64,000 bases of DNA from Lachnospiraceae bacterium (lineage in GTDB: Bacteria > Bacillota > Clostridia > Lachnospirales > Lachnospiraceae), in contig JAIKXM010000021.1 in assembly GCA_024684085.1 (NCBI GenBank), positions 1-64,000 of the forward strand. Reading direction: 5' to 3'. Made by a program: the position numbers and the translations under genes. This document shows positions 1-64,000 of the stretch, piece after piece. The notes below the pieces were generated by a model. It made no database searches and was not told the origin of the DNA. It worked only from the letters and a program-made list of their open reading frames with translations. The number at the start of each line of letters is the position of its first letter. Positions within the stretch are counted from its first letter, which is position 1.

Positions 1-124
1 TATGCAACATCGTGCTTGCACGGAATGTTGCATATTTGGCGACTGTAGGACACCGAAAAGCGAAAGCTTTGAGGTGGACAACAGCGTTGTCATCGAGTAG
101 GGGAGGTAAGCCCCTACTCGATAG
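1..124 (+). repeat. Dispersed repeat encoding a hairpin-rich RNA, copy 1
   Basis: About 124 bp that recur with high identity at 24624-24747. The copy begins with a perfect 10-bp stem (1-10 with 25-34) enclosing a 4-bp stem with a CTTG tetraloop. Then come a 5-bp stem with a GAAA loop, a 6-bp stem (GACAAC/GTTGTC) and a perfect 12-bp hairpin ending near 122. Between copies, pair 12-21 changes from G-C to A-T, which keeps the stem. A 32-codon frame from position 2 is open but has more amino-acid-changing than silent differences, so RNA or DNA structure is the better reading. The copy may extend beyond the window edge. It abuts a MITE-like half-element. Confidence 0.7.
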
Positions 125-172
125 AATATATTTCCTTTAGCTATTCACATTAACACAAGTTTGAACAGTAAC
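124..172. repeat. MITE-like palindromic repeat, right half only (copy A)
   Basis: Matches the right end of the complete elements at 9709-9893 and 44788-44972: a sequence near TATATTTCCT, then a TATTCAC block, ending in TGAACAGTAAC. The left half is absent. It directly follows the structured repeat and precedes the tRNA promoter. Confidence 0.65.
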
Positions 173-209
173 GTCTGCAAAAATGTTTTGATTTTTTTAT
201 AAAAAGGTG

Positions 210-238
210 TTGACAGTAATCTGTAAATATAGTAATAT
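210..238 (+). promoter_or_regulatory. Promoter of tRNA-Gly
   Basis: Perfect -35 TTGACA (210-215), 17-bp spacer, -10 TAATAT (233-238). Transcription would start about 25 bp before the tRNA 5' end. Confidence 0.7.
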
Positions 239-269
239 AATCAAGTCGGCTGACACAAGTCGACAACAT

Positions 270-342
270 GCGCGAGTGGCTCAGTTGGTGGAGCACGACC
301 TTGCCAAGGTCGGGGTCGCGGGTTCGAGTCCCGTCTCGCGCT
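270..342 (+). tRNA. tRNA-Gly (anticodon GCC)
   Basis: A 73-nt cloverleaf can be drawn by eye: acceptor stem GCGCGAG/CTCGCGC, D stem GCTC/GAGC, anticodon stem CGACC/GGTCG with loop TTGCCAA (anticodon GCC), T stem GCGGG/CCCGT with loop TTCGAGT, and discriminator T. CCA is not encoded. It has its own promoter and terminator, so it is a single-gene transcript. tRNA 3' ends are common integration sites, and the DNA to its right is accessory in character, but I found no duplicate of the tRNA 3' end that would mark an attachment site. Confidence 0.95.
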
Positions 343-353
343 CTTAGGAAATG

Positions 354-386
354 CCGTAAACTCAAGGGTTTACGGTTATTTTTTTG
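354..386 (+). terminator. Intrinsic terminator of tRNA-Gly
   Basis: Stem CCGTAAAC/GTTTACGG (354-375) followed by a T-rich tract with seven consecutive T's. Between here and 570 I see no gene, only two short palindromes (516-534 and 547-558). Confidence 0.85.
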
Positions 387-571
387 TGTTCAACGGAGTT
401 CAATTATTATGAAGCCTATAAAATACCTGCTTGTCTGCCTGAGAATAGAGAAAAGTCCTCATACCTGTTTTACTGATTAGACGGGATTATTATAGGTATA
501 TTTGATCTTACGGCCATTAAACGCGTCGTTTAATAATTTTGTTAACGGTTTTAAAACCACTATGATAACGG

Positions 572-602
572 CAAAAAAACTGCCGCATATAAATGCGGCA
601 GC
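572..602 (-). terminator. Terminator of the NAD-salvage operon
   Basis: On the minus strand a 9-bp stem CTGCCGCAT/ATGCGGCAG with a TTAT loop is followed by seven T's. It overlaps the end of the pnuC-like gene region and ends the leftward operon. Confidence 0.85.
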
Positions 603-606
603 TAAA

Positions 607-1386
607 TCACTCGTTAGTCTTATTTTTCTTAGCTAAGATGCTCCAGTTTCGTATCCCGATAAGAGCCTCGACTAAATATATACCCTTTTTAGTCACATAT
701 ACCGGATCTTTTTTAAGGGCATATTGTGCTACGGCTATGACATCCGTTATGATCCACCAGATGTATTGTTCCTTATATCGTAATAACTCCAAGATGGAAG
801 CGACTATCCCTATGGCAAAGATCATGGAATCCAACCACTTCATTATCGTTACGTTCCACCCAAACTGCGTGGCAAACTTCATCCACGTATCTCCCGCAAG
901 GAAGGACAGGACAAAATGAACGAAGATTGTTATGGCTATGATACTAACGGTCACTAGAACGTGTTGCCATATATTTAGTTTCTTGGATTTAGCAAGAAGC
1001 TTATCGTCGTCATCCTTATGCCTATACCATCCAACCCAGGATATGATATTAAGCGGGAAATATACTATGGTCTCTAACCAGAATGTTGCCCATATACCAA
1101 AATAAGCAAGGTAGATGATAAATACCGTGGTATTTATTATGGCAAAAGGGAAGTTCATCCTGTTTGCTTTTGCCGTTAAGAATACGCATAAGATACCGCA
1201 AAGGCCGGATATAAAGTTTATTATGGCAAGCCATCTTGGTGTATCTTCCTGAGGTATTATGGCATAATAGGTTGCTATAACAAACATTATCACGCACATT
1301 ACTATCTCATACCACTTAAGGCTCTTACAGGCCGTTATCATCTTTTTAATTATATTTAATTTATCATCATTTTTTATACCATCCAT
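607..1386 (-). CDS. pnuC: PnuC-type nicotinamide riboside/mononucleotide transporter
   Basis: 259 residues with about seven or eight hydrophobic segments. The PnuC family imports nicotinamide riboside (or NMN) across the inner membrane by facilitated diffusion. The core of the family is recognisable: a stretch near residue 60 containing GLCGILCVFLTAKANR, then the aromatic WLETIVYFPLN segment and a WVGWYRHK segment. It is the last gene of the leftward operon; its ATG overlaps the end of the adenylyltransferase gene by 13 bp, which implies translational coupling. The context with an NMN adenylyltransferase and a Nudix regulator supports a role in scavenging NAD precursors. The exact substrate cannot be told from sequence alone. 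Confidence 0.9.
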   Translation of the reverse strand: MDGIKNDDKLNIIKKMITACKSLKWYEIVMCVIMFVIATYYAIIPQEDTPRWLAIINFISGLCGILCVFLTAKANRMNFPFAIINTTVFIIYLAYFGIWATFWLETIVYFPLNIISWVGWYRHKDDDDKLLAKSKKLNIWQHVLVTVSIIAITIFVHFVLSFLAGDTWMKFATQFGWNVTIMKWLDSMIFAIGIVASILELLRYKEQYIWWIITDVIAVAQYALKKDPVYVTKKGIYLVEALIGIRNWSILAKKNKTNE

Positions 1387-1862
1387 TTTTCTTTCTCCTC
1401 TAATAACTTCATGGCCCGTATCAAAGTTCCGCTTATGGGGTAGTTAACCCTCTTTTCATCAACTATTACATGCGTGGCTTCGGGATATGCTTTAGAAAAG
1501 TATTCCCCGTATGAAGGCTCACTAGAATATACATAGTCCATATGTGGCACGTGCTCTCTTACAAGCGGGGTTTCTAAGTTCCAATCATTTATGCCCTCTT
1601 TTGTCCTGCAAAAAGCATCGTCGATTATATAAAAAGAGACATTATCATAAAGTGAACATACCCGCTCTAATTGTTTTATCCTGTTTTCTACCTTTAGTTC
1701 TGCTTCATCATGTTCTTTTAATATCTCTAGTTCCTCGTCACTGTTTATGAACATGATGACAACAACCCTATCGCATTGCTTTGATGCTACGTCTATGCAA
1801 TACAGATGCCCTTTATGAAGCGGCATGAACTTACCGCCGAAAAATCCTGATATCTTACTCAT
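1374..1862 (-). CDS. Nicotinamide-nucleotide adenylyltransferase (NadR-like, single domain)
   Basis: 162 residues of the nucleotidyltransferase alpha/beta phosphodiesterase superfamily. The N-terminal GGKFMPLHKGH is the (H/T)xGH signature and the C-terminal ISGTLIR is the second ATP-binding motif, as in the NMN adenylyltransferase domain of NadR. It would join NMN and ATP to give NAD. It lacks both the helix-turn-helix and the ribosylnicotinamide kinase domains of enterobacterial NadR, so any NR kinase must be elsewhere. The frame is open for 22 codons further upstream, but the ATG at 1862 is preferred: GGAG sits 9 bp before it, and it gives a normal 8-bp overlap with the Nudix gene. The middle gene of a three-gene operon. 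Confidence 0.85.
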   Translation of the reverse strand: MSKISGFFGGKFMPLHKGHLYCIDVASKQCDRVVVIMFINSDEELEILKEHDEAELKVENRIKQLERVCSLYDNVSFYIIDDAFCRTKEGINDWNLETPLVREHVPHMDYVYSSEPSYGEYFSKAYPEATHVIVDEKRVNYPISGTLIRAMKLLEEKEKWMV

Positions 1863-2622
1863 AGAAGTCATCTCCGATAAATTTATAAAGTTTTGCAGGC
1901 TTACCTTTTGATACGATGGTCTTATCAAGTTCTATGACCTTTTTCGTATTAACATAGTCTCTTATAAATGATTTCCTGAAATTCGGAAGGTCAAGGGATT
2001 TGTTCTTAATGGTCTCATGTATCTTTTTAAGTTCTGATATCATAAATTCATCTTTATCTTTTAAAAGGTTAAAGGCATCATCTTCATAATCTATCCTGTT
2101 CCTCAGCCTTTTTATAGCCATACGGATCACATCAGCATGATCAAAAGCAAGATCTTTTTCTCGTATCGTTATATCCCCGTTAGAAAAGACCATACCGGAA
2201 ACGTCATAACTTATCTCAAATATCTCCGCGTCTTGTGCATCATCCCCGGCATGAACCTTTAACTTATGCTTAGGGATAAGAACCATATATGAAACAGATA
2301 TGACCGTTGTTCTTGGATCCCTATTAAGATCCCCAAAGGTATATAGCTGATTAAAGAAAGCATCTTCTATTCCTGTTTCTTCCTTTAGTTCCCTTTTGGC
2401 ACAATCATCTATGGATTCTTTTCCTGTATGTATGAAGCCACCGGGCAGCGCCCATTTATCCTTATAGGGAAACTGCCCTCTCTTTATAAGTAAGATGCTT
2501 AACTTATTTAACTCATTAAGAGTAAAGACTGCGATATCCGTTGTAACGGAAGGTCTTTCGTATTTAGAAGCATCGTATTTATCTAAAAATTCTCTTTCTT
2601 CTTTTGAACACTGATAAGGCAT
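1855..2622 (-). CDS. Nudix-family regulator, NrtR-like (NAD metabolism)
   Basis: 255 residues. Residues about 25-150 form a Nudix domain with an intact Nudix box: G-x5-E-x7-REL-x-EE-x-GI in the segment starting GFIHTGKES. The C-terminal 90 or so residues are charged and end in a likely winged-helix region. This is the architecture of NrtR-type regulators, in which a Nudix domain senses ADP-ribose or related NAD metabolites and the C-terminal domain binds DNA. Because the box is intact the protein may also hydrolyse its ligand. It is the first gene of the NAD-salvage operon, and a palindrome lies inside its promoter, consistent with autoregulation. The alternative is a plain ADP-ribose pyrophosphatase. 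Confidence 0.8.
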   Translation of the reverse strand: MPYQCSKEEREFLDKYDASKYERPSVTTDIAVFTLNELNKLSILLIKRGQFPYKDKWALPGGFIHTGKESIDDCAKRELKEETGIEDAFFNQLYTFGDLNRDPRTTVISVSYMVLIPKHKLKVHAGDDAQDAEIFEISYDVSGMVFSNGDITIREKDLAFDHADVIRMAIKRLRNRIDYEDDAFNLLKDKDEFMISELKKIHETIKNKSLDLPNFRKSFIRDYVNTKKVIELDKTIVSKGKPAKLYKFIGDDFYE

Positions 2623-2663
2623 CTTGTTACTCCTTTTGAGTTGTGGTTTTATTTACTATGATT

Positions 2664-2692
2664 ATAATAGTACAATGTACCATTTATGTCAA
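2664..2692 (-). promoter_or_regulatory. Promoter of the NAD-salvage operon with embedded palindromic operator
   Basis: On the minus strand: -35 TTGACA (2692-2687), exactly 17 bp, -10 TATTAT (2669-2664). The inner part of the spacer is the palindrome GTACATTGTAC (2670-2680), so a bound repressor would block RNA polymerase. A GGAG-type site precedes the ATG at 2622. Confidence 0.75.
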
Positions 2693-2699
2693 GGGGTGT

Positions 2700-3080
2700 A
2701 ATATGTTATAACCCTAAGCCCGGGTTTTTTTATAAATTAGATATAGAAAGTAAGCACGTAAAAAACTTCCAACCATGTTTATACCTGTGTTCAGGCGTGT
2801 GTTTTAGAAAGGACCTTGCCACCGCATCTTTCAATCCTCGACAAGTCGCAAAACCAGGATATGTACGGTTATTTCGAGTCTGTAGACACTATGAAACAAA
2901 AACAAACAACCAAACTACTTTACCACGTATTCTGTTTGAAGGTACAAGGCGTTGCCTTATGGTGTAATAATATCAGCAGTTAAGACCATTACCCCCCCTT
3001 TGAATCAGCATTCCAATTATGCGATGAATTTTAAGTAAAATTCAATGACGAAAACAACGTATTATGGTATGCTCTATTTA
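2700..3080. other. Intergenic region between the NAD operon and the toxin-antitoxin pair
   Basis: About 380 bp with no gene I can support. A weak plus-strand terminator-like hairpin (AACCC/GGGTT then seven T's) lies at 2710-2731. Plus-strand frames are open at 2686-2967 and, in another phase, at about 2755-2980, but neither has a ribosome site or a recognisable family. It may be an eroded gene. Confidence 0.4.
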
Positions 3081-3093
3081 GGAGGATAAAAAT

Positions 3094-3339
3094 ATGCCAA
3101 ATATAGTACCTGTTTCAGATTTAAGAAATTATAATGCTGTTATCAGTCAGGTTTCCTATGGTAATCCGGTTTATCTGACCAAGAACGGTAGAGGTGATTG
3201 TGCGCTTATCGATATCAAGGAACTCGATGAGCTTCGAGCTATCAAGAGTTTGTTTTCCGAATTGGAAAAAGGAGAAATGTCCGCCAGAAAAGAGGGCTGG
3301 ATTTCATTAGAAGATGCTGAAAAGAGTTTGGGATTATGA
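3094..3339 (+). CDS. Phd/YefM-family antitoxin
   Basis: 81 residues. The N-terminal PNIVPVSDLRNYNAVISQV is the typical Phd/YefM DNA-binding fold (short, Val/Ser/Asp-Leu-Arg opening), and the C-terminal part is acidic and probably wraps the toxin. AGGAGG lies 8 bp before the ATG at 3094. Its stop overlaps the toxin start by 4 bp (ATGA), the classic arrangement that keeps antitoxin ahead of toxin. It would repress its own promoter and neutralise the product of the next gene. Confidence 0.85.
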   Translation: MPNIVPVSDLRNYNAVISQVSYGNPVYLTKNGRGDCALIDIKELDELRAIKSLFSELEKGEMSARKEGWISLEDAEKSLGL

Positions 3340-3683
3340 GAAAGATTGAAATCACACCCGAGGCATTAAACGATCTTGGCGCAATAAAGGAATATCTTGA
3401 CTCAGAATATGGTCAAAAAAAAGAGAAAGAAATCCTTAAATCCATATTAAAGGACATCAGGCGATTAGAAAAGTACCCCCAAACTGACATCAAATTATTT
3501 GAACGCTTCGGAATAGAAACAGATTATAAGTGTATATACACAAATCAGAATTATGTGTTCTACAGGCTTGAAAATAGCACTATCAGGATCATTCGTATAT
3601 TGAGCAACAAAAGAGATTTTTTATACGTTTTATTTGGAACAAGAATGAACTCTGAAGAATCGGAAGAATACTGGGAAGAATAG
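3336..3683 (+). CDS. RelE/ParE-family toxin
   Basis: 115 residues. It opens with a ParE-like segment (MRKIEITPEALNDLGAIKEYL) with two predicted helices, then a beta-sheet core containing YKCIYTNQNYVFYR and a terminal RIIRILSNKRDFLYVLFG strand-helix that matches RelE/ParE toxins. Family members either cleave mRNA at the ribosome or poison gyrase; which applies here cannot be told. Translationally coupled to the antitoxin. A short acidic tail follows the usual end of the domain. Confidence 0.85.
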   Translation: MRKIEITPEALNDLGAIKEYLDSEYGQKKEKEILKSILKDIRRLEKYPQTDIKLFERFGIETDYKCIYTNQNYVFYRLENSTIRIIRILSNKRDFLYVLFGTRMNSEESEEYWEE

Positions 3684-3729
3684 AAGTGTTACAAACATTG
3701 AAAATACGCAATTTAGGGGGTATTAGAGT

Positions 3730-4072
3730 ATGAATATAAGAATATATCAGTGTAATAAACCAAAAGAAATACATATAATTTCTCCCGATGATCTTCAGTG
3801 GGACTATTCGCCTATGCAGTTTTGTATTGTAAATAATTATAAAGATCTCTATTTTAAAGAACTTCCCAGATTTTCCGGTACAACGCCTTATGCAATACCG
3901 GGGGGAAAACAAACCTGTTCGTGAATACAATGGTATAGACAGGGAGCCTGACGAGTACACACCTGAGAATTTTGATGAGTATTCAGAAAGTGAAGTATTA
4001 GAATATTATCATCAATTGGATGATACAAACCTCGAGCTGATATTCTATAGGGTGTCGGGATATGAGCTATAA
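3730..4072 (+). pseudogene. Orphan gene broken by a +1 frameshift in a G6A4 run
   Basis: A good start at 3730 (preceded by a G-rich site, GGGGG then TATTAGAGT) opens a frame that stops at 3924. A second frame open at 3890-4072 continues it in the next phase. Reading one G fewer in the run CCGGGGGGAAAAC (about 3897-3908) gives a continuous 113-residue protein that passes through PGENKPVREYNG and ends in a Glu/Asp/Tyr-rich tail. Homopolymer sequencing error, a true inactivating mutation or slippage could all explain it. I do not recognise the family; a small acidic cytoplasmic protein. Confidence 0.55.
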
Positions 4073-4115
4073 TAATGGCTATAAACATGGTTTGTTTTAA
4101 AAGAGGTAATATAAG

Positions 4116-4445
4116 ATGATCAAGATGATAATAGAGATGGATAACGAAAAGATCAGCTTGTCAGATGCATATACAACGGATCAGATTAATTCGGCATTAG
4201 ATAGGATTTTTAAAAAAAGAGGAATGGATAGGGTTGATACAGATCGTGGTATTGAATATCTTGGCCATAATCTGAATACCGATTTTGCCCATTTTGGAAA
4301 GATAATGCTTGGACTTAAAGAGCAGAATTGGTTTATGGATAATGCTGTGACATGGCTCTATTGTAATAGTGATGATTCTGATGATCCGGATGATTTTGAC
4401 GAGGAGGATTTACTTGTTCACTATGGAAAGAAAGCAGTGGCGTGA
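4116..4445 (+). CDS. Small acidic hypothetical protein of mobile-element type
   Basis: 109 residues, no membrane segment. The opening MIKMIIEMDNEKI, the KRGMDRVDTDRGIEY middle and the LKEQNWFMDNAVTWLYCNSDD segment resemble small conserved clostridial proteins often found on integrative elements, but I cannot name a function. AGAGG lies about 10 bp before the ATG. It ends 8 bp before the VapD-like stub, suggesting the two once formed a pair. Confidence 0.6.
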   Translation: MIKMIIEMDNEKISLSDAYTTDQINSALDRIFKKRGMDRVDTDRGIEYLGHNLNTDFAHFGKIMLGLKEQNWFMDNAVTWLYCNSDDSDDPDDFDEEDLLVHYGKKAVA

Positions 4446-4453
4446 GGTAGTCG

Positions 4454-4516
4454 GTGGAAAGAAAACACTATAAGGCGATAAATTTCGATCTTGATACGAA
4501 AAAACTTCGTGATTGA
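4454..4516 (+). pseudogene. Stub of a VapD/Cas2-like endoribonuclease gene
   Basis: A GTG start at 4454 reads 20 residues (MERKHYKAINFDLDTKKLRD) and then stops. The KAINFDLDTKKLR opening is the first strand and helix of VapD-type Cas2-fold proteins, which normally run to about 90-150 residues. Everything after the first 20 residues is missing and is replaced by a terminator hairpin, so this is a truncated remnant. The family assignment rests on this short match only. Confidence 0.45.
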
Positions 4517-4539
4517 ATAAAATGTAATCCAAGTGGCAG

Positions 4540-4586
4540 AATATGACTAATCCGGAATCACATTCCGAATTAGTCATATTTTTTAT
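4540..4586. terminator. Strong terminator hairpin after the accessory cluster
   Basis: A stem of about 18 bp (ATATGACTAATCCGGAAT with its complement, one mismatch, 4540-4580) followed by six T's. It ends the rightward accessory transcript. Confidence 0.8.
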
Positions 4587-4610
4587 GTAATAGAAAGTGC
4601 TTCCTATTAC

Positions 4611-4670
4611 ACAAAAACGCTCTGCTAAGGATGCGCACTCGCGCGTAAGGCAGATGATGCTAAGGCATCC
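4611..4670. repeat. Dispersed intergenic repeat with a GCGCACTCGCGCG core, copy 1
   Basis: About 50-60 bp (ACAAAAACGCT..CTAAGGATGCGCACTCGCGCG..AAGGCAGATG) recur at 32269-32327 in the same orientation, each time in the spacer downstream of a terminator. Differences are a few substitutions and a small indel. Confidence 0.6.
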
Positions 4671-4783
4671 TCACCCAATGACATTTGTCATAACCGATCA
4701 GTGACATGTCTCACTGTATAAGCCGGATTGCATGGACTATTATAATGTCATAAGGATTAAGCACATTATAAAGGAGAGAAGAA

Positions 4784-5725
4784 ATGGCTCATAATGTAGT
4801 ATCAATTGAGAATTTGGTTAAGCGATATGGTGATAAGGTAGCAGTGGATCATTTTTCCCTTAATGTTGAGGAAGGTGAGATCCTTGGTCTGCTCGGGCCT
4901 AACGGTTCCGGTAAGACGACGACTATTAATTGTCTCCTGTCACTTTTAAAATATGACAAGGGTGTCATAAAAATCTTTGATAAGGAGATGAGGCCGGAGG
5001 CGTATGACATCAAAGCTGAGATCGGAGTTGTAATGCAGAATGTGGCAGTCATTGAGACTCTGAATGTATATGAGAACGTTGATTTTTTCTGCGGATTATA
5101 TATCAAGGACAGGGCTGTAAGAAGGCAGTATGTTGAAGAAGCTCTGGAGTTCACGGGGCTTGCCGAATACAAGAAGTATAAGCCCAAGAAGCTCTCGGGC
5201 GGTCTCTTAAGAAGACTTAATATAGCATGCGGGATCGCTCATAAGCCAAAGCTCATTATCTTTGACGAGCCTACCGTTGCGGTCGATCCTCAGAGCCGCA
5301 ATGCCATTCTTGAGGGCATCAGACAGATGAACAGGAACGGAGCAACGATCATCTATACATCACATTATATGGAAGAGGTTGAGGAACTCTGTACAAGGAT
5401 CGTGATCATGGATCGTGGCAAAAACGTGGCGAGCGGAACTTCGCAGGAACTCAAGGCTTCGCTTATCAATCGCGAGACTATAAGGGTGGCCATACCGGAC
5501 AGATCCGAGAAGCTGATCGCGGACATTAAAGAGATCAATCATGTATATAAGGTTAAGGAAGACGGCGAAGAGCTGATCATTAAGTGCGACGGCGGTGATC
5601 ACAATCTCGTTCATATCCTCAGTTACTTATCGGATAACAATATTCCGTTTGGCCGTGTATCGACCGAACTGCCCACATTGAATGATGTGTTCCTTGAGAT
5701 AACGGGAAAGGAGCTTAGAGACTGA
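4784..5725 (+). CDS. ABC transporter ATP-binding protein
   Basis: 313 residues. Walker A GPNGSGKT (38-45), Q-loop Q85, signature LSGGL (137-141), Walker B LIIFDEP (157-163), D-loop VAVDP (165-169) and switch His194. Two deviations: Leu replaces the usual Gln of LSGGQ, and VAVDP replaces VGLDP; both occur among ABC-2 export ATPases. Residues about 220-313 form the C-terminal extension typical of drug or lantibiotic exporters. GGAG precedes the ATG. Its stop shares a base with the permease start (TGATG), so the five genes 4784-9697 form one operon. It energises the two permeases that follow. Confidence 0.93.
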   Translation: MAHNVVSIENLVKRYGDKVAVDHFSLNVEEGEILGLLGPNGSGKTTTINCLLSLLKYDKGVIKIFDKEMRPEAYDIKAEIGVVMQNVAVIETLNVYENVDFFCGLYIKDRAVRRQYVEEALEFTGLAEYKKYKPKKLSGGLLRRLNIACGIAHKPKLIIFDEPTVAVDPQSRNAILEGIRQMNRNGATIIYTSHYMEEVEELCTRIVIMDRGKNVASGTSQELKASLINRETIRVAIPDRSEKLIADIKEINHVYKVKEDGEELIIKCDGGDHNLVHILSYLSDNNIPFGRVSTELPTLNDVFLEITGKELRD

Positions 5726-6870
5726 TGCTTGGTAGAGTCTATATTATTAAGTTGAAAGAGATCTTTCGAAACAAATATATAGTAGGTTGGAATTTTCTGT
5801 TTCCCGTAGTTCTGGGGACCGCTTTCTATTTGGGTTTTGGGAACCTGATCGCGGAAGACCCTGACAGTTTCACGACCATTGATGTTGGATATGTTAATAC
5901 CTCGAATGAAGATACATCCTTTTCACAGATGCTTGAGATCCTTTCCGAGGAAGGTGAAGGCCATGTGAAGACTCTTGAGAGATATGATTATGATTCTGAG
6001 GAAGAGGCGGTTGCTGCCATGAATAATGACGAGATCTCCGGAGTATATCTTGATAACGGGAGCGAGATCGAGACGATAGTTCCAAAGAATGGTTATGAAG
6101 CTACGGTTCTGAATCAGATAGTCCGAGTGTACCGGAACAGATCCGAGCTGCTTCAGACTGTCGCGACCGATCATCCGGAGAATCTTGAAAAAGTGATCGC
6201 AATGATGTCTGAGGATATCAATATAATGAAGAAGCACGATTTTGGTACGAACACCTCGGCTTTCCTTCAGTACTTTTATGCCCTGATCGCAATGGCATCT
6301 CTTTTCAGTTCATGGATCAGCACATCCATGCTTGAGAATATGTGCGCCAATATGTCTGAATGCGGCAAGAGGGTTGAGTGCGCACCGGCAAGTAAGATGA
6401 TATCTCTCTTTGCGGGCGTTTTGGCAGGTATGACACTTCAGTCACTTTCCAATGCGATAGTAGTTGTGTATTTACAGAAGGTGCTTGGCATCGATCTGGG
6501 TGCTCCGATGTGGAACGTCATCCTTATCTCTACGATCGGAAGCGGCCTCGGCATTTCGTCAGGTATCCTTATGGGAGCGATGATCAGATCCAAGAAACTT
6601 CTGTCGGTTATACCGATCGGTTTCTCAATGCTGTGTTCATTCTGCAGTGGACTTATGTGGGATCAGATCAGACAGATCATCGAAGCCAATGTTCCTATCC
6701 TTAACAGGATCAATCCTGCGGCGCTTTTGGTTGACTGCCTGTATATCAGAGCGACATACGGATTGACAGCGGAATACTATCGCGACGTGTATATTATGTG
6801 TGGAATGATCGTTGTGAGCTTATTCGTCAGCAGTATTCTATTGAGGAGGAGAAGATATGTCAGTATTTAA
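5725..6870 (+). CDS. ABC-2 type permease, first subunit
   Basis: 381 residues: one N-terminal membrane helix (about 20-40), a 150-residue extracytoplasmic acidic loop, then five hydrophobic segments (about 180-375) ending in RRRRYVSI. This is the ABC-2 (YhgE/DrrB/NodJ-like) permease plan used by antibiotic and peptide exporters. It starts on the last base of the ATPase stop codon and overlaps the next permease by 14 bp. It probably pairs with that permease to form a heterodimeric channel. The substrate is unknown. Confidence 0.88.
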   Translation: MLGRVYIIKLKEIFRNKYIVGWNFLFPVVLGTAFYLGFGNLIAEDPDSFTTIDVGYVNTSNEDTSFSQMLEILSEEGEGHVKTLERYDYDSEEEAVAAMNNDEISGVYLDNGSEIETIVPKNGYEATVLNQIVRVYRNRSELLQTVATDHPENLEKVIAMMSEDINIMKKHDFGTNTSAFLQYFYALIAMASLFSSWISTSMLENMCANMSECGKRVECAPASKMISLFAGVLAGMTLQSLSNAIVVVYLQKVLGIDLGAPMWNVILISTIGSGLGISSGILMGAMIRSKKLLSVIPIGFSMLCSFCSGLMWDQIRQIIEANVPILNRINPAALLVDCLYIRATYGLTAEYYRDVYIMCGMIVVSLFVSSILLRRRRYVSI

Positions 6871-8020
6871 TGCGATAATTAAATCAATTAAGGCCAATGC
6901 GTCAACGATCATTATGTATCTTGTCATCTTTGCGGTATTTGGCAATATGTCTTCCAGAGCCAATGTGTCGACCAAGGAAGAAATGTTCAAAGAAGTGACG
7001 ACCGAGGTTGCTGTTACCGATCATGACGGATCCGATCTTAGCCGTGCTCTGGTCGGGTATCTGGAGGAGACTCAGAAGGTGGTCGATCCCAAGACCGAAG
7101 ATCCTGTGGTGATGAATGATAATGTGAGATTTGGTATCTATGATTATGCGCTCATCATTCCGGAAGGCTTTGAAGAGAAGCTTGTTAACGGACAGGCAGA
7201 AGATGCGATCGACTACATCTCGCCCGGTGACACGGCTTCCGGTTATCTGCTTACACAGAAGCTTAGTGACTATCTGCAGGATGTTGTGATATATTTAAAT
7301 TGCGGTTATTCGAAGGAAGAGGCAATAGCGTTGACCCATGAACAGATGGTTGAGCTTGCCGATATAGAAGCGACGATATTGGATGATTCAGATACAGGAT
7401 ATCGGTCATTTTATGCAGGCATGTTCACTTTTAACGGTTATACGCTTATGCTGATAATCTGCATCTGTTGTGCGATGGCACTTACTTTTGTAAAAGACAG
7501 GGACGTTAAGAATCGTATCTCAGTCAGCGGAATGCATTTCTCTGTCAGAAATCTTGCGACGATCTGTGCGACGATGCTGATCGGTTTCGTCCTTACAACA
7601 TTTGTGATCGTGATAGTCTATCTGATGGGATTGCAATATCACGGGGAGAAGCTTTTGTACTATTCGATCGATGCATATGCACTGATGCTGATCTCTCTTG
7701 GAATGGCATATTTCATCTGTTCTATTACATCGAATGAGAATCTGATCAATATGATCGCCAATATGCTTGGCCTTTCATTTTCCTTCCTTTGCGGAATATT
7801 TGTTGATCCGCAGTTTATGTCGGAAGGAGTTCTCAGAGTAGCACGCTTCATGCCGTTGTACTGGTATGCTGAAGCGATCAGGTATATTAATGACACTCCT
7901 GTCAGTGAGATCCTGGTATCTCAATTTGGAATGTATTTGTTAATAGAGGTCATTTTTGCGATAGGATTCTTCGCAGCGGGATTGATAATCTCAAGGAAAA
8001 AGGAACAATATGCTCTATGA
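6857..8020 (+). CDS. ABC-2 type permease, second subunit
   Basis: 387 residues with the same topology as the preceding gene: an N-terminal helix (about 13-32), a large external loop, then about five helices from residue 190 onward. AGGAGGAGA lies before the ATG. It is clearly a paralogue by layout, although the sequence is diverged. It overlaps the histidine kinase gene by 11 bp, which ties transporter and sensor expression together. Confidence 0.88.
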   Translation: MSVFNAIIKSIKANASTIIMYLVIFAVFGNMSSRANVSTKEEMFKEVTTEVAVTDHDGSDLSRALVGYLEETQKVVDPKTEDPVVMNDNVRFGIYDYALIIPEGFEEKLVNGQAEDAIDYISPGDTASGYLLTQKLSDYLQDVVIYLNCGYSKEEAIALTHEQMVELADIEATILDDSDTGYRSFYAGMFTFNGYTLMLIICICCAMALTFVKDRDVKNRISVSGMHFSVRNLATICATMLIGFVLTTFVIVIVYLMGLQYHGEKLLYYSIDAYALMLISLGMAYFICSITSNENLINMIANMLGLSFSFLCGIFVDPQFMSEGVLRVARFMPLYWYAEAIRYINDTPVSEILVSQFGMYLLIEVIFAIGFFAAGLIISRKKEQYAL

Positions 8021-9005
8021 TGTGATCATCCGCCTGATGGCGGCGACGGGTTTGATAATAATGATCAATGCAGGTGGCATTACAACTTCTTCGGTTGTAA
8101 TGTCTCTTTGCGTGTTTACAGTGCTTGAGATAAGCCAGCTTTTAACCAACAGGAAGGCTTACTGGATCATGACGGGACTTCCGTTTGCTGTTTGTATTAA
8201 GGTGGCGTATGCTTCCGACAGACCGTGGGTTGAATTGGGGATCCTGATCGTTCTTGCAGGCTTTACTTTTCTGGCTCTCTTTATGTACGAGAAGATGGCG
8301 GATTACAAGGAGCTCCTGCATCGAACCCGTGATGACAGCAAGGAGTTGGAAGATATTCTGGAGGCAAGGAATCGGAGGATACTGCAAGAGCAGGATCAGC
8401 AGGTAAGGCTTGCGACGCTTGCCGAACGAAACAGGATATCGCGTGAGATTCACGACAATGTGGGGCATCTTCTCTCCAGAGCGATCTTACTGCTTGGGGC
8501 TGTTACGACGGTCAATAAGGATGAGGATCTGGAGCCGCAGCTTAAGATGCTCGCCGGTACATTGGATGAATCTATGGAAAAAATGCGTGCCTCGGTTCAC
8601 GATCTGCATGATGATTCCATTGATATCAGCAAGAACTTTGATGAGATAATCGGTGAGTTGAAGAACTTCACGGTGAATAAAGATCTGGACTTTGACGAGT
8701 CCATACCCGCAGCTGTCAAGCTGTCGCTGATCGGGATACTCAAGGAGGCAGTGACCAATATCCTGAAGCACTCAAACGGCGATACGGTCTCCGTGATCGT
8801 TCAGAGGAATTACGGCTTTTGTACCATTTCCGTTTTTGATAACGGAACTCTATCTAAGGAAAAACGAGAGCAATTGAGTTCAGAGAATTATGAGGGTATT
8901 GGGCTCGATAATATCAGGAATCGTGCGAGGAGTCTTGGGGGCGATGCCTTTGTATATATGGAAGACGGTTTTACCGTATTTGCCAGACTGCCGTTTCCAA
9001 AGTGA
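8010..9005 (+). CDS. Sensor histidine kinase, NarL/DesK class (HisKA_3)
   Basis: 331 residues. Three or four N-terminal membrane helices (1-95) with almost no external domain, a coiled linker (95-135), a HisKA_3 dimerisation domain with phosphoacceptor His148 in ISREIHDNVGH, and a HATPase_c domain with N-box (LKEAVTNILKHS), DNGT and GIGLDNIRNRAR. Intramembrane-sensing kinases of this shape usually detect cell-envelope stress or the transporter itself. The start codon overlaps the upstream permease. Partner: the response regulator 56 bp downstream. Confidence 0.92.
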   Translation: MLYDVIIRLMAATGLIIMINAGGITTSSVVMSLCVFTVLEISQLLTNRKAYWIMTGLPFAVCIKVAYASDRPWVELGILIVLAGFTFLALFMYEKMADYKELLHRTRDDSKELEDILEARNRRILQEQDQQVRLATLAERNRISREIHDNVGHLLSRAILLLGAVTTVNKDEDLEPQLKMLAGTLDESMEKMRASVHDLHDDSIDISKNFDEIIGELKNFTVNKDLDFDESIPAAVKLSLIGILKEAVTNILKHSNGDTVSVIVQRNYGFCTISVFDNGTLSKEKREQLSSENYEGIGLDNIRNRARSLGGDAFVYMEDGFTVFARLPFPK

Positions 9006-9061
9006 GGCGTTTGGGTAGAAGGATCGGAATAGATATATATTGATCCGTGGAGTGTATGCTA

Positions 9062-9697
9062 ATGGAAAAGAGAAGGATTTTGCTGGTTGATGATGATGCA
9101 TTGATCACGATGTCATTGGAGATGATCATCTCAGCCGATGGACAATTTGAAATCGTTGGAAAGGGCTGCAGCGGTCGTGATGCTGTCGACCTGTATGAGG
9201 AACTGCGGCCGGATCTGTTGCTTATGGATATCCGAATGTCTGATATGAACGGCCTTGAGGCAGCAGAGGAGATATTGGGCAGACATCGGGATGCGGTGAT
9301 CCTGTTTCTCACTACTTTTTCGGATGATGAGTATATAGTGAAGGCCTTGAAACTCGGCGTTAAGGGATACCTGTTGAAGCAGGATTATAAGTCCCTGCCG
9401 GCTGCACTGCTTGCGGCGATTAACGGACAGAGCGTGTTCGGTGGTGCGGTCATAGATAAACTGCCAACGCTGATGAATGCGACTGCCGAGGAGAGGTTCG
9501 ACTATAGTGAATATGACATCTCGGAGAAGGAGTACGAGGTGATACAGTTGGTGGCTGAGGGCTATTCGAATAAAGAGATCGCCGGAAAGCTCTTCCTGTC
9601 AGAGGGAACTGTCCGCAATTATCTGTCCACGATTCTTGAGAAACTTGATCTGCGTGATAGGACACAGCTCGCCATATTCTACCTCAAGAACCGATGA
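9062..9697 (+). CDS. Response regulator, NarL/LuxR family
   Basis: 211 residues. Receiver domain with acidic pocket LLVDDD at the N-terminus, phosphoacceptor Asp56 in LLLMDIRMSD, conserved Thr in LFLTTFS and Lys in GYLLKQD; then a LuxR-type helix-turn-helix (about 147-205: KEYEVIQLVAEGYSNKEIA, then LSEGTVRNYLSTILEKL). The ATG at 9062 is chosen over an in-frame GTG at 9047 because GGAG (9049-9052) sits 9 bp before it. It likely controls this operon in response to the linked kinase. A MITE-like repeat begins about 12 bp after its stop. Confidence 0.93.
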   Translation: MEKRRILLVDDDALITMSLEMIISADGQFEIVGKGCSGRDAVDLYEELRPDLLLMDIRMSDMNGLEAAEEILGRHRDAVILFLTTFSDDEYIVKALKLGVKGYLLKQDYKSLPAALLAAINGQSVFGGAVIDKLPTLMNATAEERFDYSEYDISEKEYEVIQLVAEGYSNKEIAGKLFLSEGTVRNYLSTILEKLDLRDRTQLAIFYLKNR

Positions 9698-9708
9698 CAC
9701 GCGGGGAC

Positions 9709-9893
9709 GCACTTTTCACAGGTGTCTGTTCACTACAGGAAATATATTCACTGAAACGGCGCTCTCGCTCCGATGTAAGCGTAGCGGATACTAAGCTCGG
9801 CTTTGCCTCGCTAAGTACCGACGCTCACATAGGCGTTTCTTGTGAATATATTTCCTGTAGTTATTCACAAGAACGCGGGTGTGAAGCAGTAAC
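9709..9893. mobile_element. MITE-like palindromic element, complete (copy B)
   Basis: About 185 bp, close to 88% identical by eye to the reverse complement of 44788-44972. It carries inverted sub-terminal blocks (ACAGGAAATATATTCAC and its complement) and a GC-rich centre. The outer terminal repeats are eroded here (ACTTTTCACA on the left, GTGAAGCAGTAAC on the right). It encodes no transposase; the open frame across it is a by-product of composition. Confidence 0.8.
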
Positions 9894-10004
9894 CATTTAT
9901 AACGACATTTTAATACTCATTATTCTTATTAGTGTATACAAGCCTAAATTCTAGTATAATGGTTATATTATTTAGAGCAAGTTGCTTTTAGGGAGGGCTG
10001 TGAT

Positions 10005-10667
10005 ATGGATGATAATAAGGAGAAGAAGACTAAAAAGACAGAAAAACAAGATATAGAAACGGACAAGAAAAGGGTACCGGCATTTTTTGCAGATGCTGGC
10101 AGGGGGGCTGCTAAATTGGCAGAGAATGCTAAAAAATCTTTTGTCAAAGTTTTGGATGCAAATGATGATGGAAAGTTTGATTTGAAAGATTTATCGGTAG
10201 TTGCTAACCAGCTTGGAGAAAAGATAGAAAACGAAAGACAGAAAAAGGAATATAATTCATTAAAACCCATTTTTGAGGAGGGGGTATCGGCACCGGAGTT
10301 TATACTTCCCAAAATAGTTCGTGTTGCGGAAATAGATAAGAAGCATGCTGCGGCGGAGAGTTGTAATAATTCAATTGGCTTTAATGCAGAATATGAGGAT
10401 ATTCAAATTGTAACGATTTATCCTAGGTGGACAAAATTGTTTAGTCTTGAATTCTATCCTAATGAGAATGGTGAATTGTTTTATGTAGATCCTTGTGATC
10501 GGGACAGATACATTGCGCTGGATCAATATTTTTATTATTTGCGTGTTGCTAAAGTAGGCGAATTGCAGATGATAGCTCAATCCCTGGGGGCAAAGCATTT
10601 TAAAGTTACTTATGTTGAACAGGAAAAACTGACTCAGAAAAGAAAGCTAAGACCTCTGAGGAAATGA
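10005..10667 (+). CDS. EF-hand-like cytoplasmic protein, N-terminal part (gene probably split by a frameshift)
   Basis: 220 residues, Lys-rich at the start, no membrane segment or signal. DANDDGKFDLKDL (residues about 47-59) fits a calcium-binding EF-hand loop, with acidic or polar residues at loop positions 1, 3, 5, 9 and 12. The rest is an unrecognised globular region with a YFYYLRVAKVGELQMIAQSLGAKHF segment. The last 13 residues look like an out-of-frame tail: adding one A to the A5 run near 10624 would continue EQEKTDSEKKAKTSEE into the next gene, giving about 339 residues. AGGGAGG precedes the ATG. Function unknown. Confidence 0.6.
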   Translation: MDDNKEKKTKKTEKQDIETDKKRVPAFFADAGRGAAKLAENAKKSFVKVLDANDDGKFDLKDLSVVANQLGEKIENERQKKEYNSLKPIFEEGVSAPEFILPKIVRVAEIDKKHAAAESCNNSIGFNAEYEDIQIVTIYPRWTKLFSLEFYPNENGELFYVDPCDRDRYIALDQYFYYLRVAKVGELQMIAQSLGAKHFKVTYVEQEKLTQKRKLRPLRK

Positions 10668-11023
10668 AAACGTCTGTGAAGCAGCATGGCGAGTTTGAAT
10701 CTGAGTCAATTTCGAAGAATTATAATAAGGTTTCTGTTGGGGCAGAGATGGATTTCATGGGTCATACGCCTGAGGAACCGACGTTGAAATATCTTAAGGG
10801 TGATCCTAATATTGAAGCCTTGATAAAAATGAGAATGTCTAATAATGCTCCTATTCATCAAAAGGTTATGATCAATCTCGTAAGGTCATCGGAGATGAGT
10901 GAAAAGGACGCTGCCAAGATTGATGGGGCGTTGTCTGCATTACATTTTGGTGGTAATTTTTCGGTTCAGAAAGCAGTACAGAAAGAGGCCAGAACTCTTC
11001 TTGAATATGAAATTGATTATTAA
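10664..11023 (+). CDS. C-terminal part of the split EF-hand-like gene, or a coupled small gene
   Basis: 119 residues starting in an ATGA overlap with the preceding frame, but with only GAGG two bases before the ATG, which is too close for a good ribosome site. The same frame stays open upstream of the ATG with a natural Lys/Glu/Ser linker, which argues that this is the continuation of the 10005 gene. It contains a predicted helical region (residues 40-119) with no recognised family. Real translational coupling of two genes is the alternative. Confidence 0.5.
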   Translation: MKTSVKQHGEFESESISKNYNKVSVGAEMDFMGHTPEEPTLKYLKGDPNIEALIKMRMSNNAPIHQKVMINLVRSSEMSEKDAAKIDGALSALHFGGNFSVQKAVQKEARTLLEYEIDY

Positions 11024-11046
11024 TTTTTAGGAAAGCTTTATAATTA

Positions 11047-11098
11047 TTTTCATAAGAAACCGCAGAGATGAATAATCTCTGCGGTTTCTTATGAAAAA
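11047..11098. terminator. Bidirectional terminator
   Basis: A near-perfect hairpin of more than 20 bp (core AAACCGCAGAGAT and its complement) flanked by T's on one side and A's on the other. It serves the 10005-11023 gene and the leftward gene ending at 11123. Confidence 0.9.
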
Positions 11099-11122
11099 AG
11101 TATTAAACTCACATCATAGCTG

Positions 11123-13567
11123 TTACTTTTTTATCTCCTCCGATTCGATAATGAACCTTACCGAACAGTCTTCATCCTGTGAGGTGCCGCCGAATGACTT
11201 ATAATTCCTGCCGGCCTCGGATATTGCCATGATACGGCTGCTTATGCTGTCAATGTCGCTACCGAATACAGTGCTGAGCTTCCTGATGCCTTCGTTGTTG
11301 AATCTTATCATGCCTTCGTTCAGTTCGGTTGTTCCCTCAAGTAACTGTTCCAGGCCGTCGGTGAGGCTTGTAGATCCTTTGGAGAGAGCAAGCGAACCGT
11401 CGGTCAGTCCGCCTGAATTGGAATTAAGCTCGCTTACACCTTCGGATAGGCTTCCGGTACCGTTTTTGAGCGATGCCGTACCTTCCTTCAATGAAGCAAT
11501 TCCTGTATTCAATGCTCCGGTGCCGTCTTTAAGCTTATTGGATCCTTCGCCCAAACTGACAGTTCCGTCATAAAGTGCCTGTGCTCCGTCTCGTAATGCA
11601 GAAGTGCCTTCGGCAAGACTTCCGGCGCCGGCAGCAAGCTCGGCTGCTCCGCTCTGCAATGCGGCAAGCTGAGAGGTTGAGTTCTCTGATGTCAGTGAAT
11701 TGTATGATTCATTAAGGCTTGAAGACAGCATGGCAGCTCCCTGCTGAAGGCTTACGCCGGCTTCGCCCGGAGTGGTTATAGCAGCGTTTATCTGCTGCTT
11801 GGCTGCATTGGCTCCGTTCGCACCGGCCTGTGCGGCTGCGGCTCTGGCAGCTTCGGTTGCGGCATTGTCAACTATTGCGGGAATGACGCCGGAAGAGGTT
11901 GCCGCAACGATGGCTTTGACACCTTCTATCTGCTCGGGAGTCAATCCCATTGTTTCGAGCTGGTCTGTTGGAAGACTGGCCAGCATGAGTGCCGATGCCG
12001 TATTGCCGTCTACAAGACCGCTCAAGGCGATCGATGAGGTATCGATCTCGTCGGGAGTGGTTGCAACTGAGGTTGCATTTGCCAGGGCGTCTATCCCGGC
12101 ACTCAGAGTCCCTGCGGCTCCGGCTGCCTGTCCGACTCCGCCGGCTATGGCAGTCACCTGACCTGTAAGTGTATTGACACCGGCACTCACGGCTTCCGCG
12201 CCTGACTTCAGCTGCAAGGCACCGGCATTAACATTCTCCGTCCCGTCCTTAAGTGCCGAAGCTCCGTCACTTGTCTTCCTGATCCCTTTGTTCAGAGAAT
12301 CCATTCCGTTATCAAGTTCGGATATACCGCTTTTCAGATCGCCGGCTCCGCTGTCGAGTCTTGCTGCTCCCTCATCGAGTCGTGTGGCTCCGTCGGCTAT
12401 CCGGCCTACGCCGTTCGTATAAGCCAGGATTCCCGTATGAAGTGCATCCGCACCGCCTGCAAGCTCCCTGCCACCGTTCGCAAGTGTCTGAGCCCCGCTC
12501 TGCAGCCTTCCTGTTCCGTCGGATAATTGCTCCCCAGCGTCTGAGAATTCACGGATGGAATCCTGTATGCCACTCATATTGACGGAATCGATATCATCGA
12601 GTCCGAGAGAGTCAACTATATCCGAGTTTACCATTGTCAGTATCATACCGGATTCGAAGTCTTCGGCCTCAGCTTCGATCTTAACTTCACTTGGTATATT
12701 GATCCTGTCCGCGATATCTCCGGCCAGTTCCGAGTCTTCGATCGGTGTTCCGTTCAGGCTGTCGATCAGCCCCGGGAAAGCCATTCCGACCACTATATCT
12801 CTTTTGCCATCTGCTATAACGGTACCGTTCGATACCTTGATATCATGGAACTTCTCCTCGTCCAGCATAACACCGCTGACAACGGCAAAGGGCGTATATA
12901 CGTGTTCTTCCCTGTCATCTATCATGACGGTGTTCTCGCAATTATTCCTGTAGCTGATGTCTATCTCCACGTGACCGCTCTTACCTGCAAGGTCTTCGGC
13001 TGAGACCGGCCTGCCGTTAAGCTTATAGGATATCGATACATCAACAGGCAGCTGTCTGTCAGTCGTGCCCTGATAGTATATATCGTCTCCGTTGGCTTCC
13101 CATATGACGTTGCCGTCCTTATCGCGGTGATAGGTTTCATCGCCTTTGACGTTCGTGATATCCTTAAGATCCGAAGAGTCTATGAGTTCTTCCGAGTTGC
13201 CCGTGTTCTTCAACCAGTTGCTGACTACGATGGAGTTGACCGTGCCGCTTGGGCCGGTCTTCACATACACGGTTTCCTGCTTGGCCGCATTGGAGGGATC
13301 ACTATTGGAAAAATGCCCGACGACTGTCTTCAGTGACTGTTCGTCCGAACCGGAACCCGTCAGATCAACATCCCGGCTCACAGTGGTTATATCGCCTTTC
13401 CCGGTCGTCTCGGCCTGAGTGCCGGGACCGGCATCGGATGTCGCGTTAGTAGCCTTATCTTTTATCGCAGTGTCTGCCTTCGTATTATCCGGACTACCAC
13501 ATCCGGTAAGTGAAGCGCACAGCATGGATGCGCTTATTATACATGCAAGAGCTTTTTTGAATCTCAT
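11123..13567 (-). CDS. Heptad-repeat surface lipoprotein partner of an MMPL transporter
   Basis: 814 residues. A lipoprotein signal with lipobox LTGC near residue 23, a Thr/Asp-rich linker, a beta-rich extracytoplasmic domain (about 90-330), then a long array (about 340-760) of xxLxxGxxxLxxG heptads typical of YhgE/Pip-type and MmpL-associated proteins. These heptads predict a long coiled rod through the cell wall. The ATG at 13567 is preferred to one 9 bp upstream because AAGGAG then has 9-bp spacing. It follows the MMPL gene by 85 bp in one operon and probably forms the extracellular part of the same export machine. There is no C-terminal membrane helix. Confidence 0.85.
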   Translation of the reverse strand: MRFKKALACIISASMLCASLTGCGSPDNTKADTAIKDKATNATSDAGPGTQAETTGKGDITTVSRDVDLTGSGSDEQSLKTVVGHFSNSDPSNAAKQETVYVKTGPSGTVNSIVVSNWLKNTGNSEELIDSSDLKDITNVKGDETYHRDKDGNVIWEANGDDIYYQGTTDRQLPVDVSISYKLNGRPVSAEDLAGKSGHVEIDISYRNNCENTVMIDDREEHVYTPFAVVSGVMLDEEKFHDIKVSNGTVIADGKRDIVVGMAFPGLIDSLNGTPIEDSELAGDIADRINIPSEVKIEAEAEDFESGMILTMVNSDIVDSLGLDDIDSVNMSGIQDSIREFSDAGEQLSDGTGRLQSGAQTLANGGRELAGGADALHTGILAYTNGVGRIADGATRLDEGAARLDSGAGDLKSGISELDNGMDSLNKGIRKTSDGASALKDGTENVNAGALQLKSGAEAVSAGVNTLTGQVTAIAGGVGQAAGAAGTLSAGIDALANATSVATTPDEIDTSSIALSGLVDGNTASALMLASLPTDQLETMGLTPEQIEGVKAIVAATSSGVIPAIVDNAATEAARAAAAQAGANGANAAKQQINAAITTPGEAGVSLQQGAAMLSSSLNESYNSLTSENSTSQLAALQSGAAELAAGAGSLAEGTSALRDGAQALYDGTVSLGEGSNKLKDGTGALNTGIASLKEGTASLKNGTGSLSEGVSELNSNSGGLTDGSLALSKGSTSLTDGLEQLLEGTTELNEGMIRFNNEGIRKLSTVFGSDIDSISSRIMAISEAGRNYKSFGGTSQDEDCSVRFIIESEEIKK

Positions 13568-13652
13568 AATCGTCATCTCCTTATTGTATTAATGCTAAAA
13601 GGTATCTATTCAGTACAGGCCGAAGCACTTGCTGCTGAGGCCGTATGAAAGA

Positions 13653-15746
13653 TTAATGAATGTGAAGCCTTCTCAGTGTGGGCCTGTGTATGCATCCCCA
13701 GGTGGTGTGACAGATCAGGCCGTCGAATATGATGAGCATTGTGGGCAGCATGGTCAGTACTATGAACATGCTGATCAGTGCGCCTCTTGCCATCAGTGAG
13801 CAGAGCGAACCGATCATATCTATATTGCTCACAAGCCCGACGCCGAATGTCGCAGCGAAGAAGCTTAATGCGCTTACCATGATCGACTTCATACTTGCCT
13901 TGTGTGCTGTGAGCACGGCTGACATCTTATCTGCACCTTCAGTGCGTTCCTTCCTGTATCTGGTCGTCATCAGTATTGCGTAGTCTACGGTGGAACCGAG
14001 CTGTATGGTCCCTATTACGATAGAAGCTACGAACGGAAGGGTGGTCCCGGTGTAGAAAGGAAGTCCCATATTGATGAATATCGCAAGCTCTATAACGCCT
14101 ACGAGGATCACCGGAAGAGATATCGATCCGAAGACGCATGCTATTATGAGGAAGATCGCGCCGATGGATACCTCATTCACGGTCGAGAAATCCTTGTCCG
14201 TGATCTCTATAAGGTCCTTGGTGCATGGCGCTTCGCCGATCAGCATAGCCCGGCTGTCATAGCCTTTGATTATCCTGTCTATCGCATCGCACTGACGGTT
14301 CACCTCATCGCTTGCAACCGCATACTCGCTCATAATGAGCATGAGCTTGTATTCATCACTCTGCAGCTTGCCTTTTATCTCATCCGGTATCATATCCTGC
14401 GGGATGCCGGGGCCCATTATCGAATCTATTGACAGGATTTTTCTTACACCGTCTACAGCTTCGATCTCCTCCGTCATCTTCCGGCTCTCACTGACAGACA
14501 TGTCAGAATCATAGAGCACCATATGAGTGCTGTTCATATTGAAGAGTTCATCCTGCTTCGCATTGGCCATGACCGCAGGCAGTGTCTCGGGAAGCGTTGA
14601 ATCGAGGTTGTAGTATACCGACAGATGCCTGTACCCGTATATCGAAGGGATCAGCAGGAGCACGAAGAGCACTGCGAACAGGCGGCTGTGTCTTACGATG
14701 AACTCCGATACCTGCGGCATATCGGGCAGCAGCGGTTTATGTCTGGTCTTGCCGATAGCCTTGTCGAAGGTCAGCAGCATCGAAGGCAGTATGGTCACAC
14801 AGGAGATGACTCCGATGAATACGCCCTTGGCCATTACGATCCCGAGATCAAGCCCCAGCGTGAAGCTCATGAAGCATAGGGCGATGAAGCCCGCTATAGT
14901 TGTTATCGAACTGCCTACAACCGAACTGATCGTATTGCTTATCGCCTGCGCCATGGCACCTTCTTTGTCATCCGGCATCTTCTCAAGATTCTCTTCGTAG
15001 CTGTGCCACAGGAAGATCGAGTAGTCCATCGTCACGCCGAGCTGAAGTACTGCCGTCAGGGCCTGTGTGATGTAGCTTATCTCGCCCAGTATCACATTGC
15101 TGCCCAGATTATAGAGGATAGCCATTCCTATCCCTATCAGGAAAAATACGGGCGCAAGGAAGGAATCCATCGTGATCCCTAGTACGAGAGTTGCGAGTAC
15201 GACCGCTATAAGAACATACAGGGGAGTCTCTTTTTCAGACAGGTTCTTGGTATCCGTAACAACGGCACTCATACCGCTTAGGAAACACTGTTCGCCCGTT
15301 ATGCTTCTGATCTTCTCAATGGCTTCCATTGTCCCGTCGGCCGACGTGGTCTCATCGAATATCACTGCCATCATGGTGGAGTCGCCGTTGTTAAAGGCAT
15401 CATATATTTTCTCCGGCAGCATGTTCATGGGAACCGACAGATCGGCGATCGAGTCGTACCAGATCACATCGGATACATGATCGACCTGTTCGACCTTCGC
15501 CTTGAGTGAAGCGACATCTTTCTCGCTCATCCCTTCTACTATAAGAAATGAAAAAGCGCCCGCCCCGAACTGATCTACAAGTATATCCTGTCCGACCATT
15601 GTCTCAATGTCCTTGGGGAGGTAATAGAGGATGTCGTAATTGACTCTGGTGGCAAAATATCCCGCAATTGACGGGACGAGCAGGATCAGCGACATCACGA
15701 GGATCGCGATCCTGAATCTGACAATTTTTTTTCCTAATCCGATCAT
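13653..15746 (-). CDS. MMPL/RND-family exporter
   Basis: 697 residues with two repeated halves, each having one helix, a large external domain and a cluster of five helices (about 180-330 and 530-690), the standard 12-helix RND/MMPL plan. Intramembrane polar motifs are present in the first (GVTMDYSIFLWHSYEE) and second (LGSTVDYAILMTTRYRKE) halves; the Asp-Tyr pairs are the proton-relay type found in MmpL3-like proteins. Substrates of clostridial MMPL proteins are mostly lipids or hydrophobic peptides; here unknown. ATG 15746 is chosen over a GTG three codons earlier. Divergent from a tetR gene. Confidence 0.92.
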   Translation of the reverse strand: MIGLGKKIVRFRIAILVMSLILLVPSIAGYFATRVNYDILYYLPKDIETMVGQDILVDQFGAGAFSFLIVEGMSEKDVASLKAKVEQVDHVSDVIWYDSIADLSVPMNMLPEKIYDAFNNGDSTMMAVIFDETTSADGTMEAIEKIRSITGEQCFLSGMSAVVTDTKNLSEKETPLYVLIAVVLATLVLGITMDSFLAPVFFLIGIGMAILYNLGSNVILGEISYITQALTAVLQLGVTMDYSIFLWHSYEENLEKMPDDKEGAMAQAISNTISSVVGSSITTIAGFIALCFMSFTLGLDLGIVMAKGVFIGVISCVTILPSMLLTFDKAIGKTRHKPLLPDMPQVSEFIVRHSRLFAVLFVLLLIPSIYGYRHLSVYYNLDSTLPETLPAVMANAKQDELFNMNSTHMVLYDSDMSVSESRKMTEEIEAVDGVRKILSIDSIMGPGIPQDMIPDEIKGKLQSDEYKLMLIMSEYAVASDEVNRQCDAIDRIIKGYDSRAMLIGEAPCTKDLIEITDKDFSTVNEVSIGAIFLIIACVFGSISLPVILVGVIELAIFINMGLPFYTGTTLPFVASIVIGTIQLGSTVDYAILMTTRYRKERTEGADKMSAVLTAHKASMKSIMVSALSFFAATFGVGLVSNIDMIGSLCSLMARGALISMFIVLTMLPTMLIIFDGLICHTTWGCIHRPTLRRLHIH

Positions 15747-15790
15747 ATTGATCACCTTACTCCTTCTGATGATTGATTTGATGATATGAC

Positions 15791-15930
15791 GTTACTGTTC
15801 ACAGCGCACCTGTAACATGTCTGGGGACAGTAATAATATAACGCTCTTGGACTATAGATCGCAGATGCTGTATAGAATCGGATGTTACTGTTCACTACAG
15901 GAAATATATTCACCGAAACGGCGCTCTCGG
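15791..15930. repeat. MITE-like repeat fragments (copy C, left end twice)
   Basis: GTTACTGTTCAC, the terminal repeat of the MITE family, occurs at 15791 and again at 15884. The second is followed by the ACAGGAAATATATTCACCG block and GGCGCTCTCG, then breaks off at about 15930. About 12 bp present in complete copies after the terminal repeat are missing. It sits between the MMPL gene and its divergent tetR gene. Confidence 0.65.
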
Positions 15931-15984
15931 ATCCTCTTCCCGCCTCGTTGATCGTAAATGCTGCAGATAACGCTATAATCATAG

Positions 15985-16046
15985 AAAAATGACCATCGTT
16001 CATTTTTTACAAGATTGTTATAACAGAAAAATGACCGACAGTCAAT
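15985..16046. promoter_or_regulatory. Two TetR-type operators in the divergent mmpL/tetR region
   Basis: Two similar inverted repeats: ATGACCATCGTTCAT (15989-16003, flanked by A4 and T4) and TGACCGACAGTCA (16032-16044). They share the half-site TGACC and sit 43 bp apart between the exporter operon and its likely regulator, the usual position for TetR-family control of both promoters. Confidence 0.65.
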
Positions 16047-16187
16047 AATTAAATTCAAGTTTATTGCTTTTTTATAAATTAGATGATTAAATGGGATGAG
16101 GAGTATCTGTTCGGAATAGGTGAAGCATTTGGACTTTTGGCTGTGTGAGAGATTCTGAGCGGGTACGCTGAGGAAAGGTTGGAGAAT

Positions 16188-16793
16188 ATGGGAAAAGCTG
16201 AGGAGAATAAACTTAGGAAGAGAGAGTCTCTGCTTGATACGGCTTTTAAGCTGTTTACCGAGAAGGGGATCCACAATACATCCATATCGGATATCGTGGA
16301 GCAGGCAGGTGTTGCCAAGGGTACTTTCTATCTGTACTTCAAGGATAAATATGACATCAATAATAAGCTTGTTGTGCACAGGACTGCCAAATTATTCGAT
16401 GACGCGATGGAGCATATGCATGAGTGCGATGTTGAAGGTTACAGGGACAGGATCTTATTCGTAGTTAATGATATCATTGACGCACTGACTAAGGATAAGG
16501 TACTGCTCATGTTCATATCCAAGAATCTTGGACTCGGATTCTCCAGGTATGCAATGGAGAGTGCTGCGGTATCGGAAGAGGCCACGGTCAGGGAGGCTTC
16601 GGAGAGTCTGCTGAAAGATATTGGTGATGAGATCGCTAATCCCCGTCTGATGATGTATATGATAATAGAACTGACCGGTTCGAGCATCTATTCATCTATT
16701 CTGTATGGCCAGCCGGTTAAGATAGATGAACTCAAGCCGTACTTATATAAAGCGATAAACAGTATCATTGATATATTTGAGAGAGAGGAGTAG
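16188..16793 (+). CDS. TetR/AcrR-family regulator of the MMPL exporter
   Basis: 201 residues. N-terminal TetR helix-turn-helix (about 12-60), with TSISDIVEQAGVAKGTFYLYFKDK matching the family pattern. The remaining 140 residues form the helical ligand-binding domain. The ATG at 16188 is preferred to a TTG at 16179 because AAAGG lies 9 bp before it. It is transcribed away from the MMPL operon, across a space with two operator-like palindromes, so it probably represses both. Ligand unknown, likely a substrate of the exporter. Confidence 0.9.
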   Translation: MGKAEENKLRKRESLLDTAFKLFTEKGIHNTSISDIVEQAGVAKGTFYLYFKDKYDINNKLVVHRTAKLFDDAMEHMHECDVEGYRDRILFVVNDIIDALTKDKVLLMFISKNLGLGFSRYAMESAAVSEEATVREASESLLKDIGDEIANPRLMMYMIIELTGSSIYSSILYGQPVKIDELKPYLYKAINSIIDIFEREE

Positions 16794-16913
16794 CAAAAAC
16801 CCTGTCCCCGGGTGCTATTATTGGTAAAAATCTGTGGCAAAAAGTCTGAAAACTTGGTAAAATAATAGAGTAATTTTAGACAACAATTGTACAAATTGTT
16901 CCAACAGTTAGAT

Positions 16914-16943
16914 TTGTTCAAAAATTACGCTATTAAGTATTAT
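16914..16943 (+). promoter_or_regulatory. Probable promoter of the LRR surface protein
   Basis: TTGTTC (16914-16919), 18 bp, TATTAT (16938-16943). The leader is about 50 nt and ends in GAGGG six bases before the ATG. Confidence 0.45.
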
Positions 16944-17001
16944 ATTTGCTGATGAATATGCCGAAAGAATATAGAGAAAAACCAAGAAAAGAGGGCTTGC
17001 T

Positions 17002-20000
17002 ATGAAGAATGGAACGAGAAGATTATTAACCTTGATCCTTGCAGTTATCATTGTATCTGCAACAGTCTGTGATGATCTCTATGCAGCTGAGATCGTGACG
17101 GCTCCTTCACAGGCGGAGACAGAGTCGACGATCATGGTGGACACGAAAGATGACACCGGTGTCACATCGTATGCTATGGCCGATGCAGTAACAGACGAAG
17201 AGAATGCAGATGCCGGCACAGCCGATGACGAAGTCGCTTCGGATGTTACAGCCTCTGCAGGCGCTACCGAAGAGAATACAGCAGCTGATACAGATAACGG
17301 CGGAGCTGTATCGGATGTAATTGCCGATGAGACCGGCAACGGTGGGGAAACTCCCGATGCGGGCGATGCTTCCGAAGGAACTGAGGCCTCTGATCCCGAG
17401 GCTTACGTTGCTCAGGAAGAGATGACTTCACAGGAGGAAGTGACAGAGTCTGACACGCAAGAGGAAGTAACAGAAGATGTTACCGCTTATGCTGCTGAAG
17501 ACACGGAAGAGCAGATAACGGAAGAGGAGTTTAGCTACGGTTATTATACACTTGCTTCGGATCCTGATAAGAAGATAGCTTTTTCATCTGATCTGGATAC
17601 TCTTCTTACAAGTTCTTTTTATTATAACAACACCAATATTACGAGCATCTCTATCCCTGCGTACGTTGAAGAGATAGATTCATATGCATTTGCCAATTGT
17701 ACCAAGCTTAAGTCGGTTAAGTTCCAGAAGGGAAGTAAGCTTAACTACATAGGCAATTATGCGTTCAGAGATTGTTCGTCACTTGCATCCATCACTCTGC
17801 CGGATAGTGTTACAGGGATGGGCTATGATTGTTTCTTACGTTGTACGAGTCTTAAATCTGCTAATGTTCCTGCAGGAATGACTGCGGTACGGGAAGATAC
17901 TTTCCGTTTATGCAAGGCTCTTCAGAATGTGAAGATCCCCGAGGGCATTACCGAAATTGAAGACAGCGCTTTTTCAAGTTGTACTTCATTGAAGACTATT
18001 AATTTACCCAATAGTATCACCACGTTAAGGTACAGTGCTTTCGCCAACTGTTCGGGTCTTGAGTCAGTTGTACTTCCTTCAAGCCTTGAGACAATGGAGG
18101 AATATATTTTTCAGAATTGTACAAGCCTTAAGAATGTTAGTTTTCCGGACAATCTGAAAAAAATCGGATACTGGGATTTTAACGGTTGTAGTTCGCTCGC
18201 GACCATAACGTTACCGAATAATCTTGAAGAGATAAGTCAGCGTGTTTTTGAAGGAACCGGGATTAAGAAGTTATATATACCTTCCAAGGTCAATTCTATT
18301 TTAGGTTCGTCTTTCAAGGGTATGTCTTATCTGGAAGAGATCGAAGTTGCAGCGGATAATACGACTTATCGTTCTATCGACGGGGTGTTGTACGATATAA
18401 CGGACGGAGGACAGAAGCTCCTCCATTGGCCGGAAGCAAAATCCGTATCAGAGATATATGTTCCGGACGGAGTGACGGCGATCGATCTCTATGTGTTCAG
18501 GTCCAATACAGCGGTTGAGAAGATCAGTTTACCTGACAGTATTACAGAATTGGATACTACCTTCTATGGTTGCAGTAATCTGAGAACAGTGGAATTCAGA
18601 GGGGACTGTAAGCTGACTGCCCTTACATCCAATCTGTTCTACGGATGTGAGAAATTGCAGAAGGTCGTATTCCTGGGAACTTCTGAGATCAACAGTATAT
18701 ACGGCAGTGCTTTTTCGGGTTGCAGCTCTCTTGAACGTATAGATTTCGCTGATAACAGCAAGGATATATCTGTTCAGGGCGGTGCGTTCAGTAGCAAGTA
18801 TGAATTCCAAGGACTCTTTAACGGAGGAGAGCCGGCTGCACTCGGAGATATAGGTTCGAAGGCATTCGCTAATTGTCGTTCGCTTGAAAGAGTGCATTTC
18901 GGTGCAAGTGCTACCTCGATAGCATCGGATGCTTTTATAGGAACATATGGAATAAAGGAATATATTGTGGATGCCGGTAATTCCAAGTATCTGTCTCTGG
19001 AGGGATCGCTTTGCGAGAAAAATCTGGAGATTCAGGGTATTGCCTGCGAAGTTGCATTGACCGCTCCCGCAGTGCAAGGTAAGAGCAGTTTCACCGTGCC
19101 CGAAGGAGTTACCGGAATAGGCGATCATGCATTTAGCGAGACTGATACGCTTCGGGATGTGACCATAGCATCGACGGTTAAGGTCATCGGCGAGAAAGCT
19201 TTTGCATACGGGGCATCGCTCTATGAGGTCACATTCCGCGAAAACCCGGCCATACAGTTGATCGGCCATTCTGCTTTCTATGAATGTGATAAGCTTATGA
19301 AGGTCGATTTTGCCAATGCTGCTTCGCTCACGGAGATCGGACCATATGCTTTCTACGATTGCGATGATATTGAAGAAATGCCTCTTCCGGATTCGATCGA
19401 GTATATTGATGATTATGCGTTCTATTACAACTATTTCTATGAGTTGTCGGCGCTGCCGCAGAATCTTAAGAGCATAGGTGATTATGCTTTCTATAATACT
19501 GCATATATTAAAGATATTAAGTTTAATTCAGCTCTCGAATCTATAGGAGAAGGCGCTTTTAAGAGCTGTTATAATCTTGTGAGAGTTGACCTGAGTGAAG
19601 CTACATCTCTTGAAGAGATCGGAAGAGAAGCGTTCCGCGGGTGCAATGTTCTGAAAGAATTCGATATGAGCAATTGTACGGCACTGCGACGGATTAATCT
19701 TGAGGCTTTATCATATACTGCGTTGGAGAGCATTAAGGTGCCGGAGGGAGTTACTCATATAGGGCCGTTTGCTTTTCAGCGTTGCAGCAATCTGAAGACT
19801 GCGGAACTTCCGTCTACGTTGACCGATATAGGGAACGACGGCTATTATACCGGTTATTACAGCTATCTGGGAAGTTATATGTTCGCATATGATACCAAGC
19901 TTCAGTCGGTGGTGATCCGTAACGATGCTATGGTCTTCGGAGATTATATGTTTTATAAAGGTGCTCCGACAGTGACCATATACGGAACTCCCGACTCAAG

Positions 20001-23000
20001 TGCTCAGAGCTATGTGGACGCATATGAAGAGGAAGATTGGTGTACCACAACGGTAGCATTCCGTGATATTAATGAATATACAGGAGGCTCGGAAGGCGTT
20101 ATAACCGATAGCGCCGGTATCTTTGCAGAGAACAATAAGGTGGCCTGGACTTATACGAACGGTAAGCTTACCATAGGTCCGGCTTCGCCGGAATATACGG
20201 ATCTTGCGATTCCGGGTTCTGCTCCGTGGTTCAATGTGATCGATGTTGACAATATAAGCGAAATTGAGATTGCTGACGGTATCTCCGATGTCAAGGCCTT
20301 GGATCTGTATAATTATTATGCCGTTAAGAAGCTGACTATTGCAGGTACTGTTAAGATAATACCTAAGCAGTTCGCATATAATCTTAATATTGAAGAACTG
20401 GTACTCAGGGACGGAGTGACGGAAATCGGTACCGGAGCCTTTATGTATTGCTATTATATGAAGACTATGACGCTTCCTCAGACTCTTGAAATCATTGGAA
20501 ATGAGGCATTCTCTAATTGTCGTGAACTCACCTCACTGACAATTCCCGGAAGTGTACGGAAGATAGGAAGAAACGCATTTTATAATGATTATAGTATTAC
20601 TGACGTTACCTTCGCAGAAGGCGTTAAAGAAGTTTCCGATTATGTATTCTATAACTGTTACAGAATTAAACGGGTTACCATCCCGGCTTCAATGGAATAT
20701 ATCGGAGAAAAGGCTTTCTGTTATTGCGAAGACGTGGAAGAGGTGGTATTCCCTGCCGGTAATGAGAATTTTGAGATGAATGGCGGTGTACTGTATTATG
20801 TGACTACAGATGCCGGTACCGGTGAGAAGATATATACACAGATCCTTGTGACCAAGGAGTGTCGCAGTGGTGACGGAATAGTTACCATATCTGACTATTT
20901 CAAGGGTGATGACTGTTATGCATATGTATATGAAGATAATATTACAGGTTTCAGCCTGGGTGAAGGCAATACTGAGTATGCCGTACGTGACGGAGTCCTG
21001 TACTCTTATGACGGTACGGTTCTGTATCGTGTTCCTACCAATAGGGAAGGCGTATTCATAGTACCGGCCACGGTTACGAGGATCGGTTCAGGAGCCTTCT
21101 ACGAGTGTGATAAGCTGACGGAGATCGTGATCCCGGATTCGGTCAATAAGCTTGGCAATTATACCTGTTATGATTGTACCGCCCTTGAGGCAGTGAAGCT
21201 TGGCAACGGTATCACGGAGATTCCTGCGGCTGCTTTCTTAAATTGTAAAAAACTTAACTCGGTCAATATTCCGGCTAAGGTAACTTATATAGGTTCAGAC
21301 GCATTTGAGAATACGGTTTCGCTTGAAAGAGTAATAATACCTCCAAGCGTAATTCAGATAGGCAGTTATGCTTTCGCGGGTTCGGGCATCAGGAATGTTA
21401 CGTTCAGTGAGGGGCTGGAGATGATATACAGAAGCGCATTTTCAAATTGTAGGAATCTTACAGCCATAGAACTGCCCGGATCGCTCAGAAAAATAGAGGG
21501 CAGTGCATTTGACTATTGTACTCATCTGCGTGCGGTAGTGTTTGGCAGCGGAGTGACCGACATATATACGTTGACTCAGTTTAGTAACAAGTATACCTCT
21601 TTTGATCATTGCCCATGGGATATTAAGATCTACGGAGAATACGGGAGTCTTGTACATAGTGTGTTCAGCACGGCCAGGTTCAGGGATGTTAACGGAAATG
21701 TTCGTTCATTCAATTTCGTAGAAAATGATAGTTCGAAGTATTATATAAGATACATGCTTAACGAGAATGCCGGAGAGAAGAACTCAGCGGACAATCCGTC
21801 TTCTTATCGCAAGTATGATCAGAAGATAACGCTTGCTCCTGCCGAGAAGGACGGCTTCATATTCGGCGGATGGTATAGCGACAGTAAGTTCAATAATAGG
21901 GTGGAATATATATATCCTCAGAACGGATTAGATTATGTACTGTATCCGAGATGGTATAAGAAGTGTCAGGTAACATTCAAGGATCAGGAGACTGTTCTTG
22001 AGGTAAGAGAAGTGGGCGAGAGCCTGCCGCTCGGAGAATATGACACACCTGTCAGAACGGGGTATGACTTCGCTTCATGGGTAACGGATGCGGGCATAGA
22101 ATATGATGAATCCACACCCGTATGTGATGATATTACTCTTAAGGCTGTATACACAGCAAAGGGCACCCGTATCGTAAAGGCGCCTTCAGCTTCCGTATCT
22201 TCGGGCAATGTTGAGTCGGGCATGACGGTGACTCTTAATACCGCCACTGAGGGTGGCGACATCTTCTATACACTTGACGGTACAGATCCCACTGCTGAAC
22301 CGGCGCATGATCCTTATACAGGTCCCATAACGCTGGAAGGCGAAGCAGGTGATAAGATAGTGCTTAAGGCCATTGCCTGCGAAGACGGAGTAACAAGTGG
22401 AATTTCCGAATACACCTATACTGTTAGTGCGACAGAGGATTACTGGGGCGATATAACATATAAAGACCGTGGTGAAGATATGCGTTCGGTGGACGATATC
22501 CCCGAAGGCCTCTGGGTGAGCGGACTTCAGGAGGAAGTATTGTATACCGGTGATAAGATCACCTTCCCGATCAAAGTCTTCTATGGCAATAAGTTGCTCG
22601 AAGCAGGACGGGATTATACCGTAAGCTACAAGAATAATATCAATGCGGCTAGTGCGGACTCTTCGAAGGCACCTTCAGTTACGGTTAAGGGCAAGGGATA
22701 TTATAAGGGCAGTATAACGGAGACATTCACCATTAAGGCAATCGATCTTGCCGAGGTATGGGGAGGTCTGCCGAATCTCGGTTATTGTCTGCGTGAGGAT
22801 GGAGATCCGTCGGATCCGAACAGTTATTCCTATATTGATGACATTGCTTCTTACTATTACGGTTATTATTATGATGATGGGTATGTGGTCATAGGCACTG
22901 GACAGAACTTTGTTTCACTTCGAGACTTATATCAGAATTATACGACCTATGGAGTGAGTATATCCTGTCCTGTTCATGATTATCCGGCTGACGGTAAGCC

Positions 23001-24522
23001 TCATAAGGCGGCTCCGGTTGTAATGAAGAACGGCAAGAAGCTGACCAAAGATGTGAAGATAGAATATCCGGATGCGGAATATACAAGTCCCGGCTTCCAT
23101 AATGTTAAGATAGTGGGCAAGGGTAATCTGACCGGAGAATATATCTTCAAGTTCAAGCTGGTAGAGAACGGTGTGGACATTAAGAAGGTGAAAATATCCG
23201 GTTTCAAGTCTAAGCTTGAATACAACGGAGCTTCAAGCGCGACGATGCAGACAGGACTCAAGCTTACTTACAACGGTGATACGCTTGAGCGAGATGCCGA
23301 TTATGATCTTACTTATACTAATGCATCCGCACCCGGCAAGGCTACGCTTACAATAACCGGACTCGGTAAGTATGCGGGAACTATAACGAAGAATTATACC
23401 ATTATCGGTATTCCGATGAAGAAGGTCAAAGTGAATAACTTCGTGCCGACAGTCGAATTCAACGGAAAGGCTCAGTATCAGAGCGGTGCGACACTGAAAT
23501 ATAAGGATAAGACAAGAGACATCGATCTTGTAGCCGGCAGCAATTACACGGTTACATATGTCAAGAATGTCAAGGCGGGTAAGGCTACGGTGATCTACAC
23601 CGGTAAGGGAGCATTCACAGGCGAACTTAAGAAGACCTTTACCATTAAGCCTTATGATATGAATGCGGACAGTAAGCTGCGTAAGCCTCTTATAAGCGTA
23701 GAGTGTTCGCAAGAGGCGGCCTATTCCAAGAGCGGAGCCGTTCCCGAATTGAAGGTATTCTACAAAGGAAGCCTGCTTACGGAAGGAACCGATTATAAGC
23801 TGAGCTATAAGAATAATAAGGCTTATCCTGTTGCATCAGGCAAACAACCGGTGGTTACGATCACGGGTAAGGGCTCTTACAAGGGCAAGCTTGAGACACG
23901 ATTCAATATAAGTAAGAAGTCTCTGGCCACACTCAGTCTTGATGCATCCAATGTGGTATTCAGGGATGCGGTCGGTAATTATGTACCGAAGCTTACGATC
24001 AATGATACCGACGGCAAGGCTCTGGCAGCAGGCAAGGACTATCAGGTCGAAGGCTATGTGTACACGGCACCCGTCAGATTGCTGGACGGAACCGAGAGAG
24101 GCAGGAATGATGCGGTTCAGGTGAATGATGCGGTTCCGGCCGGAACTCTGCTTAAGGTAAGCATTGTGGGAATAGGCGGTTATGAAGGAACCGTAAGCGA
24201 TACTTACAGGGTATATGAAGGCGAGAAGGATATAGCCAAGGCTAAGATAACGATCGCCGATAAGACATATACCGGCAAAGAGATCAGGCTGAATTCTTCG
24301 GATATCAGCATAGAGCTTAACGGAACGGTTCTCAAGGCCAATGAATATGAGATCGTCGGCTATAAGAAAAATATCAAGACCGGTAAGGCTTCGGTGACGC
24401 TGAAAGGTATTAAGGGATATGGTGGAGTAAGGACCGTAACCTTTAATATCAAGCAGAAGGATTATGCCGGATCAAGATTCTTCTACGTCGGGGGTCCGGA
24501 AGAGGTAGAAATGCTTTTTTGA
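17002..24522 (+). CDS. Giant BspA-like leucine-rich-repeat surface protein
   Basis: 2506 residues. Signal peptide 1-28 (cleavage near LYA-A), an acidic Ala/Thr/Glu stalk (30-195), then LRR_5-type (BspA/TpLRR) repeats of about 23 residues, each with an FxxCxxLxxIxIPxxVxxIGxxAF-like pattern cut by insertions: about 205-1000 and 1110-1565. Between them lies a small beta domain (about 1030-1105). C-terminal modules follow: an InlB-type (Listeria-Bacteroides) repeat region about 1575-1720 with GFIFGGWY and GYDFASWV, a chitobiase/hexosaminidase C-terminal-like module about 1720-1810 (DIFYTLDGTDPT), then about seven repeated Ig-like modules with YTGKGxFTGxxxxTFTI. No LPxTG motif or final membrane helix is seen, so anchoring is unexplained. 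BspA-like proteins bind host or matrix proteins; the ligand here is unknown. Confidence 0.9.
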   Translation: MKNGTRRLLTLILAVIIVSATVCDDLYAAEIVTAPSQAETESTIMVDTKDDTGVTSYAMADAVTDEENADAGTADDEVASDVTASAGATEENTAADTDNGGAVSDVIADETGNGGETPDAGDASEGTEASDPEAYVAQEEMTSQEEVTESDTQEEVTEDVTAYAAEDTEEQITEEEFSYGYYTLASDPDKKIAFSSDLDTLLTSSFYYNNTNITSISIPAYVEEIDSYAFANCTKLKSVKFQKGSKLNYIGNYAFRDCSSLASITLPDSVTGMGYDCFLRCTSLKSANVPAGMTAVREDTFRLCKALQNVKIPEGITEIEDSAFSSCTSLKTINLPNSITTLRYSAFANCSGLESVVLPSSLETMEEYIFQNCTSLKNVSFPDNLKKIGYWDFNGCSSLATITLPNNLEEISQRVFEGTGIKKLYIPSKVNSILGSSFKGMSYLEEIEVAADNTTYRSIDGVLYDITDGGQKLLHWPEAKSVSEIYVPDGVTAIDLYVFRSNTAVEKISLPDSITELDTTFYGCSNLRTVEFRGDCKLTALTSNLFYGCEKLQKVVFLGTSEINSIYGSAFSGCSSLERIDFADNSKDISVQGGAFSSKYEFQGLFNGGEPAALGDIGSKAFANCRSLERVHFGASATSIASDAFIGTYGIKEYIVDAGNSKYLSLEGSLCEKNLEIQGIACEVALTAPAVQGKSSFTVPEGVTGIGDHAFSETDTLRDVTIASTVKVIGEKAFAYGASLYEVTFRENPAIQLIGHSAFYECDKLMKVDFANAASLTEIGPYAFYDCDDIEEMPLPDSIEYIDDYAFYYNYFYELSALPQNLKSIGDYAFYNTAYIKDIKFNSALESIGEGAFKSCYNLVRVDLSEATSLEEIGREAFRGCNVLKEFDMSNCTALRRINLEALSYTALESIKVPEGVTHIGPFAFQRCSNLKTAELPSTLTDIGNDGYYTGYYSYLGSYMFAYDTKLQSVVIRNDAMVFGDYMFYKGAPTVTIYGTPDSSAQSYVDAYEEEDWCTTTVAFRDINEYTGGSEGVITDSAGIFAENNKVAWTYTNGKLTIGPASPEYTDLAIPGSAPWFNVIDVDNISEIEIADGISDVKALDLYNYYAVKKLTIAGTVKIIPKQFAYNLNIEELVLRDGVTEIGTGAFMYCYYMKTMTLPQTLEIIGNEAFSNCRELTSLTIPGSVRKIGRNAFYNDYSITDVTFAEGVKEVSDYVFYNCYRIKRVTIPASMEYIGEKAFCYCEDVEEVVFPAGNENFEMNGGVLYYVTTDAGTGEKIYTQILVTKECRSGDGIVTISDYFKGDDCYAYVYEDNITGFSLGEGNTEYAVRDGVLYSYDGTVLYRVPTNREGVFIVPATVTRIGSGAFYECDKLTEIVIPDSVNKLGNYTCYDCTALEAVKLGNGITEIPAAAFLNCKKLNSVNIPAKVTYIGSDAFENTVSLERVIIPPSVIQIGSYAFAGSGIRNVTFSEGLEMIYRSAFSNCRNLTAIELPGSLRKIEGSAFDYCTHLRAVVFGSGVTDIYTLTQFSNKYTSFDHCPWDIKIYGEYGSLVHSVFSTARFRDVNGNVRSFNFVENDSSKYYIRYMLNENAGEKNSADNPSSYRKYDQKITLAPAEKDGFIFGGWYSDSKFNNRVEYIYPQNGLDYVLYPRWYKKCQVTFKDQETVLEVREVGESLPLGEYDTPVRTGYDFASWVTDAGIEYDESTPVCDDITLKAVYTAKGTRIVKAPSASVSSGNVESGMTVTLNTATEGGDIFYTLDGTDPTAEPAHDPYTGPITLEGEAGDKIVLKAIACEDGVTSGISEYTYTVSATEDYWGDITYKDRGEDMRSVDDIPEGLWVSGLQEEVLYTGDKITFPIKVFYGNKLLEAGRDYTVSYKNNINAASADSSKAPSVTVKGKGYYKGSITETFTIKAIDLAEVWGGLPNLGYCLREDGDPSDPNSYSYIDDIASYYYGYYYDDGYVVIGTGQNFVSLRDLYQNYTTYGVSISCPVHDYPADGKPHKAAPVVMKNGKKLTKDVKIEYPDAEYTSPGFHNVKIVGKGNLTGEYIFKFKLVENGVDIKKVKISGFKSKLEYNGASSATMQTGLKLTYNGDTLERDADYDLTYTNASAPGKATLTITGLGKYAGTITKNYTIIGIPMKKVKVNNFVPTVEFNGKAQYQSGATLKYKDKTRDIDLVAGSNYTVTYVKNVKAGKATVIYTGKGAFTGELKKTFTIKPYDMNADSKLRKPLISVECSQEAAYSKSGAVPELKVFYKGSLLTEGTDYKLSYKNNKAYPVASGKQPVVTITGKGSYKGKLETRFNISKKSLATLSLDASNVVFRDAVGNYVPKLTINDTDGKALAAGKDYQVEGYVYTAPVRLLDGTERGRNDAVQVNDAVPAGTLLKVSIVGIGGYEGTVSDTYRVYEGEKDIAKAKITIADKTYTGKEIRLNSSDISIELNGTVLKANEYEIVGYKKNIKTGKASVTLKGIKGYGGVRTVTFNIKQKDYAGSRFFYVGGPEEVEMLF

Positions 24523-24566
24523 TCTGTAGCGCATAGTTGGTGTTAATTGTAAAAAATGGTGATATT

Positions 24567-24606
24567 GAAGCAGGCATGTGTCGAAAGGCATGTGTCTGCT
24601 TTTTGA
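24567..24606 (+). terminator. Terminator of the LRR surface protein gene
   Basis: Stem AAGCAG/CTGCTT extended by CATG pairs (24568-24601) followed by five T's. Confidence 0.6.
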
Positions 24607-24623
24607 TTAGACAACGAGCCAAG

Positions 24624-24747
24624 TATGCAACATCATGCTTGCATGAAATGTTGCATATTTGGCGACTGTAGGACACCAAAAAGCGAATGCTTTGAGGCGG
24701 ACAACAGCGTTGTTATCGAAGGGGGAATAATCCACCCTACTCGAAAC
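24624..24747 (+). repeat. Dispersed repeat encoding a hairpin-rich RNA, copy 2
   Basis: Second copy of the 1-124 repeat, same order of hairpins. The first hairpin keeps its 10-bp lower stem, and its upper stem shows the compensatory G-C to A-T change; the GACAAC/GTTGTT stem retains pairing through a G-T wobble; the final hairpin is imperfect. It lies between the LRR gene and pflB. A frame open through it to 24858 is not supported as a gene. Confidence 0.7.
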
Positions 24748-24891
24748 GGAGAGCTAAGGACTCCGGATGAGGTTGGCGGGAAGACACTGTGGCACTGTGT
24801 TGATACGGCCTTCGGATTGTACTGGAATCTGTACAAAAAACGGGCTTTTTGGCCTTGAATTGTACTAAATCAAGAACAGTCGAAAATACGG

Positions 24892-24920
24892 TAGACACCC
24901 GAAAATCTATATGATATATT
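24892..24920 (+). promoter_or_regulatory. pflB: Promoter of pflB
   Basis: TAGACA (24892-24897), 17 bp, TATATT (24915-24920). This leaves a leader of about 105 nt with GGGAG 8 bp before the start. No Rex or Fnr site was recognised. Confidence 0.55.
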
Positions 24921-25031
24921 GGCATTGTCAGAAAGATACCGAAGGTCAGAGGTAACATATATGATACTTAGGATTTGACTGACGGACACTATATACAATT
25001 AACATTTATAATACATGAAGGGAGAATCGAC

Positions 25032-27314
25032 ATGTTAGAGAACAAAGCATGGGAATCATTCAACGGAAGACTCTGGAGAGAAGAATGTAACGTAAGAGAC
25101 TTCATCCAGAAGAACTACACAATGTACAATGGCGATGAGAGTTTCCTTGCAGAGCCCACAGAAGCAACCGATAAGCTCTGGGGAAGACTGCAGGAGCTTC
25201 AGAAGGCAGAGAGAGAGAACGGTGGTGTTCTTAAGGAAGAGACAGATGTTGTATCATCTATCACAGCATACGGTCCCGGTTATGTTGATGAGTCACTTAA
25301 GGATCTTGAGCAGGTAGTTGGTCTTCAGACAGACGAGCCTCTTAAGAGAGCATTTATGCCTTACGGTGGTATCAAGATGGCTGAGGAAGCTCTTGAGATG
25401 TACGGATACACACCCAATCCTGAACTCCACAAGATCTTCACAGAGTATCATAAGACACATAACGACGCAGTATTTGATGGTTACACACCTGAGATGAGAC
25501 TTGCTCGTAAGACACATATCGTAACAGGTCTTCCTGATACATACGGCCGTGGACGTATCGTAGGTGACTACAGAAGAGTTGCTCTTTACGGTATCGATCA
25601 GTTGATCGCATGGAAGGAAGAAGATAAGCTTAACTGCGGTTGCGGTACAATGACAGATGATGTTATCAGACTTCGTGAAGAAGTTTCTGAGCAGATCAGA
25701 AGACTGAAAGAGATGAAGGTTATGGCTCAGTCGTACGGATACGACATCTCTAAGCCCGCTACTAACGCTAAGGAAGCATTCCAGTGGTTATACTTCGGCT
25801 ACCTTGCAGCTATCAAGACACAGAACGGTGCTGCAATGTCAGTTGGTCGTGTATCTACTTTCCTTGATATCTATATTGAAAGAGACCTTCAGAACGGTAC
25901 TATCACAGAGAAGGAAGCACAGGAACTTGTTGACCACTTCGTAATGAAGCTTCGTATGGTTAAGTTCGCTCGTATTAAGTCATACAATGAGCTCTTCTCA
26001 GGCGATCCTGTATGGGCTACACTTGATATGGCCGGTATCGGCGTTGACGGACGTTCAATGGTTACAAAGAACGACTTCCGTTTCCTTCATACACTTGAGA
26101 ACATGGGACCTGCTCCCGAGCCCAACCTTACAGTATTCTGGAGCCCTGATCTTCAGGAAGGCTTCAAGAGATATGCTGCTAAGATCTCTATCACAACATC
26201 TTCTATCCAGTATGAGAACGATGATGTTATGAAGCCTATATGGGGCGATGATTACGCAATCTGCTGTTGTGTATCTGCAACACAGACAGGTAAGGAAATG
26301 CAGTTCTTCGGAGCACGTGCTAACCTTGCTAAGGCTCTCCTCTATGCTATCAACGGTGGTAAGGATGAGAATCCTAAGTTCGCTGATAAGGAGACAGGTG
26401 AACCTCTTCAGGTAGCTCCCGAATGGGCACCCATTACAGATGAATATCTTGATTATGATAAGGTTATTGCTAAGTACAAGGTTGCTCTTGACTGGCTTGC
26501 AGGATTATATGTTAATATCCTTAACCTCATCCACTATATGCATGACAAGTACTACTATGAGTCAGCAGAGCTTGCTCTTATCGATACTGACTTACGTCGT
26601 ACATTCGCAACAGGTATTGCAGGATTCTCACACGTTATCGACTCACTTTCAGCTATCAAGTATGCTAAGGTTAAGGTAATACGTAACGAGAAGACAGGTC
26701 TTGCAGAGCACTTTGAGATCGAGGGAGACTTCCCTAAGTATGGTAACGATGATGATCGTGCTGATAACATCGGTGTATGGCTTCTCCATGAGTTCATTAC
26801 AGATATCAAGAAGAGACATACATATCGTAATGCAGAGCCTACAACATCACTCCTTACAATTACTTCTAACGTAGTATACGGTAAGTTCACTGGTGAGCTT
26901 CCTGACGGACGTGCTGCATGGACTCCTTTCGCACCCGGTGCTAACCCTGCTTACAAGGCAGAGACTTCAGGACTTCTTGCTTCACTTAACTCAGTTGCTA
27001 AGATTCCTTACGAGTGGTCACTTGACGGTATTTCTAATACCCAGACAATGAACCCCGGAGCACTTGGTAACAGCGAGACAGAGCGTATCGACAACCTTGT
27101 TGGTGCTCTTGACGGATACTTCTCACAGGGTGCACATCACCTTAACGTTAACGTATTCGGTAAGGAGAAGCTCCTTGATGCTCAGGCACATCCTGAGAAG
27201 CCTGAATATGCTAACTTCACCATCCGTGTATCAGGATACGCTGTTAAGTTCATCAGCCTTACTAAGGAACAGCAGGATGATGTTATCTCAAGAACATTCC
27301 ATGATCGTCTGTAA
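25032..27314 (+). CDS. pflB: Formate C-acetyltransferase (pyruvate formate-lyase)
   Basis: 760 residues, the usual length. It cleaves pyruvate with CoA to acetyl-CoA and formate in anaerobic fermentation, using a glycyl radical. The radical site is Gly735 in RVSGYAVKF near the C-terminus, and the catalytic cysteine pair is Cys412-Cys413 in ICCCVSA (the E. coli equivalents are 734 and 418-419). [12 protein letters not shown] and the [18 protein letters not shown] segment are also conserved. The ATG at 25032 is chosen since GGGAG lies 8 bp upstream; an in-frame ATG at 24975 would add 19 residues absent from the family. Codon use is strongly biased (AAC, TAC, CTT, GGT), a mark of very high expression. 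The activase follows after a terminator. Confidence 0.97.
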
Positions 27315-27357
27315 TTGATGATCCTTATGGATTAAATACTTGAACAATTGACAATTT

Positions 27358-27393
27358 GAAGCCTCAGAGATTCGCCTCTGGGGCTTCTTTTAA
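27358..27393 (+). terminator. Terminator between pflB and pflA
   Basis: Stem GAAGCCTCAGAG with GCCTCTGGGGCTTC (27358-27388, one bulge) followed by four T's. It probably lets most transcripts stop after pflB, with read-through supplying lower levels of the activase. Confidence 0.8.
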
Positions 27394-27408
27394 GAAAAGG
27401 AGATTACT

Positions 27409-28161
27409 ATGGGAAATGCATCGGAAGATAAAGTAAGAGGAATAGTTCATTCGACCGAGAGTTTTGGTGGTGCTGACGGCCCGGGGCTTCGTTATATCGT
27501 CTTCCTACAGGGCTGTAGGATGCGTTGCCGTTATTGCCACAATCCTGAGACATGGAGCACAGAAGGCGGTACGCCTATGACCGCTGAAGAGGTTGTGGAG
27601 AAGGCTCTTCGTTATAAGACATATTGGAGAAACGGCGGTGGCATAACCGTAAGCGGTGGAGAAGCTCTGCTTCAGATCGATTTCCTGCTGGATCTCTTCA
27701 GACTCTGCAAGAAGAAGGGTATCAATACCTGTCTTGATACATCCGGCAATCCTTTTACAAGAGAAGAGCCGTTTTTCTCTAAGTTCAATGAGTTGATGGA
27801 GCTTACGGATCTGTTCATTCTTGATATCAAGCAGATAGATGATGAAAAACATAAGGCACTTACAGGATTCAGCAATGCCAATATACTGGATATGGCGACC
27901 TATCTGTCTGACAACGGTAAGTCGATGTGGATACGTCACGTATTAGTGCCCGGTATCACAACAGATGAAGGTGATCTTCGCAGACTTGCAGAATTTGTTG
28001 GCGGTCTTAAGACAGTTACGAGGAAGGAGATACTTCCTTATCATACTCTTGGAGTGGCAGAATATAAGAGAATGGGAATTCCTTACTCTCTTGAAGGAGT
28101 TAACCCTCCTACCAAGGAAGAGGTGACACTGGCCAGGGAGATCCTTGGAACGGACAATTAA
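27409..28161 (+). CDS. pflA: Pyruvate formate-lyase activating enzyme (radical SAM)
   Basis: 250 residues. The radical-SAM motif CRMRCRYC (Cys36, Cys40, Cys43; the CxxxCxxC arrangement that holds the 4Fe-4S cluster) is followed by HNPETW, and the GGGITVSGGEALLQ SAM-binding segment matches PflA. It uses SAM to abstract a hydrogen from Gly735 of PflB, switching the lyase on under anaerobic conditions. AAGGAG precedes the ATG. It is downstream of pflB with a terminator in the 95-bp gap and no obvious separate promoter. Confidence 0.96.
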   Translation: MGNASEDKVRGIVHSTESFGGADGPGLRYIVFLQGCRMRCRYCHNPETWSTEGGTPMTAEEVVEKALRYKTYWRNGGGITVSGGEALLQIDFLLDLFRLCKKKGINTCLDTSGNPFTREEPFFSKFNELMELTDLFILDIKQIDDEKHKALTGFSNANILDMATYLSDNGKSMWIRHVLVPGITTDEGDLRRLAEFVGGLKTVTRKEILPYHTLGVAEYKRMGIPYSLEGVNPPTKEEVTLAREILGTDN

Positions 28162-28245
28162 ACAGGCGGTTGGCTGTGATTTGTTGCGCATATAAGCTTC
28201 TTATTGCCTGATTTTGTCGTGTTTGACGCATATGACTGAAATAAG

Positions 28246-28274
28246 TTTACTTGTTTTTGGGGGGATGATATAAT
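28246..28274 (+). promoter_or_regulatory. Probable promoter of the 28460 gene
   Basis: TTTACT (28246-28251), 17 bp, TATAAT (28269-28274). The implied leader is about 180 nt. I see no riboswitch in it. The 300-bp gap 28162-28459 otherwise holds nothing recognisable. Confidence 0.5.
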
Positions 28275-28459
28275 AAACGCGTTTTTACGGGGTCTGTTTC
28301 TTGTGTTCTTTTAGGGCCTGATTTTGACCTGAGGAGAAGCAGACTGACTGTAAGAATATATGTAGCAGGTGGAATGGTTTGAGATTGGCCAATCAATGCT
28401 TTGGTTTTTCGAATCTTACACAGTGGAGAAGTTGTCGATTTCGATGAGGAGAAGAGAAG

Positions 28460-29938
28460 ATGGATAGTAACAACATGCAGTACGGCGGTGGCGATATGTA
28501 TAACGGCGGCGGCAGTGATACTTCTGATAATACCAGAAGCAATGGACCTGTATCTGCCTGGGAAAGTGCTACGAGTAATTCCGGAGATGGCGGATCGGTA
28601 TATGTGCCTTATACAGGACCTGTTGAGGAAGATAAAAAGGGCAAGGCAGGACTTGTTGCAGGAATCATACTTGCTGTGATCCTGTTACTTGGATGCGGTG
28701 CATTTGCAGCTTATAAGCTGGTATTTGATAAACCTATGAATAAGGTCGCACTTGCTACTCAGGCAACTATTAAAGAAGATGGTCTTCTTAATACGCTTTC
28801 AGCAGTCGCTTCGGTAAGCAAGAATGATGAGATCACTGAGGAATTTGTAATTAAGTATACAGCATCAGGTGTTTCGGCGGATATAACGGGTTCAGTGGCC
28901 GTTGATATGAGCGAAGGTCTCATGGGCGGCGAGGCCGTTGTAACCGGAGCAGGCGCAGAACAGAATGTATCTTATTATATGAACGATCGTAAGATGCAGT
29001 TTTATGCTCCCGGACTTATTGATAAGCGTTTTGAATATGATTTTACCAAGAATAATACCGGGTATCTGAATAATCTGTTATATTCTGTAAACGGTTCTTC
29101 TACTGCTGATCTTAATGAGGCGCTCAGCGCTTTTGTAGAACTTGAGAAAAAAACGGGCGAATTAAGAGATAGCCGTTCAGCCAGCTTTACAGAGGCACTT
29201 AATGCATTGGATTGTCGTAAGGCTGATCCGCGTGAAATGGAGATAGACGGGCAGACTGTTAAGGCTGACGGATATGAGATAATAATAACTCCCGAATCTG
29301 CAACAAAACTCGGTGAAGCATTTTCGTTCGACGGTGAAGACGAAGACTTAAAAGCAATATATGAGAAATACCTTGGGGCACTTGGACGCTTGGCCGGCGA
29401 GGATGCATCAGATCTTCTTGCTGAGACTGAGACTGACTTCGAGGAATTGGCTAATTCAAGCTTCTATGTGTATCTCTACAAGGGTAAGCTTGCATGTGTA
29501 TATCTTCCCGGTACTGATGGTGATATGGTTCTTGAGTTAAATGGCGGTGATAAGAGAACTTCCAATATGGTTCTGACTGTTAATGCGTCCGGAGAATCGT
29601 TTAATATTACCAAGACCAGCTCTATGAGCAATAACACAGAGATAGGTTCATATATCATAGATGGTCAGACTTATGTATATACTTATGATGCAACTACAGG
29701 AGATGGTTCTGTTGATCTTGGATCAGGTGTCGTTAAGTTCAACATCAAGCCTCAGAACGGTAACGAAGTTATATTTGGATTTAATTATTCTGGAGACGAT
29801 TCAGTAATGGATGTATCCTTTAAAATGAAGCCCGGTGCTGATATCAAGGAGATCACTTCAGGTACTGTATTTGATCTTGGTAATGCAAGTGAATCGGATT
29901 ATGAAGCTCTGATAAAGAGTGCTGTTCTTGGAATGTAA
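28460..29938 (+). CDS. Single-pass membrane protein with a large external domain, unknown function
   Basis: 492 residues. A Gly/Ser/Asn/Asp-rich cytoplasmic N-terminus (1-60), one membrane helix (about 63-88, GLVAGIILAVILLLGCGAFAAYKLVF) after a KKGK stop, then a roughly 400-residue exterior beta-rich domain with repeated YxMNDxKMxFYAP- and VYLYKGKLACVYLP-like strands. The plan recalls uncharacterised clostridial proteins with a zinc-ribbon or Gly-rich tail inside and a sensor-like domain outside, but no family is recognised. GAGGAGAAGAGAAG precedes the ATG. A palindrome (GTAATG-TT-style, 29936-29951) follows the stop. Confidence 0.75.
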   Translation: MDSNNMQYGGGDMYNGGGSDTSDNTRSNGPVSAWESATSNSGDGGSVYVPYTGPVEEDKKGKAGLVAGIILAVILLLGCGAFAAYKLVFDKPMNKVALATQATIKEDGLLNTLSAVASVSKNDEITEEFVIKYTASGVSADITGSVAVDMSEGLMGGEAVVTGAGAEQNVSYYMNDRKMQFYAPGLIDKRFEYDFTKNNTGYLNNLLYSVNGSSTADLNEALSAFVELEKKTGELRDSRSASFTEALNALDCRKADPREMEIDGQTVKADGYEIIITPESATKLGEAFSFDGEDEDLKAIYEKYLGALGRLAGEDASDLLAETETDFEELANSSFYVYLYKGKLACVYLPGTDGDMVLELNGGDKRTSNMVLTVNASGESFNITKTSSMSNNTEIGSYIIDGQTYVYTYDATTGDGSVDLGSGVVKFNIKPQNGNEVIFGFNYSGDDSVMDVSFKMKPGADIKEITSGTVFDLGNASESDYEALIKSAVLGM

Positions 29939-29999
29939 TGTTTACATTACCGGGACAGATTAACAAATATTTATAATTCTTAAATAAGAATAAAGAGTG

Positions 30000-30028
30000 T
30001 TTACAATACATTCCGGTTGTGATAAAAG
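30000..30028 (+). promoter_or_regulatory. Promoter of the 30082 gene
   Basis: TTTACA (30000-30005), 17 bp, TAAAAG (30023-30028), giving a leader of about 45 nt with AGGGGG near the ATG. Confidence 0.5.
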
Positions 30029-30081
30029 TATTGTACCTGCTTAAGTTCATATAACACTATTCTGAACCTAAGGGGGTATCT

Positions 30082-32100
30082 ATGATATTAGATTTTATGA
30101 ATCACAGGGGATCCCAAAAGGGATCCCCTATTTCTTTTGTTCCAACATTGTTGAAGGCAGTAAGCCTAATGCTTATCTTAAGTATAACGGCTTCGAATCT
30201 GGTCTTGCCGGAGGTGGTTGTCTATGCTTATGAAGGCATGGATCTTGCGTCTGATATACACCATATACATACCGGAGATCGTAATTCCGGTGGCGGATGT
30301 TATACAAAGGCTCATTATAAGAATGTCCAGGTTGGTGTAAGAGAGGAACGCTGTGGCGGTAATATTCCCTATGCCGGCCCGTGGAAGGATGAGAATAATA
30401 ATGATTACTATGTGGGCATCTGTGAGAGGTGTGGTGAGCGGTATGTCGGTAATGGAACGACAACTACCTGTCCCAAGATAATCAGCCGCACGCCTGTCTA
30501 TGAGAAACGTCTTGATTATTATTCAACAGAATGCGGACTTGAAGACGGCGAGAAGATAGGAACACTGTGGGCGCATCTTGATACAGTAGACTGGACAAGA
30601 GAAGTTAAGTTTACATACGGGTGCGAATCGGACGGCAGAGTGGATCTTAGTGCTATCACATATACCTTTGATAATAATGCTGTAAGCACCGGTGAGGAAA
30701 TTGTTACGGAGAATGGCGAACATAGTCTTAGAGCCGTTGTTAACGATAATACAGTAGTAGATGATCTTACTGTCAATATATCTAAGATAGACAGAGTTGC
30801 ACCGCTAATAACCAGGGCTGATAAGCGTGGTGGAGATAATGTAGCAAGTGAGAAGATCGAAGTTGCTGCTCTTGATGAAGGCTGCGGTCTGGCCGATCAG
30901 CCCTATTCTTTCGATGGTGGCAGGACATATGTAAGTGAAGCCGGTCTGGATGTTCGTCATAATGCGACCTTTAACATCATGGTAAGGGATAAGCTTGGCA
31001 ATACGAGTAACAGGTCAGTTACGGTTGATAATATTGATGACGCACCGCCTGTTGCGGAAGCTGTTCTGTCTGAGAACGGCAAGACGACCGGGCCTGTTAC
31101 GATAATAGTTAATGCAAGGGATGTTAACCCTAAGGGCGGTGAAGGCATAGGACTTGCTGATGAAGCTTATTCGTTCAATAACGGAAGTACATGGCAGAAG
31201 AGTAATGAATACAGGGTTGAAGCGAATGGAACTTTTGCTATAAAGGTAAGGGATAAAAACGGTAATGCAACATCGCTGACTGCCACAGTCAATAATATAT
31301 ATAAGCCTGAACCTACGCCGGTTCCGACTTCGTCTCCGGATGATAACGATAAACCTCAGGATGATAAAAACGGAAAAAACGGTGATGATAAGAAGGACGA
31401 TAAGCCGGATGGTAATACGGGAGGCAATGATCCCGACAGAAAAGGTTCGGATGATAACGGAGGAAGACCGGGGACGGATGATCCTTCAAACGGAGATTCC
31501 GGTAATGACCCGGGAAGAGATCCCGGACAAAAAGGTAAGACTCCTGCGCCAACTCCTGTTAAGCCGAGGAAGAGTACGGCGGATCCTGATAAGAACAATG
31601 TAAAACCTTTAATTACACCGTCCATAAGCCCGAAAACGGTTAAGTCATCATCTGATAATGACAAGACGGTCAAAGAAGAACGGATGGTTAGAGACAGACA
31701 ACTTGCAGCATCACCTGAAATAGATGATGGGAAGCTGAAGAAGAGTAATACTATGTGGGACTTTGATTCATGGGGCGATTATCTGTTGTTACTATCCATG
31801 ATCATAGCAGGCATAGCACTTTTGATACTTATCGGCGCAGGTACGCTTGCGGTCACTGTAAGGGATTACGGTTCGACAGAGAAGAAACTGTTAGGAATAG
31901 CCTTCGTTACATGCAGGAACGGAAGTTATGAGATCAAGCTTCGTGAGGAACTCATTGGCAGGGCGTCTACGGGACGACTCGGACTTCACATTAATCCGGT
32001 CTTTGTGATGCTTCATAAGGGTGAGAAGATCTTCGTTACTCCATTCGATGGTAACGGCAGATGTGAGAAGGTACAGAGTAAGATCGTAGTTGACCTTTAA
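30082..32100 (+). CDS. Membrane-anchored surface protein with Ig-like repeats and a cytoplasmic tail
   Basis: 672 residues. Signal peptide about 1-50 (hydrophobic core LLKAVSLMLILSITASNLVL), a Cys-rich N-terminal domain (about 60-200, including CERCGERY), two homologous Ig-like modules (about 235-330 and 331-415, each with GLADxxYSFxxGxTW and ending KxGNxTxxxTVxNI), a Pro/Asp/Gly/Lys-rich linker (420-540), one membrane helix (about 567-593) and an 80-residue cytoplasmic tail. This reads as a cell-wall-spanning receptor or scaffold; no family name is certain. AGGGGG lies before the ATG. Its first codons contain a perfect terminator-like hairpin (30106-30129). It follows the 28460 gene with its own promoter. 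Confidence 0.75.
   Translation: MILDFMNHRGSQKGSPISFVPTLLKAVSLMLILSITASNLVLPEVVVYAYEGMDLASDIHHIHTGDRNSGGGCYTKAHYKNVQVGVREERCGGNIPYAGPWKDENNNDYYVGICERCGERYVGNGTTTTCPKIISRTPVYEKRLDYYSTECGLEDGEKIGTLWAHLDTVDWTREVKFTYGCESDGRVDLSAITYTFDNNAVSTGEEIVTENGEHSLRAVVNDNTVVDDLTVNISKIDRVAPLITRADKRGGDNVASEKIEVAALDEGCGLADQPYSFDGGRTYVSEAGLDVRHNATFNIMVRDKLGNTSNRSVTVDNIDDAPPVAEAVLSENGKTTGPVTIIVNARDVNPKGGEGIGLADEAYSFNNGSTWQKSNEYRVEANGTFAIKVRDKNGNATSLTATVNNIYKPEPTPVPTSSPDDNDKPQDDKNGKNGDDKKDDKPDGNTGGNDPDRKGSDDNGGRPGTDDPSNGDSGNDPGRDPGQKGKTPAPTPVKPRKSTADPDKNNVKPLITPSISPKTVKSSSDNDKTVKEERMVRDRQLAASPEIDDGKLKKSNTMWDFDSWGDYLLLLSMIIAGIALLILIGAGTLAVTVRDYGSTEKKLLGIAFVTCRNGSYEIKLREELIGRASTGRLGLHINPVFVMLHKGEKIFVTPFDGNGRCEKVQSKIVVDL
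30106..30138 (+). promoter_or_regulatory. Hairpin inside the first codons of the 30082 gene
   Basis: Perfect 10-bp stem AGGGGATCCC/GGGATCCCCT with an AAAA loop, followed by ATTTCTTTT. It begins only 24 bp after the start codon, so it could attenuate transcription or restrict translation; it could also be a neutral palindrome. Confidence 0.45.
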
Positions 32101-32182
32101 GTGAATTATAGAAGCAATTTATGTGAATGATGGTTAATTGTTTTTAATAATGGCAGATGAGGTCCGATTGTCATTATTGGTG

Positions 32183-32210
32183 AAAAGGGGAGCACGGCTC
32201 CCCTTTTTGT
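32183..32210 (+). terminator. Terminator of the 30082 gene
   Basis: Stem AAAAGGGGAGC/GCTCCCCTTTT with an ACG loop, then T's. Confidence 0.9.
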
Positions 32211-32268
32211 GTAATAGAGGGGAGGCTTTGACTTTTGAAGAGTGACACACGTGAAAGATTGAAGTGAA

Positions 32269-32327
32269 CAAAAACGCTGCACTAAGGATGCGCACTCGCG
32301 CGAAAGGCAGATGCAAAGCATTCTTTC
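32269..32327. repeat. Dispersed intergenic repeat with a GCGCACTCGCGCG core, copy 2
   Basis: Partner of 4611-4670 in the same orientation: ACAAAAACGCT, CTAAGGATGCGCACTCGCGCG and AAGGCAGATG are shared. It again sits between a terminator and the promoter of the next gene. Confidence 0.6.
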
Positions 32328-32357
32328 TATATTTCTATATATATTCATACATATTTT

Positions 32358-32366
32358 TGCTATAAT
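32358..32366 (+). promoter_or_regulatory. Extended -10 promoter before hisC
   Basis: TTTGCTATAAT includes TGC-TATAAT (an extended -10, 32361-32366 for TATAAT). No clear -35. The leader to the hisC ATG is about 85 nt. Confidence 0.45.
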
Positions 32367-32459
32367 ATTATTTTGGAGTTATTTGTAAAGATATCGGTAC
32401 AGGTGTTGTATTAAGCTCTGTACCATTGATCTGATTAGTATGATCGAGGAGGATCAGTT

Positions 32460-33515
32460 ATGAGTTGGGAAGCTAATGTTCGTCAGGTTATTCCTTATGT
32501 TCCGGGAGAACAGCCTAAGAAGAAGGTTATTAAACTGAATACCAATGAGAATCCGTATCCGCCTTCGCAGAAGGTTAAGAAGGCACTTGAAGATTTTGAT
32601 ATAGATAAGCTGAGATTGTATCCCGATGTTAATGCGGGTGAACTTGGTGAAGGACTGGCAAGGTATTATAATGTGTTGCCGGAACAGACTTTTGTGGGAG
32701 TCGGAAGCGATGACGTACTTGCGACGGCTTTCCTTACTTTCTTCAATTCGGATAAGCCGATTTTGTTCCCTGAGATAACCTATTCTTTCTATGATGTGTG
32801 GGCGAATCTCTACAATATCCCTTTCAAACAGGTTGAGATGGATGAAAACTTCAGGATTCGCAAGGAAGATTATTATGGAGAGAACGGCGGTATCGTGATC
32901 CCTAATCCCAATGCACCCACCGGTCTTGCCAAGGATCCCGGGGATATTGAGGATATAATCAGACACAATCCTGACAGTGTTGTTATAATCGACGAGGCTT
33001 ATGTGGACTTTGGCGCGACATCTGTCCTTCCTCTTATCAATAAATACGACAATCTTCTTGTGGTTCAGACTTTTTCTAAGTCAAGGAGCATGGCAGGTGC
33101 GAGGATCGGTATGGCTTTCGGCAGTAAGAAGCTCATTAAGTATCTGAATGATGTTAAGTTCTCGATCAATTCATACACGATGAATATCTTAACCGTGACC
33201 GCCGGCAAGGCTATGCTGGATGATGACGGGTACTTTAAGGATACGGTTGAAAAGATAGTCGCTACCAGAGAGAGGGTTAAGAAGGAACTTAAGGCTCTTG
33301 ATTTTGAATTTCCTGACAGCAAGAGTAACTTCATCTTTGCCCGGCATAAGAGTGTGCCTGCTGTCGATATCCTCAATGCCGCAAGGGAAGAGGGGATATA
33401 TCTCAGACATTTCAAGAAGCCTGAGAGGATCAATGATTATCTCCGCATAAGTATCGGCACGGATGAAGAGATGGATAGTTTGGTCGATTTTTTAAAGGGA
33501 TTTCTGGGTAGATAG
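32460..33515 (+). CDS. hisC: Histidinol-phosphate aminotransferase
   Basis: 351 residues, fold-type I PLP enzyme. It converts imidazole-acetol phosphate and glutamate to histidinol phosphate in histidine synthesis. The N-terminal KLNTNENPYPPS, NPNAPTG, the IIDEAYVDF segment and the Schiff-base Lys207 in FSKSRSMAGARIG are diagnostic; RISIGTDEEM near the end contains the carboxylate-binding Arg. GAGGAGG precedes the ATG. No other his genes are beside it; it is followed directly by a methyltransferase and hslO, so in this place it may also serve as a general aromatic or phosphoamino aminotransferase. Confidence 0.92.
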   Translation: MSWEANVRQVIPYVPGEQPKKKVIKLNTNENPYPPSQKVKKALEDFDIDKLRLYPDVNAGELGEGLARYYNVLPEQTFVGVGSDDVLATAFLTFFNSDKPILFPEITYSFYDVWANLYNIPFKQVEMDENFRIRKEDYYGENGGIVIPNPNAPTGLAKDPGDIEDIIRHNPDSVVIIDEAYVDFGATSVLPLINKYDNLLVVQTFSKSRSMAGARIGMAFGSKKLIKYLNDVKFSINSYTMNILTVTAGKAMLDDDGYFKDTVEKIVATRERVKKELKALDFEFPDSKSNFIFARHKSVPAVDILNAAREEGIYLRHFKKPERINDYLRISIGTDEEMDSLVDFLKGFLGR

Positions 33516-33516
33516 A

Positions 33517-34266
33517 ATGGAAGCGTACAGCGATTTTGCATATGTATATGACCTGTTTATGGAAGATGTTCCTTATAAAAAATGGGCGACTAAGATATCC
33601 GGCGACCTTGGATCGTACGGAGTGACCGCGGGCGATCTTGTCCTCGATCTCGGATGCGGAACGGGCATATTCACCAGGTTGCTTCAGGATAAGGGCTATG
33701 ACATGATCGGCGTGGACAATTCCGCGGATATGTTGAATGTGGCTAATCGCGATTCCGAGGGTATTCTGTATCTGATGCAGGATATGCGTGAGTTTGAGCT
33801 CTACGGAACCGTTAAGGCGGTCGTGAGCGTCTGTGATTCGATCAATTATATTACTGCGGGCGATGAGTTGATCTCATGTTTTGCATTGGTCAACAATTAC
33901 CTCGATCCCGGCGGGATATTTATCTTTGATTTCAATACGGTTCACAAGTATCGTGATGTTATCGGAGATGCGACGATAGCCGAGAATCGTCCCGAGGCAA
34001 GCTTCATATGGATGAACTACTATGACGAGGACAGCCATATCAACGAATATGATCTTACCTTTTTTATAAAAGAGGGGGAACTGTATCGAAAGCATGACGA
34101 GACGCATGTCCAGCGCGGATATGAGCTCGATGAGATGAAAGCGTTTGTTGCGATGTCGGGACTTACCTTTATTAAGGCAGTGGATGCCGATACAGGTGAA
34201 GAGCCTGATGAGAACAGTGAGAGAATATATATTTACGCCCGTGAGTGTGGGAAAGAGAGGTTATAG
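33517..34266 (+). CDS. SAM-dependent methyltransferase, class I
   Basis: 249 residues. Rossmann motif I VLDLGCGTG near residue 45, motif II GVDNSADML near 70, and the acidic/aromatic FIFDFNT segment near 145 (usually at the end of motif III/IV). The substrate cannot be inferred. The start lies one base after the hisC stop, and the stop abuts the hslO ATG, so the three genes share a transcript. Ribosome site weak, as expected for coupling. Confidence 0.85.
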   Translation: MEAYSDFAYVYDLFMEDVPYKKWATKISGDLGSYGVTAGDLVLDLGCGTGIFTRLLQDKGYDMIGVDNSADMLNVANRDSEGILYLMQDMREFELYGTVKAVVSVCDSINYITAGDELISCFALVNNYLDPGGIFIFDFNTVHKYRDVIGDATIAENRPEASFIWMNYYDEDSHINEYDLTFFIKEGELYRKHDETHVQRGYELDEMKAFVAMSGLTFIKAVDADTGEEPDENSERIYIYARECGKERL

Positions 34267-35151
34267 ATGGGAGATTATATGATCAGAGCGATTGCGGCCA
34301 ATGCCAATATCCGTGCTTTTGCGGCGGTATCCAAGGATACCGTGGAAGAGGCGAGGAAGAGGCATGACTTAAGCCCTGTTGCCTGTGCGGCACTTGGAAG
34401 ACTGCTTACCGGTGGTGCCATGATGGGCAGTATGCTGAAAAGCGAGGATGACCTGATCACTCTTCAGATAGCAGGTGACGGTCCGCTGGGCAATGTGATA
34501 GTTACTTCCGACAGTCATGGCCGCGTGAAGGGATTCGTCGGCAATCCTTCGGTAATGATGCCGCTTAATCCCATGGGTAAGCTTGATGTCGGAGGTGCGA
34601 TAGGTAAGGGAGTCCTTACTATCATCAAGGATATGGGACTTAAGGAGCCTTACGCAGGTCAGGTTGAGCTGCAGACGGGTGAGATAGCGGAGGATCTTAC
34701 ATATTACTTCGCAGTATCGGAGCAGGTTCCCTCTTGCGTGGGACTTGGAGTTCTGGTCAATACCAAGGACTCGACCGTCAGACAGGCGGGGGGATTCATT
34801 ATCCAGCTTATGCCGTTTGCAGATGATGAGATAATAGACAGGCTTGAGAAGAACATCAGGAGCCTTCCAAGTGTTACCACCATGTTGGATGAGGGCAAAG
34901 ATCCTGAGCAGATCCTTAAGCTTGTGCTGGATGGATTTGATATGGAGATCACGGATACGATGCCTCTGGAGTTCAAGTGTAACTGCGACAGAGACAGGAT
35001 CGAGAAGGCGCTTGTGAGTATCGGCCCCAAGGAGGTCCAGTCAATGATAGATGATGGCAAGCCGATAACGATGAACTGCCACTTCTGCAACACCGACTAT
35101 ACATTTGATATAGAAGAGCTGAAGAAAATTAAGGCATCCATGAAGCGATAA
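34267..35151 (+). CDS. hslO: Redox-regulated chaperone Hsp33
   Basis: 294 residues. The N-terminal domain has GRLLTGGAMMGSMLK and QIAGDGPLGNV; the C-terminal zinc domain has CNC about 237-239 and CHFC about 270-273 (CxC and CxxC), which bind zinc when reduced and form disulfides on oxidation to switch on holdase activity. GAGAGG lies before the ATG, which abuts the stop of the methyltransferase. Its last codons (MKR-stop) form the first unit of a tandem repeat that fills the next intergenic space. Confidence 0.95.
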   Translation: MGDYMIRAIAANANIRAFAAVSKDTVEEARKRHDLSPVACAALGRLLTGGAMMGSMLKSEDDLITLQIAGDGPLGNVIVTSDSHGRVKGFVGNPSVMMPLNPMGKLDVGGAIGKGVLTIIKDMGLKEPYAGQVELQTGEIAEDLTYYFAVSEQVPSCVGLGVLVNTKDSTVRQAGGFIIQLMPFADDEIIDRLEKNIRSLPSVTTMLDEGKDPEQILKLVLDGFDMEITDTMPLEFKCNCDRDRIEKALVSIGPKEVQSMIDDGKPITMNCHFCNTDYTFDIEELKKIKASMKR

Positions 35152-35370
35152 TTGACAAAAAGAAATGATTACGACCGGGTTGTTAATGAAGTGATGATCG
35201 AATATAGTCTAAGAAGATTGAGGCGTCTATGAAGCGCTGAATGGGTGGCAATAACAGGTCGTCTATGGAGCACTGATTGAACGATAATAACATGGTGTTT
35301 ATGAAGTGATGATCGATCAGAACCTAAGAAGTACGGATCATTCATGAAGAGTTGAATGGCTAATTATTAT
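35140..35370 (+). repeat. Degenerate tandem repeat beginning in the last codons of hslO
   Basis: Six units start with ATGAAGYGNTGAT-like sequence at 35140, 35186, 35229, 35265, 35301 and 35344 (steps 46, 43, 36, 36, 43). Units two and five share ATGAAGTGATGATCGA and CTAAGAAG; units three and four are 36 bp. The first unit is the hslO C-terminus and stop codon. No CRISPR-like constant repeat. Confidence 0.65.
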
Positions 35371-35383
35371 AAGGAGAACGGAT

Positions 35384-36643
35384 ATGAGATATAGTAAGGA
35401 AGATATACTGCGAATGGTAGAGGAGGAGGACGTCGAATTCATCCGTCTGCAGTTTACCGATGTGTACGGCAATCTTAAGAATATGGCGGTAACTCCCAAT
35501 CTTCTGGAGAAAGCATTAAATAACAGATGTTCTTTTGACGGCGGAAACATTAGAGGGTACGATACCAACCAGGATACTACCATGTATCTCTATCCCGATA
35601 CCAATACTTTCGAGATCTTCCCATGGAGACCTCAGCAGGGCAAGGTTGCGAGGCTCTTCTGTGATGTATATAACGAGGAAGGTGAGCCATTCAGCGCCGA
35701 TCCCCGTATGGTATTAAAAAGAGTGGCGACTGAGGCTAAGGAGCTTGGATATGATCTCTATGTAGGTCCCGAGTGCGAATTCTTCCTGTTTAATATGGAC
35801 GATAACGGTATGCCTACCGTTGATACCAAGGAAAAAGCGGGCTATTTTGACTGTGGTCCCATTGACTTTGGCGAGAATGCGAGACGAGACATAGTCCTCA
35901 ATCTGGAGCAGATGGACTTCACGATCGAGTCTTCACATCATGAGCAGGCTCCCGCCCAGCATGAAGTTGACTTCAGATTCGATACGGCTGTCAATACCGC
36001 CGATAATATCCAGACATTCAAGCTTGCTGTTAAGACTATCGCAAGGAGACACGGCCTTCATGCCACATTCATGCCCAGACCCAAGAGCGGTGTGAACGGC
36101 TCGGGCATGCATCTCAACATGTCGCTTGGCATCAACAAGAAGAATTTATTCTTTGACGAAGCTGACATCAGAGGCTTAAGCCACGAGGCTTATTGCTTTA
36201 TGGCAGGCATAGCTGAGCATATCGGCGCTATCTCTGCCATAGCCAATCCTTTGGTTAATTCTTATAAAAGAACGGCGATTAGCAGAGGAAGCCTTTTCAA
36301 CATACCGAAGACGAGCAAGACTTCAGCAAGGATAGAGCTTAGGAGCCCCGATCCTTCAGCTAATCCCTATCTTGCTCTTGCAGTATGCCTTAAGGCAGGG
36401 CTTGAAGGCATCAGGAACAATACGCCTTATGATAAGGATGAATTATGCAAGATCAGGATGACTGATGTTCTCCCCGGGAATCTCGGTGAGGCACTGAAGG
36501 CACTTGAGGAAGACGAGCTTGTTAAGACATGCCTTGGAGAAGAGCTTGTAGAAGATATTCTCACTATCAAGAAGAGTGAGTGGAAGGAATACTGTAGTAA
36601 AGTAACCGATTGGGAAGTAGAACAGTATCTTGATAAGTATTGA
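35384..36643 (+). CDS. Type I glutamine synthetase-like protein lacking the catalytic flap
   Basis: 419 residues against about 444 for clostridial GlnA. The GS core is clear: FIRLQFTDVYGN, MYLYPDTNTFEIFPW, VGPECEFFLF (metal-binding Glu pair), IESSHHEQAPAQHEVDF, MPRPKSGVNGSGMH, ARIELRSPDPSANPYLA. But after NPLVNSYKR the sequence jumps to TAISRGSLFNIPKTSK: the flap residues normally reading VPGYEAPxYxAW, which hold the Glu that closes the glutamate site, are absent. DGSSIxG is also changed to DGGNIRG, and about 10 residues near 375 are missing. It may make glutamine poorly, act on another amine, or be regulatory. It is followed 17 bp later by an ANTAR gene, a common clostridial nitrogen-control pairing. 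Confidence 0.85.
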   Translation: MRYSKEDILRMVEEEDVEFIRLQFTDVYGNLKNMAVTPNLLEKALNNRCSFDGGNIRGYDTNQDTTMYLYPDTNTFEIFPWRPQQGKVARLFCDVYNEEGEPFSADPRMVLKRVATEAKELGYDLYVGPECEFFLFNMDDNGMPTVDTKEKAGYFDCGPIDFGENARRDIVLNLEQMDFTIESSHHEQAPAQHEVDFRFDTAVNTADNIQTFKLAVKTIARRHGLHATFMPRPKSGVNGSGMHLNMSLGINKKNLFFDEADIRGLSHEAYCFMAGIAEHIGAISAIANPLVNSYKRTAISRGSLFNIPKTSKTSARIELRSPDPSANPYLALAVCLKAGLEGIRNNTPYDKDELCKIRMTDVLPGNLGEALKALEEDELVKTCLGEELVEDILTIKKSEWKEYCSKVTDWEVEQYLDKY

Positions 36644-36660
36644 TTTAGAGGAGAGATGAC

Positions 36661-37206
36661 TTGAATACTAACATAATAGTTGTCTTTCCCAAGATGGAGG
36701 AGGCTCTTAAGCTAAGGAACCTTCTTAAGCGCAATGGCTTTGAAGTGGCTGCAGTCTGTACATCGGGGGTTCAGGCCTTATCTCATGCGGATGCCCTCTC
36801 TACCGGTATTATGATAAGCGGCTACAGGTTGGAGGATATGCCTTATTTTGAGGTTAAGCAGGATATGCCTACAGGCTTCTCTATGCTGCTTCTGGCTTCC
36901 GAGAAGAGATTGGCTGATGGGGTTGAACCTGATGTCATGACACTCGGCATGCCTTTTGTCATCTCGGACTTTCTGGATACGGTTCAGATGATGTGCGAAG
37001 CCTGCTATGCAAGGAAGGAAAAGAGGATATCCAAGACTCTAAGGACGGAGAAAGACAATCAGCTTATAGATGAAGCTAAGAAACTGCTGATGGTCAGAAA
37101 CGGACTGTCTGAAGAAGAAGCTCACAAATATCTGCAGAAATGCAGTATGGATTCAGGTGTTAACGTGGTTGAGACCGCCGGTATGGTACTCACTATGTAT
37201 AGTTGA
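36661..37206 (+). CDS. ANTAR-domain RNA-binding antiterminator, pseudo-receiver type
   Basis: 181 residues, TTG start with AGGAG 8 bp upstream. Residues 1-115 fold like a response-regulator receiver, but the phosphoacceptor position has no Asp (GIMISGYRL), so it is a pseudo-receiver. Residues about 125-181 match the ANTAR three-helix domain (IDEAKKLLMVRNGLSEEEAHKYLQKCSMDSG). ANTAR proteins bind paired hexaloop hairpins in leader RNAs and prevent termination, often on nitrogen genes. Here it follows a GlnA-like gene in the same transcript. Its final ten codons form unit one of the following tandem repeat. Confidence 0.88.
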   Translation: MNTNIIVVFPKMEEALKLRNLLKRNGFEVAAVCTSGVQALSHADALSTGIMISGYRLEDMPYFEVKQDMPTGFSMLLLASEKRLADGVEPDVMTLGMPFVISDFLDTVQMMCEACYARKEKRISKTLRTEKDNQLIDEAKKLLMVRNGLSEEEAHKYLQKCSMDSGVNVVETAGMVLTMYS

Positions 37207-37386
37207 TAAGCGTGCATAGCGCGGTGTGGTACTCACTATGTATAGTTGATAAGTGCGCATAGCGCGATGTGGTACTCACCATGTATAGTTGATAGGCGCA
37301 CATATCGCCGGTATGGCGCTTACGAGGTATAGTTGTTTGGTGACTGCGACCGCCGGTGTGGCGCATAACGTATAGTCGTTAAGTGG
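37177..37386 (+). repeat. Tandem repeat of 43-45 bp that begins inside the ANTAR gene
   Basis: Five units, 37177-37220, 37221-37263, 37264-37306, 37307-37351 and 37352-37386, each GCSGGTRTGGTACTCAC..ATGTATAGTTGAT-like. The first encodes the last residues and stop of the ANTAR protein; later copies are untranslated and get steadily less similar. The last runs into the start region of the MBOAT gene. Confidence 0.8.
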
Positions 37387-37406
37387 TTGAAGTTTGGGAA
37401 ATTAAA

Positions 37407-38891
37407 ATGTCATTTAATTCTTACATTTTCTTGTTCTGCTTCCTGCCTTTATGCTTGTTAGGCTGGTATGGATTGAACAAATATGGCAAATATAATATGG
37501 CCTTGGGCTTTCTGACACTCATGTCACTGTGGTTCTACGGGTATTTCAATCCGAGTTACCTGCTGATCATGGTAGCCAGTGTATCAGTGAATTACTTCCT
37601 AAGCTTCCTGATGGACAGGTCGGAGAAGTTCAACAAAGTCTTCATGGTGACAGGAGCTCTGTTCAATCTCGGGCTGCTTTTCTATTATAAGTATTACGAT
37701 TTCTTTATTGAGAATGTGAATGCCGTATTTAAGACGGATTATAATCTTAAGCATATATTGCTTCCGCTGGGTATCAGCTTTTTCACTTTCCAGCAGTTCT
37801 CGTTCATAATCGAGAGGGGCAGGAAGAAGATACCTCACTGCGGACCGGCGGAATACGCGGCTTTCGTTACCTTTTTTCCTCAGCTTGTTGCGGGGCCGAT
37901 CGTGCTCTACGAGGAGATGATCCCGCAGTTCAGGGATAAGGCGAGGAGATCGTTCAATGCCGATAACATGTATAACGGCATTGGGTATTTTGTGATGGGA
38001 CTCGCTAAGAAGGTGCTGCTGGCCGATGTTCTTGCAATTCCTGTGAATTACGGCTTTGATAATAGTATATATATGGATGCCGTAGGAACTGTTCTTGTCA
38101 TGACAGCCTATACGCTTCAGCTGTATTTTGACTTCAGCGGTTACAGTGATATGGCTATCGGTCTTGGACTGATGTTCAATCTGGAGCTTCCGGTCAACTT
38201 CAAGTCTCCCTACAAATCGTCGACTCTTAAGGAGTTGTGGGAGAGATGGCACATGACACTCACAAGGTTCCTTAGGAATTATGTGTATATTCCGCTTGGC
38301 GGCAACCGTAAGGGTAAGGCTAGAAAACTCTTCAATATATTTGCGGTCTTTGTGGTGAGCGGAATCTGGCATGGCGCTTCGTGGAATTATATAATCTGGG
38401 GTATACTGACCGGTATAATAGTCATATGGAATAATCTCAATATCTTCGGATATGATAAGAATGCAAGTAATCCTGCAAAAATAGTTCTGCCTGAGTTTAT
38501 CGGCCGGATCATAACTCCGATAACATTTGCATTTCTGCTTATCCCCTTCAGATCCCCTGATATAGCGACTATCTGGGTGTTGCTCAGGAATCTGACAAAG
38601 GGCTGGACAGGCAATGCATATAAAATAGCTAACGTTATTAAATTGCCCGAAATGTATATTATCGAAGAAATCCTGCAAAAGGTAGCACCTTCATATACTA
38701 ATATGTTTGCTCTGGGTGTGTTCATCCTTCTGTGTGCTCTGGGAATATTCATATGCAGTAGGAAGAATACGGCTCAGATAGTTAACGCCTACAGAGAGAA
38801 GCGCTGGTTCATGCCGGTCTGCGTTCTGCTTCTGGTATATTGTATTATTTCGTTCTCGCAGGTCAGTACCTTTATATATTTCAATTTCTAA
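37407..38891 (+). CDS. MBOAT-family O-acyltransferase (DltB/AlgI-like)
   Basis: 494 residues, about 11-12 membrane helices. MBOAT hallmarks: FFPQLVAGPI (about 160), YFDFSGYSDMAIG (about 240), ELWERWHMTL (His about 285) and the catalytic His322 in SGIWHGASWN. Such proteins acylate an extracellular polymer such as alginate, teichoic acid or peptidoglycan. The ATG at 37407 begins a natural first helix; a GTG at 37383 lies within the repeat tract. The SGNH-like protein at 39123 is its probable partner, separated by an AG-rich 24-bp tandem repeat. Confidence 0.9.
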   Translation: MSFNSYIFLFCFLPLCLLGWYGLNKYGKYNMALGFLTLMSLWFYGYFNPSYLLIMVASVSVNYFLSFLMDRSEKFNKVFMVTGALFNLGLLFYYKYYDFFIENVNAVFKTDYNLKHILLPLGISFFTFQQFSFIIERGRKKIPHCGPAEYAAFVTFFPQLVAGPIVLYEEMIPQFRDKARRSFNADNMYNGIGYFVMGLAKKVLLADVLAIPVNYGFDNSIYMDAVGTVLVMTAYTLQLYFDFSGYSDMAIGLGLMFNLELPVNFKSPYKSSTLKELWERWHMTLTRFLRNYVYIPLGGNRKGKARKLFNIFAVFVVSGIWHGASWNYIIWGILTGIIVIWNNLNIFGYDKNASNPAKIVLPEFIGRIITPITFAFLLIPFRSPDIATIWVLLRNLTKGWTGNAYKIANVIKLPEMYIIEEILQKVAPSYTNMFALGVFILLCALGIFICSRKNTAQIVNAYREKRWFMPVCVLLLVYCIISFSQVSTFIYFNF

Positions 38892-38937
38892 GGGTTCTGA
38901 TTGGTTTTTGACTGGCCTTCGGTTCAGACTTCTGCCC

Positions 38938-39045
38938 GGACATGAAGCGTCCACGGACAGTCACATGAAGCCGTCCACGGACAGTCGGGTGAGGCCATCC
39001 ACGGACAGTCACATGAAGCCGTCCATGGACAGTCACATACAGTCG
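38938..39045 (+). repeat. Tandem repeat of exactly 24 bp
   Basis: Units begin GGACAGT at 38955, 38979, 39003 and 39027, after a partial unit at 38938. Consensus GGACAGTCACATGAAGCCGT then CCAC. On the minus strand it reads CDCPWTAS repeats, but no start or ribosome site supports a protein. Confidence 0.8.
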
Positions 39046-39122
39046 TTTGCCGGCAGGATGATTTGAATATTATTATTTTTTCGATATATGACAGTAGTGT
39101 CATCGACAAAAATGAGGTTTAG

Positions 39123-40190
39123 ATGTTAAAGAAATTAAAATACGCTTTAATTTTATATATAGTATTGCTGGCCATTCCCGTTCTGGCAGTCGTAATATTT
39201 GATCCGTATTATCATTACCATAAGCCGTTAAAAGGCTTAAAGGCCGTGCTGTACGAGAAGGAATACCAGGTTGTGGGCACTCTTGATCACTTTGATTATG
39301 ATGCGGTCATCGCCGGATCTTCGGTTGCTGAGAATTATAACAACAGCTGGTTCGATGAGATCTTTGGTGTTAAGAGCGTAAAAGCGATAAGGTCATATGG
39401 GGCTACAGCCGATCTTTGCAGCTTCCTTGACAGGGCATATGAGGATCATGATCTGAAGATGGTATTCTATAATCTCGATCCGTCTTCACTGAAGGTCGAT
39501 CCCGAGGTTACCTTTGAGTCGTCCGGATGCCCCATGTATCTGTATGATGACAATATCCTCAATGATGTTAAGTACATATATAATAAGGATGTCATATTTG
39601 AGAAGATTCCATATATGCTCGCCAAGTCTTTCTCGGATTATGATGAGGGTGAGTCCTATAACTGGGGCAGATGGAAGCATTTTGACCTTGAGATGTGTAT
39701 ATCGCAGTATTACAGGCATCCTTCAGTTACACCCATGCAGGAGGCTTCATACCGCGATGAGGCCGGTGAGGCCAATATTACGCTGATCGAGAATATCGTA
39801 TCGGCGCATCCCGAGACCAAGTTTATTATATTCACGCCACCTTATTCGATGCTGTGGTGGGACAATGCTTATCGGGAAGGTGATACGGAGATGTATCTTA
39901 GGCTCCTCGATTTTGCGGTAAAGAGGCTTAGTACCTATGATAATGTCCGTTTCTTCATGTTCAGCGGAGACAGGGATGTGGTACTTAATATAGAAAACAA
40001 TTATATGGATACGCTTCATTTCTCGCCCGAGATCAACCGTTATATGGTCGATCGCATGAGTCGCGGGGAGATGGAAGTGGACACTGCCAATATATCCGAA
40101 GAGATAGAGAAGCTTCGGCAGATGGCTTACGAGATCCCCGAGGAGCTTATCAAGCCGTATGAAGATGTGCTGATATACGGTGAAGAGTAG
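39123..40190 (+). CDS. SGNH-like acyl-transfer or esterase partner of the MBOAT protein
   Basis: 355 residues. One N-terminal membrane helix (about 5-27) then an extracytoplasmic domain. AGSSVAENY (Ser66/Ser67 with the GxSxxE layout) and DTLHF (Asp296, His299) resemble the Ser and Asp-x-x-His blocks of SGNH hydrolases, as in AlgJ/AlgX and DltD. The MBOAT partner supplies the acyl group and this protein would transfer it to the polymer, or strip it. Its ATG is preceded by GAGG, 6 bp away. Polymer unknown. Confidence 0.72.
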   Translation: MLKKLKYALILYIVLLAIPVLAVVIFDPYYHYHKPLKGLKAVLYEKEYQVVGTLDHFDYDAVIAGSSVAENYNNSWFDEIFGVKSVKAIRSYGATADLCSFLDRAYEDHDLKMVFYNLDPSSLKVDPEVTFESSGCPMYLYDDNILNDVKYIYNKDVIFEKIPYMLAKSFSDYDEGESYNWGRWKHFDLEMCISQYYRHPSVTPMQEASYRDEAGEANITLIENIVSAHPETKFIIFTPPYSMLWWDNAYREGDTEMYLRLLDFAVKRLSTYDNVRFFMFSGDRDVVLNIENNYMDTLHFSPEINRYMVDRMSRGEMEVDTANISEEIEKLRQMAYEIPEELIKPYEDVLIYGEE

Positions 40191-40223
40191 ATATCAATAT
40201 AAAAAACACAGGAGATTATGAAA

Positions 40224-40919
40224 ATGGCAGATGGAATTAACGGAGAAGTAAGGTCGGTCATCAAGGAGAGCCTTAAGACTATGACACCGATGCAGAAAGT
40301 GCTGTATCTGCTGGATTGCTATAAGTGGCATCTTCTTATTACTATAGTGCTGCTTTCGGTGGCTATTCATACGATCGTCGCCATTGCCACCAAGAAGGAG
40401 ATGGTCCTGTCGGTCGCGGTCATCAACGGACCTGCCGCCAATGAGGACAAGATCAACGAACTTGCGTATAATTATTGCAAAAGTGTGGGCATTGACACAG
40501 ATACCTGCGAGATACTGATCGACATCAATTACACGATCGGCCATGGCGAGAATGAAACGGTCATGGGAGATTATCAGACACAGAAGCTTATGGCAAGCGC
40601 TTCCATGGGAATGCTGGATGTGATAATCACGGATAAGGAGACTTTTGAGTTTCTTTCGGAGAATGGTTTCCTTATGAATATGGAAGATCTGCTCGATAAG
40701 GATGAGCATGACAGGCTTGCAGAACGCATTGTCAAGGCAGATGTGGTCGATGACGAGGACAATCGGACGCAAGAAGAGACGGGAATCGATATTACCGGAT
40801 TTGAGAAGGTGGCGTCCGAAGGCTGGTATTATGATACCGGGTGTTATGTCGGAGTTAATTACTACACGGAAAATAAGGACAGGTGTCTTGAGTTCATCGA
40901 TTATATAACTGAAAAGTGA
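40224..40919 (+). CDS. Single-pass membrane protein, uncharacterised
   Basis: 231 residues. A short cytoplasmic N-terminus, one membrane helix (about 30-52) and an exterior alpha/beta domain whose order (VLSVAVINGPAANEDKINELAYNYCKSVGID; then DVIITDKETFEFLSENGFLMNMEDLL; then YYDTGCYVGVNYYTENKDRCLEFIDYI) resembles a small periplasmic-binding-like fold. The ATG at 40224 has GGAG 9 bp upstream; an ATG at 40218 is only 3 bp from it. In line with the MBOAT and SGNH genes. Function unknown. Confidence 0.7.
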   Translation: MADGINGEVRSVIKESLKTMTPMQKVLYLLDCYKWHLLITIVLLSVAIHTIVAIATKKEMVLSVAVINGPAANEDKINELAYNYCKSVGIDTDTCEILIDINYTIGHGENETVMGDYQTQKLMASASMGMLDVIITDKETFEFLSENGFLMNMEDLLDKDEHDRLAERIVKADVVDDEDNRTQEETGIDITGFEKVASEGWYYDTGCYVGVNYYTENKDRCLEFIDYITEK

Positions 40920-40980
40920 TCGGTATATCGTTGCCATGATATTTGACAGAAAGATGAACAGACATGCTCGGATCAGCCAT

Positions 40981-41018
40981 GTATCATCCCTAGTATCATC
41001 CCCAGTATCATCCCTGTA
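40981..41018 (+). repeat. Three 12-bp repeats inside an inverted repeat
   Basis: GTATCATCCCYA-like units at 40981, 40993 and 41005, bounded by CAGCCAT (40974-40980) and ATGGCTG (about 41018-41024), which pair. Short, could form a stem with the repeats looped out. Confidence 0.6.
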
Positions 41019-41066
41019 TGGCTGAAGGGATCCGCGTAATAAATGACAAAGTCTTATAATTATGGC

Positions 41067-41095
41067 TTGAAAAAAATAAATTCCTGAGATAGAAT
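41067..41095 (+). promoter_or_regulatory. Promoter of the 41120 gene
   Basis: TTGAAA (41067-41072), exactly 17 bp, TAGAAT (41090-41095). Confidence 0.6.
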
Positions 41096-41119
41096 TGACC
41101 TAATATACAGAAGGTAGAA

Positions 41120-41644
41120 GTGGAGATTGAAGTGAACGATCATTATGAATTTTTAGTACCCGTGGCACAGAATAAGAAGTTTGCGGTACTCAGAGTCTTA
41201 TTGTGGATAGTATTCGTTATCGGATGTTTCGGAGCGATATTCGCGGCTCTTGGGATCGCTGTAGGACTGATATTCGCACTTGTAGCCGTTGCTTCAGGAT
41301 ACGGTGCGTATTTCTGCGGTAAATGGGTGGATATAGAATATGAATATACTCTTGTTGAGAAGGAGCTTGACGTAGACGTTGTCTTCCGTAAGGAGAGCAG
41401 GAAGCATCTTGAGACTATCGATCTTCTTAAGATGGAGATATTCGCGCCTGAGAAAAGTTCGGCGCTTGACATGTATCGCAACAGAGACGTAAAAGTAGTG
41501 GATTACAGCTCAAGGAAGCCTGAGAATGAAGATAAGCGCTATGTATTATATTATGACGGTTCTACCAAATATATTCTTGAACCGGAAGAGAGACTGATCA
41601 AGGCTTTTTACAATATCGCACCACGTAAGGTATTCGATAAATAA
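41120..41644 (+). CDS. Small membrane protein, DUF6106-like
   Basis: 174 residues: two adjacent membrane helices (about 22-70) with small flanking polar parts, then a beta-rich cytoplasmic domain ending YYDGSTKYILEPEERLIKAFYNIAPRKVFDK. The layout and final EPEERLIKAFYNIAPRK stretch match clostridial DUF6106 proteins, of unknown function. The GTG at 41120 has AAGG 5 bp upstream, and a GTG at 41132 has GGAG 6 bp upstream, so the start is ambiguous by four codons. Own promoter; followed by the 50-bp tandem repeat. Confidence 0.65.
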   Translation: MEIEVNDHYEFLVPVAQNKKFAVLRVLLWIVFVIGCFGAIFAALGIAVGLIFALVAVASGYGAYFCGKWVDIEYEYTLVEKELDVDVVFRKESRKHLETIDLLKMEIFAPEKSSALDMYRNRDVKVVDYSSRKPENEDKRYVLYYDGSTKYILEPEERLIKAFYNIAPRKVFDK

Positions 41645-41680
41645 GACTTTTTTGGGAACATGATGGGGGGGTATAACAGC

Positions 41681-41835
41681 CAGCTATGTGATTATCCGTA
41701 TAGACGGATTGGATGGATCGGCTGGCATCAGTCTGCTGTGTGATCGTTGCATAGACAGGCGGACAGCTCGGTTGGCAACAGTCTGCTGTGTGATCGTTGG
41801 CATAGATAGGCGGACAGATCGGTTGGTATCAACAG
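41681..41835 (+). repeat. Tandem repeat of about 50 bp before guaB
   Basis: Units 41681-41728, 41729-41778 and 41779-41829. The second and third share CAGTCTGCTGTGTGATCGTT then CATAGAYAGGCGGACAG and CGGTTGG; the first is more diverged. It fills the leader region of guaB. Confidence 0.75.
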
Positions 41836-41881
41836 TTGGAGTGAGAGATCACTCTGACATCATAATATACATTATATTTAG

Positions 41882-43345
<1,464 letters not shown>

Positions 43346-43353
43346 TAATATTT

Positions 43354-44724
43354 ATGAATAAGAAAAAGATCAATGTGGATCTTGTCAGATTGGGGCTACT
43401 ATTATTAGTAGCCCTTGCCTGTATGATGGCCTTTGTTCTTGTTCAGCCATTGGGCGACGGGCCTGATGAGATCGACCGATATAAGGTTGTTCAATATATA
43501 TATAATCATGGGACGCTTCCGGTCGGAGATGACAGTGAGGTTCTGCTCGAGGGATACGGCGGTTCTTATGCTTTTCAACCGATACTCACCTATATCATAC
43601 AGGGATATCTGTTGAGAGCTCTTAGAGTCTTCGATCTAAGCGAGTTGACTATGCTGGTCATTGCCCGTCTTGTGTGTGTGGCAACGGGGCTGACGGCCGT
43701 TGTATATACATGGCTTATTGGAAGGCAGCTGTTTGAAGATAAGCGAGTTGCATATCTTTTTACAGTGGCTGTGACTATGCTTCCTCAGAATCTCTTCGTG
43801 CATACCTATGTGAATACTGATTCCATGGGACTGCTGTCGGTGGCGATCGTCATATATGCCACTATCAGGGGGATTAAGACCATGTATGATATCCCCTCGG
43901 TGGTCAATCTCATATTAGGTATCAGTATCTGCGCTCTGTCTTACTATAATTGTTACGGAGTTGTCCTGGCAGCGGCGATAACCATGATCGTATATTATTG
44001 CAGAGAAGGACGAAGAGGGATAGTTGAACTTGTAAGTAAAGCAGGGATAATCATCTTCGGAGTTATGATACTCGCAGGCTGGTGGTTCATCCGAAACGGT
44101 ATCCTCTATGATGGGGATATATTAGCTCTGAAGGCAAGACAGCTCTGCGCTGCCGAGACTGCCCTTCCGGAGTACAATCCGCTCACAAGGGATACATATT
44201 ACAGACTTGGGATTCCTCTGACTACCATGATCTGGGGAACAGATTATTATACTCTCTGTTGGAAGAGCTTTATAGCGATGTTCGGTCCTATGAGGATACC
44301 TACAAGCCATTACATCTACATGACTTACAAGTACCTGTGCATAGTGGCGCTGGCAGGTCTTATAATACCGCGTAAGAAGCTTGAAATGCCCGAAAACAGG
44401 GAGATCTCACAAGGTGACAGGAGCGTCATAACGATTATGATGCTTGTGTCAGGTTTGATTCCGGTCGTTCTGGCACTCTATTACTCATATACATGGGAGT
44501 TCCAGCCGCAGGGCAGGTATTATCTTCCCATGGTCATTCCGTTCATGCTGCTCATGACGCTCGGAATGAGGAAGGTCATAGCTTTGATATCGATGCCGTT
44601 TAGAAAACTCTCACGGGGGAAGATATTCGAGAGTCTCCTGTATCATGGTATGTATGCGCTTATCGTACTGATGACGCTGTATTCGGTATTTTTTGCAATG
44701 TTGAGGTACTATGGCCGGGTATAG
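43354..44724 (+). CDS. Polytopic membrane protein, GT-C or DUF2142-like
   Basis: 456 residues with about 11 helices. The first external loop has GDGPDEIDRYKVVQ, resembling the acidic motif (DE near helix 1) of GT-C glycosyltransferases such as ArnT and PMT, and the YTWEFQPQGRYYLP segment resembles the DUF2142 pattern. Such enzymes use polyprenyl-linked sugars outside the membrane. It starts 9 bp after guaB with no clear ribosome site, so it is probably translationally dependent on guaB. Specificity unknown. Confidence 0.7.
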   Translation: MNKKKINVDLVRLGLLLLVALACMMAFVLVQPLGDGPDEIDRYKVVQYIYNHGTLPVGDDSEVLLEGYGGSYAFQPILTYIIQGYLLRALRVFDLSELTMLVIARLVCVATGLTAVVYTWLIGRQLFEDKRVAYLFTVAVTMLPQNLFVHTYVNTDSMGLLSVAIVIYATIRGIKTMYDIPSVVNLILGISICALSYYNCYGVVLAAAITMIVYYCREGRRGIVELVSKAGIIIFGVMILAGWWFIRNGILYDGDILALKARQLCAAETALPEYNPLTRDTYYRLGIPLTTMIWGTDYYTLCWKSFIAMFGPMRIPTSHYIYMTYKYLCIVALAGLIIPRKKLEMPENREISQGDRSVITIMMLVSGLIPVVLALYYSYTWEFQPQGRYYLPMVIPFMLLMTLGMRKVIALISMPFRKLSRGKIFESLLYHGMYALIVLMTLYSVFFAMLRYYGRV

Positions 44725-44787
44725 ATCGAAGCATAGGCTTATTGGTCTTGCAATACGGGATAAATATTAGGAAAAGGGGAAATGAGA

Positions 44788-44972
44788 GTTACTGTTCACA
44801 CCCGTGTTTTTGTAAATAGCTACAGGAAATATATTCATATGAAACGCCTATGTGGGCGTCGGCACTTAGCGAGGCAAAGCCGAGCTTAGTGTCCGCTACG
44901 CTCACATCGGAGCGAGAGCGCCGTTTCGGTGAATATATTTCCTGTAGCGGACAGACACCTGTGAACAGTAAC
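44788..44972. mobile_element. MITE-like palindromic element, complete (copy D)
   Basis: 185 bp with perfect 13-bp terminal inverted repeats, GTTACTGTTCACA and TGTGAACAGTAAC. AAATGAGA immediately before and AAATGGGA immediately after match at 7 of 8 positions, a possible 8-bp target duplication. Sub-terminal blocks TACAGGAAATATATTCA are also inverted. No transposase. Inverted relative to copy B. Confidence 0.85.
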
Positions 44973-45023
44973 AAATGGGACGTTGGTTAGGATGTTCCGC
45001 TATATACGGTGGACCCTCTGATA

Positions 45024-45032
45024 TGGTATAAT
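45024..45032 (+). promoter_or_regulatory. Extended -10 promoter of the GGDEF-EAL gene
   Basis: TGGTATAAT (TG-N-TATAAT, TATAAT at 45027-45032). No convincing -35. Confidence 0.45.
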
Positions 45033-45054
45033 TAATACGTTGGAGAGGCTATAT

Positions 45055-47676
45055 ATGGATAGTTTAGAGAATAAAGACTTACACCCTATTTCCTATAAGA
45101 ACAGAATGTCGACGGTCATCGGCTTTTATTCGTGTGTCTATGATAGCTATGGCAAGGTCATAGAGGACTTTGATTGCTCTGATGAAGAGAGGGCGGTCAT
45201 TGATAAATACTTCGATGAGCGCATAAGGAATGAGATCTTTGGCAGACTGACCATCGACAGTATCGAGGATCAGATAATAGAAGATACCGCTTCGCCTTTC
45301 TTCAAGATAGCTGCGATCGCTCTTAAGTGGAAGGGCAGATGTCGTGAAGTATGGTTCCTTTGTGGTGCCATGGCTGATCAGGTCTATGATATCTATCCGG
45401 AATATCGTGCTCTTACACGCCATATTGTGGCTTCCGGCTTCAACGATGCCATTGATCTCGTAAGGGAGATGGGTCAGTATCGTATAGAGAATGAATATGC
45501 GCTTTCTCAGTCAAGAGAAGAGAACCAGAAGAGTCATTCTTCGGTGATCGGACTTGAGGATTCACTCAGAAGAGTTGAGACTATCAAGGATCTTCTGAAA
45601 TATATGGATAATGATAACAGCCTGGAGTATATATTCGGCGAATTTCTTAAGCTGACCGCCGAATATCTGCGGGTTGACGGTGCTGCGCTCTTCAAGGTAC
45701 ACAACGAAGAGGATGAGACCATGGATGTTGTGGGTACGTGGACTGCGGAAGGCCAGCCGGCTTTCTTTGATAAGACTGTCAATATCCCCAGATTCAGGAT
45801 ACTTAAGGGAAATCGCCCGATCATCATCTCAAGCGGTTCGATGGCTCTTAATAATTTCAAATACGACTGGGACAAGAGTCGTCTCGGTGTTAAAGCCATT
45901 GTAGCCATGCCTCTTGTGGTCAATCACAGGATCAATCTGTATGTTACATATACCGAATCACGTGAGGACAGGAACTGGAGGGTTGAAGATCTCCAGTTCT
46001 TAAGTGATGCCATAAGGATCCTTCAGAGTATAGTCGAGCGAAGAATGCAGAAGAATTCCCTTGCGGGTTCGTATGCCTCTCTGGAGCAGATACTTGAGCA
46101 TGTTGGCTGTGCGATAATCGTTAACGATATTCAGAGGCACAAGACTCTCTTTATGAACAAGATAATGCGGTCTGTTTTCCCATTGGACAGATTAGGCAGG
46201 GAACTTAATGACATTATCTGGGAAGTAAACGGCGTCGAGGACAATGAGCTCGAATTATATGATTATGATAAGGGAGCATGGTATGAGATCCACCATAGCG
46301 ATATCAGCTGGGTGGATGGCAGACCTGTTGCCCTTTTTGCGATATATGATGTGACTGATAAGAAGAATTATCAGCGCAGGATAGAGCAACAGGCGTATAC
46401 GGACTTCCTGACGGGGCTCTATAACAGGATGTGCTGTGAGAGAGATCTTGCATGTATCATCGATGAAGCTAAGAAAACAGGCACCAAAGGTGCTCTCTGC
46501 TATATAGATCTTGATGATTTCAAGCATATCAACGACGGATTGGGACATCAGTACGGCGATGTGCTCTTAAAGGCTGTTTCGGCTGCTTTTAAGGATGTAA
46601 GAGGAATAGAAGACACCTGTTATCGAATGGGCGGAGACGAATTCGCGCTGGCCATTCCGCCTAAGAGTTATGCTTTTCTGGAAGAGATAGTCAACAATAT
46701 CAAGGCTATATTCGCCAAGCCCTGGTACCTTAAGGATGCTGATTATTACTGTACCATGAGTATGGGAATCGTTACCTTCCCGGATGAGGGTGACAAGGTT
46801 GACGATCTGATCAAGAAGGCCGACATTGCTATGTATGAGGCCAAGAAGACAGGTAAGAACAGGGTGGCGACCTATAACAGCAAGTCGCTCTCCGAGTCCA
46901 GCCGACGTCTGGATATGGAGAAGAATATGCGTGACGCCGCCAATGATGCTTTTAACGAATTTATCGTTTATTATCAGCCGGTTATAGATGTGACCCAGGA
47001 AGGAAATCCCTGTATAGGAGCGGAGGCCCTGATCAGATGGGATTCGCAGGTACTCGGATTCGTTAATCCGGCGGATTTCATTCCGCTTGCAGAGTATCTC
47101 GGACTTATCAATCCGATCGGAGATTACGTTCTTAGGGAAGCCTGCAAGGAATGTAAGAAGTGGAACGACAAGGGGCATCCCGATTATAAGGTCAATGTTA
47201 ACCTCTCTGTTGTTCAGCTTATGCAGAATAATATAGTTGAGAGTATCATGGGTATCATTGAGGAGACGGGCATCGAGCCCCGCAATCTTACTCTTGAGGT
47301 TACGGAGAGTCTTGCCATCAATGATATGGAGAGAATGAAGAAGATCATGTCCGAGATCCGTCAGGCGGGAGTTAAGATCGCACTTGATGACTTCGGAACG
47401 GGTTATTCCTCACTCAATCATATCAGGGAGATACCTCTCGATATCATCAAGGTGGATCAGTCATTTGTTAAGGAACTTGTGGATGATGATTACTCCAAGT
47501 CATTCATCAAGATGGTGGCCGAGCTTGCGGGCGCCATTAACGTGAGTGTCTGCGTCGAAGGTATCGAGACCGAAGAACAGTTTGATGTGCTCTCAGGCAT
47601 GAAAGTTAATTATATTCAGGGCTATTATTTTAGCAAACCTATTAGAAGAGAAGAATTTGAGGAAAAATATCTATGA
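45055..47676 (+). CDS. GAF-PAS-GGDEF-EAL c-di-GMP signalling protein
   Basis: 873 residues: N-terminal helical region (1-185), GAF (about 190-335), PAS-like (about 345-435), GGDEF domain with GGDEF at 526-530, and EAL domain with EAL at 657-659. The diguanylate cyclase motif is intact, and the preceding inhibitory RxxD site is not in register (RGIED instead). The EAL domain keeps NVNLS, LEVTES, LDDFGTGYSS, KVDQ and EGIET, the residues needed for metal and catalysis, so both making and breaking c-di-GMP are possible. No membrane helix, thus a cytoplasmic sensor. The ATG at 45055 is preferred to TTG 45040 because GGAGAGG is correctly spaced. Its stop overlaps the DHH gene by 4 bp. Confidence 0.93.
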   Translation: MDSLENKDLHPISYKNRMSTVIGFYSCVYDSYGKVIEDFDCSDEERAVIDKYFDERIRNEIFGRLTIDSIEDQIIEDTASPFFKIAAIALKWKGRCREVWFLCGAMADQVYDIYPEYRALTRHIVASGFNDAIDLVREMGQYRIENEYALSQSREENQKSHSSVIGLEDSLRRVETIKDLLKYMDNDNSLEYIFGEFLKLTAEYLRVDGAALFKVHNEEDETMDVVGTWTAEGQPAFFDKTVNIPRFRILKGNRPIIISSGSMALNNFKYDWDKSRLGVKAIVAMPLVVNHRINLYVTYTESREDRNWRVEDLQFLSDAIRILQSIVERRMQKNSLAGSYASLEQILEHVGCAIIVNDIQRHKTLFMNKIMRSVFPLDRLGRELNDIIWEVNGVEDNELELYDYDKGAWYEIHHSDISWVDGRPVALFAIYDVTDKKNYQRRIEQQAYTDFLTGLYNRMCCERDLACIIDEAKKTGTKGALCYIDLDDFKHINDGLGHQYGDVLLKAVSAAFKDVRGIEDTCYRMGGDEFALAIPPKSYAFLEEIVNNIKAIFAKPWYLKDADYYCTMSMGIVTFPDEGDKVDDLIKKADIAMYEAKKTGKNRVATYNSKSLSESSRRLDMEKNMRDAANDAFNEFIVYYQPVIDVTQEGNPCIGAEALIRWDSQVLGFVNPADFIPLAEYLGLINPIGDYVLREACKECKKWNDKGHPDYKVNVNLSVVQLMQNNIVESIMGIIEETGIEPRNLTLEVTESLAINDMERMKKIMSEIRQAGVKIALDDFGTGYSSLNHIREIPLDIIKVDQSFVKELVDDDYSKSFIKMVAELAGAINVSVCVEGIETEEQFDVLSGMKVNYIQGYYFSKPIRREEFEEKYL

Positions 47677-49217
47677 TTCTTAGTGCGTTGTGTTCATATG
47701 ATCCGATAACTATCCAATGTCATGATAATCCCGATCCTGATACGGTTGCGGCCGGTTTTGCATTATATAATTATTTCCTGAGCAAGGGTAACAGAGTAAG
47801 GCTTATCTATTCGGGTCATAATAATATCAGCAAATCCAATATAAGATATATGGTGAACTGGCTCGATATCCCCCTGCAATACAGGGCGATGAATGCCGGA
47901 CATATAGAAGGACTTCTGATCATGGTGGACTGCCAGTACGGTACGGGTAATGCCCAGAAGTTCACTGCCGATCATATAGCGGTTGTCGATCATCATCAGC
48001 TGAATATGAAGGAGAGCGAGCTTACGGAGATTCAGCCGGATCTTGCGAGTGCTTCGACTCTGTGCTGGAAACTTCTGATGGACGAAGGATTCGAGGTTAA
48101 TTCCAATCTTAAAATGGCAACGGCACTTTACTACGGCCTGTATATGGATTCCAATTCCATGGCTGAGTTGTACAATCCTCTCGACCTTGATATGCGAGAC
48201 TATCTTAAGTTCGATAAGGCTTTATTCAGCAGATTGAGGAACTGCAATCTGTCGCGTAAGGAACTGGAAGTGGCCGGAGTTGCGCTTATCCGTAATATCT
48301 ACAATGAGAAGCATCGTTTTGCGGTTGTCAGGGCGGGCTTCTGTGATCCCAATCTTCTGGGACTTATAGCCGATTTCCTGTTGCAGGTGGATGATGTGGA
48401 TACCTGCGTTGTATATAATGAACAGCCTGACGGCTTCAAAGTATCGGTACGAAGCTGTGTAAGGGAAGTTAAGGCTGATGAGCTTGCAGAATATATCTGC
48501 GGTGAGATAGGAACCGGTGGCGGTCATCACGAGAAGGCCGGCGGATTCATCGCCAAGAGCCTCTATGAGAAGAATTATCCGTCCATCCACAGCGAATCTT
48601 ACTTCGGAGACCGTATCAACAGTTATTTCGAAGATACCGAGATCATACGTGTGGGCGAGTATGAAGCTGACTTAAGGGGCATGAAGCTATACAAGAGGAA
48701 GGATTATACCGTAGGCTACGTCAGAGCCAAGGAGATATTCCCCATCAATACACCGATCCTGATACGTTCCCTTGAAGGCGACGTGGAAGTGGATATAACC
48801 GATGATCTTATACTGATGATAGGCGTCAGAGGAGAGGTCTATCACAAAACAGAGAGCAATTTTGCAAAAGAATACATTGAACTTGATGGCAATTATTCAC
48901 TGGAAGACAGTTGCATCAAGACAACTTATATCCCTAAGGTAACCAATAAGGATACGGGTGAGTCGGTAGTGCTCACTGAATATGCTCACAGATGTACCTC
49001 GTCTAAGCAGGTGAGGATGTACGTTAAGCCTTTGGACAGATATGTGAAGGTATTCAGTGATGATTTCTCGGATGCATATATACTCGGCAAGCCGGGCGAT
49101 TATCTTGTCATCAGGGCGGATGTTGATAATAAGATCCGTATAATGGACGCTGAGGTCTTCGAGCATACGCTTATGCCGCTTCAGGGCAGGAACATGAGAC
49201 TTGGAAGTGGGTCGTAA
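47673..49217 (+). CDS. DHH/DHHA1 phosphoesterase with a C-terminal extension, likely linear dinucleotide or pGpG hydrolase
   Basis: 514 residues. DHH motif I HDNPDPDTVAAG (17-28), motif III VDHH (105-108) and DHHA1 GTGGGHHEKAGG (280-291) match NrnA/GdpP-type enzymes that cut pNpN or cyclic dinucleotides from an end. Motif I has DTVAA rather than DAIGS. The last 190 residues are an unusual beta-rich extension. It starts in an ATGA overlap with the GGDEF-EAL gene; EAL enzymes release pGpG, so this neighbour is a plausible pGpG nuclease finishing the pathway. NrnA-type nanoRNase or pAp phosphatase are alternatives. Confidence 0.82.
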   Translation: MILSALCSYDPITIQCHDNPDPDTVAAGFALYNYFLSKGNRVRLIYSGHNNISKSNIRYMVNWLDIPLQYRAMNAGHIEGLLIMVDCQYGTGNAQKFTADHIAVVDHHQLNMKESELTEIQPDLASASTLCWKLLMDEGFEVNSNLKMATALYYGLYMDSNSMAELYNPLDLDMRDYLKFDKALFSRLRNCNLSRKELEVAGVALIRNIYNEKHRFAVVRAGFCDPNLLGLIADFLLQVDDVDTCVVYNEQPDGFKVSVRSCVREVKADELAEYICGEIGTGGGHHEKAGGFIAKSLYEKNYPSIHSESYFGDRINSYFEDTEIIRVGEYEADLRGMKLYKRKDYTVGYVRAKEIFPINTPILIRSLEGDVEVDITDDLILMIGVRGEVYHKTESNFAKEYIELDGNYSLEDSCIKTTYIPKVTNKDTGESVVLTEYAHRCTSSKQVRMYVKPLDRYVKVFSDDFSDAYILGKPGDYLVIRADVDNKIRIMDAEVFEHTLMPLQGRNMRLGSGS

Positions 49218-49328
49218 GAGTGGCGGAGAGCCGGGTGACGTTGGACGAAAACTCAGTCCGGTATATTTTTTAAAAACGGCATACTGCGTCTAGGCGTTGA
49301 TGATAATGGTGAGGCGGGGTGTGACTAA

Positions 49329-49334
49329 TATAAT
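49329..49334 (+). promoter_or_regulatory. Probable -10 of glnS
   Basis: TATAAT at 49329-49334, about 20 bp before the glnS start; no clear -35 and no T-box leader recognised. Confidence 0.35.
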
Positions 49335-49355
49335 AGTAGGAGTTATTAGGTAATT

Positions 49356-51017
49356 ATGAGTACAGAAAGCAGGAATTTTATTGAGCAGGCCATTGATAAG
49401 GATCTGGCGGAAGGCGTATACGACAATGTCCATACACGTTTTCCTCCCGAACCTAACGGTTACCTGCATATAGGTCATGCAAAGAGCATACTTCTGAACT
49501 ATGGCCTTGCATGCGAATATAATGGCAAATTCAACATGAGATTCGATGATACCAATCCCACCAAGGAGAAGACGGAATTCGTTGAATCCATCAAGAAGGA
49601 TATACAGTGGCTTGGCGCTGATTGGGAAGACAGACTTTTCTTCGCATCAGACTACTTTGATCAGATGTATGAAGCGGCAGTTAAGCTTATCAGGAAGGGC
49701 AAGGCTTATGTATCGGATCTTACAGCCGATGAGATCAGAGAGTATAGAGGTACGCTTACAGAGCCCGGTAAGAAGGATCCTGCTTCGGACAGGAGCATCG
49801 AAGAGAATCTCGCTCTTTTTGAAGATATGAAGAACGGTAAGTTCGAGGACGGGACCAAGGTGCTCAGAGCGAGAATAGATATGTCATCTCCCAATATGAA
49901 TATGAGAGATCCCGTTATCTATCGTGTGGCTCATATGCATCATCATAATACAGGCGATAAGTGGTGTATCTATCCGATGTACGACTTCGCTCATCCTATC
50001 GAGGATGCGATCGAGGGCATAACACACAGTATCTGCACACTGGAGTTCGAAGATCACAGACCTCTGTATGACTGGGTTGTAAGGGAACTTGAGTATCCCA
50101 ATCCTCCGAGACAGATAGAATTTGCCAAGATGTATCTTACCAATGTTGTAACAGGTAAGAGATATATCAAGAAGCTTGTGGAAGAGAATATAGTGGACGG
50201 ATGGGATGATCCGAGACTTGTATCTATAGCAGCTCTCAGAAGAAGAGGTTTTACACCTGAGTCTATTAAGATGTTCGTTGATCTCTGCGGTGTCAGCAAG
50301 AGCAATTCTTCCGTTGACTACGCTATGCTTGAGTATTGTATAAGAGAAGATCTTAAGCTTAAGAAGACCAGAGTAATGGCAGCTTTGGATCCTATCAAAC
50401 TTATCATAGACAATTATCCCGAAGGACAGACGGAAGTTCTTGAAGTTCCCAATAACCTTGAGAATGAGGAACTTGGTACAAGAAAGGTTCTTTTCTCTCG
50501 TGAGCTCTACATCGAAAGAGAAGACTTCATGGAAGAGCCGCCCAAGAAGTATTTCAGATTATTCCCGGGTAATGAAGTAAGACTGATGCATGCCTACTTC
50601 GTTAAGTGTACCGGTTTTGATAAGGATGAGAACGGTAATATAACAGCCGTTCATTGTACTTATGATCCCGCATCAAAGGGCGGTAACAGCCCTGACGGAC
50701 GTAAGGTCAAGGGTACTATCCACTGGGTTAATGCAGAGACAGCCGTTAAGGCGGAGTGTCGTCTGTATGAGAATCTGATCGATGAGGAAAAGGGTGTATA
50801 TAATGAGGACGGATCGCTTAACCTCAACCCCAATTCCATCGAGGTGAGAAAAGATTGTTACATTGAGACCTATGTCAAGGGTTCGGTTGCATTCGATAGT
50901 TTCCAGTTTGTTCGTAATGGTTTCTACTGTGTTGATTGCAAGGACTCAACCCCGGACGCCCTTGTTTTTAACAGAATAGTATCACTTAAGAGTTCCTTTG
51001 TATTGCCTAAGAATTGA
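49356..51017 (+). CDS. glnS: Glutaminyl-tRNA synthetase
   Basis: 553 residues, class I. N-terminal [18 protein letters not shown] contains the HIGH motif; NMRFDDTNP and the [16 protein letters not shown] stretch are GlnRS-specific, and the C-terminal beta-barrels bind the anticodon (tail through VLPKN). Clostridia that have GlnS charge tRNA-Gln directly rather than relying on GatCAB transamidation. The start, about 20 bp after TATAAT, has AGGAG. A DUF2225 gene follows 20 bp downstream. Confidence 0.96.
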
Positions 51018-51037
51018 CGTGTATTGTGGAGGGGTAA

Positions 51038-51862
51038 ATGGATATTAACTTATTTGACGGCCTGGAGGATCTGGGTCTTGGAGATATGATGGATGTCAGT
51101 ATCTTCGGAGATGACGGCGGTAAGAAGGTGGCTGAGCTTCAGGAGGAGGCTATGCTCATCGATAAGAGCTACGAGTGCTTCGTCTGCTCATCGGACTTCA
51201 AGTGTAAGACGGTGAGAAGCGGTAAGGCCAAGCTTCTGTCGACGGATACGGATCTCAGGCAGAAGTATGAGGGCATCGAGCCTCTGAAATATGATATTGT
51301 TGCTTGCCCAGAGTGCGGATTCGCTGCAGCGACGAGATTCTTCAATCCGCTTTCTCCCGGACAGGTTAAGCTCATCAGGGAGAAAATATCTGCGAATTAC
51401 AAGAAGCAGGAAGGCGAGAAGAGTCTGATCGACTTTGATGAGGCGATCAAGAGGTACAAGCTTGCCCTTGCCAATACGGTTGTCAAGAAAGGCCCCGACA
51501 GTGAGAAGGCATATATCTGCCTTAGAGCAGGCTGGTTGTGCAGGAGCTATGCTGAGGAGATAGCATCAGCTTCAGTAAGGGATGATGAAAAATATAAGTC
51601 CATTAAGGCTTTGGAGGACGAATTTCTCAAGGGCGCGTACGAGGGCTTCGTTAACTCAAGGAATAATGAGATCTTCCCGATATGTGGTATGGATAAGGCG
51701 ACGGTAGATTACCTGGTGGCCTGCCTTGCGTGCAGATTCGGCTTCTATGATGTCAGTGCGAAGGTGATCTCGACCTTGTTGTCATCGTCATCAGTTCCGC
51801 CGCGAGTTAAGGACAGAGCAAGAGATCTGAAGGAAGAGCTGATGCATAAGGTGAAGAGCTGA
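51038..51862 (+). CDS. DUF2225-family protein
   Basis: 274 residues. A zinc-ribbon-like region (CxxC pairs in SYECFVCSSDFKCKT and VACPECGFAAATRFFNP) and then a helical, TPR-like part (about 120-270) with paired helices such as KRYKLALANTVVKKG and YICLRAGWLCRSYAEE. Function unknown; the family is common in Clostridia. GGAGGGG lies before the ATG. It closes the glnS transcript, ahead of the terminator at 51919. Confidence 0.85.
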   Translation: MDINLFDGLEDLGLGDMMDVSIFGDDGGKKVAELQEEAMLIDKSYECFVCSSDFKCKTVRSGKAKLLSTDTDLRQKYEGIEPLKYDIVACPECGFAAATRFFNPLSPGQVKLIREKISANYKKQEGEKSLIDFDEAIKRYKLALANTVVKKGPDSEKAYICLRAGWLCRSYAEEIASASVRDDEKYKSIKALEDEFLKGAYEGFVNSRNNEIFPICGMDKATVDYLVACLACRFGFYDVSAKVISTLLSSSSVPPRVKDRARDLKEELMHKVKS

Positions 51863-51918
51863 TGCATACAAAAAATGTCTTTAAGCTCTGACTATTTTTC
51901 ATTAATTATTATTAAACA

Positions 51919-51958
51919 CAATAAAAAAAGAATGTCCACTGACATTCTTTTTTTATTG
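51919..51958. terminator. Bidirectional terminator
   Basis: Stem AATAAAAAAAGAATGTC with its complement, loop CACT, flanked by long A and T runs. It serves the rightward DUF2225 gene and the leftward small protein. Confidence 0.9.
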
Positions 51959-51981
51959 CACTGCATCATTGATCCCTACGA

Positions 51982-52179
51982 TCAGTCCTTGGGGAGAGTA
52001 AGCCTTGTGTAGTGTCTTCTGGTGGGTTCCTCGCCGTCGCCTTCCTGATCTTTAGCTGCGCCCTTACCGAACATATCGCTGATCGAACCGCCCGTGTAGT
52101 AGTCGATCAGAGCGATGACACCGACGATAAAGGCAATAACTGAAATAAAGGCCAAAAGAAAACTGATGAATTTTTTCAT
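51982..52179 (-). CDS. Small single-helix membrane protein
   Basis: 65 residues from the ATG at 52179, with AGAGGTG 5 bp upstream; a TTG at 52197 would add six. One hydrophobic helix (about 5-27, FISFLLAFISVIAFIVGVIALI) and a charged, mixed tail (GKGAAKDQEGDGEEPTRRHY). No family is recognised. It faces a divergent TetR gene over a space that holds an 8-bp inverted repeat (52211-52218 with 52232-52239), so it could be regulated by it. Confidence 0.7.
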   Translation of the reverse strand: MKKFISFLLAFISVIAFIVGVIALIDYYTGGSISDMFGKGAAKDQEGDGEEPTRRHYTRLTLPKD

Positions 52180-52409
52180 AAAAACACCTCTTTTCAAAAT
52201 ATGATCAAATGACTCTGCATTGATATTAACGGCAGAGTCTCTCGAAATCTCTGTATATCATATATTCTATATGTTACCGCTTGAAAAAGCAAGGATAATG
52301 GTGCTGAAAATCATTGACCGTTTTGGTTAAAATCTGTTTTTTTTTACTATGAATTGTGATATTATGATGCTGGGAGCGAAGTAAAAAAGTGTATTCAGGT
52401 GGTGGAAGT

Positions 52410-53006
52410 ATGAATGTTAAGTTTTTTGATCTGAGCAGTGAGAAGCAGGACAGGATGATCAATGCAGCGCTCATGCATTTTTCGATAAACGGTTATAAGC
52501 ACGCAAGTACGGACGATATCGTTAAGAGTGCTTCGATCAGTAAGGGGTTGCTGTTCCATTATTTCGGCAGTAAGAACGGATTGTTTAATTTTCTTATAGG
52601 ATACAGTATAAGATATATCTGTAATGAGTATGAGAGGACGATCTTGAAGGAAACGGACTATTTCGAGTTCAAGCTCAAGCAGGAGAGTGCGAAGAATGAT
52701 ATCCTTCGCAATTACCCTTATATGTTCAGTTTCGTGGACAGATTTGTTGAGAGCAATGAGGATGAGATGGACGAGGCTTCCAAAGAGTCAGTCGCCAATT
52801 ATTTCAAAGTAATGGAGAATTACTGGAACAGGCTGGAGTTTCCGGAGCTTAAGAAGGATGCAGATATCAGAGTGGTCAATGATCTGATCGATTATGCGTC
52901 TGCGGGTCTTACGGAGAAGGCGCTGAGGAACGGAACGGTCAAGGCGGATAAGCTTAACAAGCAGATCTGTGAGTATATCAATTATATCCGCGAGATGACT
53001 CTTTAA
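52410..53006 (+). CDS. TetR/AcrR-family regulator
   Basis: 198 residues. Helix-turn-helix at about 10-58: DDIVKSASISKGLLFHYFGSKNGLF. The rest is the helical ligand/dimerisation part. The ATG at 52410 is chosen over a GTG at 52389 since AGGTGG is 8 bp upstream. Divergent from the small membrane protein; downstream, a tandem repeat and a UUCG-loop hairpin precede addB. Effector and targets unknown. Confidence 0.85.
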   Translation: MNVKFFDLSSEKQDRMINAALMHFSINGYKHASTDDIVKSASISKGLLFHYFGSKNGLFNFLIGYSIRYICNEYERTILKETDYFEFKLKQESAKNDILRNYPYMFSFVDRFVESNEDEMDEASKESVANYFKVMENYWNRLEFPELKKDADIRVVNDLIDYASAGLTEKALRNGTVKADKLNKQICEYINYIREMTL

Positions 53007-53023
53007 TGACCTGGTACCGCTAT

Positions 53024-53135
53024 CGGTATATATCAGCCTGCAAAGAAGTATCTGAGCGGTATATAATAGCCTGCATACGGTATCTGAACGGCATATATCA
53101 GCTTAAAAACGGCATCTGAGCGGTATTTAAACGGC
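53024..53135 (+). repeat. Tandem repeat of 32-33 bp between tetR and addB
   Basis: Units 53024-53056, 53057-53088 and 53089-53120 plus a partial one; consensus CGGTATATATCAGCCTG then ACGGTATCTGA. The hairpin CCTGCC-TTCG-GGCAGG follows at 53143-53158. Confidence 0.7.
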
Positions 53136-53140
53136 ATCAT

Positions 53141-53164
53141 AACCTGCCTTCGGGCAGGTTATTT
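53141..53164 (+). terminator. Probable terminator of the TetR gene
   Basis: An 8-bp stem closed by a TTCG tetraloop (AACCTGCC/GGCAGGTT, 53141-53160) followed only by ATTT, so weak. Confidence 0.5.
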
Positions 53165-53265
53165 GAATAATACGGATGTGAAAGATATGCAGGGGTCAAA
53201 ACGGTAATCCGGCTTAGGAGTAGCGACGATAAGCTTTCGTTTTCTGAAGTTGCACAGGGGGGAAC

Positions 53266-56200
53266 ATGAGTCTACAGTTTATTACGGGCGGTAGTGGCTC
53301 GGGAAAAAGTACATATATTCTGGATAAGCTTCTGAAAGAAGCGTCCGGCGACCTCGGGAAGAAGTTCTTTATCATCGTGCCCGATCAGTTCACCATGCAG
53401 ACCCAGCAGGATCTCGTGAACATGAGCGAGTGCGGCGGGATAATGAACATCGATGTCTTAAGCTTCTCGCGACTGGCTCACAGGATATTCGAGGAGCTGG
53501 GGCATACCGGTCTTAAGGTGCTCGATGACACGGGCAAGAACCTTATCCTGATGCGTTGCGTGAATGAGATCAGGGATCAGCTGCCGTTCCTGGCGGATAA
53601 GCTTGATAAACCGGGCTATATCCATGAGATCAAGTCGGCTCTGAGTGAGTTCATGCAGTATGATATCAACGATGACAATCTGAAAGAACTGATAGATTAT
53701 GCAGAGAAGGGCAATAAGAAGCTTCTGGGCAATAAGCTCAGAGAATTATCATTTATTTATTCTGCATTTAAGAAATACATATCTGACAACTATATCACCA
53801 CAGAGGAACAGCTTGGTGTACTCAGGGAAGACATATACAGATCGGCACTTCTGAAGGACAGTGTAGTGGTATTTGACGGCTTTACCGGATTCACACCTGT
53901 TCAGGACAGGGTTGTGGAAGCCCTTATGCAGGTGTGCCGTAAGGTTGTGATAACTCTTACCATGGATGAGGATTCCGAAGCAAACGGGACTTCTTCGGAC
54001 ACGGATCTCTTCCGCTTGACCGTCGGTGCCATGAATAAGCTGAAAGGGATCGCCGTTAAGATCGACTGCCCCATTGAGGAGACTGTTCACCTTAAGAGCG
54101 GAGTCAGATTCAGAGAGCATCCTGATCTGGCTTTTCTTGAGAGGAATCTCTATCGCAAAAATCATGAGACTCAGATTCCCTCAACCAATATACATATCAC
54201 AGGTTGCGTAAGTCCAAGAGACGAGGTGCAGGCTCTCCTTAAGAATATAAGGGAGCTTAACAGGCAGGGCGTATATTACAGGGATATGGCCGTGATAACC
54301 GGTAATCTGCCGGAATATCGCTCAGTCATAGAGAAAGCCTGTATGGATGCGGGACTTCCTGTCTTCTTTGACGAGACTGAGAAACTGAAAAATAATCCAT
54401 TTATAGAATTTATTAAATCAGCATTTAATATATATCTGAAAGATTACACAGTTTCCACTGTAATGCAGTATATTAGAACCGGAATGTCCGATATTACGGA
54501 CACGGAAGGTGATATATTCGAAGAGTATATAAAGGCAGTTGGATACAGAGGAAGGAAGGCGTATCATTCTCTTTTCACCCGCCGTACCGAGAGTATGAAG
54601 AAGAGCGAGGATGACTCGGGACTTGATGTTATCAATGATATCCGTGAGAAGCTTGTAGCAAGTCTTAAGCCCTTTGAGGAACTTAAGCTTAGGAGCGGAA
54701 GCAGGACTTCCGTACAGGACCTTGTTAAGGCGATATATCAATTCTTACTTGTCAATGATTGTGGCAACAGGCTTAAGGTCTATGCGCAGGATTTTGCCGA
54801 TGCCAACGATCATAAGATGAAGAGTGAGTATTCGCAGGTATATCGCGAGGTATGTATACTGCTTGAGAAGCTTCATGATCTGTGCGACACAGAGCCCATG
54901 GACTTCGAGGAGTTTATTGCGATCTTTAATGCGGGTATCGATGAGATCAAGGTGGGTATTATCCCCCAGGGAGTTGATAAGCTGATAATAGGCGATATGT
55001 TACGAAGCAGGCTTAAGCCGGTAAGATATCTATTCTTCCTTGGTCTTAACGAAGGCTGGGTTCCGGGCAATACAGGCAAGGGCGGTATCATATCCGATGC
55101 CGAAAGGGAGTTCCTGGCAGGCAGCAGTGTTACCATGGCTCCGTCTCCGCGTGAACAGATATATATAGACAGGTTCTATATGTATTCCAACCTGACTAAG
55201 CCTTCAGACGGTATATATATGTCCTATTCCGCAATGGACTGTGAGTCTAAGGCTATACGACCTTCCGTGGTTATAAGAGATATCTCGCTCATGTTCTCAG
55301 AGCTTGATAAGAAGAATTATGTACTTAATAGGATGAATGTGGATTCGCTCAAGGAGGCTTATTCATATTTCTGCACTCTTGTCAGAAGATATGCGGATCA
55401 GGACTGCACCGAAGATAATCTGAATACTGCGGCGGCACTTGGCGCTTTCTTACAGGCTGAGGGGCTGGACATAGACAGGGTTATCGAAGATGCATTTCTT
55501 GCTTACAGTCCCGAGAATCTGAAGCCCGAAGTGACGGCTCTTCTCTATGGAGAGATCTTACGCGCTTCGGTTAGCAGGATGGAGCAGTATGCAACCTGTG
55601 CCTATTCTTTTTTCATAAGATACGGACTCGGACTTGATGAGGACAGGGAATATGGCGTGGAAGCCAGGGATATGGGCAATATCTACCATATGGTTCTGGA
55701 GAATTTCATCAGGAAGCTTGCGGAACGTGGCTTAACATGGCTTGATGTTAATGAAGAGGCGGCTAAGGAGATAATAGATGAAGCCGTAGAGGAAGCCGCG
55801 GCTGTTCATGCAGATGCGATATTTTTCGAGAATCTTACCAACCGCTATATCATGGACAGAATGAAGAAGATCATGCTGACGACTGTTATGACCTTAAGCT
55901 ATCAGCTTAAGAAGGGTGCTTTCGTGCCGTTTGACTACGAGCATGCCTTCAGGGAGAGCTATGAGATCTTGCAGGATTCGGGCAGGAAGAAGCGGATCGA
56001 GCTTACGGGTAAGATAGACCGTCTTGATATATGCAGACGCGACGATAAGACGTTTGTCAAGGTCGTGGATTATAAGTCGGGGAAGAAGGATTTCTCGCTT
56101 GCAGGCCTGTACCACGGGGTTCAGCTACAGATGGCGCTCTATATGAGGAAGGCGATCGATGAGTTCAGTTCTGCTGACGGAAGCTCCACGGCAGAGCCCG

Positions 56201-56697
56201 CAGCCATGCTGTATTATCATATAGATGAACCGGTTATAGAGGGTAAGCAGGATGATAGCATAGAGATGCTGGAGCTTAAGTTTCGCAAGGAACTTAGGGG
56301 CAACGGACTTATATCCGGCGAGGATGAGATATTGCTGAGTCTTGATACTTCCGGCGATGCCGATTCGGATGTCATCAGGGTTAAGCGTAACAAGGACGGT
56401 GGTTTTTCTCAGGGCTCGCAGGTTACTACCGCCGAGAACTTCAAGGTGATCTCCGATTATGCAGGCAGGAAGATACTGGAGCTTGGGCGCGAGATATTGG
56501 ACGGCAAGGTGGATATCAACCCTGTAATGATCGGTAAGTCTTCGAATAATCTACAGACAGAGAGCTGTAAATACTGCAATTACAAGGGCATTTGCGGTTT
56601 TGATACCAATATCCCCGGATTCGGGATCAAGTGTTACTTGGGTGAAGATGAAGGTGAGCTGATCAGCAGGATGAGGGATACGACATGGGAGAGATAA
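53266..56697 (+). CDS. addB: AddB subunit of the AddAB helicase-nuclease
   Basis: 1143 residues. Walker A GGSGSGKST (8-16) in an otherwise degenerate helicase part, a C-terminal RecB-type nuclease (VKVVDYKSGKK about 933-943), and iron-sulfur cysteines (CAYSFF upstream, and CKYCNYKGIC near the end) that frame the nuclease as in B. subtilis AddB. AddAB resects double-strand ends to Chi for RecA loading. GGGGGGAA is before the ATG. It overlaps addA by 13 bp. Confidence 0.95.
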   Translation: MSLQFITGGSGSGKSTYILDKLLKEASGDLGKKFFIIVPDQFTMQTQQDLVNMSECGGIMNIDVLSFSRLAHRIFEELGHTGLKVLDDTGKNLILMRCVNEIRDQLPFLADKLDKPGYIHEIKSALSEFMQYDINDDNLKELIDYAEKGNKKLLGNKLRELSFIYSAFKKYISDNYITTEEQLGVLREDIYRSALLKDSVVVFDGFTGFTPVQDRVVEALMQVCRKVVITLTMDEDSEANGTSSDTDLFRLTVGAMNKLKGIAVKIDCPIEETVHLKSGVRFREHPDLAFLERNLYRKNHETQIPSTNIHITGCVSPRDEVQALLKNIRELNRQGVYYRDMAVITGNLPEYRSVIEKACMDAGLPVFFDETEKLKNNPFIEFIKSAFNIYLKDYTVSTVMQYIRTGMSDITDTEGDIFEEYIKAVGYRGRKAYHSLFTRRTESMKKSEDDSGLDVINDIREKLVASLKPFEELKLRSGSRTSVQDLVKAIYQFLLVNDCGNRLKVYAQDFADANDHKMKSEYSQVYREVCILLEKLHDLCDTEPMDFEEFIAIFNAGIDEIKVGIIPQGVDKLIIGDMLRSRLKPVRYLFFLGLNEGWVPGNTGKGGIISDAEREFLAGSSVTMAPSPREQIYIDRFYMYSNLTKPSDGIYMSYSAMDCESKAIRPSVVIRDISLMFSELDKKNYVLNRMNVDSLKEAYSYFCTLVRRYADQDCTEDNLNTAAALGAFLQAEGLDIDRVIEDAFLAYSPENLKPEVTALLYGEILRASVSRMEQYATCAYSFFIRYGLGLDEDREYGVEARDMGNIYHMVLENFIRKLAERGLTWLDVNEEAAKEIIDEAVEEAAAVHADAIFFENLTNRYIMDRMKKIMLTTVMTLSYQLKKGAFVPFDYEHAFRESYEILQDSGRKKRIELTGKIDRLDICRRDDKTFVKVVDYKSGKKDFSLAGLYHGVQLQMALYMRKAIDEFSSADGSSTAEPAAMLYYHIDEPVIEGKQDDSIEMLELKFRKELRGNGLISGEDEILLSLDTSGDADSDVIRVKRNKDGGFSQGSQVTTAENFKVISDYAGRKILELGREILDGKVDINPVMIGKSSNNLQTESCKYCNYKGICGFDTNIPGFGIKCYLGEDEGELISRMRDTTWER

Positions 56698-59600
56698 AGT
56701 ATACTGAAGACCAGCTGAAGGTCATTAACTTAAGAGACAGTAATATACTGGTATCCGCGGCAGCAGGTTCGGGTAAGACAACTGTCCTTGTAGAGAGGAT
56801 CATACGTCGTGTTATAGAGGATGGTCTTGATATAGACAGTATGCTCGTGCTGACATTCACCAATGCGGCGGCAGCCGATATGAAAGCGAAGATAGAGGAG
56901 GCCTTGAGTAAGGCACTTGAGAAAGATCCTGATAATGAGCACTTAAGGAAGCAGGTATCTCTTATTCATAATGCCCAGATCACTACGATCCACAGCTTCT
57001 GCCTATATCTGATCAAGAATAATTTTGCCTTTGTGGGGATAGAGCCCGGATTCCGCATAGCTGATGAGCATGAGATCGCGATGATCAGCGAAGAGGCGCT
57101 GGATGATACTATCGAAGAGATGTTAACCGACAGTAATGACAGGATTCTTGCATTTATGGATCGATTTACTGCCAAGGATAACCTTCGAGTGGTTCGGGAT
57201 ATTATAATAACAGCTGTTACCAATGCTGAGAATGCGCCTTTTCCCGAGGACTATATAGCGGAGAGACGCAGAGATTACGAGATGTTCACGCCCGAGGAGC
57301 TGGATGCTGCACCATGGATGCAAGATTTGTTGCAACATGCTCACCGCAGGCTGGAGCACGCAGGCAGTCTTGTCGTGGCTAATGAGCGATTTGCAATGGA
57401 TAATGAGATCGGAGCATACATGAATAATGCTCATGAAGACAGGAAGCTCTTCGAAGCTCTTCTGGAATGTAAGACTTACGCCGATTATCGTGAGAAGCTT
57501 CAGACCTCCTCGCTTACAAGGCTTGGTGTGTCTAAGGGCGACGATCCTCTGGTCAAGGAAGTGTTCAGGAACAACCGGACAGTATATAAGAAGGTGCTTG
57601 ATAAGCTAAAAGCCGATTTTTTTCCATATAGTCTTGAGGAGATGTTGCCGGGGATAAGGGCTAATCACGAGATCATTAACGGCCTGTGGGATGCGGTTCT
57701 CATATATATGCGACATATGGACTCTGAGAAAAGAGCCCGCAACATGATCACCTTCTCCGATATGGAACACCTGGCGCTTAAGATCCTTCTTAATAAAGAA
57801 GGGGATACTTATGTTCCGTCGGCTGTGGCAAGAGAATACCGTAATGATTATAAAGAGATAATGATAGATGAGTATCAGGATTCCAATTATATTCAGGAAT
57901 GGATACTTAAGAGTCTTTCCGGTGAGGATGAAGGTGTCTATAACCGCTTTATGGTCGGTGACGTGAAGCAGAGTATCTATCGCTTCCGTAATGCCGAACC
58001 GCAGTTATTCGCCGATAAGTACAATACTTACAGCCCGCTTGAAGGCAGTGCGTGCAGACGTATCGACCTTAACAGGAATTATCGAAGCAGAGCGGAAGTT
58101 ATAGATTCGGTCAATGAGGTCTTTGGTAAGATAATGAGCCCTGAACTGGGCGGTATAAGTTACGACGAAGGCGCGGCACTTAAGCTCGGAGCGGATTATC
58201 CCCCTAAGGAGGGCGGAGACAAAACGGAGTTTCTGCTTGCGGTCAATGACGGTGATATCACAGATCACGAGCGTGAAGCCGGAATGATAGCCGGGCGGAT
58301 CAAAGAACTTGTAGGCCGTTATCAGGTCATGGACAAGGATACCAAAGGGCTTCGTCCTTGTCAGTACAGGGATATTGTTATTCTTCTCAGATCTGCCGCG
58401 GGATATGCGGATGCCTTCAAGACTGTGCTTAACAGGGAAGGCGTGCCGGCTTATGTGGCTGCGGGCGAGGGGTATTTCGACAGGTCGGAAGTTAAGATAT
58501 TGCTTGATTACCTTGCGATACTCAATAATCCGAGGAATGATATAGCGCTTTGCTCAGTGCTTAAGTCGGTCTTTGCCGATATGACGGACTCTGATCTTGC
58601 CATGCTCAAGGCAGTTGAGCGTTGGGGTGCCTGTGATGAGGATGGTAAACGACATAAAGAGAAGCTTATAGAGGTCATTAAGCTGGTCCATGAGAAGGGT
58701 GAGGAACTGTTACCGGCCATACTTGAGCGTGTGGAGCCGGAAGATAAGGACAGTATAGAAGAACTCTTCCGGGATCTTCTTCGCAAAACAGACAGATTTC
58801 TTACGGCTTTCCTTGAATTAAGGAAGGGTATTAAGTTCAAACCTATCCATAAGCTTCTGTATGAGATCCTCGATCTCACAGATTATGTTAACCACGTTGC
58901 TGCCATGCCCATGGGTGAGAGAAGGAAGGCTAACGTTATGCTCCTTCTTAGAAAGGCTGAGAGATTCGAAGAGAATGGCTTTAAGGGGCTGTATGATTTC
59001 GTTAATTATATAGAGAAGATCAGGAAATTAAGCCTTGATGAGGGAGATGCTCTGACCATTGATGAGAATGCCAACCTTGTCAGGATCATGACCATGCATA
59101 AGAGCAAGGGTCTGGAATTTCCGATCTGTATCGTGGCGGGAATGAGCAAGAAGTTCAACACGATGGATTCCAAAGCCAAGAGCGTATATCATATCAGATA
59201 TGGTATGGGTATTGATTATGTTGATCCCGTACACAGGGCGAAATACAGTGATCTGAGGAGGAAGTTCATCGCAGATGTCATCAGAGATGATAATCTTGCG
59301 GAAGAGATAAGAGTACTCTATGTGGCCTTCACAAGGGCTAAAGAGAAACTTATAATCACAGGTGTTATTAATGATGAGGCTGTTCTTGAGAAATACGCGG
59401 ATTGCCTGCAAAATAAGCCTTCCGGCGAGGGCGGAGGTATGATGGTGCCTGTTACTATCCTCAGGTCATCCGAGTCTTTCCTGCAGATGCTGTTACAGAC
59501 AAGAGGAAATAATGACTGGAACGGTCAAATAGAACTTAAGGTACAGACCGTCGAGGAAGAGACTGCGAAGGAAGCTGTCGAAGTTCTGACTGCTGCGGAA

Positions 59601-60386
59601 CGAAAAGAGAGCCTTATTGAAGCTATAGGAGCACAGTCCGGAGAGAATGAGAAACTGCGCGAGAGGTTGTCGTTCTCTTATCCTCATAAGGAGCTTGAAG
59701 GACTCTTTGTTAAGACTACGGTATCCGAACTTAAGATGGCTGCCATTCATACAGGAATGGATGAAGGCGTCGTCACTGACGTTCCGGACGATTTCTTCAA
59801 AGCGGAAGATAAGGATGCCGATGTGTATGTCCCCTCTTTTGCGATAGATAAGACTGAGGTCAAGGGCACAGCAAGAGGTACGGCTTACCACAGGGTTCTG
59901 GAGCTGATGGATTATACCAGGCCGATTGATACCTTCGAAGCACAGATGGAGACCTTAATTAATGAAGGAATTCTTGCACGGGATGACTATGAGCTCGTGG
60001 ATCTGTGTAAGATCAGGACTTTCCTTGAGAGCGATCTGTGCAGGCGGATGTCAGATGCCGCAGTCGCGGGCAATCTCTACAAGGAACAGCCATTTGTGCT
60101 TGGGATCGATGCGCGTAGACTGCGAACCGAATATCCGGAGGGCGAGAATGTCCTGATACAGGGAATCGTGGACGTCTTCTTCATAGAAGACGGTGAGATC
60201 GTTCTGCTCGATTACAAAACCGATAATGTATCCAATGAGAAAAGTCTTGTCGACAGATATGCCACTCAGTTAAAATATTATAATGAAGCAGTCAGCAGGA
60301 TCACGGGGCTTAAGGTCAGGGACAATCTGATCTGGTCGTTTAAGTTCGGATGCGTTGTGGACTGCGGTAAGGGAGATATGATTTGA
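56685..60386 (+). CDS. addA: AddA subunit of the AddAB helicase-nuclease
   Basis: 1233 residues, UvrD-type helicase: Walker A AAAGSGKTT (25-33), motif Ia TFTNAAAADMKAK, Walker B DEYQDSN, motif IV LNRNYRS, motif V TMHKSKGLEFP, motif VI VAFTRAKEKL; C-terminal nuclease FFIEDGEIVLLDYKTD. It unwinds 3'-5' and cuts one strand, partnered by AddB. Start inside the end of addB; the next gene starts in its stop codon, forming one operon with the CPBP protease. Confidence 0.96.
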   Translation: MGEIKYTEDQLKVINLRDSNILVSAAAGSGKTTVLVERIIRRVIEDGLDIDSMLVLTFTNAAAADMKAKIEEALSKALEKDPDNEHLRKQVSLIHNAQITTIHSFCLYLIKNNFAFVGIEPGFRIADEHEIAMISEEALDDTIEEMLTDSNDRILAFMDRFTAKDNLRVVRDIIITAVTNAENAPFPEDYIAERRRDYEMFTPEELDAAPWMQDLLQHAHRRLEHAGSLVVANERFAMDNEIGAYMNNAHEDRKLFEALLECKTYADYREKLQTSSLTRLGVSKGDDPLVKEVFRNNRTVYKKVLDKLKADFFPYSLEEMLPGIRANHEIINGLWDAVLIYMRHMDSEKRARNMITFSDMEHLALKILLNKEGDTYVPSAVAREYRNDYKEIMIDEYQDSNYIQEWILKSLSGEDEGVYNRFMVGDVKQSIYRFRNAEPQLFADKYNTYSPLEGSACRRIDLNRNYRSRAEVIDSVNEVFGKIMSPELGGISYDEGAALKLGADYPPKEGGDKTEFLLAVNDGDITDHEREAGMIAGRIKELVGRYQVMDKDTKGLRPCQYRDIVILLRSAAGYADAFKTVLNREGVPAYVAAGEGYFDRSEVKILLDYLAILNNPRNDIALCSVLKSVFADMTDSDLAMLKAVERWGACDEDGKRHKEKLIEVIKLVHEKGEELLPAILERVEPEDKDSIEELFRDLLRKTDRFLTAFLELRKGIKFKPIHKLLYEILDLTDYVNHVAAMPMGERRKANVMLLLRKAERFEENGFKGLYDFVNYIEKIRKLSLDEGDALTIDENANLVRIMTMHKSKGLEFPICIVAGMSKKFNTMDSKAKSVYHIRYGMGIDYVDPVHRAKYSDLRRKFIADVIRDDNLAEEIRVLYVAFTRAKEKLIITGVINDEAVLEKYADCLQNKPSGEGGGMMVPVTILRSSESFLQMLLQTRGNNDWNGQIELKVQTVEEETAKEAVEVLTAAERKESLIEAIGAQSGENEKLRERLSFSYPHKELEGLFVKTTVSELKMAAIHTGMDEGVVTDVPDDFFKAEDKDADVYVPSFAIDKTEVKGTARGTAYHRVLELMDYTRPIDTFEAQMETLINEGILARDDYELVDLCKIRTFLESDLCRRMSDAAVAGNLYKEQPFVLGIDARRLRTEYPEGENVLIQGIVDVFFIEDGEIVLLDYKTDNVSNEKSLVDRYATQLKYYNEAVSRITGLKVRDNLIWSFKFGCVVDCGKGDMI

Positions 60387-61258
60387 GATCGTTTGAATGG
60401 TTACATCCATTGGGAAAAAGAGTGGCGACTGAGCTTCCATCCGAAGACAGGAGCATAGTGAAGGCCATTAAAGTCCTGTCCCCGGTGCTGATATATTATC
60501 TGATCAATACGATCATTGTAGATATATTCAGGAGTATAGCCGGAGAGCTTATAAGGAGAGGGGGAAGTGCCTCAACCTTCATTGGGGAACATTCGGAGAC
60601 GATAGCTGCCTGTATCAGTATGATGGGAATGGTGATAGCCGCATTGTGCCTTATTCCTGTGGCTAAGTCGGAGTATCCTGTGGTATTACCGAATAAGGGT
60701 GAGGGATCAAGGATGCTTAAGACGATACTCCTTGGTGTATCGCTTGCGATAACCGTTAATCTGTTGATGGCAGTTACAGGCTTAAGTTCAGGAAGTGAAG
60801 CTTATGATGAAGTGGCTTCTCATCAGTTGTCGCTGAATCCGGTACTTGGAATACTTATGTACGGTCTGATATCGCCGTTTGCCGAGGAACTGGTATTCAG
60901 AGTGATAGTCTATAACCGCTTAAGACGGATGTACGGACTGGTAATGGCGCTTGTGATCGCACCGTTGATCTTCGGCATATACCATATGAATTATGTACAG
61001 GCTATATACGGAACCGTAATGGGGCTCTTCCTATGCTGGATATATGAGCGTTACGGAAGTGCCCTGTATCCTTATCTTGTGCATGCCGCCGCCAATATAT
61101 CGGTGTATGTGGTCATGTCGATCGATGCAATCAATAAGAAGATCGGAACAGCGGTCGGTTTGGGAATAACAATAGCTGTTTGTTTAATCATGATTATATT
61201 AATTGCAATAGAGAAGCCTGCCGGCAGCAGGGAAACAGGTGTCGCAAGACACCTATAG
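60383..61258 (+). CDS. CPBP-family intramembrane metalloprotease
   Basis: 291 residues, about eight helices. The Abi/CPBP motif 1 EELVFRVIVYNRL (Glu pair about 168-169, Arg 173) and motif 2 FGIYHMN (His about 202) are present. Members cleave or bind membrane substrates, sometimes prenylated peptides or bacteriocin-related. TTG start with GGGAG 7 bp upstream, overlapping the addA stop by 4 bp. Link to recombination unclear; probably a co-transcribed passenger. Confidence 0.85.
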   Translation: MRSFEWLHPLGKRVATELPSEDRSIVKAIKVLSPVLIYYLINTIIVDIFRSIAGELIRRGGSASTFIGEHSETIAACISMMGMVIAALCLIPVAKSEYPVVLPNKGEGSRMLKTILLGVSLAITVNLLMAVTGLSSGSEAYDEVASHQLSLNPVLGILMYGLISPFAEELVFRVIVYNRLRRMYGLVMALVIAPLIFGIYHMNYVQAIYGTVMGLFLCWIYERYGSALYPYLVHAAANISVYVVMSIDAINKKIGTAVGLGITIAVCLIMIILIAIEKPAGSRETGVARHL

Positions 61259-61387
61259 GAAGCACGTGGCTTTACTCGTGTGAGGCTTCACAGCCGGCAG
61301 ATTCAGACTGTTTGCGGGAGTATAGTCTAAGCTTGCGAAATAATAGGGTAATAGTAGAAGAACGATATACAGGAGGGACTGGTTTTA

Positions 61388-62152
61388 ATGAAGGAGAAAT
61401 TGTACAACATTCCGATCAATGATGCGCTGAATGAGGGTGGCGAATGCCCCTTCTGCAATATTGAGAGGAAGATAGAACAGGATATGATGGATTTTGTACT
61501 CGGATCGGGTTCATCATATATGGAGAGTGATGTAAGAGAGCAGACCGATAAGGCAGGCTTTTGCCGTATGCATTTCAAGAAGATGTTCGATTACGGCAAC
61601 TCTCTTGGGAATGCATGGATACTTAAGACTCATATGATGCGTAAGTGCGAGGGACTGAAGGATGCCATGAATAAGTATAAGGCTACCCAGAACGGACACT
61701 TTGCCATGCTTAAGAAGAGTAATGTCAAGGGAGCTAACAGTATAAGTGAGTGGGTATATGCTTCGGATAATACATGTTATATATGTAACGCTTTCAAGGA
61801 TCATTATGACAGATATATGAAGACATTCTTCGAAATGTATACCAAGGATAAGGAATTTGCCGGTAAGGTCAATGCGAGCAAGGGGTTCTGCCTGCCGCAT
61901 TTTGCGGATATCATGGATTATGCATCCAATAACCTCAGCGAGAAGGTTCAGAATGAGTTCGCAGCTACTTTCTTCCCTGTAATGGAAGGTAGTATGGACA
62001 GACTCTTCGAGGATGTGAGCTGGTTCATTGAGATGAAGGACTATCGCAATGCCAATGCGGACTGGAAGAACAGTAAGGATGCAATACAGAATTGTATGCA
62101 GAAGCTAAAGGGCGGATTCCCCGCCGATCCTGTATATAAGGCGAGAAGATGA
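61388..62152 (+). CDS. DUF6062-family protein
   Basis: 254 residues, cytoplasmic. Cys/His pairs repeat through the chain: ECPFCNIERK, GFCRMHFKKM, TCYICNAFKDHY and GFCLPHFADIMDY, suggesting two related zinc-binding halves. It is a conserved Lachnospiraceae protein of unknown function. AGGAGGG is 10 bp before the ATG. Nothing else but gene fragments follows it. Confidence 0.85.
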   Translation: MKEKLYNIPINDALNEGGECPFCNIERKIEQDMMDFVLGSGSSYMESDVREQTDKAGFCRMHFKKMFDYGNSLGNAWILKTHMMRKCEGLKDAMNKYKATQNGHFAMLKKSNVKGANSISEWVYASDNTCYICNAFKDHYDRYMKTFFEMYTKDKEFAGKVNASKGFCLPHFADIMDYASNNLSEKVQNEFAATFFPVMEGSMDRLFEDVSWFIEMKDYRNANADWKNSKDAIQNCMQKLKGGFPADPVYKARR

Positions 62153-62191
62153 ATCCGGTGACAATGCATTTGCCCTGACCCCTCAGCAGTG

Positions 62192-62308
62192 GTTAAACGC
62201 GACCGTTGCTATAAGGCTGTAGGTTTTGAAGAAACTGACGAAACACTTTATTTTGAATGTATGGGTGAGCAGTGGAAATGTATTGAAATGGAAATGGGAA
62301 AGAGTTAA
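62192..62308 (+). pseudogene. C-terminal fragment of a GNAT acetyltransferase
   Basis: A frame ending TAA at 62306 reads RCYKAVGFEETDETLYF then ECMGEQWKCIEMEMGKS, the usual end of GNAT N-acetyltransferases (YxxxGF and the terminal strand). The upstream 100 residues or more are missing, and the same frame has a stop at 62159. No ribosome site. Confidence 0.5.
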
Positions 62309-62332
62309 CCTGTAGAAAGATAAGTAATTTAC

Positions 62333-62385
62333 ATAGACCAGTACCTTGGGGGCACCCAGCGATAGTACTGGTCTATTTTTTTGCT
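62333..62385 (+). terminator. Terminator after the GNAT fragment
   Basis: A 12-bp stem ATAGACCAGTAC/GTACTGGTCTAT (62333-62376) with a 20-nt loop, followed by seven T's. Confidence 0.85.
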
Positions 62386-62386
62386 T

Positions 62387-62468
62387 TATCTTGCGTACTG
62401 TCGGTGAAAATAAAAATTAATATCTTGCGTACTATGGCATATAATTGGTAAAATTATCTAGCGTACTG
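62387..62468. repeat. Three direct repeats at exact 34-bp spacing
   Basis: TATCTTGCGTACTG (62387), TATCTTGCGTACTA (62421) and TATCTAGCGTACTG (62455), each 34 bp apart. The middle spacer has CATATAATTGGTAAAAT, and AAGGAGG follows the third repeat. It resembles an iteron or multi-site operator. Confidence 0.6.
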
Positions 62469-62592
62469 TAAGGAGGCACTTATTATTAATGCCATTTTAA
62501 TCCTTATTAGAAAAGCAAGGAAGGGAAACAGAGCATCGGAAAACGAGATTATTAAAATCCCGGTGCTTAGTTAGAAATGGGAAGGAATTGAA

Positions 62593-62673
62593 ATGAATTA
62601 TCAGGGAACAAAACAGTTGGAAACAGATATACGGACATTAAGGAGTTTAAACAATGCCTATTTTACCAGATGA
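62593..62673 (+). pseudogene. N-terminal fragment resembling a GNAT acetyltransferase
   Basis: MNYQGTKQLETDIRTLRSL resembles the N-terminal opening (ETDRLxLR) of GNAT enzymes, but the frame stops after 26 residues. AAGGA is 6 bp before the ATG. It may be a remnant or a leader peptide for the small gene that overlaps its end. Confidence 0.35.
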
Positions 62674-62812
62674 TCTTCAGAAAAAACAGCGAATAGTATA
62701 TCAATACTTGATCGGTTGTGGAGTTTTTAAAGAAGGAACTCCTGATTATGTATTAGAGTATGATAAAGAAATTCAGGACTTTTATGATAAGGAAATGGAT
62801 GGAGTAATGTAG
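62654..62812 (+). CDS. Small hypothetical protein, 52 residues
   Basis: Starts MPILPDDLQKKQRIVYQYLI and ends DFYDKEMDGVM. AAGGAG is 8 bp before the ATG. Predicted helical and acidic. No family recognised. It overlaps the preceding GNAT-like fragment and stands between the 34-bp direct repeats and a minus-strand remnant. Confidence 0.5.
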   Translation: MPILPDDLQKKQRIVYQYLIGCGVFKEGTPDYVLEYDKEIQDFYDKEMDGVM

Positions 62813-62825
62813 TATTAAAGAACAA

Positions 62826-62954
62826 TCAATCGGTATCTTTATGGAAAGGGCAGTGCGGATCGTACTGGCCAAAGTCACCGGTCTCATCTACAAAGCGGCT
62901 AACTATTTTGGGTTCGCTCATAAAAAGCTTGCGTATCTTCTGTATTACCTTCAT
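62826..62954 (-). pseudogene. N-terminal remnant of a DUF3800-type gene
   Basis: Minus strand, 42 residues: after MKVIQKIRKLF comes MSEPKIVSRFVDETGDFG, the typical opening of DUF3800 proteins (an RNase H-like family with a DExGDxG strand), then QYDPHCPFHKDTD and a stop. The full family is 200 residues or more, so it is truncated. It starts immediately after the U-tract of the candidate small RNA. Confidence 0.5.
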
Positions 62955-63065
62955 AAAAAAATGACGCCGGTTCCCAGCGCCTGTCGGTGGACCCGGACCT
63001 TTCGGTCAGCCCAAATCAGTTTCCTAATGTGCCCTTACTATGAGGCATTTCAGGCTTTTTGTCAA
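62955..63065 (-). ncRNA. Candidate small RNA with own promoter and terminator
   Basis: Minus strand: -35 TTGACA (63065-63060), 17 bp, -10 CATAGT (63042-63037), then about 75 nt with a GACC-GAAA-GGTC tetraloop hairpin, and a closing hairpin CGCTGG-GAA-CCGGCG (62979-62965) followed by TCA and seven T's. I recognise no Rfam family. It could act in trans, as an attenuator for the DUF3800 remnant, or as a riboswitch-like leader. Confidence 0.5.
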
Positions 63066-63205
63066 GTAATTACAACTAGGTGTCAACTGTAAAAGTCACT
63101 GTAAAATGTCATTCAGAATCATGAGATTGAGGTCTTGGGTTCCCTCCTTGGGGCCCCAGGGAAAAGTGACGCCGGAAACATACTTTTTATCAGTATTTTT
63201 GATCA
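63066..63205. other. Intergenic region
   Basis: Contains a GGGGCCCC palindrome (about 63151-63158) and GACGCCGG (63169-63176), the same octamer as at 62963-62970 in the small RNA region. A second TTGACA occurs on the minus strand near 63085. No gene seen. Confidence 0.35.
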
Positions 63206-63209
63206 GGGT

Positions 63210-63911
63210 TTACCCAAAAATCCCCATACTCATATCTATAAAACCATGTAAAACTGTTCCGCCATAAATGTTTCCAAATCTTCCGTAGAACCAACTGAAC
63301 ACATAGTGCCACATTAGCTGAATTGGCGCACCTGCAATAAAAAGCGGAAAGTAGTCTGTAATCCCCATACCTCTTGCTGCCATTTGATATGGATAGTGCA
63401 TCAGCACAAACATTATTCCGCCGACCAATAAAGTTAACCATTCTTTCTTAAACAACGGAAACAATCTTGGCTGAATAAATCCTCTAAATGACAATTCTTC
63501 TTCAAACGCAATTATTACAAAGTAATAGAATACATTATATAAGATTGTTCTAACCGGAAGAAAACTTGCTCCCGCTGCTATCCCCGGAAGTATCGTGTAA
63601 CCAAGAATGAAAATGATTCCCATGATAAATCCGGTGACTATACCGGGAATTATTCCGCGTACACAAATTCCTACATCGGAATGTCTCGCTCTCGCTATCA
63701 ATAGCACAACAGCGATGTTAACAATCGCCATCACTATCCCCAAATATTTACCTGTATAAAAATGAATTTTTCCTGTAGCATAAAGGAGGAGCATGTTAAA
63801 AGCATAGAAAGCAAGAGCTATATATGAATCCTTTTTTGTATAGCTTTGCAAGTTGTTACGATACCCCCGGTCTGTCCTAAAGGCTTTTTTAATAGTACCA
63901 TCATTATTCAT
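63210..63911 (-). CDS. CPBP-family intramembrane metalloprotease
   Basis: 233 residues, about seven or eight helices. Motif EEELSFRGFIQPRLF (about residue 137-151) and a later HYPYQM and HGFIDM (His) correspond to the CPBP/Abi catalytic motifs. Not closely similar to the CPBP at 60383. The ATG at 63911 is preferred since GGAGG is 8 bp upstream; the frame is open five codons earlier. Function unknown: may process peptide or prenylated substrates. Confidence 0.85.
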   Translation of the reverse strand: MNNDGTIKKAFRTDRGYRNNLQSYTKKDSYIALAFYAFNMLLLYATGKIHFYTGKYLGIVMAIVNIAVVLLIARARHSDVGICVRGIIPGIVTGFIMGIIFILGYTILPGIAAGASFLPVRTILYNVFYYFVIIAFEEELSFRGFIQPRLFPLFKKEWLTLLVGGIMFVLMHYPYQMAARGMGITDYFPLFIAGAPIQLMWHYVFSWFYGRFGNIYGGTVLHGFIDMSMGIFG

Positions 63912-63936
63912 GTCCAATGCCTCCATATAATCCTAC

Positions 63937-63965
63937 ATTGTCTGCATTAATTCCTATCTTGTCAA
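63937..63965 (-). promoter_or_regulatory. Promoter of the 63210 CPBP gene
   Basis: Minus strand: TTGACA (63965-63960), 17 bp, GACAAT (63942-63937). Confidence 0.6.
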
Positions 63966-63981
63966 GTATCAGTTGAATGAT

Positions 63982-63997
63982 CCTCCAAATTTGGAGG
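63982..63997. promoter_or_regulatory. 16-bp perfect palindrome upstream of the CPBP promoter
   Basis: CCTCCAAATTTGGAGG lies 17 bp beyond the -35. Perfect symmetry suggests a dimeric regulator site. Confidence 0.4.
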
Positions 63998-64000
63998 GGC

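Follow-up and report, generated by a model that had tools for sequence, protein, structure and literature searches.

Six unrelated tandem arrays between genes of a Lachnospiraceae bacterium are probably independent minisatellites

Six tandem arrays with mutually unrelated units occupy intergenic gaps within about 18 kb of the window, i.e. the 64,000-nucleotide stretch of contig JAIKXM010000021.1 (positions 1 to 64,000) that was analysed here. The arrays are probably independent minisatellites that arose by ordinary slippage or tandem duplication and were filtered by selection. An earlier note on this DNA, made from the sequence alone, had reported the arrays and had proposed that a recurrent mechanism, such as slippage or repair synthesis near stop codons, expands 3' ends or spacer DNA. 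The observation was correct and its explanation is ordinary; a stop-codon mechanism is not supported. The window arrays were not found in the published literature as represented by open-licence papers.

Results

The six arrays and their significance over shuffled sequence

When Tandem Repeats Finder (TRF) was run on the window, five of the six arrays were detected with scores of 64 to 207, the background elsewhere in the window mostly scoring 30 to 58. All features described below are on the plus strand. The first array (35140..35359) follows hslO (34267..35151; NCBIfam NF001033, 337 bits; Pfam HSP33), the gene for the Hsp33 chaperone, and is a decayed series of six degenerate copies of that gene's 3' end, spaced by 36-46 bp. 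Its cores, ATG(A/G)AG, start at 35140, 35186, 35229, 35265, 35301 and 35344, and each is followed by an in-frame-like TGA or TAA. This is the array that was not reported by TRF, being too decayed, and its existence was instead established by shuffling: the ungapped self-match score of the hslO gap is 30, whereas 500 dinucleotide shuffles reached 17 at most.

The second array (37179..37393) has a 43-bp unit and follows an ANTAR-domain gene (36661..37206; Pfam ANTAR, E=5e-15), beginning 28 bp inside the coding region. Written in rows at period 43, the sequence shows three well-preserved and two decayed copies, and TRF reports 3.6 copies at 37179-37335 (score 207). A 24-bp array lies after the MBOAT gene (38940..39038; 4.2 copies, score 149), with one extra decayed copy extending to approximately 39059. 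The 12-bp array (40981..41019; 3.3 copies, score 64) occupies the loop between GGATCAGCCAT and ATGGCTGAAGGGATCC, the two arms of a predicted stem whose fold has z=0.27 and is thus no more stable than those of shuffled sequences. The 50-bp array (41716..41826; 2.2 copies, score 187) is located between position 41644 and guaB (41891), and the 32-bp array (53024..53130; 3.3 copies, score 93) follows a tetR-family gene and is itself followed by a hairpin, AACCTGCC-TTCG-GGCAGGTT.

The gaps holding the five TRF arrays also had self-matches above those of all 500 shuffles. When six window gaps lacking arrays were treated in the same way, five gave P values of at least 0.098, and the gap at 32101-32459 gave P=0.028. 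On a larger scale, a 417,659-bp sample contained 50 arrays in its native form and 1, 3 and 0 in three dinucleotide-shuffled versions, so the possibility that such repeats are equally frequent in shuffled DNA does not hold. The clustering is mildly unusual: given the array rate of this genome, the probability that at least five TRF arrays fall within an 18-kb stretch somewhere in the window is P=0.038, a value that carries no correction for the cluster having been picked beforehand.

The host genome is a draft metagenome-assembled genome (MAG) in 46 contigs with a completeness of 85.68%, a state in which repeats might be created by the assembly itself. However, array copies differ from each other by substitutions (TRF matches of 74-90%), the arrays lie inside long contigs, and arrays in coding regions are in frame, and we find an assembly artefact hardly credible.

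Unrelated units

The units of the window arrays do not match one another. The 43-bp array matches only itself in a comparison with the whole genome, and the other five match only themselves in a comparison with a 776-kb sample of it. The units being unrelated, a single mobile repeat is excluded, as had been stated in the earlier note. For the same reason the arrays are not a dispersed intergenic repeat family of the MIRU, REP or ERIC type, which would need one related sequence at many loci. Mycobacterial interspersed repetitive units are tandem units of about 40-100 bp that lie between genes, touch stop codons and form one related family; the present arrays resemble them in having intergenic tandem units that touch stops, but differ in that the units are unrelated. 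Dispersed families are nevertheless present elsewhere among the 57 intergenic arrays of the host sample: an all-against-all comparison of their units linked only the members of a 62-bp and a 92-bp family, an 18-bp pair located at contig ends, and a single weak match of 27 bp. A CRISPR array, in which unique spacers would lie between identical repeats, was rejected from the layout seen in TRF and in the rows, where each unit directly abuts the next. Among the properties by which bacterial minisatellites, or variable-number tandem repeats (VNTRs), are recognised, the present arrays show direct head-to-tail repetition of a unit longer than about 9 bp, in excess of chance, units unrelated between loci, and a frame kept inside genes.

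Two arrays begin in the tail of the preceding gene

In two cases the donor of the unit can be pointed out. The first copy of the hslO array is the tail of hslO with its stop codon, and the tail aligns with the gap over 26 bp with 22 matches. Likewise, the first unit of the 43-bp array consists of conserved C-terminal codons of the ANTAR gene plus the stop. The ANTAR tail reads GMVLTMYS-stop, and its orthologs end in GMVLSMYGSLGY, RMVFSMYGVSFES, KMVLSLF and similar sequences. Since this motif is shared with the orthologs, the coding copy is ancestral and the spacer copies are derived. Both arrays descend from the 3' end of the preceding gene, the ancestral copy being the one within the coding region. 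The other four units showed no match to the preceding gene.

Congeners have largely retained the gene order of the syntenic region, and TRF arrays were absent from all orthologous gaps found there; orthologous ANTAR genes were found to lack the array. The spacer between the ANTAR stop and the MBOAT start, counted by hand, is 200 bp in the host; in six orthologs it measures 0, 3, 3, 15, 28 and 71 bp. For this count the MBOAT start was taken as the ATG at 37407 by homology (ATG-CTT-TTT-AAT-TC in the orthologs); the simple gene-calling script, whose choice of starts is fallible, placed it at 37473 or 37497. The hslO-GS gap is 232 bp in the host compared with 12, 45, 50, 51 and 208 bp in congeners, and the gap between p41120 and guaB is 246 bp compared with 15-157 bp in 16 counterparts. 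The intergenic fraction as a whole is 0.143 in the host and 0.079 in congeners.

Another possibility is a regulatory function, in which the arrays would supply repeated binding sites or RNA elements and the ANTAR protein might bind hairpins behind its own gene. Hairpins of the ANTAR type carry the hexaloop motif A-N-N-G-N-N. Two adjacent 43-bp units contain weak hairpins with such a loop (37213-37228 and 37256-37271), and the region 35000-42000 has 8 hexaloop sites, whereas 20 shuffles average 3.95. Against this, the stems have only five pairs and are rich in G-U, the third 43-bp unit has no site, and the array is missing behind the orthologous ANTAR genes. Moreover, an Rfam scan of the whole window at gathering thresholds returned only a tRNA and a DUF3800-XI RNA, both outside the arrays, and RNA folding is ordinary across the six arrays, with z between -1.96 and 0.45. 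The lower end of this range belongs to the 50-bp array, which folds slightly better than its shuffles (5/200), and this runs against the minisatellite interpretation. With six unrelated units at six loci, a regulatory role of the arrays is very unlikely.

Array load in the host and its relatives

The host belongs to the genus of Candidatus Colinaster equi, which was described from horse faeces (PMC8957277). Arrays were counted with our own gene-calling script and TRF at score 50 in a host sample of 776,349 bp (33% of the genome) comprising the window and 40 further stretches, mainly contig starts. Assemblies break at repeats, and the predominance of contig starts in the sample therefore counts against the load excess described here. 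The sample contained 57 arrays in its 110,631 bp of intergenic DNA and 36 arrays in coding regions. The congener sample (40 stretches from 16 congeners, 775,935 bp) contained 15 intergenic arrays in 61,382 intergenic bp, and the Lachnospiraceae sample (79 loci, 1,435,865 bp) 50 arrays in 214,932 intergenic bp.

With locus L108 left out, as it is the same as congener G001, the density per intergenic kb is 0.515 in the host, 0.244 in congeners and 0.233 in Lachnospiraceae. The array load of the host lineage is thus roughly two-fold higher than that of its relatives. In exact tests with all 57 arrays the excess gave P=0.009 against congeners and 5e-5 against Lachnospiraceae; leaving out the 8 host arrays at stretch ends, the values were 0.049 and 0.002, respectively, and the excess over congeners is modest. 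Congeners are not nearly free of arrays, as might be thought from 20 mainly syntenic stretches (375,935 bp) with 3 intergenic arrays, but contributed 12 more in 20 further stretches from four of the congeners. Arrays in coding regions were also more frequent in the host, with 36 versus 22 in an equal amount of congener sequence (P=0.036).

A whole-gap shuffle test was applied to 320 gaps drawn from the host, 320 drawn from Lachnospiraceae, and all 131 congener gaps; here and in the placement test below, only Lachnospiraceae loci over 20 kb were used. Internal repetition beyond all 60 shuffles was found in 63/320 host, 2/131 congener and 26/320 Lachnospiraceae gaps. Among gaps in which TRF had reported no array the corresponding figures were 25/281, 2/130 and 14/300.

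The higher density, the internally repetitive gaps and the additional coding arrays would all be expected if the lineage were in a mutator state, an altered polymerase, nuclease or recombination function producing the duplications. On the other hand, of the four genes examined, mutS, mutL, sbcD and recJ, all are present, their models matching over full or near-full length above cut-off with no internal stops, and loss of mismatch repair (mutS, mutL) or of recJ or sbcD was accordingly rejected as the cause of the load. In addition, the same observations would be expected if selection on spacer length were relaxed, in line with the larger intergenic fraction. A mutator state is, in our judgement, rather unlikely.

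Arrays avoid start codons

In the earlier note all six arrays were said to lie just after a stop codon. All six do lie in a gap after a stop, but most host gaps (585/643) are co-directional, and the host shows no significant excess at stops. The 57 intergenic arrays are distributed over 43 co-directional, 3 convergent and 3 divergent gaps, the remaining 8 being at stretch ends with no gene on one side. Nine of the 43 co-directional arrays overlap the preceding stop codon and two overlap the next start; pooled with the relatives, the numbers are 19 and 4.

Placement was evaluated by positioning arrays uniformly in the gap plus 50 bp on each side, with contact defined as overlap or a distance of within 15 bp. 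Host arrays were in contact with stops in 16 cases compared with 14.3 expected, whereas start contacts numbered 4 compared with 14.1 expected, and none of 5000 simulations gave a count as low. The result for starts persisted when starts were taken from the longest open reading frame, with 6 contacts versus 15.1 (ATG) and 7 versus 15.7 (any start, P=0.0004). The stop side being at expectation and the start side depleted, the asymmetry reflects exclusion from starts. When the host was pooled with relatives (83 arrays), stop contacts were 33 versus 25.1 expected (P=0.027), and for Lachnospiraceae alone 13 versus 8.4 (P=0.037). This excess is small and leans against the present reading. Occurrence equally often away from stops, which had been named as refuting the proposed mechanism, is close to what the data show, the depletion at starts excepted.

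Frame was maintained in coding regions, where 33 of the 36 arrays had a period that is a multiple of three (P=4e-13 against one third). In intergenic arrays this was so in 24 of 57 (P=0.16 against one third), and the difference points to selection acting on a process that is itself blind to frame.

A drift of the copies with distance had likewise been claimed. Within the window the distal copies are decayed in four of the five TRF arrays (43-, 24-, 12- and 32-bp) and not in the 50-bp array, but the polarity did not extend to the genome: among 41 arrays the start-side flank was more repeat-like in 20, the stop-side flank in 16, and 5 were ties (P=0.46).

A process tied to gene 3' ends, in which repair or replication restart at terminators, or collisions near stops, copy the tail into the spacer, would account for the two window arrays that copy a gene tail, for the excess of stop over start overlaps together with the pooled stop contacts, and for the decayed distal copies in the window. 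It is distinctly unlikely, however, as stop contact in the host is at expectation with the asymmetry coming from the start side, decay polarity is absent genome-wide, and the 36 coding arrays of the host sample are away from gene ends. A scan for terminator-like sites in 34500-54000 gave 16 sites compared with 12.2 in shuffles, and none was within an array.

Discussion

The interpretation of the arrays as independent minisatellites starts from local DNA which, whatever its sequence, would be tandemly duplicated between short matches. The arrays could then grow through slippage during replication or through unequal exchange among their copies, and point mutation would degrade the copies. Selection would remove those duplications that disturb a promoter, a ribosome-binding site, a start codon or a frame, while a duplication spanning a stop codon would leave the protein unchanged, the first stop being kept. 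A raised duplication rate or a weaker removal in the lineage could produce the higher load. Unrelated units, two gene-tail donors, gaps longer than in congeners, avoidance of starts and a kept coding frame are what is observed; the molecular step, slippage or short-homology duplication, and selection as the reason for array placement are what we infer from them. Of the recurrent mechanism first proposed, there remains recurrent duplication that has lengthened spacers in this lineage, as indicated by the unrelated units and the longer gaps, but not its link to 3' ends or stop codons.

Comparable repeats are known from other systems. In a study of Yersinia pestis VNTRs (PMC3689786), 48 of 88 loci are intergenic, and 24 lie inside ORFs and have unit lengths that are multiples of three. 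Stop codons are overlapped by 10 loci and start codons by 6, and diversity is lower within 400 bp of the gene 5' end, from which its authors infer purifying selection. The present arrays are similar in their intergenic bias, in coding units divisible by three and in touching stops more often than starts. They differ in unit length, the Yersinia units being mostly 7-21 bp whereas at least 20 bp is found in 44 of 57 host intergenic units, many copies of which are decayed. Furthermore, copy-number variation was measured between strains of Y. pestis, whereas the present arrays are known from one genome of their species.

The tandem repeats of Borgs (PMC9879509) are scattered, with unrelated units of independent origin, and nearly absent from the genomes of relatives. 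They occur between genes, inside ORFs (where every unit is divisible by three) or with a start inside an ORF end, and 14-38% of the intergenic units are divisible by three. Independent and unrelated units, a kept ORF frame and some arrays beginning inside an ORF end are shared with the present arrays. However, Borg repeats are perfect and enriched in A on one strand, whereas the present copies are imperfect (74-90%) and show no enrichment in A (a fraction of 0.322, compared with 0.327 in other gap DNA), and an assignment to the Borg type was rejected.

The ANTAR locus offers a clear worked case of how a gene tail turns into spacer DNA, as the last codons and the stop recur as decaying copies in a spacer that is nearly absent in relatives. 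The placement data illustrate that a pattern of repeats "after the stop codon" can stem from exclusion at gene starts and not from attraction to gene ends. A more far-reaching proposition, to which we give little credence, is that spacers in this lineage have grown mainly because gene tails and spacer DNA were duplicated in tandem, which raised the intergenic share from about 8% to 14% through small decaying duplications at an increased rate with a cause outside mutS, mutL, recJ and sbcD. Should closed genomes confirm the two-fold higher load, this genus would permit a direct search for what determines how fast small tandem duplications arise in bacteria.

Repeats in and adjoining the window

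The 12-bp array of the window is enclosed by a predicted stem, GGATCAGCCAT / ATGGCTGAAGGGATCC (40961-41037), the loop of which is taken up by the array. The array looks as if it were an expansion of the hairpin loop of this predicted stem; in a fold comparison the stem was no more stable than in shuffled sequences. Near the window end, the minus strand at 62978-63013 matched the DUF3800-XI RNA of Rfam (RF02975) with 41.7 bits, above the gathering score of 37.8.

Immediately past the window, a 62-bp tandem array (13.5 copies, 89% match) occupies 64770-65608 of the same contig, which is 770-1608 of the sampled stretch L098. Its sub-types alternate along the copies, and both TAGTTGAATG and a hairpin-like CCCTCC...GGGTCGTAT are found on both flanks.

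Repeat units common to several loci

Two contigs carry an identical 18-bp repeat some 100 bp in from where they begin (L031, 99-133; L042, 100-134), and this position suggests that the shared repeat caused the assembly break there. Two copies of a 92-bp unit occur at each of two loci (L040, 12303-12478; L103, 16028-16218), which are 93% alike across 60 bp. A second 62-bp tandem unit, unlike that adjoining the window, is common to three distant loci of the genome (L039, 15483-15616; L098, 8724-8949; L099, 15249-15476) with 87-98% identity, and therefore some of the arrays of the genome are members of a dispersed family.
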